The notes under the pieces are model-generated. The model did not search any database. It was not told the DNA's origin and saw only the letters and a program-made list of their open reading frames with translations. Below are positions 1 through 64,000 of a stretch of DNA of 64,000 bases, one piece after another. A program made the translations under genes and the position numbers. The stretch lies in contig RPFO01000165.1 in assembly GCA_009746045.1 (NCBI GenBank), forward strand, positions 7,004,034 through 7,068,033. Direction: 5' to 3'. The DNA comes from Mesostigma viride. Taxonomy: Eukaryota; Streptophyta; Mesostigmatophyceae; Mesostigmatales; Mesostigmataceae. Numbering within the stretch: position 1 is the first letter of the stretch; each line of letters begins with the position of its first letter.

Positions 1-657
1 CGAAGGCAGATGGTACGCAAGGATAGATGGCAAGTATACTTGCCATCTATAGTGATGAAGGAGACCACCCCCAAGCCTGTGGGGGCTCCGCGTGTGACCG
101 CGTATGTATGGCATTCATAGCGATTCGGGCCGTGGTGCCCACAACCCTGTAACTAGGACCTAGATAGCTTACATCATCCATTCCATCCCATGTTCCACAT
201 CAGATCGACTAGCTGGCACCAAGCCCGCCCTGAGCCTGGGCGCCTATGTCCTCACGTGGCGTGCCCCCGGCCGCGCGCGGCAGGGCCGCCACCCGTGGAC
301 TTTTCGTGATAGACTCGGCATGGACATGTGCTACACTAGACAGTGATCAGAATGTGCTACACTAGACGTGACGGGCTCACACCCGGGCAGCCTCCTGGTT
401 TGTCTTTAATATGGAGGCAGATGGTGCGCAAGGATAGATGGCAAGTAGTGATGAAGGAGACCACCCCCAAGCCTGTGGGGGCTCCGCGTGTGACCAAGTA
501 TGGCCGGGCATTCATAGCGATTCGGGCCACGGTGCCCACACCCCTGTAACTAGGACCTAGATAGCTTACACCATCCATTCCATCCCATGTTCCCCTCCCA
601 CTGAGGACTTATGCTCACGTGACGCAGTCACGTGTCTATTAATTAATTAATTGTTCC
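1..657 (+). mobile_element. Two nested 3' fragments of a LINE, with 3' UTR
   Basis: Bases 1-199 and 200-657 both match the 3' end of the LINE that lies on the minus strand at 2,661-5,421. The second fragment reads the last residues of the reverse-transcriptase ORF (…RQMVRKDRWQVVMKETTP…, ending at the TAA near 547), then a 3' UTR through CTAGGACCTAGATAGC and a TTAATTAATTAATT tail. An inserted stretch near 340-360 duplicates a few bases of the ORF. Both are 5'-truncated, as expected from aborted reverse transcription, and neither can be functional. Confidence 0.75.
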
Positions 658-800
658 CCTCATGCAGTCTCGTGCCTATTAATTAATTCATTCATTCATT
701 CATTATTTACCCTCCCACTGAGAACTTATGCTCACGTGACGCAGTCACGTGTCTATTAATTAATTCATCCCATGTTCCCCATGTTTACACCAACCACCTG
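601..800 (+). repeat. Repeated LINE 3' tails
   Basis: Three successive copies of the LINE 3' terminus (CACTGAGGACTTATGCTCACG … CACGTGTCTATTAATTAA, with variants) occur around 590-657, 658-712 and 713-765, each followed by TTAATTAA or ATTC microsatellite. The embedded CACGTGACGCAGTCACGTG segment is itself a near palindrome. These look like very short 5'-truncated insertions or slippage products of the tail. Confidence 0.6.
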
Positions 801-885
801 CAGGTTGTCGCCTAGAATGTATTGAAAACCACATGCCCCTTCTCAGGGGTATGTGTAACAGATCCTCCCCACGGAGGTATTCAAT

Positions 886-1440
886 AATTTATTAATTAAT
901 AGACACGTGACTGCGTCACGTGAGCACAAGTCCTCAGTGGGACGGGATCACGAGATGGAATGGATTGTGTAAGCTATCTAGGTCCTAGTTACAGGTTTGT
1001 GGGCACCATGGCTCGAATCGCTATGAATGCCATACGCGGTCACACGCGGAGCCCCCGCAGACTTGGGGGTGGTCTCCTTCATCACTACTTGCCATCTATC
1101 CTTGCGTACCATCTGCCTCCAGATTATACAGACAAACCAGGAGGCTGCCCGGGTGTGAGCCCGTCACGTCTAGGGTAGCACATGTCCAATGATGCCGAGT
1201 CTATCACGAAAAGTCCACGGGTGGCGGCCCTGGGCACCGCGCGCGGCCTGGGGCACGCCAGGTGAGGACATAATATCGCCCAGGCTGGGCGGGCTTGGTG
1301 CCAGCTAGTCTATCTTATGTGTCTACCTGATCTGTGCGGGCCAGGTGCCCGGCTAGGCCTAGGCGCCTGTGCCTAATAATGTGGGAAACATAGGGCAAAT
1401 CAGCGTACAAATCCTCATTACCACTGATGTGCAAACCAAA
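886..1440 (-). mobile_element. LINE 3' fragment (minus strand)
   Basis: Reverse complement of the same LINE 3' end: the TTAATTAA tail at about 886-900, the 3' UTR to about 990, then the C-terminal reverse-transcriptase coding sequence with many frame breaks up to about 1,440. It parallels 2,661-3,210 base for base over long stretches. It is a dead copy. The segment around 1,275-1,343 is repeated at 1,447-1,513, a small local duplication. Confidence 0.7.
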
Positions 1441-1815
1441 GGACATATCGCCCAGGCTGGGCGGGCTTGGTGCCAGCTAGTCTATCTGATGTGTCTACCT
1501 GATCTGTGCGGGACATGGGTGCCCCACGGAGGTATGTTCTTAATTAATTAATTGTATGTTCCCCTCCCACTGAGGACTTATTATTATGCTTACGTGGCGC
1601 CGTCATGCACGTGTCTGTTAATCAACTATTGTCATCAACCAAATCAATTCAGAATATAATCCGAAGCCAATAACCTGGTATCAAAGCCATCAATTAATTA
1701 ATGAATTATAAATAATGAAAAAAGTAAGCCATCAATTAATTAATGAATTACTAGACGCGTGACTGCGTCACGTGAGCATTAATTATAATATTAGGTCCTC
1801 AGTGGGAGGGAACAT
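1441..1815. repeat. Short LINE tail fragments in both orientations
   Basis: Contains a duplicate of the 1,275-1,343 LINE segment, a plus-strand 3' tail at about 1,555-1,630 and a minus-strand tail at about 1,730-1,815, separated by AT-rich sequence with repeated CATCAATTAATTAATGAATTA. Nothing coding is supported. Confidence 0.5.
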
Positions 1816-1843
1816 GGAAAGGTCTCCTCAACCTCATTCCAAC

Positions 1844-2236
1844 TTAAGTACATTGGCGTCCCAATATGCTAACTACGTGAGAAGTGTCCGGGCTGACCGC
1901 TGCCACGTGAAACACGCCCCCCGGCCGGGACTGCTCCATGGCGTTGAGCTCCTCGAGCACGTCCTCCAGCTGATTCAGTGGCCTCTTGAGAGGAGCTAGG
2001 CACTTGGGCACCTGCAGTGGGCTCCCACTTGATGGAAAAACCAGGCACACGGCACAGTGTAAGGGCATAAGACAGCACGGTGTCCCACTTCCACTCGACA
2101 TTGTCGCATGGATATAAGTGTTTGTCAATGTCCACCCTGACTTGGGGAGACAATTCATGCAGGAACCTGTGCAGAGCCTCAGAATCCGTCTGCGATAAGC
2201 ACCTTCCCGAGGGGTATGCTCCTGTTTTCTCCCCAC
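1844..2236 (-). other. Unrecognised open frame, probably transposon debris
   Basis: A 130-codon open frame, overlapped by a second open minus frame at 1,869-2,153. Neither shows a recognisable domain. The stretch LNQLEDVLEELNAMEQ could be a short helix. The island lies between LINE tails and a gag fragment, so retroelement origin is likely. On the plus strand, 2,240-2,373 encodes an acidic tail ending SSDEDYIPI, also unassigned. I would not call this a gene. Confidence 0.2.
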
Positions 2237-2502
2237 GGGCCCCGCGGCCCGTTGCTAGCCAGGGTAGAAGTCCGCAGGTGGAGGTTATTGGTCCTGAGGA
2301 TAGCCGCTACACTACCGCCTCGTCTGCCATTACAGTAGAGGACAGCTCGGATGAGGATTACATACCCATCTAGTGCTTAACAGTTGGGGGATGATGCAGA
2401 CGATATTTGTTTAAACTTTTGTGTAATTATTTTTCTAATGACATTAGCATAGTACTCCGTGGCATGCCTTTGCGCATGACACGCAAGTACCTACCTACTT
2501 AC

Positions 2503-2658
2503 TTACTCAGAATCCGAACACTGGGGGATCTTGGCTCGCAGGTTGGTGAACGCTTCCACATACTGTGGCAACGTGAGTTCTGCCTGCATACAATTAGCCA
2601 GAGAGTTCCGATCCAGGCGAAGCTGATCTTGAGGCAACAGGAATCGCCGGAAGGCTAG
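2503..2658 (-). pseudogene. Retrotransposon gag fragment
   Basis: About 51 codons read on the minus strand from 2,658 and end at a TAA at 2,503-2,505. The peptide contains FRRFLLPQDQLRLDRNSL and LTLPQYVEAFTNLRAKIP. This resembles the mid-gag helix region of Ty3/gypsy-type capsid proteins (an F-x-x-F/L…L-x-x-Y-x-x-x-F-x-x-L pattern). There is no flanking pol or LTR; the LINE tail at 2,661 abuts it. It is a remnant only. Confidence 0.5.
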
Positions 2659-2660
2659 CA

Positions 2661-5421
2661 TTAATTAATTAATTAATAGGCACGAGACTGCGTCACGTGA
2701 GCATAAGTCCTCAGTGGGAGGGGAACATGGGATGGAATGGATGGTATAAGCTATCTAGGTCCTAGTTACAGGGGTGTGGGCACCGTGGCCCGAATCGCTA
2801 TGAATGCCCGGCCATACTTGGTCACACGCGGAGTCCCCACAGGCTTGGGGGTGGTCTCCTTCATCACTACTTGCCATCTATCCTTGCGCACCATCTGCCT
2901 CCATATTACAGACAAACCAGGAGGCTGCCCGGGTGTCAGCCCATCACGTCTAGTGTAGCACATGTCCATGCCGAGTCTATCACGAAAAGTCCACAGGTGG
3001 CGGCCCTGCCGCGCGCGGCTGGGGGCACGCCAGGTGAGGACATATCGCCCAAGCTGGGCGGGCTTGGTGCCAGCTAGTCTATTTGATGTATCTACCTGAT
3101 CTGTGCGGGCCAGGTGCCCGGCTAGGCCCAGGCGCTTGTGCCTAAGAATGTGGGAAACATAGGGCAAATCAGCGTACAAATCCTCATTACTAATGTGCAA
3201 ACCAAAGGGGATGTTAAGGGCCTGGCGCAGCATCTTGGTGACGGCGCCGTCGAGTCGTTGCTCCAGCTCCTGCGTCAGTGCCCACGTCTCGGCGCCGTAG
3301 GTCAGGATCGTCAGAATGACGACCTTGAAGAGGTCACGCTTGACGATATGGGGTAGGGCGGGGTTGCTCCACCAGCGGCGGTGGTCATGGAGGTGCGCCC
3401 ACGCCATGCCGATCCGTGTCGTCATGTCGTCCTCGCAGTCGGGAAGCCAACTGCCGAGCAGCTTGAAGCGGCCTGAAGGAGGGTAGTTGACCTCGGCATC
3501 GTCTAAGAGGCGGAGTGTGGGTGGGGGCCCTGCCATGCCGAGGGCCAGGGCCTCCGTTTTGGGGCTGATTTCTAGACCAACCGCCCCAGCCTCGAGCGCC
3601 AGGCAGTCCAGCCAAAGTTGGGCAGACTCCGGCTTCTCGATGAGCGTGATGTCGTCGGCATAAATGAGGTCAGCTAGTAAATTCTGCTTGTTAGTCGGCC
3701 CCCCTTCCCCAAGCTCGTTCGTGATCGCTAGGCCAGGGGCACGGCCTGCAATGCTAGCAAAGCGAGCACGTGCCTGGCGCATAACATAATCCACTACAAT
3801 AATAAACAGGTACGGCGACAGGACGCAACCCTGCCAGACGCCGGTCTGCAGTGGGCATGGCGGGGTAATGCCGTGTTGAGTGCGCATGCACCGAAGTGGT
3901 CGACCCCTCATACAGCGTGCGGATGACGGTAATCAGGGGAGTGGGGACGCGAGCGCGAGCAAGTACAGCCCATAGAGCGTCCCAGAGGACAGAATCAAAA
4001 GCCTTGATGAAGTCGACGAAGATCAAGATTGCGGGAAACTCACCAGGTTGCAGGAGAGCGATTTCCTCGAAGAGCCGGCGACGCGCGACGAAGATGGCCA
4101 TGACGGTGTTGCGCCCAGGACGGAAGCCCATTTGACTTTCCCCAAGGTGACAGTCGAGAGCAGAACGAAGGCGGTTGAGGATCATGCGAATGAACAACTT
4201 AAGTGCGGCGCTCTGGATGCACACTCCTCTGTAGTTGGCGGGGTCGTCAGGGGGTCCTTTGTTTTTGTACAGCATAATACGGTAGCTGTGCTGCCACTCA
4301 GGAATTGGCAGCGCGTCGGCAAGCAGGATCCGGTTGCAGACGTCAAGCAGGAACCCCGTGAGCGCCGTCAGCTTAATCACCGGGGCTGGGAGCTGGTCAG
4401 GTCCAACGGCGGCCGGCATAGAAGCGGAGTTGCTTGGCGGCGGTGCTCAGCTCGAGCTCGGTGAACGGCGGGAGCTCGTTGGGGTCGGCCAGGGGTTCCG
4501 TCAGGGCTGGGTACGTGTAGTCCTGCGGCTCAGCGGCGGGCGGCGTGGGCGGCGCAGGGACGTCCGCCGGTGCTACTGCCAGGCGTGCGGCCGCCAGATA
4601 GCCAAGCGGCGGAGGCGGCGGGGGGACGCCGAGCAGCCGGGACTGGGAGGAATACCACTGGTCGAGCTGCTGCTGCGGTGAGCCAGAGAGCGTCCGCGGC
4701 GCCGGCTGCGCGCCGCCGGCGGGCCGTTGGGCGTGACGCAGGCGGGTCCAGGCGTACTTGCCGTGCTGGTCCTTGAGGTGGGCGAAGTACTCGCGGACAT
4801 GAAGGTCCTCCTGCTCCTTGGTCGCCTGCCGGATGGCCGAGTGGTAATCGGCTTTGAGGCGGGCGTAGCGGGCGGGGTCGCTGTTGTCGCGCAGGGCTTG
4901 CCGGGCCTGGATGACGGCGGGGAGCCGGTGCAGGCTGGTGAAGCGGGGCGGGCGGCGGGGGGCAGTAGGGCCCCGGCCGCGGGCAGCTTGTCAGCGAGGT
5001 GCCGAAGGGCCGATGCCGGGCCGGCAGCGAACAGCTGGGCGTGGCTGGCCGGGATGTCCAGCGCGTCGACGAACGCCTCTGCGGCGCGCTTGTGGGCGCG
5101 TTTTTCAGGGAAGTCCTCCAGAGCGTCGTCAGATTTCTCGAGCAACTGAAGTGTGCGCAAATCAGGTGGTGCCACGTGCTTACGAAAGGGCGAGGGGAAT
5201 CGCAGGTGGATGCGGGCGGTGACGATGCGATGATCGGAGCGCACCAGGGGGATCACATGCGAGCGAGCAGCTAGTACAGATGCTTGATGACGCTTGCGCA
5301 TTACAACATAGTCAATGCAGCGTTCAGTGCCAGTTGGCGAGGTGTGGGGTGGTCCCACGCGGAATGGGGTAGATTTTTGCAAGAAAAAAACGCTAATTTC
5401 AATCGTCCGAAAACCGGACAT
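2661..5421 (-). pseudogene. 5'-truncated, frameshifted LINE (endonuclease end, reverse transcriptase, 3' UTR)
   Basis: Reads on the minus strand from 5,421 to the tail at 2,661. Near 5,320-5,220 is the end of an apurinic-type endonuclease (TERCIDYVV … VRSDHRIV, the last conserved Asp-His). A low-complexity Pro/Ala/Arg linker follows, then the reverse transcriptase with FVDFIKAFDS near 4,010, GVWQGCVLSPYLF near 3,830 and the catalytic YADD near 3,650. The tail has YGAETWALT and TKMLRQALN, typical of RTE-like elements. A one-base frame change near 3,880-3,895 splits the reverse transcriptase into two overlapping frames; the linker near 4,420-4,570 is also broken. The N-terminal endonuclease is missing. 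The 3' UTR ends in a TTAATTAA-type tail. It is inactive. The RTE-like assignment is tentative. Confidence 0.8.
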
Positions 5422-5730
5422 TGCGCCGAAATTCTTGCCGAAAATTTGGCAGCCGAGCGAATTTTTAGCCGGACGGACTTTGCGCCGAAATTTTTTGTCT
5501 GCCGTGCTTCGAACTCAACCGACTCCTGCTTTTGCGTGCACTTTGTCCGATGCCTGCAGGCCACGCACGAATTTTGCGACCGAAATATGACGACTAGACA
5601 AGTTTAGCGACGACCTACATCGATCTATTGCCACTTTTGAAGTCCTTGGCCTGCTAGCAGCTTTTGATTATCAATGCCGGGAACAAAATTGCCGAAATTT
5701 TTTATTGAATCAGTATATATATGTGTGCAT
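5422..5730. other. Non-coding spacer
   Basis: No gene is supported. The stretch holds several short repeats of GCCGAAATT and its variants (TTGCGCCGAAATT at about 5,420 and 5,480, TTGCCGAAATTTTTT near 5,691), so it may be a decayed repeat. Confidence 0.4.
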
Positions 5731-6360
5731 GGTCGGTTTTCCCCCACGCGAACATCCGGTCCGAGGATGCGGATGGCGCTGCCTTCTATTCCCCCAACCA
5801 CCGGCCTGACATCGTGGTGCTGGACTTTGAGGGGGGTGGCCGGCATCTGCTTATTGACGTTTCGGTGGCGCGGCCCTTGGCTCTTAGCCACGTGGCTGGG
5901 GCCTCCCTCACGGCAGGTTACACGGCGGACCGGGCGGAGCGGGCCAAGCTCCTGGCCTACGGCGACGTCGGGCACCATCGTGTGGTGCCCTTTGTCCTGG
6001 AGGAGTTTGGGGCCATGGGGCCCCTGACCTCCGCCTTCTTCAAGGAGTGTTGCCGGCTCCGGGAGGACCGGCTGGACCTGGAGGGCCAGCGGGCCCCATG
6101 GTCGGCGCGGACCTGGACGTCATATTGGCGTCAGCGCTTGTCGGTGGCGCTGACTCGGGCCATGGCTGACATCATGCTCCGCCGTACGCGGGCTGATTTT
6201 GCGGTGCAGCAGGGCTATTAGGTTCCTCCCGTTAGGCGTTTCCATTGGTCTTATCGTAGTATAGAGCTTTGACATGGCTCTGTACATAGGTTTATAGCTG
6301 GGCGTTTGCTTTGGTTTGAGTGATTTCACTCTGCTGTAAGTAATTATATTTTTAATATAT
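5731..6360 (+). pseudogene. LINE 3' end with restriction-like endonuclease domain (copy 1)
   Basis: An open frame to the TAG near 6,219-6,221 encodes about 160 residues beginning FPHANIRSEDADGAAFYSP, then NHRPDIVVLDFEGGGRHLLI and DVSVARPLALSH. RPD followed about 15-20 residues later by IDVSV fits the PD…D catalytic pattern of the restriction-like endonuclease at the C-terminus of R2/CRE/NeSL-type LINEs. The 3' UTR continues to about 6,350. It is 5'-truncated. It is about 99 per cent identical by eye to the copy at 14,442-15,196, so both are recent. The clade is not certain. Confidence 0.6.
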
Positions 6361-6460
6361 ATATGTGCACATGTCCGTAATTTTATCATTCTCAATGAAT
6401 ATAAATATGTGCACATATAAAGTCGACATTGTCGAGTATTTGACAACTTAGGCATTGTGC

Positions 6461-7100
6461 CTAGAAAAAGGTGCCCCATCCGTCGATGTCAAAATCGCCG
6501 AAGGAGTACACTCCCTGGTACAGGTCTCCCCTGTAGTTGGGAGGCTCGCCTGTATACATTTTGGTGTTCCACTTGGCCCCGCCGTTTTCCGCAGCAGCCA
6601 GGAACTCCTGCTGGGCCTCAACCCTCAGGCGCATCATTGATACATTGGGAGAGCCCGGAATTTCCGTGCTCTCCACCACCACTCTCGCCTGATTGTCAGG
6701 CACGCATTGGTAAGCAGGGTTCAAATCTGAATCGGGTGGCACCAGATCGATCATGCCATTGCCGAACGCAATGACACCTGCACCCCACTGTGCAGAAGGT
6801 CCGAGCAACTCTACATCAATTCTGATGTTTGCAGCGTGCTCATTTTTGTCGACCATCACATAGGTATGCTGAGAACCGAAAATATCGCTCTGCTCCATTT
6901 GTGACAGTGTTAAATTTCGGCAAGCTTGGCTGCTTGCAATCGACAGGAAATTGGTGACCCCGACAGCCAGACGCGCAAGGGTTATCACTGCAGGTAGAAC
7001 CCAAAATTTGTCGATAAGGAGTAATGGAAGGGCACGACCACCAGTCACTACTATTCGCTTCACCGGACACCTTTTTCAGCTTCCGGTTAAAATTCAGCAA
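6461..7100 (-). other. Candidate degraded gene, function not recognised
   Basis: Two overlapping minus frames together look like one coding region. The first (about 7,060-6,900) encodes a Cys-rich stretch with SSDWWSCPSITPYRQILG and STCSDNPCASGCRG. The second (about 6,900 to the TAG near 6,461) encodes EQSDIFGSQHTYVMVDKNEH and continues with mixed hydrophobic and acidic sequence to a DIDGWGTFF end. The natural join would be a frame change or small intron near 6,890-6,910. The minus-strand frame 7,063-6,461 is open for 200 codons by itself. No family was recognised. It could be a secreted protein remnant, or chance. Confidence 0.3.
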
Positions 7101-7219
7101 GAGCAGCGGCGATTAGATACTAAATATTGCGTTATTGGTTCGTACCGTACCCAGACAAAAATTGTACTAGTGACGCAATTGTACTAGGCGGAATGACAAC
7201 TGCGCCCGGCAAATAAGTA

Positions 7220-7432
7220 TTTATTGCTCCAACCCCACAAAAAACTTGTTCCGGAGCTGTTCGAAGCGAAGAGCACTGCAAGGGATCGGACCCGAGCCAG
7301 ATTTGAGTGCGGAACATGGTGGCTGGCCTACCTCACTCCGAACATCAATGTGGACCCGGGTTCGAATCCTGTCATTGCTATTCTCTTCGAACAGTTCCGG
7401 AACGATTTTTTTTGTGGGGGTGGAGCAATAAA
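7220..7432. repeat. Foldback repeat with tRNA-like promoter box
   Basis: Two imperfect inverted arms, about 7,220-7,296 and 7,356-7,432, begin and end with TTTATTGCTCCA and TGGAGCAATAAA and match over about 75 bases. The right arm holds GGTTCGAATCC (7,359-7,369), a good RNA polymerase III B box, with an A-box-like TGGCTGGCCTACC about 40 bases upstream. The left arm, read on the minus strand, has the related GGGTCCGATCCC. No full cloverleaf could be built. A tRNA-derived SINE pair in inverted orientation is the likeliest reading. Confidence 0.45.
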
Positions 7433-7720
7433 TTCTCGACATTTGCAGAAACAAATGTCGAATAGATTGTGCAAAAAAATATCGAAATCCTTATCATTAT
7501 TTAAATATACAGCATAAAATTATAATGCAGTAAAAAATAACTGTTAATTGAAGGCCGCAAAAAATTATCAACTACCCTTAAACTTGCCACAGAAAGATCT
7601 CGAAAAATATATACAATATATGCGGGCACCTTTTTACACCCTACTGAAGCCCCACTCTAAAGATATAAACGAGCCGAAACTAGGGCGTCGTCTACCCGCA
7701 GCGAGACCCCAATTTCTTGT
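7433..7720. other. AT-rich 3' flank of the DDE gene
   Basis: No gene is seen. The stretch is AT-rich, as expected for a 3' flank on the minus strand. A half palindrome of the intron family (CTACCCGCAGCGAGACCCC) lies at 7,692-7,710, just beyond the stop codon. Confidence 0.4.
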
Positions 7721-10700
7721 TTAAGTCGGTGCCGGCCCCTCCGGGGCTTCATCCTTGATCACCAGCGCAGTAAGCCACTTGTCGAGCTCCTTGCTCATCC
7801 TGATGTCGGCACACATTCCGTCGCTGCGCACGCGTGCTTCTAGCCGGAGAGCCGGAGCGACGCAGAGATAGCAATTCACAAGCTCGGGCTGGCGTGACGG
7901 TGGCCAATCCTCAACGTTGAGCGTGAAATGCAGGGGGTCATGCTTATCCCGCTTCCAAATCCGAACGGGAAGAATGCCATTCCCGGCGAGGAACAGCTCC
8001 TTCTCCCGTCCGTTCCGGCCCTCGACCCACCTCTCGAAGTTCTCGTCTAACACGATCGGCCCGGCTTCGCTTACAACCTCAGCCAACCAGAACGGGTGGA
8101 TGGGATCGTGATCCGTGTCCTTGTCCGATGGAACTGCCACATAGTCGTGGAGTCTCATCTGCCGGCCCATCGCCTCCCGCTTGTCCTTCAGCTGCTCCCC
8201 CCGCGTCACCATGCGAACCGGAGGGTTGGGCTGGCTCGGTGGCAGCAAACGGACAGTTTTCATCGAGCTTCCTGCATCATTGAACTCGATGATAAACGAC
8301 CACTCGCTTAGACATCCCTCAAACCGCCCAGCCAAACAGGGCGGACAGTAGCAGGAATAGCGCCTAATCATCAAAAGGCCAGGGTCGGACTTGTCCAGTC
8401 GCCACCAATGCGCCTGCTTGATGCCAGGCACCTCCTCCACCTCCGCGCGTCGGCCGGACTCGACGTCCTGTCATCAAATAGTTAGGACAAAAAGAATACC
8501 GTTCAAGTTAGCAAAATTGACCAAAAATCAATAAAACAGGGTATAGCTGCAGAGAGACCCCTTACAAAAAAAAAATAACGACAAGACATACAGTCATCAA
8601 AATTCGACACAGGGTATAGCTGCAGAGAGACCCCATTCGAATCATAATAACAACGTACGACAAGATATCAAGTGATCGAAATTCGACACAGGGTATAGCT
8701 GCAGAGAGACCCCTTCATACCGATAGAACAAGCGAAATTTCATACCTAAAAGAAAAGCAACCCATTGACAGTATATAGGGTCTCTCTGCAGAGATACCTT
8801 TATTGGGTTTGAATTTTTGTAGAACATCGGCAGTTGACGTCTTAAAACCTGAAATAACACAAAATTCCGTACCGGGGGTAAAAGGAAGAAGTGGCGAGTG
8901 ACGTTCTCGGCCCGCGCGCGGGCCGACTCCCTGCTCGATGTCTTGCCGCCCTGCCAGTTCTGGTTCAAGTAGGCGACTAGCTGGTGGGTCTCAAGTATGT
9001 GCTGGTTTTCGGGAATCCTCTGCATTTCCCTCAAGACGCACTTGCACTTCGCTCCTTGACCATCCACCTCCCCCTTCCCATGCTGCTCCCCCATGTAGTG
9101 GAACTCAAAGGCCTGCAGGTCGGGATCCCCCATGAGCAGACCGTTAATCTGGTTAATCACGTACCTGGACTTAAACTGCACCGCGCAGTTGTCCGAGCAC
9201 ATGTACAGGTTTCGCACCTCTACCCCTACTTCTACCCGCAGGGTTTCCAGAATCTTGCGAAGAGCGTATACGAGTGCGCGCTCGCCCCGCTTGATACTGG
9301 AATCCCCCAGGAAAAAGAAGACGCGCTTTTCCAGCTCGCCGTTGAGCCGATAACGCACGATCATGGGCATCAGGATGTGGCTGCGCTTGTGGAAGTACTG
9401 CGACTGCAGTTGGACGTAGTTGCTGTTCTCGTAGTTCTCGGCCCAGTCGCCGTGCACGAGCACGTCCCCCTCTCTCAGATTCTTCTCCCGATCCTTGATT
9501 GTATCCGCCTGCGACCAGGCCGTAAAGCAGTGCACGGTGAACTTGTCCCACCTCTTAAGAATCTCGTCCCGCAGCTCAGCTGGGGTGGACCTCATTGGGA
9601 CTTGCTCGGGCCGCTTCACCTTCTTCGCCGCCCTGCCATCGGTCTCGCCCTGTTTCGCAAAGGTCCGCAAAAAGTTTCGATTTGCAATAAAATCGCATTT
9701 CGATCAGATAACTGCAACTCACAAAGGGTCTCGCTGCAGCTATAGGTCACAAAAACAAAAAGTCAACAACATTTTAACGGAGAAATGAAATCGAAATCTA
9801 CTCACCCTCACCCCTCGGGTCACAGTCTGCTCCACCATCTCGAACTTGAACCAATTCAGAATCTCCGTGGAATTCTTGTCCCGATCACACTGCACCCAGT
9901 TATTATGGATGCCGCATGATTCCTCAGGACAGAACCCCTCCACACACGCCATCTTCAGTATGCGGTGAACCCTCTCCGTCCTCGGCACCCCATCTTCGTC
10001 CTCCACCAGCCTCTCAGAAATGTCGAGGTCTTCCAGGTCCCGTCCCCGCCATTCATCTTCCCCCTCCCCCTCTTCCATCCCCCCGCCCATTCCGCCCCCT
10101 TCACGCAGCCCGTTATCCCTGCCGTCAGTCTCGGCGGACACCGGGCAGTGAAAGTGCTTGATCCAGTCCGTCGAGTGAATGGCTTTCCACATTCCGCAAG
10201 TACCGTCCGGCAGTCTGTACTTGGAGCATCCCGCACACTCCGCGCCACACTTGCAGTTCTTGCCGTGGTTCGCATTGCAGTGCTTGGTCCACGCCCCCAT
10301 GGCCGACTGCATGGTGACGTGCTTCTCACACGCGCACAGGTTCCTCTCCTTCCACTTGCCCTTGATGCAATCGGGCGCGTATTTGCAGAAGGTCGTGTAG
10401 CCCACGTGAATGCCCACGTCCTTATCATACTGGTCACTCCTTTTGTTCCAGTACGCGTGCTTTTCGAGAAAGTGATTGTACATGTCCTCCTTGGAGGTCA
10501 TGTAATAGCGCGCTCCCTCAACGGCGACGAGCACCCCGCGATTGCCATGACCCTCCCTGCTGTAAGTGCGCTTGACATCCTTCATCTGGGAGGAGGCGCG
10601 CGACTCATCATCGTGCATCCACGCGTCCACTATCGCGTCAATCACGAATTGCGGCAAAGGGCGCCCCTGGCGAGCCTGCGCGTGTCTGAGGTAGTCCAGC

Positions 10701-11729
10701 TTCTGCTGCCTTCGAATCGCGCGAATTCCGCGAATCTTCTTGGCGTCCGTCCCCGTCAGCTTCTCCAACTCCGCGGCCGAAAACTCCTTCTCCAAGTCGT
10801 CACCACAGTAAAGCGTGGACATCAGCACCATTCTGACGTCTCTGTCTGGGTCGCTTTTGGTCAGACCATCAAAAAAGCCGTTAATCCGAGCCACCCAGAA
10901 CCTGTTCAGTTCTGCCATCCGATCCTGATTGTAAAGTTTTTTCGCCTCCTCATGATACAGCCCGTGACCTAGTTCAGCGGCCCTAGAGTTAAAGCCAGCA
11001 ATCATCTGCTCGAATGCCGGCCCCCGCCCCTCGGGTTTTGTCATCGCCTGAGCCGCTTCAAACGCCTTGTCAGCGAAAAATTCCCCAATAACCCTCTTGG
11101 CTTTCTTGTATTCTCCCGGCCGCTTGACTTCCTTGGCTTCAGGCTGCGCTGGATTCTGGTTCTCATCTCCGAAAACCCTTTTTGCGCCAGTTGGCTGCTT
11201 CGTCCCGGTGTTTAACTTAATTGCACTGAATCCTGGACGACCGGACGCAAGGGCGAAAACTCCCACCCGTTCGCGTGCTGCATGCCATGACGACCGGCAT
11301 AACGAAATCCATGAAAATCGAGTATCGTTGGGAAAAGCGACAATTACAGACAAAGTTCGAAAGTGTATCATTTTTACCACGATTGGGGTCTAGCTGCAGC
11401 TAGACCCTTAGAGGGGCTTTTTCCGTTAGACGAAAAGATTACCGGATGCGGTGAACTTAGCATACCCCAACCAAGATTGGGGTCTCGCTGCAGCTAGACC
11501 CTTCATTGCGGCGTGCGATTGATAAATCACAGACATCTGATTCATTAATTTTATAGTAACCATAAAGAGGGTCTAGCTGCAGCGAGACCCTTGAATTTAA
11601 GCTATTGCTTGTGGTTAGAAATGGTCTAGCTGCAGAGAGACCCCAATAAGGACGAAAAGATTTCAGGTTTTCCTCACCTTCGCGGCTCATTCTCTTATTA
11701 GTTCTCCCAGGACACTCAGATACCTGCAT
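7721..11729 (-). CDS. DDE transposase-like protein, four exons, apparently intact
   Basis: Exons on the minus strand: 11,729-11,678, 11,232-9,806, 9,649-8,798 and 8,467-7,721. The borders are GT-AG, the phases agree (1, 0, 0), and the 3,078 nt give about 1,025 residues without a stop. Exon 2 is Lys/Glu-rich and then carries Cys/His clusters (CACEKHV, NCKCGAECAGC). Exon 3 holds the presumed catalytic core: HGDWAENYE (Asp near residue 561), SDNCAVQFKS (Asp near 646) and HGKGEVDGQGA (Glu/Asp near 687-689). The same order (D-W/F-A-E-N-Y, S-D-x-x-x-x-Q-x-K, H-G-K-G-x-x-D-G) is known from a widespread family of DDE-type, transposon-derived proteins in animals and protists. Exon 4 includes PFWLAEVVSE and could be a BAH- or Tudor-like fold. 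Every intron contains the CTGCAG-centred palindrome. The ATG at 11,729 is the first in frame; a second lies at the MSREG codons. Transposition function is inferred. Confidence 0.7.
8539..8798. repeat. Four palindromes in intron 3 of the DDE gene
   Basis: Palindromes of the GGGT(A/C)T.G-CTGCAG-..AGACCC type lie at 8,539-8,561, 8,613-8,635, 8,691-8,713 and 8,778-8,798. The first three sit in roughly 75-bp tandem units sharing ATTCGACACAGGG. The last one overlaps the splice donor: read on the minus strand, the intron starts GTATCTCTGCAG. Confidence 0.8.
9726..9746. repeat. Palindrome in intron 2 of the DDE gene
   Basis: Reads GGGTCTCG, CTGCAG, CTATAGGTC. The left arm is intact and the right arm partly degraded. 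It lies within the 156-nt intron 9,805-9,650. Confidence 0.75.
11386..11644. repeat. Four palindromes in intron 1 of the DDE gene
   Basis: Sites at 11,386-11,407 (arms GGGTCTAG and CTAGACCC, perfect), 11,480-11,501, 11,569-11,590 and 11,623-11,644, all centred on CTGCAG. They occupy the 445-nt intron behind the first exon. Weaker relatives occur upstream near 12,003-12,030 and 12,420-12,441. Confidence 0.8.
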
Positions 11730-12070
11730 GGCGGGAATAACAAAAATAACACAGTAGCATTGATAAAATGGTTATCAGAAAATATATATACTAATATATT
11801 TTGCAAAAGATTTTATAATATATTGTGAATAGCATGGATTAATTTCCACATACTTTAATAATATGGTATGTTAAATTATATAGAACCATTATTTAGGAAA
11901 TCATTTACAAGAAAAAGTGGTATACATTATTATTATTTTATAGTTCGGCAATCTATAATAGTAAGACATACCGGATGGCAGGTTTATCAGCGGCCTCCAG
12001 GGCTATAGCGTCTCGCTGCAGCGTGACCGTTTGGTGCTATGACTGATTTCAGTAGATGTGCAGAAAAAAA
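11730..12070. other. AT-rich upstream region of the DDE gene
   Basis: No gene is seen. Very AT-rich at 11,760-11,970, then a palindrome relative (GTCTCG, CTGCAG, CGTGACC) at about 12,009-12,030. It would contain the promoter of the DDE gene, but no convincing TATA box position could be chosen. Confidence 0.4.
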
Positions 12071-12077
12071 TTTATTA

Positions 12078-12155
12078 CCATGACCACACCAGGAATCGAA
12101 CCCAGAACCTCATTGTACATTTCTGCATGGTAACGATGTCAACCAAACATCCGAA
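12078..12155 (-). other. tRNA-like sequence (degenerate tRNA or SINE head)
   Basis: On the minus strand there is a B box GGTTCGATTCC (plus-strand 12,092-12,102) with a T-stem-like surround, and an A-box-like TGGTTGACATCG about 40 bases earlier. The acceptor stem does not pair, so this is not a working tRNA gene. A tRNA pseudogene or the head of a SINE is more likely. Confidence 0.35.
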
Positions 12156-12465
12156 TGTTCCGGGGTAAATTGGCTGGAGGTCGTCTCTTTTTATACCTGC
12201 GGCCACAAGCACGGGTGACGGCATATTGGATGTCGTCCAATCCGCTAGCTTGGTGTCCAAAAAATGGGATCGAGCCTTTGCACCAGCGCCGCGCTTCCAG
12301 TTTTCAGTTCCGTGGGGAGGAACGAGGATGCCACGTTTCCAATTTTTTCAATACCGTTCAGCCCTGTGACGCCGCGTCCGGTTTGCGAATTGCGACCGTC
12401 CCATCGCCCATCGAAAAAGAAGCGCAGTTGCAGAGAGACCCCATAGCTGAAAGAGGGTAAGCTGC

Positions 12466-12535
12466 CACCTGCATGACGATACCTGCATAACGATACCTGC
12501 ATAACAATACCTGCATAACGATACCCCTGCGTAAC
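12466..12535. repeat. 14-bp tandem repeat
   Basis: About four to five copies of GATACCTGCATAAC with small changes (12,478-12,534). A single related unit (CCTGCATAACGATAG) lies at about 13,083-13,097. Confidence 0.7.
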
Positions 12536-12561
12536 GAAAGGAAATCGGTCTTCCGCATAAA

Positions 12562-13194
12562 GAAAAAAGGTGAGCTTTTTCCGCATCGTGGATGGTAGGC
12601 TGACAAAATTTGTTCTATCAAAAACGGCAACAAAACAGCGCATCCAAGCCGACGACACAGTTAGCCAGCTGGGCGACGACTATGTCTTTGTTGCCATCGC
12701 AAGAAACTCTTTATGTTGCAGCAAGAGTGATAAATCTGTCTGGCTTCCTTCTTGTCGTTGCTAGCTAAACCCTGCAGACATCTCGGTAGAGTCAGCTAAG
12801 CCGATCCTAATCCACATCTGGCATCCATCCCTTTAGTCTAGTTGCCATGGAGCGTTTCTTGGTCTCGCACATGTCGATCATGGTGGTGCTAGGCTTTCAC
12901 TTGGGTCACCCTTTCCATGTTTGCTATGCCTTTGGTCTGGTTAGGTTATAGGAGTAGATGTGCACATACTGCATTTGCTGCGTTTCTAATCGGTGCTCCT
13001 GTTTGATGCTTTTTTTCCCCTTCATATCGTTTCGACGTTTGCATGCTACCTGCCGGATTATAACATCGGACGTTGCTACCTGCCTGCATAACGATAGTTT
13101 GCAAGAAATCTTCATTTTGCCGAAACACAAAAAAAGGTGATCTTTTGCCGCAACGTGGATGGTAGGCTGACTAAAATTGTTCTATCAAAACGGC
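12562..13194. repeat. Direct repeat pair flanking 500 bp without a gene
   Basis: A block of about 66 bases at 12,562-12,628, containing CGTGGATGGTAGGCTGAC and TTGTTCTATCAAAA, recurs at 13,129-13,194 with a few changes. Both are preceded by a CCTGCATAACGATA motif. The 500 bp between them shows no gene. The pair could be the ends of a small element or a segmental duplication. Confidence 0.55.
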
Positions 13195-13200
13195 GTTTAT

Positions 13201-14441
13201 ATGTGGGGGGTTGCTGGCCTGAATAACTAAATGTGGGGGGGTGCTGTCATGAATGAATACATGTGGGGGGGTGCTGCTACGTATCAATACATGTGGGGGG
13301 GTGCTGCTACGTATCAATACATGTGGGGGTGTGCTGCTACGTATCAATACATGTGGAGGGGTGCTGCTACGTATCAATACATGTGGGGGGGTGCTGCTAC
13401 GTATCAATACATGTGGGGGGGTGCTGCTACGTATCAATACACGTGGGGGGGTGCTGCTACGTATCAATACATGTGGGGGGGTGCTGCTACGTATCAATAC
13501 ATGTGGGGGGGTGCTGCTACGTATCAATACATGTGGGGGGGTGCTGCTACGTATCAATACATGTGGGGGGGTGCTGCTACGTATCAATACACGTGGGGGG
13601 GTGCTGCTACGTATCAATACATGTGGGGGGGTGCTGCTACGTATCAATACACGTGGGGGGGTGCTGCTACGTATCAATACATGTGGGGGGGTGCTGCTAC
13701 GTATCAATACATGTGGGGGGGTGCTGCTATGTATAAATGCATGTGGGGGGGTGCTGCTACGTATCAATACATGTGGGGGGGTGCTGCTACGTATCAATAC
13801 ATGTGGGGGGGTGCTGCTACGTATCAATACATGTGGGGGGGTGCTGCTACGTATCAATACATGTGGGGGGGTGCTGCTACGTATCAATACATGTGGGGGG
13901 GTGCTGCTACGTATCAATACATGTGGGGGGTGCTGCTACGTATCAATACACGTGGGGGGGTGCTGCTACGTATCAATACATGTGGGGGGGTGCTGCTACG
14001 TATCAATACATGTGGGGGGTGCTGCTACGTATCAATACACGTGGGGGGGTGCTGCTACGTATCAATACATGTGGGGGGGTGCTGCTACGTATCAATACAT
14101 GTGGGGGGTGCTGCTACGTATCAATACATGTGGGGGGGTGCTGCTACGTATCAATACACGTGGGGGGGTGCTGCTACGTATCAATACATGCATGTGGGGG
14201 GGTGCTGCTACGTATCAATACATGTTGGGGGGGTGCTGCTACGTATCAATACACGTGGGGGGGTGCTGCTACGTATCAATACATGTGGGGGGGTGCTGCT
14301 ACGTATCAATACATGTGGGGGGGGATGCTACGTATCAATACATGTGGGGGGGTGCTGCTACGTATCAATACATGTGGGGGGGTGCTGCTACGTATCAATA
14401 CATGTGGGGGGGTGCTGCTACGTATCAATACATGTGGGGGG
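13201..14441. repeat. 30-bp G-rich minisatellite, homogeneous block
   Basis: About 40 head-to-tail copies of a 30-bp unit that starts ATGTGGGGGGGTGCTGCTAC and ends GTATCAATAC. Most copies are identical; some have ACGTGG for ATGTGG or one G fewer. Because 30 is divisible by three, the block is open in several frames on both strands. The long frames (for example the one at 13,231-15,057 running into the LINE copy) are therefore by-products, not proteins. The G runs could form G-quadruplexes. Confidence 0.9.
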
Positions 14442-15196
14442 TAGCTGTGGGCAGCCGCTGGATCCCACGGGGCCTCACTACCTTTCCTGCATGGGGGGCC
14501 AACAGAATCAGAATTGGTATTTGTATTTGCACACTGTCCTCCTGACGGTGGTGCTCGCCATGATTCGGTCGGTTTTCCCCCACGCGAACATCCGGTCCGA
14601 GGATGCGGATGGCGCTGCCTTCTATTCCCCCAACCACCGGCCTGACATCGTGGTGCTGGACTTTGAGGGGGGTGGCCGGCATCTGCTTATCGACGTTTCG
14701 GTGGCGCGGCCCTTGGCTCTTAGCCACGTGGCTGGGGCCTCCCTCACGGCAGGTTACACGGCGGACCGGGCGGAGCGGGCCAAGCTCCTGGCCTACGGCG
14801 ACGTCGGGCACCATCGTGTGGTGCCCTTTGTCCTGGAGGAGTTTGGGGCCATGGGGCCCCTGACCTCCGCCTTCTTCAAGGAGTGTTGCCGGCTCCGGGA
14901 GGACCGGCTGGACCTGGAGGGCCAGCGGGCCTCATGGTCGGCGCGGACCTGGACGTCATATTGGCGTCAGCGCTTGTCGGTGGCGCTGACTCGGGCCATG
15001 GCTGACATCATGCTCCGCCGTACGCGGGCTGATTTTGCGGTGCAGCAGGGCTATTAGGTTCCTCCCGTTAGGAGTTTCCATTGGTCTTATCGTAGTATAG
15101 AGATTTGACATGGCTCTGTATATAGGTTTATAGCTGGGCGTTTGCTTTGGTTTGAGTGATTTCACTCTGCTGTAAGTAATTATATTATTATAATGT
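14442..15196 (+). pseudogene. LINE 3' end with zinc motif and endonuclease domain (copy 2), inserted in the minisatellite
   Basis: Interrupts the 30-bp array. It is longer at its 5' end than copy 1 and adds CGQPLDPTGPHYLSC, the C…H…C knuckle that precedes the restriction-like endonuclease in R2/NeSL-type LINEs. It then continues with RPDIVVLD and IDVSV to the TAG near 15,055-15,057. The 3' UTR ends in AATTATATTATTATA at about 15,196, where the array resumes. Only about six substitutions separate it from copy 1 in some 600 bases, so both insertions are recent. Confidence 0.65.
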
Positions 15197-16211
15197 ATAA
15201 ATGCATGTGGGGGGGTGCTGCTACGTATCAATACATGTGGGGGGGTGCTGCTACGGATCAATACATGTGGGTGGGGGGATGCTACTATGTATAAATGCAT
15301 GTGGGGGGGTGCTGCTACGTATCAATACATGTGGGGGGGTGCTGCTACGTATCAATACATGTGGGGGGGTGCTGCTACTACGTATCAATACATGTGGGGG
15401 GGTGCTGCTACGTATCAATACATGTGGGGGGGTGCTGCTACGTATCAATACATGTGGGGGGGGATGCTATGTATAAATGCATGTGGGGGGTTGCTGGCAT
15501 GAATAAATACATGTGGGGGGTTGCTGGCATAAATAAATGAATGTGGGGGGTTGCTGCTACGTATAAATGCATGTTGGGGGGTGCTGGCATGAATAAATGA
15601 ATGTGGGGGTGTGATGGCATGAATAAATAAATGTGGGGGGATGATGGCATGAATAATTAAATGTGGGGGGTGCTGCTACGTATAAATAAATGTTGGGGGG
15701 TGCTGGCATGAATAATCAAATGTGGGGGGGTGATAGCATGAATAAGTAAATGTGGGGGGGTGCTGGCATGAATAAATGAATGTGGGGGGGTGCTGTCATG
15801 AATAATTAAATGTGGGGGGATGATGGCATGAATTATTAAATGTGGGGGTGCTGCTACGTATAAATAAATGTTGGGGGGTGCTGGCATGAATAATTAAATG
15901 TGGGGGGGTGATGGCATTAATAAATAAATGTGGGGGGGTGATGGCATGAATAATTAAATGTGGGGGGGTGATGGCATGAATAAGTAAATGTGGGGGGGTG
16001 CTGGCATGAATAAATGAATGTGGGGGGGTGCTGTCATGAATAATTAAATGTGGGGGGATGATGGCATGAATTATTAAATGTGGGGGGTGCTGCTACGTAT
16101 AAATAAATGTTGGGGGGTGCTGGCATGAATAATTAAATGTGGGGGGATGATGGCATGAATAAATGAATGTGGGGGGGTGATGGCATGAATAATTAAAAGT
16201 GGGGGGGTGCT
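15197..16211. repeat. Continuation of the minisatellite with diverged units
   Basis: The first units (to about 15,480) match the 13.2-14.4 kb type. Later units change to ATGTGGGGGG, then TGCTGGCATG or TGATGGCATG, then AATAA(A/T)TAA, still about 30 bp. A higher-order period is visible: 15,660-15,895 and 15,896-16,130 repeat the same succession of variants. The block ends at the copia insertion and picks up again at 23,122. Confidence 0.85.
16207..16211 (+). repeat. Target-site duplication (left), GTGCT
   Basis: GTGCT directly precedes the left LTR and is repeated directly after the right LTR (23,122-23,126). The five bases are part of the minisatellite core GGGTGCTGG. Confidence 0.9.
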
Positions 16212-16812
16212 TGTTATATTGTGGGCTCGCAGTCACATAAAGTATTGGAATTTGGTTATGCTCGGAATTGGCTAAGTCCGGAGGTCAGCCGGCAGCGCCG
16301 CGCTGAGGTTTATTTGCTGGGCCGGCGGTCAGTGGGAATTTATGTGTACGGTCAGGCAACGGGTCGTAGGTTCTGGCTGTGGGCTATTTTGGGTTCTGGC
16401 CATTACCGTTCGTTCCGTGGGCAACCTTGGTTCCGTACCGTTTGTCCAGGCAAGCAGTGGGGAGGATCTCGGTTGCGGTGCGTTATGTTGTGGAGTGTCG
16501 TTTGGGAATTATGTTGGTGTATTTCGGTTGGTTTGTACTTGGGTACGTTCTCAGGCCCACGCCGTTGCTCAGCGTTGGGTGAAGCCACAGAGCTACTCGC
16601 AGTGATGACCTACAGCGGAGCATTGAGTCAAAGCTGTTTGGCGGCGTGAAAGGCCGACACGCAGGAGAAAGCTTTGAATCACGTTGCAGCAAATGCTGTC
16701 AATGGCCGACGTTGTCGACATGTCCGGGGCTGGGCGCTGAGCGAGTAATCTATTTTGTTACGTCTTTTTATTATTCGGAAATACAATACACTTAAAGAAT
16801 TTTATTTTAACA
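16212..16812 (+). repeat. Left LTR of the copia-type element
   Basis: A 601-bp LTR starting TGTTATATTGTGGGC and ending TTTATTTTAACA, thus with TG…CA termini. It differs from the right LTR (602 bp) by only one substitution (CGCAGTCAC against CGCACTCAC) and one single-base length change near 16,770, as far as can be read by eye. The insertion is therefore young. Open frames inside it (for example at 16,221-16,649) recur identically in the right LTR and are not genes. Confidence 0.95.
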
Positions 16813-16849
16813 TGTACTAGGTTGGGGCCGTAATTTTACAGCATAAAAC

Positions 16850-17659
16850 ATGGCAGCGTCAGCTGGGAGAAAACGGAAAGCAATTCATAGTGATCCGTCG
16901 ACATGGGCCGCTGACCTACGAGCTGAAAAGGATCTGTTAGAACTATTTCGAAAGCGTGTAGGAACCCTTGCTAGCGACGCACCCACGCTCGTAGTGCGTG
17001 ACTATATAGAGAGAATAGAGGCTTTTCTGAAGGACCATGGTGAGAAGATCAGCAGTGTTTATTCGCTTTTCCGAGATGCCGGTTTGCTGAGCTGCGACAA
17101 TTTCATTCTCGCATTTACTCTTCGAGCATGCAAGGATGAGAAGGTAAAACGGCGTCACATCCCAGGTAAGCTGCGTGAGGCGTTGTTGGAGTCGAAGGAG
17201 GGCACGACCTCTAGGCTATGCAGCATTTACACCTGGGTGCCACAACGGCCTTACTCACTCGATTTACTCAGCCTTCGCAATTTGCGGAATGAGTCTGTGC
17301 TCAATGGACTAGAGGTGTCTGAGACAGCGGTGATAGACCGTTACGTGAGGATGGCCAAGGACCTGAATTTCCAGACTGTGATGGGAGCCCTGCGTGCAGG
17401 CCAAGCCAAGGATGACCTTACCAAGGCAATAGAGATCATTACCGGCCTGGTAGAAGGGGAGGAGAGGGACATGATTGCACAGCTGAGAGCCCAGGGCAAG
17501 CTGACCGAGTCTGGGTTGATGGCCCCTGCCCCTCCCCCAGCCGCTCCCAATTCTGTGCCCCTCCCTGCACCCTCTGTGCCAAGCACTGTTACCCTGCCAA
17601 GCCACAGGATGCAACGGGCAAGGTTGCCGGTGTCAACAACAGCAAGCCTGCTGGAGTAG
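16850..17659 (+). CDS. Gag (capsid part) of the copia element
   Basis: An ATG at 16,850 opens a 269-codon frame. The first 230 residues are a mostly helical, charged capsid-like protein (for example LELFRKRVGTLASDAPTL and AKDLNFQTVMGALRAGQ), then a Pro/Ala linker. This frame ends at a TAG at 17,657-17,659. The basic RG-rich and zinc-knuckle continuation is in the -1 frame. Both frames are open from 17,416 to 17,656, so the switch must fall there, most simply near 17,597-17,601 where KPQDATGKVAG begins. I saw no classical slippery heptamer, so a plain deletion in this copy is as likely as programmed frameshifting. Confidence 0.8.
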   Translation: MAASAGRKRKAIHSDPSTWAADLRAEKDLLELFRKRVGTLASDAPTLVVRDYIERIEAFLKDHGEKISSVYSLFRDAGLLSCDNFILAFTLRACKDEKVKRRHIPGKLREALLESKEGTTSRLCSIYTWVPQRPYSLDLLSLRNLRNESVLNGLEVSETAVIDRYVRMAKDLNFQTVMGALRAGQAKDDLTKAIEIITGLVEGEERDMIAQLRAQGKLTESGLMAPAPPPAAPNSVPLPAPSVPSTVTLPSHRMQRARLPVSTTASLLE

Positions 17660-18078
17660 GCAACGGTGGCAAGCAGCGTGGTGGAGGCCGTGCCCGTGGT
17701 GGCGGGCGCGGTGGCAGACGTGGGCTGTGGCAGGGCAGGCCATTGGTGCAGCAGCAGAGACAGCAGCAGCATTATGCCCCAGCACAGCAGGCAGGACAGC
17801 CGCATTATGCTTCACAGCCGCCGCAGCCGCAGCAGCAGTTTGCACAGCAGCAGCAACAGCGGCAGCCACAGAGGCAGGAGTCTGGTGCATGCTTCATATG
17901 CGGGAGAAAGGGTCACCTGGCACGCACATGCTACAATAGGCACGCTGACAGCATGCCAGCTCGCAGCAATAGCAATGCACAGGGCCCTGCCGTGTGTAAC
18001 CGCTGCAAGCAGCCAGGACACTTTGCACGTGACACGCACCTGTGCCCGGCGGCCCAGAGTGGGGGCCGTAGGCAGTGA
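17599..18078 (+). CDS. Nucleocapsid portion of Gag with zinc knuckles
   Basis: In the -1 frame relative to the capsid ORF. It begins with a basic Gly/Arg stretch (KQRGGGRARGGGRGGRRG), then a Gln-rich segment, a standard knuckle CFICGRKGHLARTC (C-x2-C-x4-H-x4-C) and a second, irregular one, CNRCKQPGHFARDTHLC, whose last Cys is displaced. It stops at the TGA at 18,076-18,078, beyond which the same frame stays open into pol. It is expected to bind genomic RNA in the particle. Confidence 0.8.
   Translation, partial: KPQDATGKVAGVNNSKPAGVGNGGKQRGGGRARGGGRGGRRGLWQGRPLVQQQRQQQHYAPAQQAGQPHYASQPPQPQQQFAQQQQQRQPQRQESGACFICGRKGHLARTCYNRHADSMPARSNSNAQGPAVCNRCKQPGHFARDTHLCPAAQSGGRRQ
18076..18078 (+). promoter_or_regulatory. 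Candidate readthrough stop codon between gag and pol
   Basis: The context is AGG CAG TGA CTA GGG. Gag and pol are in the same frame on both sides with no other stop, and TGA followed by CTA is a recognised leaky context for termination. A readthrough product would carry Gag fused to the polyprotein. Termination-reinitiation at the ATG at 18,115, 36 nt downstream, is the alternative. Confidence 0.55.
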
Positions 18079-18114
18079 CTAGGGTCCGGTGGTGAGGGTG
18101 AGGCAGCTGGTGAT

Positions 18115-21100
18115 GTGCCAAATATGCGAGCTAGTGCGGGGCAGCACGGCTCGACCCCCCAGGCTAGCTCACCCCGCCTGGGTGCTCGCGTGGCAGCGCT
18201 AGATGAGAGCGCTGGTGAGGAGGGGGACCATGCAGAGCAGGGGGCAGTTGCAGTAGGGGATGAAGCACTGTCTCAGGGAACGAGGGAGAAGGGGGTTGGA
18301 GGAGGTACTGCAGGTGTACACACTGCAGTTCTGGACGGGCCACCGGTACGAAGGTCCTCCCCACACCCGGGACCTCAGGCACAACAGTCTCAATGTCCAT
18401 TGGAGGCAGGTGGTACACTCAGTGTACTTAACATGGCAATGAGGTTACACACACGGTTGGGTCATGGCCACGCTGCAGAGCATTGGGCAGCATCACTGGG
18501 GTTTTCGGAGCTGGTGGCGACGTGCAGAGAGGTCTGGCAGAGGTGTAAGCATTGTCAGCGCAATGTGCCTAAGCCGCACAAGTTTCATGCACGTAGACCG
18601 GTGCTAGAGAGGGGCCCGGTGCAAGTGGATGTGCTCAAGTACGATGACAGGGAGTATGTGCTAGCGGTGGGGCGGTTCTCCAGGTTCAAGGCACTAGAGG
18701 TGTTGCCACGCAAGCACAAGGAAGAGCTGCTCACCAGCCTGCGCTTGGTAAAGGCCAAGTTTGCCGTGGTGTCAACTTTAGAGTGTGACCAGCAGTTCGA
18801 GTGTTGCATGAAGGAGCCGGGGTTTGAGCAGATTGTGGTGGCGGGTGCGGCAGATCACGAACATCAAGGGTTAGTGGAGAGACATATCAGGACCTCCAAG
18901 TTTGTGATGAGTGCTATGGCCAGGATGCGCTCGCTGTCGTACCGCGATCAGGCTCTGTTGTGCAGGCAGATAGAGGAGCACATGAATCACAGGGTGATGG
19001 TCAGGGTACATGTGGATGGTGAGGAGGTAGCCGTCACGCCCCATGGGTTGGAGATGGGCCTGCTCCCGCTGGAGGCGGTAGAAGCATACCGTGATTGGCT
19101 GTGTGACCGGTACCTCAGGCTGGTGGACATGGACCTGCGCAGGGGTGATGTGTACGTGCCTAGCGAGGGAGCAAGGGTGTGGGCGTACCGGGAGGGAAGT
19201 GCTTTGGAACAGGGTTTGTGGGAGGGCCCTGTTGTGGTCAAGTCAGTGGACGGTGACCACATGTTGGCGAAGGTTGGGCGTGAGGACCGCCGCTTCGACC
19301 GACTACTGGCGTGGAAACACTTGCGGCCGTACTACGAGGGGCTAGGTGCGCCAGCAGACCTGCCCCATGAGGAAGGTGCGATGGGCTCCAGCGCGCAGGC
19401 TGGAGGTGAGGCGGGGGACCCAGGGACGGCCGCAAGGGGGGTGAGAGAGGAGACGGGGCCTGATCAGCCTGCGCCCTCTCTTCCGTCGGATGGTGGGTTG
19501 CCACTGTCCAATGGCGGTCCAGCCAGTGTGGGACCAGGCGGGCTGGGGGTTGCCCCTTCCGCTGATGGTCAGGAGGTGCAGCGCGCGACAATGTTTGCCC
19601 GTGTCATTGAGCGGCTGCAGGAAGCCCGGCGGGCAATCGCGGAACGCGAGCAGCCGGGGGGCACGTTACCACGGGCCGGCGGGGCGGGCAGGCCGTCGGC
19701 TGTAGGTGGGGCGCCTCAGGCCGGCGAGGGAGCCGTAGGAGGGCCACCACAGTCCAGCGAGGCCAATGCAGGGCCAGCCGCAGGTGGAGAGGCACAGGCC
19801 GGCGATGCTGGCGCATCGACCGCAGGTGCGGGGCTACAAGCCGATGGCGCTGATGGGTCGGCTAGCACCCGGCGCGAGTCACTGAGTGGCGGTGATGGCT
19901 CCGAGGGCGGCGGCGACGTCGCAATGGAGGCTGGTAATGAGGTAGCCTCGGTGTCTAAGCTAGTGGATTTTCAGCAGGACGGGCTGGCTGGGTGTCGGTT
20001 GGAGGTGGATACTAATGCGGTGGTGTGCTTGCTAGGTGAAGGGGTAGCTAGGCACTTCCCGCTACAACCGTCCAAGTGGAACTTTGTGGAGGACTTTTCT
20101 GGGGTGGTGCGCATGCCGGTAGTGGGCGAGGTGATGCTGACCATTCTTGGGCGTGACACTCCTTTCTGCGTGCTTGAGGGCTATGATGGGCCGGCGATTC
20201 TGGGGCTGCCATTTCTTAATCACCCTGATGTTGTGATCCAGAGCTCTAGTTTGACCAGGGAGGGCCATGGGTCGATAGAGTTGGAATCGTACAAGGCAGT
20301 GCAACCTCTCAGTCTCGTCTCAAGCACCGTGGCTAGGCTAGCAGCACTGACAGGGACAGAGGGTGTGGCGTGGGGAAAGGATCTCCCGCCAGCGGTAGAC
20401 CTGGTCATGCCTGCGTTGTTGCATCCATCCAGCATCGGTATTACCAAGCGGGACATCGCTGCACATTCTCCGATTGGCTATGAGAGGCTGGTACTAGAGA
20501 TGTCGACGCAGAGTGGTTTCTCCAGCTGGTGGTGCGCGTTTCACAGGGCGCTGGAGGAGTGGCAGGGGTATGGTGTGTATGAACCAATGGACAGTGTGCC
20601 CAAGGGGGCCAAGGTACTTCCTCTCAAGATGGTGTTGTCTCACAAGGTAAAGGCTGGGGTGGAGGTATGCTATGTGAGGCCGGTGTCGCAGGAGTTTTCG
20701 GGAACCAGTGAGCTGGCCAAGGAGGAGCTGTACACCCCAGGTCTGGCGTGGGATAGCTTCAGGATTATCACCATGCTGTATCTCGGTTTCCTGGATGAGG
20801 GCAGAGACTATGGGTGTGCGTCTATTGATGTCAAGCGTGCTTTCCCTAACTCTAGCGAGGAGGTGGCGCGTGAGGTGTGGGAAGGCACGTCACCCCTGGT
20901 GGTCCAGACACCCTCGTTTTGGATGGAGGAAGTGAGGGCAGAATTCATGGGCTTGTTGAAGGCCATAGAGGGACTGCAGAGTGCCTCGATTGTGTGGCGT
21001 ATCACTTTGATGCGTGCTCTGTTTGAGCTGATGACATTCGAGGTATCCCCGTACGACCCTTCGTTGTTTGTGGCACAGACTCCCTCAGGTCCCTTGTTTG

Positions 21101-22041
21101 TACAATTGCATGGGGATGACCTGCGAGTGGTAGCACCCCGTGCTGTTCTGCATCAGTTCTATGCAGATCTCGCTAAGCGTTTCCCTGTGGGCGAGCTGCA
21201 GGTGGTGGACCAGCAGACTCCGCGTGTCTTCTGCGGTGTAGTGCAGACCCTGCGAGTGACGTCTGGTAGGCATCAGATGCACCTGGGTATTCCTGACAAG
21301 TATCGGGAGGAGCTGATGGGCTCGGTGGATGAGCTGTGTGCTAAGGGCCTGTGGAGCCGCCTGCGTGGCAAGCTAGGCTGGATGGCGGCAGTGTGTGCGC
21401 CCGATCTGGTGGTGCTGAGTAGGACGGTAGATGACGTGTTGTCGCAAGTCCATCCGTCGGTTGTGAGGCAGTATGTGGCCGAGAGCCAAGGTGTGGTGCT
21501 TTCTGGCCTGTCGGTCTCTCAGCCCGCTGTTCTTCACTGCTTTGCAGATACGTCGGGTGAGGGCAGGGAACTGACCAAGCTGAGGGCACGGATGGGTGGT
21601 CTGTTTGTGCTCTGTAACCCAGGGGGTCGGGGATCGCTGTGTGGGTGGTATTCGAGACTGTGCAGGCGTGTGGCAGTTGGCTCTGACACTAACGAGTGCC
21701 GTGGTGTGTGTGAGTGTATCAAGGCTTCGCTGTACCTCGAGCAGTTCTTGCGCTGGATGGGCAAGTGGATGGGTGTCCGTTTGGTGCTGACGACAACTGT
21801 GCATACGGATAGCCAGCCGCTTGTGAGCTTTATCCTCAACAGCCTGTCCAGGACGCGTGACCTCGATTTCCTGCTGTTGAAGGAGCTGTCTTACGCGGTG
21901 AGCGTTCTCCATCTGCCGGGGAGGCTGAACCCGGCGGACGCGGTGACCAAGCTGTTCGCAGCAGCGCGAGAGCAGTATCGCATCTTGCGGATGGTGATGG
22001 CAGGTTCTCTTGGGGATCTGCGGGAGTTGTTGGTTGTTTGA
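18115..22041 (+). CDS. Pol polyprotein: integrase, protease-like, reverse transcriptase, RNase H
   Basis: A 1,308-codon open frame. Integrase: zinc site HTRLGH (His near residue 112) with CKHC; catalytic residues VQVDVLKYDD (Asp near 172), LECDQQFE (Asp near 225) and HQGLVERH (Glu near 255). A 300-residue low-complexity Gly/Ala linker follows. A retropepsin-like segment has LEVDTNAVVCLL (Asp near 632) and ILGLPFLN (near 695). Reverse transcriptase: SIDVKRAF (Asp near 905) and LHGDDLRV (near 999-1,003). RNase H: CFADTSGEG (near 1,145) and HLPGRLNPADAVTKLF. In known copia elements the protease precedes integrase; here the only protease-like region lies after it, and its active site reads DTN instead of DTG/DSG. 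No frame break is seen, so it may be functional. Confidence 0.9.
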   Translation: MPNMRASAGQHGSTPQASSPRLGARVAALDESAGEEGDHAEQGAVAVGDEALSQGTREKGVGGGTAGVHTAVLDGPPVRRSSPHPGPQAQQSQCPLEAGGTLSVLNMAMRLHTRLGHGHAAEHWAASLGFSELVATCREVWQRCKHCQRNVPKPHKFHARRPVLERGPVQVDVLKYDDREYVLAVGRFSRFKALEVLPRKHKEELLTSLRLVKAKFAVVSTLECDQQFECCMKEPGFEQIVVAGAADHEHQGLVERHIRTSKFVMSAMARMRSLSYRDQALLCRQIEEHMNHRVMVRVHVDGEEVAVTPHGLEMGLLPLEAVEAYRDWLCDRYLRLVDMDLRRGDVYVPSEGARVWAYREGSALEQGLWEGPVVVKSVDGDHMLAKVGREDRRFDRLLAWKHLRPYYEGLGAPADLPHEEGAMGSSAQAGGEAGDPGTAARGVREETGPDQPAPSLPSDGGLPLSNGGPASVGPGGLGVAPSADGQEVQRATMFARVIERLQEARRAIAEREQPGGTLPRAGGAGRPSAVGGAPQAGEGAVGGPPQSSEANAGPAAGGEAQAGDAGASTAGAGLQADGADGSASTRRESLSGGDGSEGGGDVAMEAGNEVASVSKLVDFQQDGLAGCRLEVDTNAVVCLLGEGVARHFPLQPSKWNFVEDFSGVVRMPVVGEVMLTILGRDTPFCVLEGYDGPAILGLPFLNHPDVVIQSSSLTREGHGSIELESYKAVQPLSLVSSTVARLAALTGTEGVAWGKDLPPAVDLVMPALLHPSSIGITKRDIAAHSPIGYERLVLEMSTQSGFSSWWCAFHRALEEWQGYGVYEPMDSVPKGAKVLPLKMVLSHKVKAGVEVCYVRPVSQEFSGTSELAKEELYTPGLAWDSFRIITMLYLGFLDEGRDYGCASIDVKRAFPNSSEEVAREVWEGTSPLVVQTPSFWMEEVRAEFMGLLKAIEGLQSASIVWRITLMRALFELMTFEVSPYDPSLFVAQTPSGPLFVQLHGDDLRVVAPRAVLHQFYADLAKRFPVGELQVVDQQTPRVFCGVVQTLRVTSGRHQMHLGIPDKYREELMGSVDELCAKGLWSRLRGKLGWMAAVCAPDLVVLSRTVDDVLSQVHPSVVRQYVAESQGVVLSGLSVSQPAVLHCFADTSGEGRELTKLRARMGGLFVLCNPGGRGSLCGWYSRLCRRVAVGSDTNECRGVCECIKASLYLEQFLRWMGKWMGVRLVLTTTVHTDSQPLVSFILNSLSRTRDLDFLLLKELSYAVSVLHLPGRLNPADAVTKLFAAAREQYRILRMVMAGSLGDLRELLVV

Positions 22042-22500
22042 GCTTGGACCCTGTGGAATTTTAGCCTGTGGCCAATTTGAGAACGTTGTTTGGGCCGGGG
22101 GTGATCCTTATGCCTGCCCTATACTGATGGTGACCCGGCACGGTTGGATAATTTGCTCCATAATTGATTTGGTGGGGAGTGTCCTTGGTTGAGGACTGGT
22201 GCGGTTGGAACGGGTTTGTAATGTGTATGGGTGTGCCGGGGTCAAGGGTGGTCGTTTAGATCAGTCTTGTATTCTCGCTTGCTTACATGACTTACTTCAG
22301 ACACTGGCAGTATGTGCAACGCGTGAATGGGCGCCAAGTTAGAGGGGTTGGAGCTCCCCTAGTACATAGCGTCTTGTGCGTACTGTCTCCGAGAGTGTTT
22401 GTGAGTAACCCTTGGGTGGTGGTGGATATTGTGAGGATTGTTGGCATGTATGTCGACTGTGGGTTGTGGTTAAGTGGCTGAGTGGTGGATGTGACTGCTC
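22042..22500 (+). other. 3' untranslated part of the copia element
   Basis: About 460 bp between the pol stop and the polypurine tract, GT-rich on the plus strand, with no supported gene. Confidence 0.6.
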
Positions 22501-22515
22501 GAAAGAAAAAAGGGG
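22501..22515 (+). other. Polypurine tract
   Basis: GAAAGAAAAAAGGGG lies four bases before the right LTR and fits the primer for plus-strand synthesis. Confidence 0.8.
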
Positions 22516-22519
22516 CTGG

Positions 22520-23121
22520 TGTTATATTGTGGGCTCGCACTCACATAAAGTATTGGAATTTGGTTATGCTCGGAATTGGCTAAGTCCGGAGGTCAGCCGG
22601 CAGCGCCGCGCTGAGGTTTATTTGCTGGGCCGGCGGTCAGTGGGAATTTATGTGTACGGTCAGGCAACGGGTCGTAGGTTCTGGCTGTGGGCTATTTTGG
22701 GTTCTGGCCATTACCGTTCGTTCCGTGGGCAACCTTGGTTCCGTACCGTTTGTCCAGGCAAGCAGTGGGGAGGATCTCGGTTGCGGTGCGTTATGTTGTG
22801 GAGTGTCGTTTGGGAATTATGTTGGTGTATTTCGGTTGGTTTGTACTTGGGTACGTTCTCAGGCCCACGCCGTTGCTCAGCGTTGGGTGAAGCCACAGAG
22901 CTACTCGCAGTGATGACCTACAGCGGAGCATTGAGTCAAAGCTGTTTGGCGGCGTGAAAGGCCGACACGCAGGAGAAAGCTTTGAATCACGTTGCAGCAA
23001 ATGCTGTCAATGGCCGACGTTGTCGACATGTCCGGGGCTGGGCGCTGAGCGAGTAATCTATTTTGTTACGTCTCTTTTATTATTCGGAAATACAATACAC
23101 TTAAAGAATTTTATTTTAACA
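22520..23121 (+). repeat. Right LTR of the copia element
   Basis: 602 bp, TG…CA, nearly identical to the left LTR. It is followed by the duplicated GTGCT at 23,122-23,126. Confidence 0.95.
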
Positions 23122-23195
23122 GTGCTGGCATGAATAAATGAATGTGGGGGTGTGCTGGCATGAATAATTAAATGTGGGGGGGTGCTGGCATGAAA
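23122..23195. repeat. Remaining minisatellite on the right of the copia insertion
   Basis: About two and a half units of the GTGCTGGCATG AATAA… ATGTGGGGG type resume here, showing that the copia element split a single array. Confidence 0.85.
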
Positions 23196-23252
23196 AAAAT
23201 TTGGTTGTGCAATGTTTTTCATTGTTGTGATAGAATTCACGCATGGACGTAA

Positions 23253-23718
23253 GGGTCTCGCAGCGGGTAGACCCTCGGAATTTTGTTTTTGTATTGACGT
23301 AATAAGGGTCTCGCTGCAGCGAGACCCCTACGAATGTCGACTTTTAATGTTTGCAAGATGGGAGGGGGCTTTCTTCGCTCTCCCTTATGATTTGTTTTTG
23401 TATCGTTGTCAGGGTCTCGCTGCAGCGAGACCCCTACGAATGTCGACTTTTAATGTTTGCAAGATGGGAGGGGGCTTTCTTCGCTATAACCCTAAAAATG
23501 ATTTTTTTTTTTTGACGTTAGGGTCTCGCTGCAGCGAGACCTTCAGGAATGTATACTTTTTATGTTTGCATGATGGGAGGTTGCTTTTTTTTGCTCACCC
23601 TAAAAATGATTTGTTTTTGCTTGACGTGAGGGTCTCGCTGCAGCGAGACGCCAAAGTTTTGCAATAAAGTAAATGTCCCTTTTAGAATCCACGAAAGGGT
23701 CTAGCTGCAGCGAGACCC
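23253..23718. repeat. Six palindromes 5' of copy A
   Basis: Sites at 23,253-23,274, 23,306-23,327, 23,412-23,433, 23,521-23,541, 23,630-23,650 and 23,698-23,718. Most have GGGTCTCG / CTGCAG / CGAGACCC. Four of them sit in tandem units of roughly 100-110 bp that share ATGTTTGCA(A/T)GATGGGAGG. They lie immediately upstream of the first coding exon of copy A, in the position where a promoter or 5' UTR is expected. Confidence 0.85.
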
Positions 23719-23795
23719 TCCCCATCGTTTTTCTGCCGGCGATTCAGATTCTGAATGACATTTGTGAAACTTGCTTTTTTAATATAGTTCTGCAG

Positions 23796-26700
23796 ATGTC
23801 GTCCTCCTATTCCGATTCTGTCAAGGCCACTCCCGTTTCACCCAAGATGACGTCGAACACCTCGCCGGACGGAACGGCAACACAGAATTTTCTTCGGTTG
23901 CCGGTCGGTCCCGTAAATGCTCTGGCGAGGTCCCCCCCCACCGAGTCCCCCTTGCCCTCCAAGTCTTCCTTGCCCCCCAGCGAGTTGGACAGAATTTTAC
24001 CCCCCAACTCTCTCGCTGCTGCGTCTCGCGCTCCGTCCCGCTCTCCGCCCCGTAAGTCTCCATCGCCGCCCCCCAAGTCGGCCGGAGCTACTGCGTCCCG
24101 CTCGCCGTCCCGCAAGTCCCCCAAGTCCCCCGCAACTGCGACCCGTTCGCCGCCCCGCAAGTCCCCCTCTCCGCCCAAAGTTCCCCCGCTACCGCGTCCC
24201 GCTCTCCTTCTCGCAAGTCCCCCTCGCCGTCAACCAAGATCCCCGCAAATGCGTCCCGCTCGCCGTCCCGCTCTCCTTCCCCCAAGTCCCGCTCGCCGCC
24301 ACCCAAGTCCCCCGCTTCTGCGTCCCGCTCGCCGTCCCCCAAGCATTCCAGTTCTAAGCGTAAGCCTGCTACCGAGTGGGTAGAGGAAGACGACCACACC
24401 AAAATGCTCAGGGACCTGAGGAAGTCTATCAATCTGGCTCTTGAGGAGGACGAGCGCGATAAGATTAACGGGAGGCCTGAAGACCCGGACTCGCCGGTTC
24501 GGGAGTCGCGTCGGGAGCTGTTGTCCGGAATGTTAGCAAAGGCCGCAACATTTGCTGACGACTACGCGGCTCTCGACAAGAAGGACAAGGAGAAGGAGAA
24601 GGCGGAGAGGGAGGCCATCGAGAAGGCGGAGAGGGAGAGGGTGGAGAGGGAGGAGAAGGAGAGGCTGGAGAAGGCCGAGAGGGAGGAGGAGGAGAGGGAG
24701 TACAAGGAGCGTAAGGCTGCCCAGGAGAGGGAGCACAGGATTCTGGTGGCGAAGCAGAAGGAGGAGGCGAAGAAGAAGACGGAGGCGGCAGCGAAGGACC
24801 TTCGTGCGGAGGAGGCTGCTGTTTTTTTGCAGATGCGACAGGAGAGGATGAAGGCGGACGAGGCCGCGAGGAAGACGGAGGAGGAGGCTGCGAGGAAGGA
24901 GGAGGAGGCTGCGAAGGCGGTTGAGGGGGAGAAGGACGAGAACGTGAAGAAGGGGTGGGCTCCCGAAGGATTTTCAGTCGATTATCAGGTATGTTTATTA
25001 ATGTGAGACGTACATTTCTCAGATGGCTTTTGAACGGCGTGTGTGTATCGTAGAAAGGGTGGGATTTTATGTCATACATTGATCCTAAGGGTATAGCTGC
25101 GGAGAGACGTTGACCTAGGAGTTAAGGTTGTTGACGACGACGACGACGATGTGTGGCCTTTTTTTTACTCTTGTTGTCTGCAGCCCTCCACGGTGGCCAT
25201 TCTGAAACAGTACCTGGCTCAGGCTGAGTCTGAGTCTGGGGCGAGTCGTAAAGCCGAAAAGGGCTTGATCGGCTTGATCCGCTTTCTTTCGGCCGAGATA
25301 GCGTTTGCAGAGAAGTCCGGTGTCGTCGTGGACCGTCCGGAGTTGGCACACATAATTTGGAAGAACGACCGCCTGGGCCGTCTTGCATTGTTCGAAGCCA
25401 CACAGCGAGCCATTCATGGGAAGAGGGTCGTTGGTGACGACATTTATGAGGTTTTGAAGATCGCGCAGTCGTGCATCCTTAATCTAAAGGAGGATGTCGG
25501 ACGTTACTTTCCCCGTCGTGCTTTGATATGGTCGACGCTCTTTGATGAGGTTGAAAAGTTCGAGGTCCACACGGGCGTCACATCTTACGAGGCTTCCTAT
25601 ATGGAAACCTTGAAAATCACTGCGTTGCATCAGCTCTTTAAACTCATGACTGGAGATATGAAAGCGGATTCGAGGGCTTCACTGTCGGAACATGAAGTGT
25701 TTGATATTGTCAGGAAAGGATTTGTTGACATGTCCAACAGTGACTTTATCGTAATTGTGCCGGGAAGAATGAATCACGTAGGAGGATTGGAGGAGCGCGC
25801 ACATGAAGTGATCGCGCATTTGGACATGACAAGAGACCACTTACTGCAATCTTTTGTTAAGTGGCGGACCGACTTTCTTGTCAGCCCGGACGCCAGCCTT
25901 TCGCGGGAAGCGGTCGCTTTCTTTTTGGATTGGGCTGGACAGGTGATCCAAAGTTTCCGGCACCGGGCGGACTTCCATGTTATTCAGACATATAAGCCAC
26001 ACCGGGAAGTCGTCCAGGAATGGTTGGATCAAATCTCGTTGGTTGATTGTCTCCAGAGTATCCGAACCAAGTTAGACACGGAGTGGTCTGATGTAGAGGC
26101 GGGAGGCCATTGGCAGTCCCTCGAGTTGTTCTTCGAGGCGGAATTGAGGCGTCATCTGGAGAAGGAGAGAGCCCATCAAGTGCCGATATGGCCTTTGGGG
26201 AAGATTTTGAGGAGGTGGAAGTTCTACGTTTCGGTACGTTAACTTGCCGATATCGTTTATCGATTTGGTTTGTTTCCATTCCCTGAATAGGGCTCTATAT
26301 GCTGACCAACCTTCATGGTTTGTCCTGTCATATCATGCAGGGGGGCTCCATGCCAGGGGACGTATCGGAGGATGTAACGAATTTGGAAGACTTGGTTGAT
26401 AAGGTGGGTGCTTGTCCGTCGAGTTTCCACGAGCATCTTACATGGGGTCTAGCTGCAGGTAGACCCTCACCCTTTTATTGAGACTGACATCTTCGGCTAA
26501 TTTCAACGGTGCCCCCCACCAATCTGTTGTCTTTTTTCAGGGGGCGGCTGCGGCGATGGCTGTTGACAGTGCTGGTCTTTGGTCTGGACTCGAGATGGAA
26601 ATGGTAAGCATTGAACGATATCCGGATGTCTGCATTTCGCCTGAAGTTTTAGTGAGCGCATTATGCGAAATATACAAATGTCGACTAATTTTGATTTCCA

Positions 26701-27029
26701 ATGAGCTGTCGTATTCGGTGTTGACAGGTGGGGGGTTTGGCATCAGCAGGCGCTGGCGGAGAGGAAGAAAACGCTGGAGGAGATGAGGATGGGGGGGATG
26801 AAAACGCTGGAGGAGATGAGGATGGTGGAGACGCTGAGGGAGAAGTGGCTGTGCAGGTACGTTCATCCGCCGCGAGTTCGTGTGATTTTTTTCGTGCTGA
26901 GGGGTATCTCCGCAGAGAGACGATGGTGCAACAATCGAACTGAGGTCAAGTCCCTTCTTGTTGGTTTTTTTTTGTCATGCAGGCGGGGGCTGTCGCTGGG
27001 GGTACTGCGGGGGCCCTACCAGCCATTAA
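23796..27029 (+). pseudogene. Large gene of unknown function, copy A, 5' part (exons 1-6a)
   Basis: Exons: 23,796-24,988; 25,184-26,233; 26,341-26,403; 26,541-26,603; 26,728-26,856; and 26,993 onward, cut by an inserted element after TTAA at 27,026-27,029. The start codon follows CTGCAG, possibly a 5' UTR splice acceptor. Exon 1 encodes a Ser/Pro/Arg-rich domain, then WVEEDDHTKMLRDLRKSINL and a long Glu/Lys/Arg coiled coil. Exon 2 is a 350-residue, probably helical domain ending IWPLGKILRRWKFYVS. Exons 3 and 4 are 63 nt each; exon 5 is acidic. Exon 1 has a 2-nt insertion near 24,177 (CCCAAAGTTCCCC) that breaks the frame; without it the exon is a multiple of three. No known family was recognised. 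Exon order and sequence parallel copy B. Confidence 0.65.
25089..26922. repeat. Intronic palindromes of copy A, 5' part
   Basis: One site each in the introns after exons 1, 3 and 5: 25,089-25,109, 26,445-26,466 and 26,902-26,922. The introns after exons 2 and 4 (107 and 124 nt) have none. Arms vary (GGGTATAG, GGGTCTAG, GGGTATCT), the centre being CTGCGG, CTGCAG and CCGCAG. Confidence 0.75.
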
Positions 27030-27117
27030 GAATGTACTCCAGCACGCAAAATGTACTTCGTACCGAAGTTTGTCTTTTTATGCTGAAAATTGTCATGCAT
27101 GATGTTTGCAACCAAAA

Positions 27118-27830
27118 TAGACCTCGTACAAAGTTTGGTATCGATCGGACGTCATCTTGGTGACATTTGCTAGCAATAAAGGTACATTTTTGTCATTTTT
27201 TGTTAAATTAAATAGTAATAAATAGGAAACAGTACTAAATCACGTCAAACCATCATGGATATTTGCAAGCAACCTAATTACCACTAGAATAGACCATGCA
27301 CAAAGTTTGGGGTCAATCTGAACTCAAAATAGTGACGTTTGCTAGCATAAATACTGCATTTTTTGCCATTTTCAAGCATTTTGCTCAGTGTAAGCTACTA
27401 AACAATATCAAACTACGTCATAAAGCTATGAAATATTGGAAGCAACCTAAACACCACTAGATTAGACCATGGGCCAAGTTTGGGCTCAGTCTGACGTCAA
27501 AATAGTGACGTTTGCTAGCATAAATGGTGCATTTTTTGCCATTTTCAAGCATTTTGCTCAGTGTAAGCTACTAAACAATATCAAACTATGTCAGAAAGCT
27601 ATGAAATGTTGGAAGCAACCTAACACCACTAGATTAGACCATGGGCCAAGTTTGGGCCCAGTTTGATCTCAAAATAGTGACGTTTGCTAGCATAAATGGT
27701 GCAATTTTTGCCTTTTTCAAGCATTTTGGTAAGTATAGTTGCCTCAAACTATGTCAGAAAACTGTGAATTGTTGTAAATAACCTGTTTGCCACTACATTA
27801 GACCATCCTCAACTTGTAAGGTCAGGCATA
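27118..27830. repeat. Subterminal 173-bp tandem repeat in the TTAA element
   Basis: Four to five copies begin at about 27,118, 27,290, 27,463, 27,635 and 27,799 (spacing 172, 173, 172 and 164). Shared segments include TAGACCATGGGCCAAGTTTG, AAAATAGTGACGTTTGCTAG and GCATTTTGCTCAGTGTAAGC. The third and fourth are the most alike. No coding. Confidence 0.85.
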
Positions 27831-28210
27831 GGTAAAGGTAGTGACATTTGCTAGCACTATATACAAGCATATTATGCCTCTTTTCGCATATACACATCAA
27901 AAATAACAAGACATCATCATATCATGGCCTTAATACAAGGTGTGCAAATGCAAATCACACCAGATCGGATGACCAATGATGGGTGGCTGCATGCCATCAC
28001 ATCTACCAGGCTGCAGGGTGAGAGGCCACATCGCTACAAGACAGGAATCCTCGCAATTGCACAACACCGCTAGTACACTGTGCACATACCCCAAGAGGAT
28101 TTGGCTACAAGCCATAAAAGTTTGGCCATGCTAACACATTCTTCATCCAAGCAAAATGCAGCCTCTCCAAACTCAACTCATTGATTTAAATTCAGCTAGG
28201 CCAGGCGTGC
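27831..28210. other. Non-coding part of the TTAA element
   Basis: No gene or clear repeat is seen between the 173-bp repeats and the polypyrimidine stretch. Confidence 0.4.
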
Positions 28211-28309
28211 ATGCTCTACTTGCCGACAACCATGAGTAAACTTGTCTACCACTTCATTCCATGCGCCGGTAGATGGCACCGTCTCATCTACCAGTCATCC
28301 CCGGCTCCC

Positions 28310-28440
28310 ATTCCGCATCCTCCTCTCCCTCTCCCTCTCCCTCTTCCTCCTCCCCCTCCCCCTCCCATTCTCCCTCCTCCTCCCCCTCCTCCTCCCCCTC
28401 TTTCTCCCCCTCTTTCTCTCCCTCTTCCTCCTCCTCCCCG
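28310..28440. repeat. Polypyrimidine (CTCCCT/CTCCTC) tract
   Basis: About 130 bp of almost pure C and T on the plus strand, low complexity. It lies just beyond the stop codon of the minus-strand gene, in its 3' flank. Confidence 0.8.
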
Positions 28441-28491
28441 CCTTCACTGTCACTGTGCACAGCAGGGACGGCATCGTCTATGTGGGTGCCA

Positions 28492-31186
28492 TCACCTGCG
28501 TTCACGGTGCCAGCCTAGCTCCTGTGGAAAGAAGCGAGCGCGGCCAAATGCCTCGACTGGGTGTGGGCAGCCGCACACGAACTGCGTCACCTCCGCCAGG
28601 GCATGATAGTCCTCATACTGCCCATCAGCCCACATCGCCTTGATGAGCAGGTGACCTCCCCTTTCCTGAACCTTAGTGACCCAGCCATGGAAGCGCTCCC
28701 TCTTCCTCGCTATCCCCGGAAACAGGGCACACAGGCGCATCCCGATAAGCGCACGTGCTCCATGCTCGGCAAAGTAGGCATTGCAGTCATCCTTTGCTGC
28801 TGCCCTGGCGGCGGTGGCAGTCTTGTAATGCTCAAAGTCAATCTGCGGGTGCTCTTTCAACGCCGCCACCGTGGCAGCTGACAGTTTGCCGGTACTGATC
28901 AGCTCAGGCTGGTGCACCTCTGCCGTACCGCCCACTGTCCAGTGCTGCAGGTGTACATCAGAAATGGGGACCGTCATCCCTGCGCTGCCGCCACCTAATG
29001 TCACTCTAGAAAACTGGCCCGTCCACGACGGTGCGTAGTAAGGAGAGGCGACAATGCTGTCACGCTCCGTGCGATCGCCTTCCAGATCAAGGACCTTCAC
29101 CAGCATGTGTGGTGCCCACGGCATTCCCTGCCCGCAGGTGACGGCTGGCCGCTTAACAACGAGTAGGTCGCTGCGTCGTATGAGGCTTCCATTCACCTTG
29201 AAGGTGTGCCTGCCGGAAATCAGTGTGCGCAAAGCGGGCGTTGCCGTTGATGTGCTCCCTCGCGCAGCGGGCGCACATGCGCGGTTGATCTGCGCTTGAA
29301 TCTCGCGGGCAGGGCAAGCGACGTGTGAGATTACTTGTTTTATGGGCAGCCTCAGTGCTCGTGTTGCCCGCGCAACCGACTGGTCGCCTGCAGATCGCAG
29401 CGGTAAGGGTACCGCCTTGTTCGCTTGCAGTTCACGCTTCTCTTTGAGCTTTTGCTCCATGATGTCGAACAGATTCTCGTTGTTGGCACGCACATCCTCC
29501 ACGGACTTTGGCACCTGCTCAATCCATCCGTCCAGCAACTGCTGCTTCTCAGCGGCGACGATGTCAGGAAAAAGGCTGTGAAGGCTAGCGCAGGTACATC
29601 TCCTGGCACCGCCCTCGTCCCATTCAAAAAGCGGCACTAGACCAGGACTTCCTTTGGGGGCCTTGCCACGCTCTATGAGGAGGCACCCATAGACAGGATC
29701 TCCCTGCGGGGTGTACCCAATGGGCGTGACCCCGTCACAAGCCTCGCCATTAGGCCCTGTGGGCTGCCACTTGTTCACCGGTGCATTTACCAACGTCTCC
29801 GATGCGGCTAGGCGCCAGCGGACATACACGGTCATATCCGGGCCCCAAAACACTTCGAGATCGAACACCTTCGAAGAGCGGTGCCTCTCCCTCTCGGCTT
29901 CGGTTGCTGGCTCATCATCCAAGTCGGCGGTGGCGCCCGCGCCCGCACCCGCGCCGGCGCCTGCGCCCCCACCCCCGCCCGCGCCCGCGCGCGCGCCTTG
30001 GGTGGCGCCCGCGCCCGCACCCGCGCCGGCGCCTGCGCCCCCGCCCCCGCCCCCGCCGGGCCCGCGCCCGCGCCCGCGTCTTGGGTGGCGCCCGCGCCCG
30101 CACCCGCGCCTTCTCCCCCGCCCCCGCCCCCGCCCGCGCCCCCGCCCGCGCCATGGGTGTGGCCCGCGGCTGGCTTCTTCGGAAATGCGTCCATCGATTT
30201 CACCCACCGGCCGTCAGCGGTGGATGCACCCTTTCGGCCACGTTGTGACATCAAGCGCGGCGTCCCCAATAGAACAGTCATGCAATATGAATAATCATTA
30301 GTATCAACGATGCGTTCATGCAGGCGTGAACTGTGAAATACAACAAGCATGCAACAACGACTCCAGCACACTTAGTAAATACTGCTCATAATATCTGTGG
30401 CACATGCAACATGGTTAAAACACACATGGATGACCTGTATGGCTGCACATGAACTGTCCACCTAGAGAAGACTAGAAATTCAGCATGATATCAAGAGCCA
30501 TCCACACAAATATATGTCTTACCGCAGCTTAGGGCTTCTTCGGGTTGAGTTGGCGAATCGAGCTTGTTGAGCCCTGCTCGAAGTAATGCTCAAATGCGAT
30601 GCCCAGGCCCGCCAGCACATCATCAAATGTGATTAGTTTCACAGGTGGTCCGAAGAGTTCCAAACGTGGTTGCTAATTTTCAGGCAGTGCCTGAAGGCCG
30701 CCTCGAAAGTGAAACGCGAAAGTGAAAAGGGGTCACAAACCCTATGTTCATATCCTTGACTCCCCCGTCGAGAACGAACCGAAAACCAGCGCCATGAACG
30801 AACTTGTGACGAGTAGATGACGACATCGTGGTTATGGCGTCGTACCCCCCCTGGTGCAGCTGCTGCTTTATCGCCGCCTTCCTGTCCTCTTGCTTCCGCC
30901 CGGGCGAAAACCAGGCGCTTCGCAATGCCTGGAGATGTGATATTCTAATGGGCTTCATGCACTCGTGGCCGCACTTACAGTCGAACGTCTCGTCGGTCAC
31001 TAGGCTGCCGGCATGGGTGCTGCCGCTTAGCACTATGGCTGCGAACTTGCGCTTCCCATGGTGTCCCATCACCATGATAGCGAAAGCCAGGAAGCAGATA
31101 GCCACGATTATGTCCCAGCAAAGCCATAGCACACCTTCCGTTTCGACCGCCATGTCGGCCACTAGTCCGGATAGCTCAATGTGCAC
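28492..31186 (-). CDS. Gene carried by the TTAA element, function not recognised
   Basis: The likely first exon runs from the ATG at 31,186 to about 30,697: a hydrophobic stretch near residues 25-41 (LWLCWDIIVAICFLAFAIMV), then a Cys cluster (CKCGHEC) and a charged helix. A GGVKDMNIG donor (GTTTGT) ends it. The main downstream ORF runs to 28,492. It starts with a Gly/Arg or Gly/Ala low-complexity tract (29,930-30,160) whose frame is uncertain, since the sequence before it (RGRKGASTADGRWVKSMDAF) is open in a neighbouring frame. It continues as about 430 residues with VFDLEVFWGPDMTVYVRW and IDFEHYKTATAARAAAKDD. No transposase motif was found. As the only substantial ORF in the element it may still be its transposase or an accessory protein. 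The start codon lies inside one arm of the long palindrome. Confidence 0.45.
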
Positions 31187-31727
31187 CTGACCTTGACACT
31201 AATCGCACAAACAGCCACAATTTTGCAAGCAAGAAGACATGGCTACCTCGGCATTTCATGAAATGTACTTCGTGAAATGCATTTCGTGAAATGTACTAAG
31301 GAACGTGATTGGCCGGCGTTCGCTCGCCAAATCTCGCAAAATGTACTAAGGCACGTGATTGGTCCCGCAAAATGTACTAAGGAACGTGATTGGCCGGCGA
31401 AGATTCTGTAGGGAATTTTAATTGCAGCAAACAGAATCTTCGCCGGCCAATCACGTTCCTTAGTACATTTTGCGGGACCAATCACGTGCCTTAGTACATT
31501 TTGCGAGATTTGGCGAGCGAACGCCGGCCAATCACGTTCCTTAGTACATTTCACGAAATGCATTTCACGAAGTACATTTCATGAAATGCCGAGGTAGCCA
31601 TGTCTTCTTGCTTGCAAAATTGTGGCTGTTTGTGCGATTAGTGTCAAGGTCAGGTGCACATTGAGCTATCCGGACTAGTGGCCGACATGGCGGTCGAAAC
31701 GGAAGGTGTGCTATGGCTTTGCTGGGA
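31113..31727. repeat. Perfect inverted repeat with 296-bp arms
   Basis: Arms 31,113-31,408 and 31,432-31,727 are exact reverse complements as far as can be read, with a 23-nt spacer (TAGGGAATTTTAATTGCAGC and three more bases). Each arm contains the start of the minus-strand gene (ATG and about 24 codons), several AAATGTACT motifs like those at the element's ends, and three CCAATCACG boxes. A transcript through it would form a 296-bp hairpin. As DNA it could be a symmetric, bidirectional promoter. Confidence 0.93.
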
Positions 31728-32330
31728 TGATTATCATCGTAGTACATCATATGTATTACAGTACATTTCACGAAGTACATTTCATGGAGGCAGAGGGAAA
31801 GTTCCTGTTCATGGTGAGTCGGGGTTAGCAATCACGGCAATGTCGATACATGTACTTGCAGTATATACAAATGCCATAATGTCCTTAGATGCAGCATGAA
31901 TGTCTATGTTCGGATTTCTTTTATCACGATGCTTAGGATGCCTTCCGACAGAAATCTGCTGCGCTACAGGTCGGGAATACCTGAACTTGATATGCGTGGC
32001 CAGTGGCCATGGCAGCCGGGGTCGGTAAGAATTAACTTCGATAGCCATGAATAATGCGGAAAGTGAACGTTGTCCACCCGCTGCACAGGGAAAATGGCTG
32101 CACAGGAACGGCCTGACGTGATACTGTCGCAAAGCAGTTCTCATAAGCCGACAATTACACATTCGACTTATGATCGATAATCGGCGCAGGCCTTCGACAT
32201 TCAAGCGCGCATCGAAACGTCGTGAGGATTTCGGACATTTAGATGAAGTTGGATTGTTTTCGGCCCTCGTATTTGCCATGATCTTGGCCATCCAATCTTT
32301 TTGCTTCGTGCACAGTTTGCGTTTGCAGTT
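31728..32330. other. Non-coding part of the TTAA element beyond the palindrome
   Basis: Further single copies of the GTACATTTCACGAAGTACAT motif occur at about 31,762-31,790. Otherwise no gene or clear repeat is seen. Confidence 0.4.
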
Positions 32331-32344
32331 AAGCGTAGGTACAT

Positions 32345-32425
32345 GACAAGCTTGCGTTTGCGTTTGCGTTTGCGTTTGCCTTTGCCTTTGCCTTTGCGTA
32401 TACATTTGCATGTGCGCTTGCGTTG
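32345..32425. repeat. Hexanucleotide (TTTGCG)n tract
   Basis: About a dozen copies of TTTGCG or TTTGCC, decaying into TTGCATGTGCG. Confidence 0.75.
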
Positions 32426-32919
32426 CCGTTTGCTTATGCGTCCCAATGTATGTCTGGCTTTGGGCAATTCTATTTCCTTGTCGTTGGGATATGAGTGGGT
32501 GCTGGCGGTGGTGTTACTGTCGGCAGGTAGAGTGGCAGTGGCTTCAACTTCTGTTGCTTTTTCATTGCATTTGCATTTTCATTGGGTCTCTGTAGTTAAC
32601 AACTGCTTTAAATATCTTTGTTAATAGCCGGCTTCAGCTGTAATTTCGATTGCATGTTGCTTTTGAATTGCATTCGCACTGGGCACATGCAGTGGGCATT
32701 AGGCATTGGTAGTGCAATTACACATGCAGTCACACTTGCAATTGCAATGAAGTTGAAATTGAAGCTGCAGCTAAAATTTGCTACGTGCCTAACTGGTACA
32801 GTCGCATGTGCAGTCAACTTTGTGCTTGTTTATTATTATTATTTCTTCTTCTTATAATTTCTTCTTCTTATTATTATAATTTCTTCTTGCTTTTCGTAAT
32901 GTGTGGTGGTTAGAATGGT

Positions 32920-33105
32920 GATGGCAGGGGCAGGAGCAGGGGCAGGGGCAGGGGCAGGGGCAGGGGCAGGGGCAGGGGCAGGGGCAGGGGCAGGGGCAGG
33001 GGCAGGGGCAGGGGCAGGGGCAGGGGCAGGGGCAGGGGCAGGGGCAGGGGCAGGGGCAGGGGCAGGGGCAGGGGTAGGGGCAGGGGCAGGGGCAGGGGCA
33101 ATCAT
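32920..33105. repeat. (GGGGCA)n tract
   Basis: About 30 almost perfect copies of GGGGCA on the plus strand (one GGGGTA). Open in several frames as Gly-Ala or Pro-Leu repeats; not coding by any other evidence. High G-quadruplex potential. Confidence 0.95.
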
Positions 33106-33370
33106 GAGTTGCTTTCGGCCTGGCATGTGCACCAGAACTGGCATATGTGCTCGCAATGCAGCTTGCTACTCTTGTTCCTTTTGTTTGCCTTTTCTTTTGT
33201 TTGGGAACTGTTCGTGCAGGGGGGTGGGATGAGGCCGCGAGTCTCTGGGCAGGGGCATTGACGTGGGTAGGTGTGTGTCTGGGCTAAGTCTGCAATTGTC
33301 GCTGCTGTGCTGTACTTCTGGCTGTGGCTTACGGTGCATTTGTGGCTTGGAGTAGGGGTGAGGCTAGGGT

Positions 33371-34200
33371 GGGCGCAGGCGCGGGCGTGGGCGTGGGCGT
33401 GGGCGTGAGCGTGGGCATGGGCGCGGGCGTGGGCGTGGGCGTGGGCGTGGGCGTGGGCGTGGGTGTGGGCGTGGGCGTGGGCGTGGGCGTGGGCGTGGGC
33501 GTGGGCGTTGGCATGGGCGTGGGCGTGGGCGTGGGCGTGGGCGTGGGCGTAGGCGTGGGAGTGGGCGTGGGCGTGGGCGTGGGCGTGGGCGTGGGCGTGG
33601 GCGTGGGCGTGGGCGTGGGCGTGGGCGTGGGTGTGGGTGTGGGCGTGGGCGTGGGCGTGGGTGTGGGCGTGGGCGTGGGCGTGGGCGTGGCGTGGGCGTG
33701 GGTGTGGGTGTGGGCGTGGGCGTGGGCGTGGGCGTGGGCGTGGGCGTGGGCGTGGGCGTGGGCGTGGGCGTGGGCGTGGGCGTGGGCGTGGGCGTGGGCG
33801 TGGGCGTGGGCGTGGGCGTGGGCGTGGGCGTGGGCGTGGGCGTGGGCGTGGGCGTGGGCGTGGGCGTGGGCGTGGGCGTGGGCGTGGGCGTGGGCATGGG
33901 CGTGGGCGTGGGCGTGGGCGTGGGCGTGCGCGTGCGCGTGGGCGTGGGCGTGGGAGTGGGCGTGGAGTGGGCGTGGGCGTGGGCGTGAGCGTGGGCGTGG
34001 GCGTGGGCGTGGGCGTGGGCGTGGGCGTGGGCGTGGGCGTGGGCGTGGGCGTGGGCGTGGGCGTGGGCGTGGGCGTGGGCGTGGCGTGGGCGTGGGCGTG
34101 GGCATGGGCGTGGGCGTGGGCGTGGGCGTGGGCGTGGGCGTGGGCGTGGGCGTGGGCGTGGGCGTGGGCGTGAGCGTGGGCGTGGGCGTTGGCGTGGGTA
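33371..34200. repeat. (GGGCGT)n tract, long block
   Basis: About 135 copies of GGGCGT with rare GGGCAT, GGTGT, GAGCGT and single-base slips (near 33,690, 33,962 and 34,083). It is flanked by a unique segment (33,310-33,370) that recurs at 34,205-34,300, so the whole block has been duplicated in tandem with its flank. Long Val-Gly, Ala-Trp or Arg-Gly frames through it are artefacts of the period of six. Confidence 0.95.
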
Positions 34201-34300
34201 GGTGTGTGTCTCAGCTACGTCTGCTATTGTTGCAGCTGCGCTCTACTTCTGGCTGTGGCTTTGGGTATAATTGTGGCTTGGAGTAGGGGTGAGGCTAGGG

Positions 34301-34645
34301 TGGGCGTGGGCGTGGGCGTGGGCGTGGGCGTGGGCGTGGGCGTGGGCGTGGGCGTGGGCGTGGGCGTGGGCGTGGGCGTGGGCGTGGGCGTGGGCGTGGG
34401 CGTGGGCGTGGGCGTGGGCATGGGCGTGGGCGTGGGCGTGGGCGTGGGCGTGGGCGTGGGCGTGGGTGAGAATGGGCGGGTGCGGGGGCAGGGGCATGGG
34501 CATGGGCGGGGCGGGGGCGGGGCGGGGGCGGGGGCGGGGGCGGGGGCGGGGGCGGGGGCGGGGGCGGGGGCGGGGCGGGGGGGGGGGGGGCGGGGGCGGG
34601 GGCGGGGCGGGGGCGGGGGCGGGGGCGGGGGCATGGGCGTGTGCA
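34301..34645. repeat. Second (GGGCGT)n block running into (GGGGGC)n
   Basis: About 28 copies of GGGCGT (34,301-34,466), then GGGGC-type G-rich repeats to 34,640, including a run of twelve G. The flank at 34,205-34,300 repeats 33,260-33,370. Confidence 0.93.
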
Positions 34646-35400
34646 TGGGCGTTGGGGGGTCAGGGGGGCTGGGGTTGGGTTTGGGTGGGTGGGTCATTGG
34701 TGCAATGTTTGGAGTTGGGGCTTGTGTGTGTGTGTGGGGGGGGGGGGCATGGGGATTGCCATGCGCGTGCACGTGGGCGTCCGCGTGATCCTCTGTTCGT
34801 GTACATGTTCATGCATGTGCCATGACGGCACAATGCATGTCAGATTCGTGACTTTATCGTGTGTTCCCTAGTTGCAAGTATTACTGCTAAAATTCATTGC
34901 AGCATTCCATTCCTTGCATAATGCTTGATTGCTTGCATCAGTTCATTCTATACTTCGATCATGACCTGAAGTGCTTAAGTATTACCAGACTCTCGCGCAG
35001 TGTCAGAATGTCCAATTTTTAGCACACATGCATGTTTGCACACCAAAGCCCTCATTCCCATGTTGATAAGGCTAAGTAAAACTTTTTTTTTTTGTGCGGT
35101 GATCCACGAAATGCAGCTGTGAATGGCTCTAGGAGGTCACCAATGGTGGCCAGACCTGTTATTGAGCATTGGGAGACGTTACAGGGGCATCAATCACAGT
35201 TACATTTAGTTCATATGTAGTTCAATTTAGTACATTATAGTATAAATGTAGTAGAAAATAGTACAACCTAGTATATTGTAGCATATACTAGTTCAACTAC
35301 CTCCAGATGAGATCCAGGGGCTATGGGGACACTTTTTATGCAAAACTGAACTTGAAACAAGCAAAAAACAAGAAACTTGGAAAAACTCAAAATGTACTTG
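34646..35400. other. Right end of the TTAA element
   Basis: No gene. G-rich low complexity to about 34,750, then mixed sequence. At 35,200-35,295 there are spaced repeats of TAGTTCA, TAGTACA and TAGTATA, possibly subterminal binding sites. The terminal repeat begins at 35,400. Confidence 0.5.
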
Positions 35401-35968
35401 TGCTGGAGTACATTCTTAACGGCTGGCAGGGGGGGGAAGGCGGCGAAGCCCGAATTGACTGAGCATGAAAGGGAAAAGCTTGATTCCCGCAAGAAGATCG
35501 CGAAGGATCATATTATTGCTGTTGGCAAGCTCATGCTTGAGTCTCCGCCCGATGGCGTCGATAAGGAGGGACCTGCGGGGGCCGAGTTTTGCAAGTACCT
35601 GACACAACTTGAGGCGGAAGTCGATGCCGATTTCGATACGGAGGTGTTGGGTGCCGCAACCTTTAAACATGAATTGGCATATGAATTTGTAAATCTGGTG
35701 AAGGCGAAAGCCACCAAGAATTACAAGTGGCAGCCTAAGGAGTACTCAGAGGCAAAGGTTGACAAGATCGAGAAATTCATGAAGTCTGATTTTCGTCGTC
35801 GGGACGCTGAGGAAAAAAGGGCGCTGAATGCGGTTGCAAAGGCTAACAGTAAGAAGAACGCGGAGAAGAAGGCGGCGGAGAAGGAGGCGAAGAAGGCGGA
35901 GAAGGAGAAGGCTAAGGAGGCCAAGAAGCAGCAGAAAACTGGACAGGTACGATTGTTGTGAAAATTTA

Positions 35969-37500
35969 GACCTCTCGCTGCGGGTAGACGTTTACTGGCT
36001 GCGGGACTTGGTGTTCAGTGTCAGTAAGGTATTATTCCAACAGAACTTTGTTCGTCCCTGAACAGGATGTCGTGGTCGGCCTAAATATTACTGACTTGAG
36101 CGAATCCTGCGGTCCTTTTCGATTTTTTACTTCAGGATGACGGGGGAGACGAAGACGCCACGGTGGAGAAGAAGTTACCTGGTCATGACGCCGTGTTCGC
36201 GCTGGTGAAGGATATGCTCAAGTACTGCTCGAGTAGGCGGATGGCGGACGTCGATGACCTGCCAAACTGGCCCGAGTTCTCCCCCTTTCTTGAGCTGCTC
36301 CGGTCACTCAACAAGCTGTTTAAGGAGGGGGTGCTCACGAGCAGTGGGAACCCGGACACCGACCCTATCATTGAAAGCTGGAAGCCTTCGAAAAAGGTCG
36401 ACTCGAACAAGGAGGTCAGGGACCAGAACATCCGGAAGGCCAATTCTCTCAGGGAAACGCGTTGGATTCGGCCGGCCGATTTTAAGGAGACCGGATGTTT
36501 CAGTATGCGGATCCAGACTGTCAACGCGCTTATTTTGCCAGATGCTTTGAGGCAGCGGCGTTTGAACCTTGAAACCATTAAGGAGAACGGCCGCATTCTC
36601 CTAAATGCGCGGGACAACAGCTTGCACTTCAAGGTTGTTGTCCCGGTCTGGCAGTTCCCTTTCCAGGCGCTTGCCGAATCTCAACCTGACCTGTTCGACA
36701 AGCAAATCTTGTGCATGCCGGATTTCGCCAAGTGGCTGAGGATCCACCACGGCGCCAAGATTGACGCGGAGGATGTGGGGTCCAGGTACTTCCGGCCCCT
36801 TTCGGATACTGAAGTCGACGTGTGGCTTAACACGGAGTCCACCACCTCTTTCCTCGCGAGAGGAATTGAGTGGCGTACCTACGCCAGGGTGGACGACGTG
36901 GAAGCAGCTTTGCCTCAGGACATCCAGGGCAGTCTGCATGTTTTCAACCTGCTGTGCAATACTGCGATGAAGCACTACGATCCGAAATTTTTTGAGGAAC
37001 GGGTACCGGTACCGTATCTGGTTCTCCGGTACGCGGTAATTGATGGAAACCACTACTTCAAGGGGTTGAAGTCGTTTCTCAGGGGGCCGGATGGCGGGTG
37101 GGGAGAGGTTCGGGCAATGATGTGCGAGGGTGGGGCGGAGTCCAATTTCGCAAACACTCCTAAGGAGGCGGAGCACGCATTCCAGGACCTGTTGCGGAAA
37201 TTCCGTGGTGGTTACATGGGTACGAATGTCATTCTTCTGAAGGGTGGCGACCTGCTCCCGTCGTGGAGTGAGCACGAAATCTACCTAAGCAAAAGAAGAT
37301 GTAAGCTATCTATTTTGGCAGGGTCTAGCTGCGGGTAGACCCTCGGAATTTTCGTGGTGGTTTTTTGTGTGCGCTTCAAGTTTTTTGCGAGGGTCTCGCT
37401 GCAGCTAGACCCTCTCCTTTTTTTTTGTTGGAATTTTCGTTGCGTATTGTCGGCCGTTTCTTTTTCGAATTTTGTTGGGGTCTATCCGCAGCTATACCCC
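35969..37500. repeat. Intronic palindromes of copy A, 3' part
   Basis: One site in the exon 6-7 intron (35,969-35,990) and three in the exon 7-8 intron (37,321-37,342, 37,391-37,412 and 37,478-37,500). The homologous exon 7-8 intron of copy B also carries three or four. Confidence 0.8.
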
Positions 37501-39257
37501 TCGCCTTTTATGGCTGAGTTTTGTCGTTGCTCGCTCGATGTTAATTGATGTCGCAGGCGGTGCTGACCGGCAAGCTGGAGAAGCTGTTCGACATCGCCAA
37601 GGGGGCGAATTCGGAGGACTTAGCCGTGGCGGATCGTACGCTGGGCCAGGCGTTGATGGACGTGTGGAACTACAACAAGCTATATCTATACGGCAAAGTC
37701 ACGCGTGGGAAGGGCCACTATATTGCGGATGGCCACTATACCAATCTGCTCACGTACATCCTTCCGGCTATGCGGCAAGCGGGGGGAAGGGAAGGGAATG
37801 TGGAGCCGGCAGGGGTGGATGTACACGAGGAGGAAGCAGAAGGAAAGAAAAAGCCGGCCCACAGCATTGCTTCAGTGCATTCCGCTTACAGTCGCACGCT
37901 GGCCAACACGTTTCTCCGTCTGACACAGGAGCAGACTGATGATCCTGCCTCAACGAAACCCGCGCCTGAGGAGGTGATGATGCAAAGGTGCAAATTCGCG
38001 AATGCAGAGGGGGAGAAGAAAGGCCAGAAGGTCTCTTGGACTTCTTTCAGGAACTTGGCCAGCCTTCCTATGATGGACGCCATGATCGATTGCATCATGA
38101 GCTGCCAGGTTGGACCGGAAAAGCTCACCAAGTTGGTGGAGATCGCCAAGGATGTGCTGGAGTGCCTGCGGCTGACCATTTGCGCCAGATTCAAGGAGGA
38201 TGTGACGCTGGAAGCGCGATGCAAGGACGCAAATGGCAAGGAGTTTGTGGCGTCTCATATTTTCGAACTCGTCTTCAATCTCCATCCTCTCCCTCGGCCG
38301 GTCGGCAGGCAGGAGATTGTGGCCAGATACCGGGAATTTTGGGATGTGGCCGTCATCATAACGAGGAACATCGCCTACCTTCTTAAAGCCAAAAAACACG
38401 CCGCACATCTGAGGATTCCGAGAAAGGATCTCATGAATGGCAAGATCGACTTTCAGGAGATTCTGCTAAAAGAGAGCGAGGACAAGACGGTGGGTTTGGC
38501 ACTTTTGGCTCCGGAAGCGTTCAGGAAGTACGCTAAAAAAGTTGGATTACTCGAAGGGGGGGTGAAGGAGGCGGCGATGAAGGGGCCGGTGAAGGGGCTG
38601 GAGAAGGGGAAGGGGAAGGGGAAGGAGACGGAGGCGAAGAAGGAGGAGGAGGCGAAGGGGAAGGAGGAGTGGGACGTTGTGTATGAGTGGCGTAGTGTGG
38701 ACTGGGGCCGTCGCCGGGTCTGGTTTTGCTGTCACGTCCTCCTCGGTGATAAAGATGACGAGTCGCTCGTCAAGCAGGTGGCAGGCGAGGTTGCCTCAGC
38801 TTCAGCCCACCACTTTCCCTTGGGCAGGTCCCTTCCGTGCCTGAGCCTGCTGAACTTGGCGAACATTTGGGGTGATAAGTGGAGTAACTTTCAGAGAGGG
38901 TGGTGGTCGTTTGGTCCTTGCCCGCCAGAATCGGACATTCCCGAACCGGGCGGGATCTACGATCATGTGCTGAAGGCTTGCGCCCACGAGTTTTTCTCCA
39001 GGTTCGAACCGATGGTGATCGTGTTTGGTACCAGGCCGGAGATTAAGGGGTTTCTAGAGATAACGGAAAGGATCGGGACTGGGAGTGAATTGTGGGAGCG
39101 GCTTGAACGGGGGGAAGGTGATGGGGGGCCTAGGCTCGGAAGGGCGAAGAAGCGAAAAGCTTCCCACGAAGCTGGGGGTCCATTGTCGGCCGTGGTGGAG
39201 AGGGATGACCAACAGTTGTTGGAGGGAGGGGATGGAGGGGATGGAGGTCCGGCAGGA

Positions 39258-39280
39258 GGGTCTAACCGCGGAGAGACCCC
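39258..39280. repeat. Palindrome inside coding sequence of copy A
   Basis: GGGTCTAA, CCGCGG, AGAGACCCC within exon 8, translated as GSNRGETP. Copy B has a palindrome relative at the matching place (52,671-52,694, translated GSTRRATS). Confidence 0.65.
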
Positions 39281-39359
39281 CGTCGAGGTGAGAACGCAGC
39301 AGGCCGAACAGATGACGGGGCCTGAAGGTGATGCGGAAGTTGGTTGGAGACCCATCTAG

Positions 39360-39811
39360 GGTCCACATGGGTCCTCAGAGATAGAGGATCTTGTACAGAT
39401 TACTACAATATACTTTATTGTAGTATTGGGCCAATGGCTGTACTTCACTAGTACTCGCCAATGGGATAACGCCACGTAGAATATGTGGGCGTCTCCCAGG
39501 CCTCCACGTCACCGGCTGGTCAAGGGCCGGTGTAGTACTGTCAATAGGACTGAGCCGACTATCGGCCTATTATGTATGCGCATCTGCCTTGGTACCTCCT
39601 AGAGGATTCTAGAAGTATCTAACACGCGGCATGCACTGAACTACACGGAATGCATGTCCACGTAGGATATTCAGCAAGACTGATGAAGGTGGCAAGCGCA
39701 ATAGAATATATGCGCAACGAAGACGAATTATGCAGCAACGACAATAACGTATGAGAACAATAAACACAACGTTCATTTCATGCTTTCTGATTTACATCGC
39801 ATTCCATTTAT
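39360..39811. other. Non-coding spacer
   Basis: No gene. It includes a short inverted repeat (CTACAATATACTTTATTGTAG, 39,402-39,422) and may be the 5' region of the following retroelement. Sequence homologous to the last exon of copy B was not found here. Confidence 0.4.
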
Positions 39812-41710
39812 TTGCAACTTGTATTCATTTCAATGTTTTCGGACGACAATCTTTCAGAGCAGAGGTCTGGCCCTGGTGAGCACGGACCGGCTCAATTTTC
39901 TGTCGACCCTGGCCCAGGCGAGCACAGGGATGACAATAAGAATATGTCCGACCAGCCCCGGGAGGAGGGCTGCGGGCAGGGAAGTACTAGTAGTGACAAC
40001 CAGCGTGCGCGTGATAAAGTGCTTCGGCGGGAGACCTTGCTTCAAGAGGCGAAGCTGCTGTCGGCAATCAAGAAATGGGTTCCAGCCCCGCTGGTGCCTG
40101 GTGCTATTCAAGCAGACCGGGATCGCTTTGTAAGCTCTCTTGGGCCGTTTTTCCGCAGGCTCGCGGGCAACCGAGACATCATTCCGGACTGGCTGGAGTT
40201 TCTTCGTGGAACCCCGCTGGGAGACCGCGAGAAAAACCACCCAGAGTGGATTTCGCTGCTGGATAGAGCACAGCGTCTGCGGTGGTCGCCGTTCGAGTTT
40301 CTGCGCCGAGCGAGGGAGACTTTTCTTCGTTCTATCACTGCCAAAACCTGCGACGAGATCGAGGAATTTGTAGATGCAAAGCCGAAGCCCGGGCAGACCA
40401 TCATCGAGCACCTCAACTCTTACTACGACATGCTGGAGAAGCAGGGGCTCCGGTGGCCTGACGAGGCGGTGAATCTCCGATGGATCCAAAACTGTGCTCT
40501 GTCCGAATCCGAGAAGCGGAATTTGGTCGCCAACTGCCGCGGTTACCTGTGCGACACTCACCGATGCAGAGCTCACCTCAAGGAGCTCCTGACGAATCAA
40601 ACCCGTGTTTCCAGAGAAGGAGGTGCCGCGGAGGTGCCTCGTGTCGCCATGGTGATGGAGCAGCAACGGGAAATCTTCTGCTACAACTGCGGGCAGCCCG
40701 GGCACACACGCCGCGCATGTAAGGGTAAGGTTGTCGCTAATTCTGAGTCCTTCCCTCCCTGCACTTTCTGTAATAGGACTAACCATCTGGCTAAGGATTG
40801 CTACTTTCGCAAGTGCAAGTCTTGTGGCAATTCTGGACATGATGCGTCTGCCTGCAGGAGCAAGGCGGGCGCTGGACCCAAGGATACCCAGATGGAGGTC
40901 CTCAAGCTGCTGCAGCAGATCTCCCAAGCCGTCAAGAGCGGTGCCCTTCGTGGTGGCGACGCTTCCCAGCCGCGTGGTGGTGATGCTTCTCAGCCGCGGG
41001 GTGGCAATACCTCTCGTGGCCGCAAGAGGACACGCTGGGGCGCTACTGAGTGGCCTGGCCACACCTGGGTCCGCAACATCACCCTCGCCGCTGACCACCC
41101 GCTGATTGATCGCCGCGCGACCGACGTACAACACCTCTTGATGCACCGGTCCATCGGGGTCGGGGAGATCCTCCACCGGCGATTTCAACACCCTGCTACA
41201 TGTTTATGTACCAACCCCACTGAAACTGTGGAACACCGATTTTTATGGTGTAACCTCCAGGGAGTTTGGACCTGGTTGATTGGTTTATGGGCAGCCTGGA
41301 CGTCTGAGCCTATCATACCGGTGTCTACCCGCTCAATTATCTTTGGCATCACTGGCACCCCTGGCCTTGAGCTCACCTTTTCACAACAAGCGTGGATATG
41401 GCTCCGCACATGCATGTTATATACAATCTGGACGGTGCGAAACGATGTGGTGTTCAATAGGCGCACAGTTTTCGACAAAGCTGGGGTTCTCTCACGCTTC
41501 ATTTACCTATGGAACTCCGGCATGCGACGCTACTGGATGGTTGCAAATGAACAAAACAAAATCTGGGACCCTGGCGCGGACCAGGATAAGCCCAGCCCAC
41601 TTGAGATCTTTCATGACCTCATGGGCAAAAACAGGATCTTTACCCACATGCCCAATGACAACCCATTAGAAGTCCAGTGGCTTCCGTGGTCTAGTAAGGC
41701 TCCGTTTTAG
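39812..41710 (+). CDS. Gag-like protein fused to a LINE-type zinc-binding tail
   Basis: A 632-codon frame; the first ATG is at 39,812, with another at 39,836. Residues about 60-290 look like a helical retroelement Gag. Three zinc knuckles follow: CYNCGQPGHTRRAC, CTFCNRTNHLAKDC and CKSCGNSGHDASAC. A linker with repeated GGDASQPR leads into a C-terminal part with CLCTNPTETVEHRFLWCN, which matches the zinc-binding domain at the end of plant-type LINE reverse transcriptases (C-x-C…E-T-x-x-H-x-x-x-x-C). The tail (WLRTCMLYTIWTVRNDVVF) fits the same domain. No endonuclease or reverse transcriptase lies between. Likely an internally deleted LINE in which ORF1 and the end of ORF2 have become one frame, with AATAAA at 41,768-41,773 as the 3' signal. 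An independently evolved gene is the alternative. Confidence 0.6.
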   Translation: MQLVFISMFSDDNLSEQRSGPGEHGPAQFSVDPGPGEHRDDNKNMSDQPREEGCGQGSTSSDNQRARDKVLRRETLLQEAKLLSAIKKWVPAPLVPGAIQADRDRFVSSLGPFFRRLAGNRDIIPDWLEFLRGTPLGDREKNHPEWISLLDRAQRLRWSPFEFLRRARETFLRSITAKTCDEIEEFVDAKPKPGQTIIEHLNSYYDMLEKQGLRWPDEAVNLRWIQNCALSESEKRNLVANCRGYLCDTHRCRAHLKELLTNQTRVSREGGAAEVPRVAMVMEQQREIFCYNCGQPGHTRRACKGKVVANSESFPPCTFCNRTNHLAKDCYFRKCKSCGNSGHDASACRSKAGAGPKDTQMEVLKLLQQISQAVKSGALRGGDASQPRGGDASQPRGGNTSRGRKRTRWGATEWPGHTWVRNITLAADHPLIDRRATDVQHLLMHRSIGVGEILHRRFQHPATCLCTNPTETVEHRFLWCNLQGVWTWLIGLWAAWTSEPIIPVSTRSIIFGITGTPGLELTFSQQAWIWLRTCMLYTIWTVRNDVVFNRRTVFDKAGVLSRFIYLWNSGMRRYWMVANEQNKIWDPGADQDKPSPLEIFHDLMGKNRIFTHMPNDNPLEVQWLPWSSKAPF

Positions 41711-43968
41711 CCACTGACATCTTGATACCCTAGGCTTAGCAGGGATTACCTACTGGCTATATTTGGAATAAACGTACACCTATTTACCTGGAATGATGGT
41801 ATCCCTGCATCTTCAGCACGTGAGACAAGCCATTACAGTACAGTCAATACTTCGCAGTAAAATTGGACCGATACGAATGCTGCTGAAATGTTCATTTTTT
41901 TTTTTCAGTTTTCGCACGTGTTCGTGAGCGTGTTTAGCCACCACTTGACGCTATTGGCGAGAAACTGGACCACCGTAGCAGAAAGGTACCTTTTGGCGAA
42001 TTAATTAATTTTTGTCCCAAAATGTATCAGATTCCGACTAATTTTTACCTCTACCTTCCATTTTTGGACCATGCCTTGGTAATGGCAGATCCTGACTGCC
42101 CTCGCCGAGATCTATCGATTGCGCTACTTAAACTTGAGATCAGACCCCCCCACCTCCTACTTGCCATTCTTGACTTTGGCTTGCTTGGCGTTATTAGGGC
42201 CAACTCACACGGAAGTGGCCATGGCGACTGCGTTTACGCGAAACTAGCGATGTAGGGCTAGAGAAATGAAAAAAAAATGGCGCTTGCATGTTGAAGACGA
42301 TGATTTAATGCTGTTGGTTTGTGGCGGCAAGTGGCTGGTTTACAATATCGCTGCTTTCTTTTACTGCATCGGCATGGGGGGTAATCTGCATTTTTTGGTC
42401 GCGCGGAATAAAATAGAATTCGTAATAGCGGCAGTAAATTCGCAGTTTTGGGGGTCTTTTTGACCGTGAAGGATGCATTAATATCGGTAGCTTCGAGTTC
42501 TAAACAAAACGGGTGCTTTTTGCTACATTTTCGGCCATTCTCGGTAAGTAATTCTTCAGGCATGCGCAGTACATGTCGGAACCTTCCATGGAAGAACAGC
42601 CGTTGTTGCGCGCCTGGGCCGGGCGAGGGATCTACGATGGCAAGGTACAGATTTGTGGCGAATGCTATCTACTATCAGTTTCTTCTAAGAGCTCATCGTT
42701 CGAAGTTTTTTGCGTTCGTTTGGGTCAGTTTCCGCCAGCTAACTCTCCGTTGCTCGCCGTCGTGTTGACGAATACCTGGCAGCTTTAGCTTGTTTTCGTT
42801 GATGTCTTGATCAAATCCGCTTCAGTCGCAGCATATAGATCCTGGGGAATGCGTGAGGGATTTCATAGCACGTGTTCTGGCAAGGATGTTTTGCGTATGG
42901 ACGCTTCTTGTTGTGTGATAGTGACGCACCCTTTCTTCGAAGTGTGATCGCAGCGGCATCACAGCGCTCAGTCGGCTCAGAAGCTGAACGGCCGCCACTG
43001 GTTTCTTTGCTTCTTATCGTGCGGGGAAGGAAGTTTTTTTATCGACGATCATGTTTGAGATATTGCATTTTTGTGACTGCATGTAGATAGCTGCCATAAT
43101 TGGTTTATTTGAGCTTTCCTTCTTATGATGATATCGATGTGACAAGACTGCAATGTACTGAGCCAACCATGGTTGGTATGGTTGACTGCATGCAAGCTTT
43201 GTATGCCATGATCTCCTTTGGTTCCTTGCCCTCCATAGTTCCAGTTTGTTGCCCATGTCGGGTAGGGCAGTTAAGGAGTTGTTGCTGTGTTGATAAGCTG
43301 CTTGGTTGGCATAACCCTTACACTCTAACCTGGGAGAAACATAGAAAATGCTGGTAATGCATATTGTTAGTGCCATCATCAGTATTGCTATTCACGTACT
43401 TATAAGTCTGGCCATGCTCGAGGGACGGTGAAGGAGTATGAGGTGCGTGGCCACCCCTTTGTACTTCATAACGTATTCAGCATGGATTTGATCCATGTTG
43501 ATGGCATGTATAAAGTGTGATTGTGTTTACTCACTTTCTGAGTGGTCCTCAGCGCCTTGTCAGGTGGTGAGTGGTCGTCTAGGAAACCCATCAGTGCGTG
43601 CCACAGTGACCCCCAACCTTGAGCATGTGTCGTCATCAGTGTGCTAGAGTTAAATTATATGTGCTTTTGGTCATAGATTTGCTGAGTTCTTCGCATGAAG
43701 TTGACAAGGTACTAACCTTGGGTTGAGTATAGTGAATGCTCTCTTGGCATGTATGCCTAGCGATCGTGTTGCTAATAATGCTTGCGCTGGAAAGGTTGGC
43801 CATGCCAAGGGCAGGTGAGGGCAGATGAGGTGCCTAGCCGTTTGCTTATGTTTTGTGATCGAGTGGGGCATGCTTTCCTACTTTTTGGATGGAAAACAGC
43901 ATGCCTAAGTGGCCATACACAAAGAAAAACCTCCTTTAGCTTATGTTCAGGTTTTAGCACGCATAACC
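41711..43968. other. 2.3 kb with no supported gene
   Basis: Mixed AT-rich sequence. One small candidate exon, 42,573-42,642 (MSEPSMEEQPLLRAWAGRGI and a few more residues, ending AAG before GTACAG), could be the start of a gene, but no continuation was found. The rest shows no repeat or gene. Confidence 0.35.
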
Positions 43969-44361
43969 ATATTACTTGAGCTAGACTTGTCAGAATGACC
44001 TGTCAAAGGGTGGCTACCACTACGTGATGCAAAGGGAGGGGCAGGGGGGAGAAGGGGAAGGTAACAGTGATGATGAGAATGATGTTGATGATATTCCCTG
44101 CCTTGCATGTGCGTCCCCGGATGAAGTTGACGGTGTCCCTTTCTTGCTATGCAGCACATGCGGGTGCAAGGGACGATTGCATGCGTGCTGCGCAGACCCC
44201 CCCTAACTAAGGAGCCCAAGGGGGATTGGTTTTGCCCTGCCTGCCTTGTGCAGGATGCTTACAAGGGCTGATATAGTGATAATTCCTGGTTTACCGGGCA
44301 TTTTTGTTCTAACGTGCCAAACCTTATAACTTGAGCTAGACTTGTCCGAATGACCTGGAAC
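43969..44361. repeat. Direct repeat around the PHD fragment
   Basis: ACTTGAGCTAGACTTGTC(A/C)GAATGACCTG occurs at about 43,973-44,001 and 44,329-44,357, bracketing the PHD coding remnant at a distance of about 356 bases. Confidence 0.7.
44024..44271 (+). pseudogene. PHD finger fragment with a frameshift
   Basis: The frame from 44,024 gives an acidic leader (NSDDENDVDDIP), then CLACASPDEVDGVPFLLCS and CGCKGRLHACC. It ends at a TAA right after a run of seven C (44,197-44,203). If the tract were one base longer, the frame would continue LTKEPKGDWFCPACLVQDAYKG to a TGA near 44,271. Together this is the C4HC3 pattern of a PHD finger (C-x2-C, C-x2-C, H-x2-C, W-F-C-x2-C), a domain that reads histone H3 tails. 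Some transposon families also encode PHD fingers. It is a remnant; no other exon was found. Confidence 0.65.
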
Positions 44362-45183
44362 TTGGACCACAGCTGGCCCCCTGTTAGCCCGATTTTCGCT
44401 ACATTTTTTTTTTCCTAATATGAAGTGTTTATGACATGTTTATTCCCAATGTCTGGTAAAAAAAGGGTACTTTTGCGGGGAAATGAATAACTGTTCAAGG
44501 TTTTGTCATTTCATGATGTAAATAGCTCAGCAAGCTACAAACTCAGGGAACTATAGACGCTACATTTATTTTTGCCAACAAATGAGTGCATTGGCTGGGG
44601 CATAGATAGTTCTAATTAGCGTCTTTTTCAATTTATAGCGCAATATTGGCGTATATGTGGGGGTAGTACCCCCAACAAGTGCATGGACAACTCACCAGAG
44701 ATGTTATTTGGTGCCCCCAATCATAATTTAGTATGGTGCAAGTGGAATTCAAGTGATATTAGCATGGGTTTTGGGCCGGGTGCCACCTCCCCAACGTGTT
44801 CATTGGCGTTTGCTGAGGGACACATCTTTGAGTGTGAAATATGCTTTTGTCTTGGTCTGCGTGATGCATTTCAGCCACCATGGCAGAGTCGTAGGCCGCG
44901 TGGTGGCTGCGCTGGTGTGCACCGCGATCCTTGTGGGGCTCTTTCGGCATCCCGAAGGGGAGGGGCCAGACCTTGGCGGCGCAGGTGGGCATTGTAGCAG
45001 TTTTGTTGTTGCCATGTGTTATATTGGGATTAAACAAGTTAGAAGTGGTGCATTTGTTTGTGTTAATTCCTTTTGTAATTCAGGTATCTAGGATGCTAGC
45101 CTACCATGCATACGGTGTGCAACATGTTAATGATTCTGCAGTATGAATTTGCGTGGCCATGCAGGTGTGGTCATGTCACCGAT
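44362..45183. other. Spacer without a supported gene
   Basis: The frames at 44,683-45,091 have no recognisable domain. A GGGGGTAGTACCCCC palindrome lies near 44,659-44,673 and a related one (GGGGGTGGTACTACCCCC) at 45,849-45,866. Confidence 0.35.
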
Positions 45184-45347
45184 GCAGGTCGTATACGTGG
45201 CGGGGGTTCTGCAGTCGACGTGCTTTGGAGTATATCCTCGCGATGGCCCTTGAGATGATCGGCACGCAGGCCGTATACGTGGCGGGTTTTCTGCACGACG
45301 TGCTTGGGGGTGTCTTGGCGATGGCCTGATTGAGATGGTCGGCACGC
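45184..45347. repeat. Two tandem copies of an 80-bp unit
   Basis: Units of about 80 bp starting GCAGG(T/C)CGTATACGTGGCGG at about 45,184 and 45,268, ending GAGATG(A/G)TCGGCACGC. Divergence is about 15 per cent by eye. Confidence 0.7.
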
Positions 45348-45732
45348 GGGAATTCTGCGACATTGGCGTTGGAAGTTTCCTAGCGGCGATTGTGATCGTC
45401 GCAGAAGGGGCCATTTACGGCCATGATCGCCTCGTTGTCGCCATTTGTAGGCGAGGTGGGTGCCATATTGTTTTGGAATGCATCATATGCAACTGCATTT
45501 GGAAGGTCACTTCTGTGCATAAGAAAAGTTGAGAGGGTTGATTTTTAGTACCCTCACATATGCGTGTGGTCATGCGGTTGCTGACGTGGGTGTGCTTGTG
45601 TGTGCAGATCTTCATTTGGAACTGGGAGCAATCATGGGGACCCTTGGATGGTATATTCTGATTGGCTATTGGTAAGTGCGAACGGTGACGCACTGACGTC
45701 GAATGCGAACAAGCAGGTCTGCTAATTATTAA

Positions 45733-47655
45733 GGGGACATGACACATTGAAAGTGCACTTTTCTGGAAAACAGACCTGTGCATGGGATAAAAATCCAGTT
45801 ATGCTTGGGAACCATAAATATGTGAAAAAAAAAAATTCCAGCCACTTGGGGGTGGTACTACCCCCAGCATGACCCAGTTATGAGCTAAAAATAGAAAAAG
45901 ACACTATTTTTGGCCGATTTTTCCTAGGAGACTGGGCAAACCAAAAGTGACCAAACCACATATTTTCCTAAAATCCCCACCCTTGCAAATAAATCTGGCT
46001 ACTCAGGACCACAAAATAAGCACGTTTAGACTATTTGATGGGGTTTAGCCCAAAACACGTATTTTTTTGTCCTAAAAACATAAATCAAATAGTAGACACA
46101 TGCAAAAATTTCAGTGATGACATTTATACTAGGCCTAGGGTGGGGATTTCACTCTCACAAAGTTTGAGCTCATTCTGAGCACGTTTACTCATGTTGATGG
46201 GTGTAAACATGCCAAAAAAAATGACAGAAAATCCGGGTTATGAGCACAAACAACACCCCTTTTACACCCTAGCCAACCACTAACTGGGGCAAACCAGTTA
46301 CCAGGTGCAACTAATTAATAAAATGTATCATAAAGCTTGCCACCAAATTACAGGTCATTCTGACCTAGTTTGCCCATAGTACATCGTGTTATAGCTGCCA
46401 CCCTGCATGCTTGGTACACTGTGGCATGAGGGACACCATAAGCACATTCCTAAGCTTGCCCCCTGCAAATTGGGCAGAAGCACGTAAAGCAAATGCTAGA
46501 TGCTTGAAGAAGACATCCACCGACATAATCATTACGCAAGCAGGCATGACCACTTGCGGGAATCACCTCATAGCTAACACCCAGTCATGATGCTAAAGGA
46601 TAAAAGGGCCATCCTTTAATATTGTCATAATAAGCACCTGATCCTTATCATCTAGGAAGCCCCAGCCATGTGTAATGGAAGCAAAACATATTGGAAGGAG
46701 ATAACTATATAACACGTACATGCTCACCTTCCCTACAACTTCACACCTTGTTTTCCAGCAGGCTGAAGAGCCAAGACAAGCGTTTATGAGCTCGCCAGCT
46801 CCTTGCAACGTTGATGCCGCTCCCAGGCAGCTAGGGTCCTTGACTACGCAATATACAATGTCTACCATATGAAAAACTCCATAAAAGAAAGTGAAGCAGA
46901 GCCGCAAAACTGCCCGATCAACTCTTGCTAGCTTTAACAAGGCTGCATGGCATACGCAGCATAAGGCAAAACATTGAAACCTGCGAAAATCAGATAGCGC
47001 AAGTGCAACAAGTGGCGAACAAAATAATAGCAAGAACACCCGGAATCGGCGCCAAAGCTTCATGCCAGGAACATTTAGAGCGCAAACAGACAGGGCGGTG
47101 ACATGCGGCAAATGAACGTACCACGGCCGGCTTTATTTCCTACCCAGGCGCGCGAGACAGCCAGCCATCCATGGATGGCTTGACCGCGGATCGCGCAGGC
47201 CTGAACGATATCATTTCAGAAATGACGGGAAATGGCCGCAGATCGAAGCCGCTTAGGATGTTTTCACGGTTTCCATTACTAACTAAACGCTTCTTCCTGC
47301 ATCAATATAACCCACAAATCTTAAATTCTACCGTCGCAGGCACGCATTCTAAATCTATGTGCGGCCAGATTTTCAGATTAGATCCCCGTGCAAATCTGGA
47401 TTAAGAAAGGCACCGACTTTTCAAATTGTGCATATCTGGCTATGAAACATCATACTAGGACATCGTTTAAAACCACCGGCGTACATTTTTCGCTTGTCGC
47501 CTGGCCGATTAGGCAAATTTTTACGGAACGCACGTCGCCATGGCCACCTCCGCACGAGGTGAGCGCATTGTGCACCACAATTTCACGGTCCGGGTGTACC
47601 GACGGTACCGGCGCGAATTTTTTGGCGCCAAAAAATTCCGATGTGTCATGTCCCC
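45733..47655. mobile_element. 1.9-kb DNA element with TTAA target duplication
   Basis: 15-bp terminal inverted repeats GGGGACATGACACAT (45,733-45,747) and its complement (47,641-47,655), each abutting TTAA (45,729-45,732 and 47,656-47,659). TTAA followed by GGGGAC resembles the ends of Kolobok/T2-type miniature elements. The interior is mostly non-coding. A minus-strand frame at 46,593-47,111 (172 codons, Cys- and Leu-rich) has no recognisable domain, so the element is probably non-autonomous. Its termini differ from those of the 8.4-kb TTAA element. Confidence 0.8.
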
Positions 47656-47659
47656 TTAA

Positions 47660-48120
47660 ATCGCGAGCCTGTCCGTGCGATCCCATATGACCGACTAGCT
47701 TAATTGTTAGTCAATGTTACATGTTGCGGCTGTGTTTTGCATTTTATTGGTTGCACGCGGGTGGGTATTGAGCTGTCCTTGCCTGTTGTCATTTTTGCAA
47801 TGCGTCCAGGGCTGCAAATGCGTCCAGGGCTGCAAATGCGTCCAGGGCTGCCGGCAAATGGGGCCGGGGCTGGAAATGAGTCAAGGGCAAGAAACGGTAG
47901 ATGGCGCCAGCGTGGTGCGCGAGAGTGGAGGCCTTGGCGGTCAACGACAGTGCGGAGCTGTCGACGCAAGCCAAGGAATCCCAGCATTGTGCGACGGTTT
48001 GGAGCACGACGTTACCGTGTCAGGTGGTGGCGCCGTGCAAGGGCGATAACATGGGTTACTAGGTGGCCTTGCTGCGTTGTGCAAGTTGTTGGGATGCTGA
48101 TTGTGAAAGTGGACACATAG
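47660..48120. other. Spacer with a small GTCCAGGGCTGCAAAT repeat
   Basis: Three to four copies of the 15-bp unit TGCGTCCAGGGCTGC or CAAATGCGTCCAGGG at about 47,800-47,855. No gene is supported. Confidence 0.45.
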
Positions 48121-48440
48121 TGGCACCCCACCACATCCATCCGTGCGCCAGCACCCCACCGCATCCATCCATGCATGGCAGCACCCCACCACATCCATCC
48201 ATGCATGGCAGCACCCCACCACATCCATCCACGCATGCCAGCACCCCACCACGACCATCCATGCATGCCAGCACCCTGGCACCACATCCATCCATGCATG
48301 CCAGCACCCTACCACATCCAACCATGCATGCCAGCACCCCACCACATCCATCCACGCATGCCAGCACCCCACCACCATCCACGCATGCTAGCACCCCTGA
48401 TAGCACCCCATCACATTCATGCATGCCAGCACCCAACGAC
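48121..48440. repeat. 30-bp minisatellite, C-rich strand
   Basis: About ten units of CCAGCACCCCACCACATCC followed by ATCCATGCATG. This is the reverse complement type of the array at 61.5-64 kb (TGGATGG…GGGGTGCTGGCATGCA). Frames through it are not genes. Confidence 0.88.
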
Positions 48441-48805
48441 ATCCGTTGGACATGGCAAGAAACATACTGCGGGGGGTAGGGTGGTCGTGTGTTCGTGTTT
48501 GAAGTCCTTTCTCGATCATACGAGGGTATTTTTTGTATGGTGCACTTCTCTCAAATGTGTTTGACGCAGGCTCCTGTACCGCTGTTTGGTGCGCGCCCGA
48601 AGCTAGGTCCTTGCTCTCGCGTAAACTGCGTCATACGACTGCGGTTGCCACGATGGTAGCGCACGGCGTGGCGTCCAACTGGGTACTCGCGTGCTGTGCC
48701 ATGGGAAGCTCGTCGGCCTGCATGGCGGCCACGTCGGTATAGGCTGCGTGCTGCAGCTGCTGCCACATGCGCGCCTCCATTTTCGTATCCCACACATGAT
48801 AGGAT

Positions 48806-50195
48806 GTGCATGGCTCCATCACCACCACCATTGATAGCAATTCAGTGGTTGGGGGCGGGCCAATAGCAGGAGAAGCCCTAGCTGCGAGATCATCGCTGGA
48901 GGTTCCGCTGTTTGGGAGTCCAAGTGCTTATGCTGATGCGGCATTTTCGGTGGCTGGGAATGCCCAGGAACGCCTTGCAGCTATGCAGCTACATTTGCGT
49001 GCGTTGGAGGCAAGGAAGGATGAATTTCAAGAAACGCACAATGAAGAATATGCGAACGCGGCAAGTGCAATGGACAGCCTGGTGGCACTGGTGTGCATGG
49101 AGTGCAACTTGTTTTGTTTGAAACGATACAAGTAGAAAATGAACTAAGAAGCACACGTGGGAATGTGATGTATTGTATACATGGAATCTTGATGTTACTC
49201 TCGGTGCTTTCTCTTTGCTGCGTTGAATATAAACATTTGTGAAACTGCAGGTGAAACCGTTGAAGGAGAGAGTGCGAGAATGGGAGAAGAAGTGTGCAAA
49301 CATTGCGGCAAACATGCAAGGGCGTGAGTCACATACAGCGAACCCTCGTGTGAGCATGGACAATGGCACGACTGTGCACCAACTAGCTAGGTCCCCCAGC
49401 AAACAAGGATGGCTGCGTGGCTTCATCAAAAGAGCATGATGAGGAAGTTGTTGTACAGGAGCGTCCAGCGAAGCGACGATTTGTGCCCTTGCCTTTTGAC
49501 GATGACGATTCGGATGCAGTGCGTGCACAAGAAGTGGTGAATCAATGCCGTGATGCAGCAAAAGACGTGGTTGGAAATAATGGGCTCACGATCGAGCAGA
49601 AAAACGACAAACTGATGGATCACTGGAAGGACGCGACGACATTGCCGAGAATATCAAAGGCCCAGTGGTGAGTGTCGAGGAGTGTTTTTGCAAGTGCCTT
49701 ATATTGTGTTTGGAAAAATATGTATAAATTTGTCCTTGATGGTAGTAGCATGTTTGAATTGAGCTAATTAATGTGTTATGTGTATGGTGACAGTGTGTGG
49801 CGTGTTATTTGGTTGTGCTATTGTGCACGCAGATCAAGTCGTTGAGGAACATGATCAGCTACAAAAGGTCGCTGTTACATAAACGGGCGCAGCCGGATGC
49901 GTCTGGAATGACGAATGGGCAGGCGAGCGTCAATATAGAGGAGACGAATGTGAATCAGGCAGACGAGGCGGGGCAAGCGAATGCAGCACGGAGGAGAGCA
50001 GACGGCACCCCGCGGAAGGATGAGCAGCCGGGACGCCGACGTAAGGCGCCGCGAAGGAGGCGGAGTCCGGATGATGGCGATGGAGGCTCGAGCGACCCTG
50101 GTGACATTGGGGGTGCTGATGAGGATGAATTGCAGGCTACGGGCCCGGAAGTGATGGGTACAAGACCGAACCGTCGACCTCAAGTGACGGCTTGA
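48806..50195 (+). pseudogene. Decayed multi-exon gene, not recognised
   Basis: Four coding-like segments on the plus strand: 48,806-49,135 (RLAAMQLHLRALEARKDEF, coiled-coil-like), 49,251-49,437 after a CTGCAG acceptor (VKPLKERVREWEKKCANIAA), 49,417-49,667 (VQERPAKRRFVPLPFDDDDS; QEVVNQCRDAAKDVV) and 49,833-50,195 (KAPRRRRSPDDGDGGSSDPG, a basic then acidic tail). Segments two and three overlap in different frames near 49,420-49,437, and the phase between segments three and four does not agree, so frames are broken. Similar charge composition throughout suggests one protein. No domain was recognised. Confidence 0.3.
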
Positions 50196-50342
50196 TTCCT
50201 GAACCGTGGCCGGACTTTGACTCGACTACGTCTCCTGTCGCTTTCATCGACCCGATTGAAGCATGGACCGTGGCGCAATGAGACGTCCAGACCTAGCGAC
50301 TCGTGAGGGTAAGGGTGCTTGAGTGGTTTGTTTTTCTATCCT

Positions 50343-50490
50343 TGGGCCCCCCCACACGCACGCACGCATGCCAGCCACCCCAGCAACCCGCGTGTGCATG
50401 CCAGTCCCCCCCCACATGCACGCATGCATGCCAGCCACCCCACAAACTCACGCACGCATGCTAGTCCCCCCCACACCCATGCACGCATAG
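50343..50490. repeat. Short minisatellite related to the 30-bp family
   Basis: Four to five units of CCCCC(A)CACGCACGCATG followed by CCAGCCACCCC(A), sharing GCATGCCAGCC with the arrays at 48 and 62 kb. Confidence 0.7.
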
Positions 50491-51323
50491 TTAAAGCGCA
50501 ATGTGTAGGGATAGATAGATTCCAATGCGCGCGGATAGATTCATCATGAGAATGGTTGGAATGGAGCTTGGTTAAAAATATAGGCTTACAGCACTCGTGC
50601 ACGTGAGTGCTTAGACACGAGTTTGCCAAGTCAAGGCAACACACGTGAGGCGGGCTCGCAAGAGATCTAACCAGTTGGCACTGGCCTGTTCTTTATATAC
50701 TTGTGCACTGTGCTTTGCTAGGCCTGAGCAGCCTCGTAGGCCTGCTCAGTATTAACACCCCCAGTACAGTATTAACAACCTGCATGTACAGCGTCCAGAT
50801 CCTATACAGTAGGTCTGCCATACAGGCACAGTGACCACAGAGTACAGTCCACAGTGACTATTGCGTCTGCACCCAATAGTCCAGGACTAAGCCTGCGGTA
50901 CCAACAGACCACAGGTTAAGGTTCCTATTTCCTGCGTACGACGTATTAATCCAATACCGTCGTAGGTTCAGCACCTAATTCCTGTCAGCCCAGGAATTAC
51001 TGTCGACCCCATATGCCGTCGGCACATATTCACGGCCGGGCCCACTTCGAATGTTCCGCGGTCCAAGCCAAGTGTGTGACACTTTTCCTTCAATTTTGAG
51101 GCAAAAATCTTGAATTTTGGCTTGCGAACGTATAAATTTCACGTAAATATTACAATTTGTGGGTATTTATCTCATTGTAAGTCTCGTGTGACATAAAAAC
51201 TTTACATTAGCGTGAAATTGCATTGTTTCATTGAAGAATATCATGGATACATTCGTCGCACTTGAGACGGAGTCGACTGAATTTACTAAAGACTCGTCCA
51301 ACATAAAATAAAGTCTTCGAACG
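50491..51323. other. Spacer, possible solo LTR
   Basis: No gene. A TATA-like CTTTATATACTTGTGCAC lies at about 50,691-50,708 and is followed by short repeats (CAGTATTAACA at 50,746 and 50,767). It could be a solitary LTR, but I could not define its ends. Confidence 0.3.
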
Positions 51324-52159
51324 TCACTTCTTATTCTTGCTCCTTGCTTCTGCTTCCAATTTCTGCTCTTCTGTTTTGGACTTCTTCCTCTTTGGATCGA
51401 TGGACATCGCAGGTGCCCACTTTGCCACATCATTCCAACTCTTTCCGTCCATCAGAGTCACCACCTTCTTCACATAGTCCAAAGGCATCCAGAACTTGCC
51501 CCGATGCAACTTTCCGCCCTCTGTCTCTTCTGGAAAAAACTTCATGCAAACGTCCCTCCATTTCCGATCGTATCCACCTACCTGCCCGTACAACTTCACC
51601 TCCTGTAACTTGGTATACTTTTGCTTTTCCCTACTCGCATTGGCCCTTCTCATGGTGTTCTCGGCCCACCCATCAATCCAGAAGCACTCCGGTGCTCCGT
51701 GTTTCTGTTCCCCGTCCATAAGTCTCATCCACAGCGTAGGCTTCTCATAAGGCTCTTGGCTCTGCGCATTCGCTTCCACCCCTTCAGACTGAGCAGCAAG
51801 TTTAGCTGCAGGACCGAAGCCCACCGCAGCGTTCGCCCGCACCACATCATTACCTGCGCGTAACCAATCGGCACATCAACGACGGACTAAAGTCAACGTA
51901 GATAGATTGCAAACGAATTAAAAAAAAAATTCAGGATACATGCCACGACCAAAACAGCGATTTCCTCACCCTTTCTTATTCCTTTCGGAGCTCGAGTAGC
52001 AGCTGTCTTGGGTCGAGACGAGCCGGAAGACTTGGAGGGCGCGGCAGGCTTCTTCCTTCCCTCAGACGTCGCTCTGCGAGTTGACCCTCCTGCCCCTCCA
52101 CCCCTTGCCCTTCCATCACCCCTTCGCCTCCCTCCATCTTCCTCCTCCTCGTCGTCATC

Positions 52160-52345
52160 CCCGTCCTCCTCCTCCTCCCCCTCCTCCTCCTCCTCCTCCT
52201 CCTCCTCCTCCTCCTCCTCCTCCGCCTCCTCCTCCTCCTCCTCCTCCTCCTCCTCCCCTCCTCCCCCTCCTCCCCCCCTCCCCCTCGTCCCCCTCTCCCC
52301 TCCTCCCCCTCCTCCCCCTCCTCCTCCTCCTCCTCGGAGGAGGAG
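52160..52345. repeat. (CCT)n/(GGA)n microsatellite in the last large exon of copy B
   Basis: About 60 triplets, almost pure. Read in one frame it gives poly-Glu, in another poly-Arg. Frame on its two sides differs, so length slippage here has probably broken the gene. Confidence 0.9.
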
Positions 52346-52555
52346 GATGATGATGACTCGACTGGCTGCCTTCGAAGCTCTTTCTTGGGATACTTTGAAA
52401 CGCGCGTAGGCGCGGAAGGAGCGACAGGCCGGGCAGAAGCGCCAGGCTCAGCTTCATCTTCGTCGTCCGAGATTTGAACAACTGCCTTTCGAAGCTTTTT
52501 GGAAGGGTGTGACTCCGGCTGCGGCTGGACAGACGGCCGCTGCCCACCCTTCCCT

Positions 52556-52695
52556 TTGTCCCGCGTCTTCTGCGGTGACGACTTCTCTCCCCCCTTAGAC
52601 GTCTTCTGCGGTGACGACTTCTCTCCCCCCTTAGACGTCTTCTGCGGTGACGACTTCTCTCCCCCCGTAGACGTCGCTCTGCGAGTCGACCCTCC
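52556..52695. repeat. 36-39-bp coding repeat in copy B with exonic palindrome
   Basis: Three units encode GGEKSSPQKTSK. Next to them, 52,671-52,694 is a palindrome relative (on the minus strand GGGTCGACTCGCAGAGCGACG), and a second almost identical one is at 52,065-52,088. Both are translated GSTRRATS. Confidence 0.7.
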
Positions 52696-54382
52696 TTCCT
52701 TTCCCTGTCCCTCGCCTCCCTCGTCCCCATCCGAATCTCCTTCCGCGTCATCCTCAGCCTTCCTCTTCTTCGCCAATGACGTCCACGAGACGTCAGGCAT
52801 CTTCCCCATCCGAACCAGTAAGTCTTCGAAGCCATCCAATGACTTCTTTCCGCCAAAAACGACCACGATGGGACGCAACTCCTCGAAAAACTGCGTCGCT
52901 AGCTCGATAAGCTTCCTGTGGTAACCGGAAGCTCGTTCGACAGTTGTCTTTTTTGGAGGAACCATAAAGAGGTCATGGTCACCCCACCAGAAGTCCTTGA
53001 AGGACGTCCACTTGCGGCCGAACTCACCATCCAAATTCAGGATTCTACAGCACGGTAGTGGCGTCAGGCCATCGTCTTGCCTCGCGAAAGTGGATGGGAA
53101 GCCCTCACCGTCGCCCACCGCCACCTCCGCCGCCACCCTCCTCACAAATGCCTTCTTCCTGTCAGGGCCGCCTTTAGGGAGACTATGAGAAGAATACCAG
53201 ACGGTCATCTTATCCCAGGAAATGCTGCGCCAGTTATACTCAATCGGCTCAGCACTTTTCTCTTCCACCTTCTCCCCCCCTTTCCCTGCAACTTTCTCCT
53301 TCGCCTCAACAACCGCCTCCTTCTTCCCTTCCCCTCCTTCCATCTTTTTTTGATAGTGGAGATACAAGTCCTTGTCCAGAAGGCCGTGCGAACCCTTCAT
53401 GCTGAAGTTCGGAGCGGTTTTGTCGAGGAGATCCACTAGATCGATTTTGCTATCCATCAGATCCTTTCTCGGAATCCTTAGGTGATTGGCAAGACCTTCG
53501 GACTTTAAGAGGTAGGCGACATTGCGCGTGATGATGACGGCCTTCTCCCAAAATGCAAGGAATCGATCGACGACGTCCTTGTTCCTTGGCATCCGCCCAA
53601 GTAGTCGAAGCCGAACACCTCTTCAAATAAGCGAGAAGCCTTGTACTCCATATCAGCCCCCCCCTTACATTCGCCATCCAAGTCGGGCTTTTCCTGAAAC
53701 TTAATAAGGATGAATTGGCGAACGCACTCAAGTACGTCCTTGGCCAACTCCACCAACTTTGACAGCTTTTCGGGCCCAACCTCCCCACTCATGATGCATT
53801 CACACACAGCGTCCATCATCGGAAACGACGCCAGGTTCCTTACAGACGTCCAGGACACCTTTTGCCCCTTCTTGGTGCCCTCGGCGTTAGCGAACCGGCA
53901 TCTGAGAGTCATAGTCTCCTCAGAAGCTGGTGTGACGTCATTCTCATCATCCGGCCTGGCCTTTGTGAGGCGCAGGAAGGTGTTCGCCAGAACTCGATTG
54001 TAATTTGAAATTTGGGAAGGTTGGGCCTTGTTTTTTTTCCGCTCGCCTTCTTCCTCCCTCAACTCCCCCTTATCCTCCTTACTCCCCTCCAAACTCCCTT
54101 CCCTCCCGACTGATTGTTTGGTGGCCGGCAGGATGTACGCCAGCAGGTTCGTGTAATGGCCATCGGGAATAAAATGCCCTTTGCCCTGCTTCACGACGCC
54201 GTGCAAGTACAGCCTGTTGTAATTCCAAACATCCAGAAGCGCCTGCCCAAGCGTCCGATCCGCTACCGCCTGATCTTCGGCATTGGCGCCCTTGGAGATT
54301 TCGAATAGGCGATCCAGCTTCTTCTTCCCAACCTCCTGTCACGAACAGAGGAACGAAAAATTGACACACAAGAACAATTCAA

Positions 54383-54640
54383 GGGTCGACTTGCAGCGTG
54401 ACGTTATGAACGCACGGGAGCGCGAAAAATGGTCTTCAGCGCCGAAATCGGTAAGTTAGGGTCACTCTGCGAAACCACCCCAGAAATATGTCGGGATGAG
54501 AGTTTGACTGCCATTGTCGTTTCTGTGTGCGACTTCCCGCATTTATAATGCATGATAAAGGAAGACTTTTGACATGGTCACTCCACAGTGCGACCCTTAC
54601 TCGACATAACACGACGAAGTGGTGGAACTGCAGCGTCACC
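54383..54640. repeat. Three to four palindromes in the exon 7-8 intron of copy B
   Basis: 54,383-54,403, 54,459-54,481, 54,575-54,597 and a weak one at 54,619-54,640. Arms are of the GGGTCAC/GTGACC type. Confidence 0.7.
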
Positions 54641-55947
54641 ATTGCCATAGATAGAACTACCACTTACAGATATTTCCGGGAACTTTTTACACTCGTCCCA
54701 ATTTGGAAGAAGGTCGGCCCCCCGAAGCAGAATGACGTTCGTTCCCCCGTACCCAGTATGGAATTGTTCCATAAGGGATGAGAAAAGTTTAGCCGCCGCG
54801 GCACTGTCCTTCGCGTTCTCAGACGCTGCCCCCCCTTCACACATTAGTTTCTTAACATGTGTCACACCGGGCGTCCATTCCCCCTCCAATTGCTTGAAAG
54901 ACTTTAAACCCTTGAAATAGTGGTTTCCGTCGACCACCGCATATCGAAGAACGAGATATTCGCCATCAGGATGTTCTTCGTGAAATCTTGGGTCGAATGC
55001 CTTTAAGGAGGCCTGGCTTATTAGGCTGAAGACCTCCCTTGGTTGAAAATCAAAGGGCAGAACGTCGTCTTGTTCCCCGACTCGTGCATAGGTCCGGAAC
55101 TCAACACCTCTCTTGAGGAAAGAAGCGGTGGACTTGGTTCCAAGATACTTCTCAATCTCCTTGTCGGACAAGGGGCGAAAGTAACGCGAGCCCACGAACT
55201 CCGCGTCAGTCCTAGCGCCATGGCATTTTTTCAGCCAATCCCGGTAAGGGCCGGTGGACGTGATGTGTTTGGCGAAGAGGCTTGGCTTGGTTTCCGCAAG
55301 CGCTTGAAAGGCGAACTGCCACACAGGGATGCACACCTTAAAATGCAAACTGTTTGTCTTTGCATTCAGCAAGATGCGCCCGTTCTCCCTGAACACCTCA
55401 TCGCTTAGCAACCGCTGCCTCATGTTGTCAGGCAAAATCAGCCCGTTGACGGTGTGAATGCGCATGCTATTGCAACCGGTATCGATGAAGTCACTCGGTC
55501 GAATCCAACGGGATTCCCGCACAGCATTCGCGTCCCGAATGGCTTTGTCCCTGATCTCCTTCTCGGAGTCCACGGTCGTTGCCATCTTCCAATCTTTGAT
55601 GATCGGCTCCTTGTCCACCTTTCCACTACTCGTCAGGATCCCCTCCTTGAAGAGCTTTGAAAGTGCTTTCAGAAGCTCAAGAAAAGGGGAGAAGGTAGGC
55701 CACTTTAATATATCCGACGCCGGCGCCTTGCCCCTGGCTTCGACGTAGTTAAGCATCTCCTTGACGAGTGCAAAAACGGCATCATTGCCGGCCAACCTTC
55801 CGTCACCGTCTCCTTCCCCCTCGGCACCCTGAACGAAGGCATTGACGAACATGAGACAAGAAAGCAATAAATAGTTTAACGTATGCATATAGTCCGCGAG
55901 CGTAGGAAAATCTCAGAGTAGGGTGCTAAGAACACAGAAGGTAAAAA

Positions 55948-56202
55948 GGGTCACTCCACGGAGCTACCCCTCTGAATCTAAATCACCAAAAACGCACCGC
56001 TTCCTTTTCTCCCGCCTTCTTCCCCTTCTTTCCTTTTCCGCCTTTCTCCCCCTCGCCACCCTGGAGGAAGGCATTGACGAAGATGAGACAGGAAAACAAT
56101 AAATAGTTTAACGTTTGCAAATAGTCGGCGTGCAGACAAAAAATACCGAATAGGGTGCAAAGCACGGAGAAGGTAAAAAGGTTCACTCCACAGAGCTACC
56201 CC
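55948..56202. repeat. Palindromes in two duplicated introns of copy B
   Basis: 55,948-55,970 and 56,180-56,202, each in a short intron (55,997-55,829 and 56,231-56,061). The two introns are near copies of each other (shared CGTTAAACTATTTATTG and AATGCCTTC), so one exon-intron unit was duplicated in tandem. Confidence 0.75.
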
Positions 56203-56816
56203 TCTAAATCTAAATTCCGCAAAAAACGCACCTCTTCCTTTTCTCCCGCCTTCTTCCCCTTCTTTCCCTTCCCGCCCTTCTCCCCCCGGCCGCGTCATCC
56301 TCCCCCTTATCCTTCCCCTTCTCCTTTTTATCCGCATCCCTCTTCTTTTTGGACGCTTTTGCCTGACCCTCAAGCAGCTTCGCCCGTTCACGATCCCTTC
56401 TCTTGAGATCCACTTCATGAACTTGATGACCTTGTCCACCTTCGCCTCCGTGTACGCCTTTGGTTTCCACTTGAACTTTTCGGTGCCCTTGGACTTGACT
56501 TGGTTGACAAAATCATAGGCCAGGTCACCGTTGAAGGTGTCAGATTGCATTGCGAAATCGGCCGCCGCCTCAACGCGTAGTTGGGTGAGATACTTGCGAA
56601 ACTCCCCGGCACCCATCGTAACATCCTTAGGGGGATTGCCTAGGATGAGTCGCCAATATCACAGATAGTCTGCACCTTCTTCTTCTGCAATAAGCTTTAG
56701 GTAAGCTGCTTGGAGTGTCGTCGTCGCCTTTTTTTAGCCTGCTGGAAGGTATACCAACAACACACAACATACACATGAAGCGAAATGTATTAAGAAGAGT
56801 AATCTGAACTCTGGCA

Positions 56817-59064
56817 TCCTAGCTCTGCAGCGCGACCTTCAGCGTTAAAAACTTAAAAAACATTGTACAAACCTTTGCCTTCCCCTTCCCCTTCGGAGTT
56901 GGCTCGGGCTCATTTTCTTCCTCCTCCTCCTCCTCCTCGTGCTCCTCCTCCTCTTCCTCCTCGTCCACCTCCTGCTCCTTCTCCTCCTCTTCCTTCTCGT
57001 CCACCTCCTGCATGAAAAAAAAATAATAATAATTCAGACGATGACATAAAAAAAACGAGCATTAATTTTGTTTTAACGTTGCTCTGCGGAGCGACCCCAA
57101 CCCTAAGCTTGAACAGTAAAATGAAACAAATTTCCTACCTCTACGTTCTCCGTCCCCATCCCTTCGACCTCTTCGAAAGGTTGATCGTCATCCTGCAAGA
57201 CGAAACGTGCGTTCAGATAAATATACAAAGTCAGTCAAAACAGGAACTATTTCTTGAATATCCTATCTTCACAAATCGACCCCGAACCTTTAGCGGCATT
57301 TGCTTACCTCCGGTTCCACGCTGAAGGACTTTGTCCCTCAAAACATGGAATGTCACCCTCCTGGCGGGAAGGAGAGCAAGAAATGCGTTCATCGTTAGTA
57401 ACAATTTTCAACAAAAGAAATACACAACACTAATCTAAACGGACTGAATAAAAATGTACACAAATGTCAATAATTACCTCAATGTCAAATCTCCACTCCC
57501 GCAACACTTGTCCGATCGGCCACATCTCAGATGGAGTTGTGTGGCTCAGTTCGTTTTCGAAAAACGTCCGAAGAAAAAACAAGTGAGATAGCATGTCCTG
57601 ACTCCATGATTTCTCGTTTATGTTCGCCGTCACTAACGACAGGCAGTCGTCGATCCCCTTGTACTCAAGCCATGCGACAACCTCCTTTCGTGGGGGCTCA
57701 TACTGTCCGGCCATGTCGAACTCCCCACTCTGACGAAAACGCAGGATCTCATCCTCGCACAACTGAAGAAACAATTCAACAGCTCGACTCGGAAGAATAG
57801 GGTCTGGGTTCACCCTAAACTGCGCCATCCACACTGAATACGACGAAAGGAAGTGCGATCTAACCCCATCCAAATCTTCAATCACTTCCGAACCAGCCCT
57901 GAACAACTCGGGAGATACCGAGTGGTCCATGGCGATCAGAAAGTCGCCGAAGACATCCCAGTCGAACTGTGCAGCCTTGAACCCTTTCTTCAAGAGCAGA
58001 TTGACATCCGTTTCCGTCAGCGGGGAGGTGTCCCAATCCTCACCTGTCTTCCCCTGCTCTAGGACCTGGTACATTTCCCACCTGCAGACAGATATGATGA
58101 TGTCAAAATACTCGTGTGACAATGGGTGCTGTCTCGTGTCCTTGCAGTACTGTTTGGTCGCACAAGACAGCTTGATCCAGACGAGCAGGCTTCGAGGAAC
58201 ATAAGCTGTAACATCCGCTGCGTCGGGTATCGTTGACCCGCACTCGGTAACAAGCAACTCAAAGGTGTCGAAAAGAGATGCAATTTCTTTCCCCTTTAAC
58301 CTTTTGCCTCGAAGGCTCCGCCCCATGACTTCGAACAAAAGATCACGAAGTGTTGGATCACTCCAAGGGTTCATTCTCATCAGACCCGACTGAATCCTCT
58401 CATGCCAGACACCGTCATCGATCGCAACTTCGATCTCCTTCGACACAAAGGTGCTCAAGAACGACTTGGCGTCATCGTTCAGATGTTTTTCGTAAGTCGT
58501 CAACCATGACTTCCAAGTTTCCAAGCCCCTCAACTGGATCGGCTGCACACAGGTCCACAAAACGAAAAAAAAGCATAATCGGAAAAAAAGTTTAGGGTCA
58601 CTCTGCGAAGTGACCCTTCATAAAAAAATCTCAAACAGAACGAACGACTAACTGACATGCACTATGAAGCGGCGAAAAAATTATTAGCTCACCCGCAATT
58701 TCTCCTCCCCACTCCCAACCTCGGCGTTCCCCTGAGACTCTGTCTCATCTCCCCCTTTCTTCCTCTGGATGCAGCAAGACAGAGGAAAGCATACTCGTTG
58801 AAAAAGTTTAGGGTCACTCTGCGAAATGACCCTCCATAAATTAATCACACATGCGAAGGAAACGGCAACTCAGAAATGATGGACAAATGAACAAAGAACA
58901 AAGGCGAAAAACACAGGATTACTTATCGCTCACCTCCGTTGTTGTCCCGCTCTTCTTGGGATCCTCTGACTTCTTTTCGTCTGCCCCCCGCTTCCTCTGA
59001 AATCAAAACAACAGGGAAAAGCATACTTGTTGGTTCAGGTTAGGGTCACTCTGCGAAATGACCC
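56817..59064. repeat. Palindromes in five further introns of copy B
   Basis: 56,817-56,838, 57,079-57,098, 58,595-58,617, 58,811-58,832 and 59,043-59,064, one per intron. The site at 58,595 is a perfect stem (GGGTCACT and AGTGACCC around CTGCGA). The introns at 57,477-57,193 and 51,969-51,854 have none. Confidence 0.78.
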
Positions 59065-60697
59065 ATTCATGGTCAGACGAGCTTAGCAGAGATAAGGAAT
59101 AACGAAACCGTTAAAAAAAACACGCACACTAATGGGGGTAAAAACTGTTTCTCACCTGAGACGGCTCCGTACCCTCCTTCTCCGAGACCCCCGCGGTCTT
59201 CCCATCCACCTCCGTCGACTTTTCTGCAGCCTGCGCCTTCCTGCGCTCCTCCTCAAGTTTGGCTTGGTATTTCAGGCGTGCCGCCACACCCGCCTCCATC
59301 ATCCTCTTCCCCTCCTCCTGCACCTTCCTCTTCGCCTTTGCCTCCTCGTCCTTCTTTTTCCTTTCCTCATTCGCCTTTCTCTCCTTTTCGTCCCGCTCCC
59401 ACGACGCCCTCCTCTTCCTGCGCTCCGCCTCCTCCATCTCCGCAGCTTCCATTTCTGCCTGCTTCGCCTCTCGCTCTGCCCTTTCCTTCTTCACCCATTC
59501 CCTCTGCTCCCTTTCCAGGAGCTCCTGGGCGGCCTTCCGTTCCTTGTCCTTTTTCTCCAGATTCACCAGATCTTCGGCGTGCTGCGTTGCCTGATCCAGA
59601 TAAGAAGTCAGAAGTGCCATGCGGTCATTCCTTCTCTTTCTTTCCTCCTCCGGAAGATCCTCCAGTGGCCTTGGGTCTGCCTTGTCCCTGTCCTCCATGC
59701 TGATCAGGAGGTCAATGTTCTTCTGCAGATCACGCAGGAACCGCTCATGGTCATCCTCCTTCTCCTCCCATTCCGCTCTTGCTTTCTTTCTTGCCTGTGG
59801 GGAGCGGCTCCTCGGAGGTGAGTTTGACGACCGGCGCTTGGGTGGCGACCGGCGCTTGGGCGGAGACTTCCGACCTGGAGACTTTGCAGGCGACTTGGGC
59901 GGTGATCGGGACTTGGAGGTCGCCCCCTTCTTTGGAGGGGAGCTTTGGGGAGACGCGGGCTGCGAGCTGGGCTGTGAGGTCGACGCCTCGGGTAGGGACC
60001 TTGAAGGAGACCTGGGCGACGTGCTGACCTTCGAGGTCGAAGCCTCGTGGTGGGACCTTAGAGGTGACTTGGGCGGCGGGCTGCCCTGCTCAGACGCCTC
60101 GTGGTGGGCCCTTGGAGAAGACTTGGGCGGCGAGCTGGGCTTCGAGGTAACCACCTCGACGGGGGCGGACCTCGGCGAGTTTGAGGTCGACTTCCCGCGG
60201 ACGGGGGACTCCTTGTTGATGGCGGGCCGCTGGGGAGACTGTGGAGACACAACGGAGCTGGACCCAGCCCCGGCAGCCTGTGCCTCAGGTGCGGGCCGCT
60301 GAGGAGACTGTGGAGACACAACGGAGCTGGACCCAGCCCCGGCAGCCTGTGCCTCAGGTGCGGGCCGCTTGGGAGATTTGGAGGCCGACGCCTCCACGGA
60401 GCTTGGCCCAGCCCCGGCAGCAAGCATTGTTGACAGAGGAGGAAACTCCTCTACGCCCTTGGGCGGAGAGGCGGGTGGCGTACTATACTTAGGAGACTCG
60501 CTCGTCGACTTGACCTTGTCGACATAGGTGGCCCTCTCCACCTCTTTTCCCTTCTGAAGCAAGGAGGCCCTCTCCTGCTCCTCCTTTTCCTTCTGAAGCT
60601 GAACTTCCCTCTCCTTCTCTTGTTCCTTCTGCGGCAAATAAGGAAAAACAAATAGACCAATGTCGGATGAAGAAAGTGTAAATTCGCATCAGCGTGA

Positions 60698-61437
60698 GGG
60701 GTGGCGCTGCAGCGCTACCCTAAGAAGAAACAAGGATGAAATCCCATTCAGGTTTGGGGAAAAAAAAATCGAAGATGTAACTAATGTCAGGGAAGGGGTT
60801 ATTCTGTAGCGAGACCCTTCCGCAAAATAAGACATAAGAACCATGTTAAGGAACGACCCTACCAACAAAATATAGCATATAAATATTTCATGGAAGGGTG
60901 ACTCGGCAGCGCGACCTTACAACAAAAATGTGATTGAATAACGTATCTTGGAAAGGTGACTCTGCAGCGCTACCCTACAAACAAAATGTTATTGAATAAC
61001 GTATCTGGAAAGGGTGACTCTGCAACGCGACCCTACAACCAAAATGTGATTGAATAACGTATCTTTGAAAGGTGACTCTGCAGGCTACCCTACAAACAAA
61101 ATGTTATTGAATAACGTATCTGGAAAGGGTGACTCTGCATCGCGACCCTACAACCAAAATGTGATTGAATAACGTATCTTGGAAAGGTGACTCTGCAGCG
61201 CGACCCTACAAACAAAATGTTATTGAATAACGTATCTTGGAAAGGTGACTCTGCAGCGCGACCCTACAAACAAAATGTTATTGAATAACGCATCTTGGAA
61301 AGGTGACTCTGCAGCGCGACCCTACAAACACTGAATGGAAGTTTGCATTGTGAGGGGGTCACTCTGCAGCGCGACCTTACAAACAAAGACTGCGACATTG
61401 CGCAAGGGTAGGGGTCACTCTGCAGAGCGACCCTACC
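60698..61437. repeat. Palindrome array 5' of copy B
   Basis: Single sites at 60,698-60,720 (GGTGGCG, CTGCAG, CGCTACC) and 60,797-60,822, then about nine tandem units of roughly 60 bp from 60,890 to 61,437. Each unit carries GGTGACT, CTGCAG, CGCGACC and a spacer with ACAAAATGTTATTGAATAAC. It mirrors the upstream cluster of copy A in position, but the arm sequence is of the copy-B type. Confidence 0.85.
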
Positions 61438-61471
61438 CAAAAACAATACTAACCACTCCCAAAAAAATCAC

Positions 61472-64000
61472 GCATGGATGGTGGTGGTGGGTGGCTGGCA
61501 TGCATGGATGGTGGAGGTGGGTGGCTGGCATGCATGGATGGTGGTGGTGGGGTGCTGGCACGCATGGATGGTGGTGGTGGGGTGCTGGCATGCATGGATG
61601 ATGGTGGTGGGGTGCTGGCATGCATGGATGGTGGTGGTGGGTGGCTGGCATGCATGGATGGTGGTGGTGGGTGGCTGGCACGCATGGATGGTGGTGGTGG
61701 GTGGCTGGCACGCATGGATGATGGTGGTGGGGTGCTGGAATGCATGGATGATGGTGGTGGGGTGCTGGCACGCATGGATGGTGTGGGGTGCTGGCACGCA
61801 TGGATGGTGGTGGTGGGTGGCTGGCACGCATGGATGATGGTGGTGGGGTGCTGGAATGCATGGATGATGGTGGTGGGGTGCTGGCACGCATGGATGATGG
61901 TGGTGGGGTGCTGGCACGCATGGATGGTGGTGGGGTGGCTGGCACGCATGGATGGTGGTGGTGGGTGGCACGCATGGATGATGGTGGTGGGGTGCTGGAA
62001 TGCATGGATGATGGTGGTGGGGTGCTGGCACGCATGGATGATGGTGGTGGGTGCTGGCACGCATGGATGGTGGTGGTGGGTGGCTGGCACGCATGGATGG
62101 TGGTGGTGTGCTGGCATGCATGGATGGTGGTGGTGGGTGCTGGCACGCATGGATGGTGTGGTGGGGTGCTGGCATGCATGGATGGTGGTTGTGGGTGGCT
62201 GGCACGCATGGATGATGGTGGGGTGGCTGGCATGCATGGATGGTGGTGGTGGGGTGCTGGCACGCATGGATGGTGGTGGTGGGTGCTGGCATGCATGGAT
62301 GGTGGTGGTGGGTGCTGGCACGCATGGATGGTGGTGGTGGGGTGCTGGCATGCATGGATGATGGTGGTGGGGTGCTGGCAGCATGGATGGTGGTGGTGGG
62401 TGGCTGGCACGCATGGGATGGTGGTGGGTGGCTGGCATGCATGGATGGTGGTGGTGGGGTGCTGGCACGCATGGATGGTGGTGGGGTGCTGGCACGCATG
62501 GATGGTGGTGGTGGGTGGCTGGCACGCATGGATGATGGTGGTGGGGTGCTGGCACGCATGGATGGTGGTGGTGGGTGCTGGCTCGCATGGATGGTGGTGG
62601 TGGGGTGCTGGCATGCATGGATGATGGTGGTGGGTGCTGGCACGCATGGATGGTGGTGGTGGGTGGCTGGCACGCATGGATGATGGTGGTGGGTGGCTGG
62701 CATGCATGGATGTGGTGGTGGGTGCTGGCACGCATGGATGGTGGTGGTGGGGTGCTGGCACGCATGGATGGTGGTGGTGGGTGGCTGGCACGCATGGATG
62801 GTGGTGGTGGGTGCTGGCATGCATGGATGATGGTGGTGGGGTGCTGGCACGCATGGATGGTGGTGGTGGGTGGCTGGCAGGCATGGATGATGGTGGTGGG
62901 TGGCTGGCATGCATGGATGGTGGTGGTGGGGTGCTGGCACGCATGGATGGTGGTGGTGGGGTGCTGGCACGCATGGATGGTGGTGGTGGGTGCTGGCACG
63001 CATGGATGATGGTGGTGGGGTGCTGGAATGCAGGATGGATGGTGGTGGGGTGCTGGCACGCATGGATGATGGTGGTGGGGTGCTGGCACGCATGGATGGT
63101 GGTGGTGGGTGGCTGGCACGCATGGATGGTGGTGGTGGGTGGCTGGCATGCATGGATGGTGGTGGTGGGTGGCTGGCAGCATGGATGGTGGTGGTGGGTG
63201 GCTGGCATGCATGGATGGTGGTGGTGGGGTGCTGGCTCGCATGGATGGTGGTGGTGGGTGCTGGCATGCATGGATGGTGGTGGTGGGGTGCTGGCACGCA
63301 TGGATGGTGGTGGTGGGGTGCTGGCATGCATGGATGATGGTGGTGGGGTGCTGGCATGCATGGATGGTGGTGGTGGGTGGCTGGCACGCATGGATGATGG
63401 TGGTGGGTGGCTGGCACGCATGGATGGTGGTGGTGGGGTGCTGGCACGCATGGATGGTGGTGGTGGGTGCTGGCACGCATGGATGGTGGTGGTGGGTGGC
63501 TGGCACGCATGGATGGATGGTGGTGGGGTGCTGGCACGCATGGATGGTGGTGGTGGGTGGCTGGCATGCATGGATGGTGGTGGTGGGGTGCTGGCACGCA
63601 TGGATGGTGGTGGTGGGTGGCTGGCACGCATGGATGGTGGTGGTGGGGTGCTGGCATGCATGGATGGTGGTGGTGGGGTGCTGGCATGCATGGATGGTGG
63701 TGGTGGGGTGCTGGCATGCATGGATGTGGTGGTGGGTGCTGGCACGCATGGATGGTGGTGGGTGGCTGGCACGCATGGATGGTGGTGGTGGTGCTGGCAC
63801 GCATGGATGGTGGTGGGGTGCTGGCACGCACATGGATGGTGGTGGTGTGCTGGCATGCATGGATGGTGGTGTGGGTGCTGGCACGCATGGATGGTGGTGG
63901 TGGGTGCTGGCATGCATGGATGATGGTGTGGGGTGTGGCACGCATGGATGGTGGTGGTGGGTGGCTGGACGCATGATGGTGTGGTGCTGCATGCATGGAT
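61472..64000. repeat. Long 30-bp minisatellite
   Basis: About 85 copies of a unit CATGGATGGTGGTGGTGGGG followed by TGCTGGCA(T/C)G, with two main variants (GGGGTGCTGGCA and GGGTGGCTGGCA) and scattered one-base losses. It continues beyond the window. Frames of more than 800 codons on the minus strand arise because the unit length is a multiple of three; they are not genes. The core GGGGTGCTGGCATG is shared with the 15.5-16.2 kb array. Confidence 0.95.

Follow-up and report, generated by a model that had tools for sequence, protein, structure and literature searches.

The palindromes that recur through three loci of the 64,000-nucleotide stretch of Mesostigma viride DNA analyzed here (the window) are a motif of transposons, not of host introns. 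These loci, which an earlier sequence-only reading had taken for three host genes, proved to be parts of two related DNA transposons of about 20.5 kb, A and B: element A comprises the DDE gene and the gene termed copy A, and element B comprises copy B. We give roughly even weight to the proposal that the palindromes are dispersed binding sites for a putative dimeric DNA-binding protein encoded by the elements.

Each site is built from two half-sites, GGGT-n4-CTG, facing each other around a CTGCAG centre, with the consensus GGGT-n4-CTGCAG-n4-ACCC and an element-specific half-site. There are 1918 exact occurrences of GGGTCNNNCTGCAGNNNGACCC in the genome and none of its reversed control, which bears out the palindromes as a real feature. 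Scored by the GGGT and CTG matches on both halves of the 22-mer (maximum, 14), one full-length A copy holds 26 sites of score 11 or more and one B copy holds 34, compared with means of 1.05 (A) and 0.6 (B) in letter shuffles at score 11 and 0.05 each at score 12. All window sites scoring at least 12 lie within A or B, including one at 6980, within element A just beside the DDE gene; to that extent the motif is confined to the three loci, as had been claimed, but five places outside the elements reach score 11 (16577, 18300, 19344, 22885, and 49237). The earlier count of more than 40 copies is likewise correct as a number, but many of these are units of tandem arrays and not independent sites, with spacings of 55 to 58 bp at 60896-61412, 106 to 109 bp at 23306-23630, and 73 to 87 bp at 8539-8778. 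Rfam at gathering thresholds gave no match, and a tRNA scan found none. The window also lacks the spliced-leader motif of dinoflagellates. Three stretches in viral contigs contain the exact pattern, which we take as chance on an estimate made without a control.

A and B are cut-and-paste (TIR) DNA transposons, an identification supported by terminal inverted repeats, 4-bp duplications, and the RNase H-like fold of the transposase. A complete A copy (contig C1:7872255-7892912) measures 20658 bp and carries the inverted repeat GGGTGGTCCCACGC... and its complement at both ends, as do the 586-bp copies described below. Target-site duplications of 4 bp were read by eye as CTAA for the C1 copy, AGGG for the C2 copy, and TGAT, TGGA, CAGG, CCCC, CCCA, CTCT, and CACC for seven of nine displayed 586-bp copies, the CCCC being an ambiguous run and miniature copies L005 and L008 not being clean; no such duplication was read for B, whose right end was placed at 51034. 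Exact A-type ends number 425 genome-wide, against 6 for the control, and the 136 copies scored among 731 candidates place at least 124 A and at least 12 B transposase copies in the 440-Mb genome. The two transposases are 52 to 66% identical across segments. Both the dispersed copies and the non-autonomous 586-bp derivatives that characterize TIR transposons are present. In the window, the elements lie as follows, the right end of A not having been found there, with similarity stopping at 39337.

5347..39337, plus strand: element A, window copy (blastn against the C1 and C2 copies; terminal repeat exact at 5347)
~5731-6356, 14448-23121, and 27014-35429: inserts splitting the window A copy (blastn against the C1 and C2 copies)
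5347..5477, plus strand: left end of A, common to the 586-bp element (94%)
51034..64000, minus strand: window copy of element B, with the "copy B" gene; its right end lies at 51034 and it extends past the window edge

All of the 50 exact sites listed (of the 1918), assigned to elements at 90% identity or more, fall inside transposon copies (29 in A, 17 in the 586-bp element, and 4 in B), and the palindrome is therefore a transposon motif. Three size classes with A's ends, of 20.7 kb, 10.3 kb, and 586 bp, carry A-type sites. The 586-bp element is gene-less and has two sites per copy, found by eye in all seven copies whose two ends are exact within the fully listed stretch (14 of 14 sites), and the one 10.3-kb copy that was read has 11 strong sites arrayed in its first 4 kb. 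One alternative, which would suit the high copy number and intron bias, is a tiny element, self-spreading or introner-like, with introns as its insertion sites. The location of the listed sites in larger transposon copies makes this extremely unlikely, as do the position of sites well within introns, away from splice borders, and the fact that no free 22-bp insertion was seen among the copies examined; the ends of the mobile unit are not the intron borders. Instead, the motif has been copied along with entire transposons and, within these, as tandem units.

The genes of element A are the following.

7721..11690, minus strand: DDE-type transposase gene (exons 11690-11678, 11277-9806, 9649-8873, and 8467-7721)
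6461..7075, minus strand: third open reading frame of A (204 amino acids); segment 6460-6787 matches a B counterpart at 70% identity
23797..39337, plus strand: second, large gene of element A ("copy A"), borders by eye
23797-24988, 25184-26233, 26341-26403, 26541-26603, and 26728-26856: exons of gene A
26983-27013 then from 35430, 36142-37300, and from 37557 on: further exons of gene A

The transposase gene encodes 1002 amino acids without an internal stop and has three GT-AG introns. A structure model predicts an RNase H-like fold for its exon 3; the VIA list for this model consists mostly of Argonaute PIWI domains, and only the term "RNase H-like" was taken from it. Acidic residues are conserved in the transposase alignment (A1), among which a DDE/D catalytic triad is putative. 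Exon 3 has two homologues, P0001 and P0002, the latter named Prorocentrum lima by its source. For the large second gene, the gene A segment had no homologue at an E value of 0.001. No Pfam family reached its cut-off in the 10 element segments given, the best sub-threshold matches being RecQ_Zn_bind (17.1 bits; cut-off, 25) in one B segment and Nrap_D6 (12 bits; cut-off, 22.3) in one A segment; only weak matches came from PDB sequence profiles (best E values, 0.28 and 0.23), and the fold prediction for gene A was unusable (pLDDT, 36). ParB-like proteins bind palindromes, and a ParB-like identity for the gene A protein, suggested by a motif in that gene, was dropped given that model and the lack of a Pfam match.

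Within the two elements, the sites are distributed as follows.

7688..7709, minus strand: palindrome 11 nt beyond the stop codon of the DDE gene
8539..8799, minus strand: palindrome array in DDE intron 3 (8539, 8612, 8691, 8778)
9726..9747, minus strand: half-decayed palindrome in DDE intron 2
11386..11643, minus strand: palindromes in DDE intron 1 (11386, 11480, 11569, 11622)
12008..12029, minus strand: palindrome upstream of the DDE start
23253..23718, plus strand: palindrome array in the gene A leader (23253, 23306, 23412, 23521, 23630, 23697)
25089..25110, plus strand: palindrome in gene A intron 24989-25183
26445..26466, plus strand: palindrome in gene A intron 26404-26540
26902..26923, plus strand: palindrome in gene A intron 26857-26982
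37321..37499, plus strand: three palindromes in gene A intron 37301-37556
39258..39279, plus strand: weaker site within one open reading frame of gene A, an exception
54383..54641, minus strand: palindromes in gene B intron ~54337-54667 (54383, 54459, 54575, 54620)
55948..56201, minus strand: one palindrome in each of two gene B introns (55948, 56180)
57076..57097, minus strand: palindrome in gene B intron 57008-57138
58595..59064, minus strand: one palindrome in each of three consecutive gene B introns (58595, 58811, 59043)
60699..61433, minus strand: palindrome array in the gene B leader (55- to 58-bp units from 60896; sites to 61412)

Sites scoring at least 11 occupy 14 of the 20 modelled introns (DDE gene, 3 of 3; A, 4 of 7; B, 7 of 10). 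Among all 20, four (A6, B2, B4, and B10) have modelled boundaries that are off exact GT-AG by some bases. With a score-10 relic in intron B7 and a decayed site seen by eye in intron A6 of another element copy, the original figure of 16 in 20 is a fair one. Introns are not their only location, since sites also lie in leaders, upstream of the DDE start, after the stop codon, and in an open reading frame; their presence in transposon copies, including the gene-less 586-bp element, shows that they do not mark introns as such. The B transposase has a site 7 nt past its stop codon, so that a post-stop site is found in both elements, and transposase introns 1 and 3 hold sites in both A and B, two elements with transposases sharing 54 to 60% identity. 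In each element, large clusters sit in the large-gene leader (6 sites in A, 16 in B) and in transposase intron 1 (4 in A, 3 in B), as expected if the sites were enhancers or operators that control transcription of the element genes through a dimeric host factor and are enriched in leaders and first introns. We nevertheless consider that explanation unlikely: late introns and the region past the stop codon carry sites too, the gene-less element retains its two sites, and one host factor acting on both elements would not be expected to leave A and B with different half-sites. Subterminal clustering was not found in the C1 copy of A, where the first site scoring at least 11 starts at 970 and the last at 18870 of 20658, leaving the first 969 bp without such a site and the last one 1.8 kb from the right end.

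The main idea of the sequence-only reading was that the palindromes form RNA hairpins in pre-mRNA, with arms that change in concert and loops that could kiss via CUGCAG; such hairpins might also serve splicing control. An RNA role would likewise fit the preference of sites for introns and the stretch directly past the stop codon, the self-complementary centre, and the mostly retained outer GGGT/ACCC pairing. Pooling A and B does yield arm covariation (p = 0.003), but this arises because the elements differ in half-site: T at arm position 6 is found in 100% of left and 93% of right arms in A, compared with 0% and 10% in B. When each element is taken alone, matching between arms is no closer than among re-dealt half-sites (0.528 versus 0.534; stratified p = 0.63), Watson-Crick plus G-U pairing of the inner arms does not surpass that of re-partnered halves (p = 0.79 in A and likewise in B), and the hairpins are no more stable than those of re-partnered halves (fractions, 0.24 and 0.25). 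Many copies have two to four mismatches among the four inner arm positions, where only 41% of pairs in B are Watson-Crick; G-U and A-C mismatches are absent from the unpaired inner positions of A, and wobble intermediates are thus lacking. Compensatory changes therefore do not exceed chance within either element, an outcome that the sequence-only reading had itself named as contrary to its idea. With sites also present in a gene-less element, we regard the hairpins as quite unlikely. The result carries a caution, as pooling two element families produced apparent covariation absent within either.

The sites vary less than the introns around them. In a 30-row alignment of introns 2 and 3, 15 of 132 columns were variable in sites, versus 100 of 450 elsewhere (p = 0.006), and site variability was like that of exons (p = 0.44); one of 30 loci was dropped by a length filter, the window row repeats locus L037, and tandem units may raise the intron background. 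In the 586-bp element, sites were invariant in the seven copies with both exact ends, a sample so defined since selection by the exact palindrome alone biases the test; the difference was not significant by columns (0 of 44 versus 31 of 514; p = 0.16), and by cells it was 0 of 308 versus 50 of 3597 (p = 0.03). Functionless relics of local tandem duplication and homogenization, tolerated in non-coding parts, would account for the many sites that are array units with conserved spacers and for element-specific arms. The lower variation of sites than of the rest of the intron argues against this, as do the single sites persisting in separate introns of both elements and the post-stop position common to A and B, and we hold it to be very unlikely.

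Among the three options first offered for the palindromes, a dimeric protein site fits best, and an RNA hairpin or a tiny element fits less well. Arms that are independent within an element and halves that both differ between A and B would fit a protein that reads each half on its own and varies with the element. The reduced variation and the presence of sites in introns 1 and 3 and after the stop codon of both diverged elements also support binding sites. Against this reading count the absence of clustering near the ends, the nonsignificant column test in the 586-bp element, and the search for a binder, in which no Pfam family reached its cut-off in the 10 segments and the gene A model was unusable. 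What we infer comprises protein binding, the binder's identity, and a role in transposition, transcription, or both. In this scenario, the palindromes would be dispersed cis sites of a large cut-and-paste (TIR) transposon family, bound by a dimeric (or paired-dimer) protein of the element, for which the transposase and the large second protein are candidates. Binding would mark the element's own DNA and probably regulate or assemble it, and the placement of sites may reflect introns, leaders, and post-stop segments being the non-coding room of a gene-dense 20-kb element. More tentatively, and with the chances rather against it, the family could have made its introns and untranslated regions into a ladder 20 kb wide, with paired half-sites read by the element's protein and drifting along with that protein between A and B, perhaps for purposes other than recognition of the ends, such as compaction, escape from silencing, or coupling of splicing to mobility.

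One limited literature search found no publications on such palindromes, and we make no strong claim that they are unpublished. Neurospora mitochondrial DNA contains short, GC-rich PstI palindromes with CTGCAG in introns and spacers; these are organellar and differ in sequence from the sites here, the likeness being one of description only. Element A may be Sola-like, as its 4-bp duplication and the general look of its DDE motifs are features of that superfamily too. Sola is described, in an excerpt of the source, as a DNA transposon superfamily with subgroups (PMC4455052). A parallel in kind comes from the parts available of a report on the soybean CACTA/En-Spm element Tgmt*, which is 20.5 kb long, has introns, a transposase, and a presumed second DNA-binding function, and, like A and B, is a large TIR transposon with multiple short repeats differing between subfamilies (PMC2613891). 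CACTA/En-Spm repeats are described there as subterminal and read by a TnpA-like protein, whereas the sites here are palindromic, dispersed through introns, leaders, and 3' untranslated regions, and absent from A's outer kilobase; the ends read GGGTGG... in place of CACTA, and the duplication is 4 bp in place of 3 (PMC2613891). According to excerpts of PMC7776569, the Drosophila P element, like A, has internally deleted short copies, but its sites lie near the ends of a 2.9-kb element with 8-bp duplications; here, 26 and 34 sites scoring at least 11 are spread over about 20 kb, with 4-bp duplications. Introner elements of the protist Amoebophrya likewise have intron-associated inverted repeats. 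In the portion consulted of PMC7789003, these repeats sit at intron ends and direct repeats occur at the splice borders, whereas the palindromes of A and B lie inside GT-AG introns of transposon genes.

These results place the palindromes in the biology of transposons instead of that of host splicing, and show that a transposon's cis code can include palindromes carried in its introns. The authors of the soybean study, in the part of it available, ask how fast repeats and the presumed reader exons coevolve (PMC2613891). With A and B bearing different half-sites and transposase segments 52 to 66% identical in one genome, such coevolution of repeat and protein becomes testable, and, if the ladder reading is true, the A and B half-sites would be a natural series for protein-DNA coevolution inside a single genome.

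Fetched genome places with the window's order of sites showed the DDE transposase gene and copy A (gene A) to be a single mobile element, element A, a large TIR transposon. Copy B (gene B) is part of a sister element, B, with its own ends.

C1:7872255-7892912 (contig C1 of the same genome): full copy of element A, 20,658 bp, carrying GGGTGGTCCCACGC... as inverted repeats at its ends
51034 (window): right end of element B

CTAA flanks both sides of this copy of A, and AGGG flanks a second copy in contig C2. In the window, three inserts split A, the match stops at 39337, and the right end was not found there. The transposase gene model of A has four exons and three GT-AG introns (1002 aa), and its exon-3 fold model is RNase H-like, though poor overall (pLDDT 58). 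With exon 3 as query, 136 of 731 candidates were scored as copies; 124 of these are 89-100% identical to it, the other 12 66% identical. The B transposase is 52-66% identical to that of A by segment (54-60% across two long alignments), and blastn matches between the elements are chiefly exon stretches. Two shorter classes share A's ends: a gene-less 586-bp element with 4-bp duplications and two sites 226 bp apart, and a 10.3-kb class with 11 strong sites in an array (4 kb of one copy). A 4-bp duplication is reminiscent of the Sola superfamily.

Several other features were observed in and beside these elements. Nested in A lies a probable LTR retroelement (16212-22819; identical 300-bp repeats at 16212-16511 and 22520-22819) with a long reading frame that is Copia-like by eye; within an insert, 31113-31727 holds a perfect 297-nt inverted repeat with a 21-nt gap. 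Two partly identical stretches lie at insert borders of the window copy of A (5731-6356 and 14440-15199; 5731-6030 and 14567-14866 are 100% identical), and minus-strand reading frames beside A's left end (2766-5252) look reverse-transcriptase-like by eye. A and B each have 30-bp minisatellites between their divergent genes (13198-14447, 61453-64000), and in the 10.3-kb element (L064) a comparable minisatellite comes after the palindrome array, from ~2831. Gene B shifts frame at 53610-53622, where ORFs 53505-54338 and 51976-53622 overlap, reflecting either a frame break or a small intron in the window copy.

Half-site scoring (22-mer match to GGGT and CTG on both halves, maximum 14) confirmed the 22-base palindrome of the sequence-only reading, an 8-nt arm, a centre that is mostly CTGCAG and a complementary arm. 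Its reported presence in almost all introns of three genes held in part: 14 of 20 modelled introns hold a site scoring at least 11 (DDE gene 3/3, A 4/7, B 7/10); beyond these, one has a score-10 relic, and for one more a decayed site is visible in a different copy of the element. Sites also occur outside introns: in leaders, before the transposase start, directly after its stop codon (11 or 7 nt, in A and B both) and, once, in an open reading frame of gene A. Both elements carry sites in introns 1 and 3 of the transposase gene. That a host enhancer factor reads the sites is rather unlikely.

All window sites scoring at least 12 lie inside A or B; after shuffling of the element sequences, the expectation per 20 kb is about one site of score 11 and 0.05 of score 12. 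The exact palindrome has 1918 sites in the 440-Mb, 2243-contig genome (reversed control, 0), several listed ones repeating the window's order and spacing. The 50 listed sites, a listing confined to contig C1 and a portion of C2, fall in A (29), the 586-bp element (17) and B (4), with none elsewhere among these; an introner-like free element is scarcely credible. A search that allowed different letters at arm position 5 yielded 114 places (control, 0), those listed being B-like forms by eye.

The arms had been said to change in concert, and this was not borne out. When right halves were re-dealt among sites of the same element, inner arm positions paired in 64.8% of cells in A versus 65.1% re-dealt (p=0.61) and in 40.7% versus 43.7% in B (p=0.84); counting sense-strand G-U as paired left the outcome unchanged. 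Pooled unique sites (A 15, B 21) showed an excess (0.528 versus 0.424, p=0.003) that vanished on stratification by element (0.528 versus 0.534, p=0.63); one site per cluster (A 8, B 10) gave p=0.29. Hairpin energies of real sites were no better than those of re-partnered halves, and we consider an RNA role of the palindromes unlikely. With neither pairing excess within elements nor energy gain, each half therefore acts independently, as one copy of a half-site particular to its element, mostly GGGT[CA]T[CA][GT]CTG in A and GGGTN[GA]C[GT]CTG in B.

Variation was compared across the window and 29 of the 30 A loci that were fetched, one of which duplicates the window; these loci were picked by transposase protein rather than by palindrome. 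Site columns varied less (15/132) than the remaining columns of introns 2 and 3 (100/450; p=0.006) and did not differ from exon columns (269/2923; p=0.44). Many palindrome copies are tandem units. Tolerated duplication debris is a quite improbable account of the palindromes. In gene B, 55815-56286 and 58570-59064 are tandemly similar exon-intron units (84-86% and 68%), each with its own palindrome.

Repeats read by a presumed protein of the element itself have already been described in large transposons, in CACTA elements (PMC2613891) and, with internal sites, in the P element (PMC7776569). Unlike in those systems, the sites here are distributed among introns, leaders and the 3' UTR rather than the ends, and have a palindromic two-half form. 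The half-sites are independent around their fixed centre, each element has its own half-site, gene-less derivatives carry the palindromes too, and variation at the sites is lowered. Together this points to the palindromes as putative DNA sites, which may well be the targets of a dimeric protein encoded by the element; which protein would bind, and the purpose that binding would serve, we infer.
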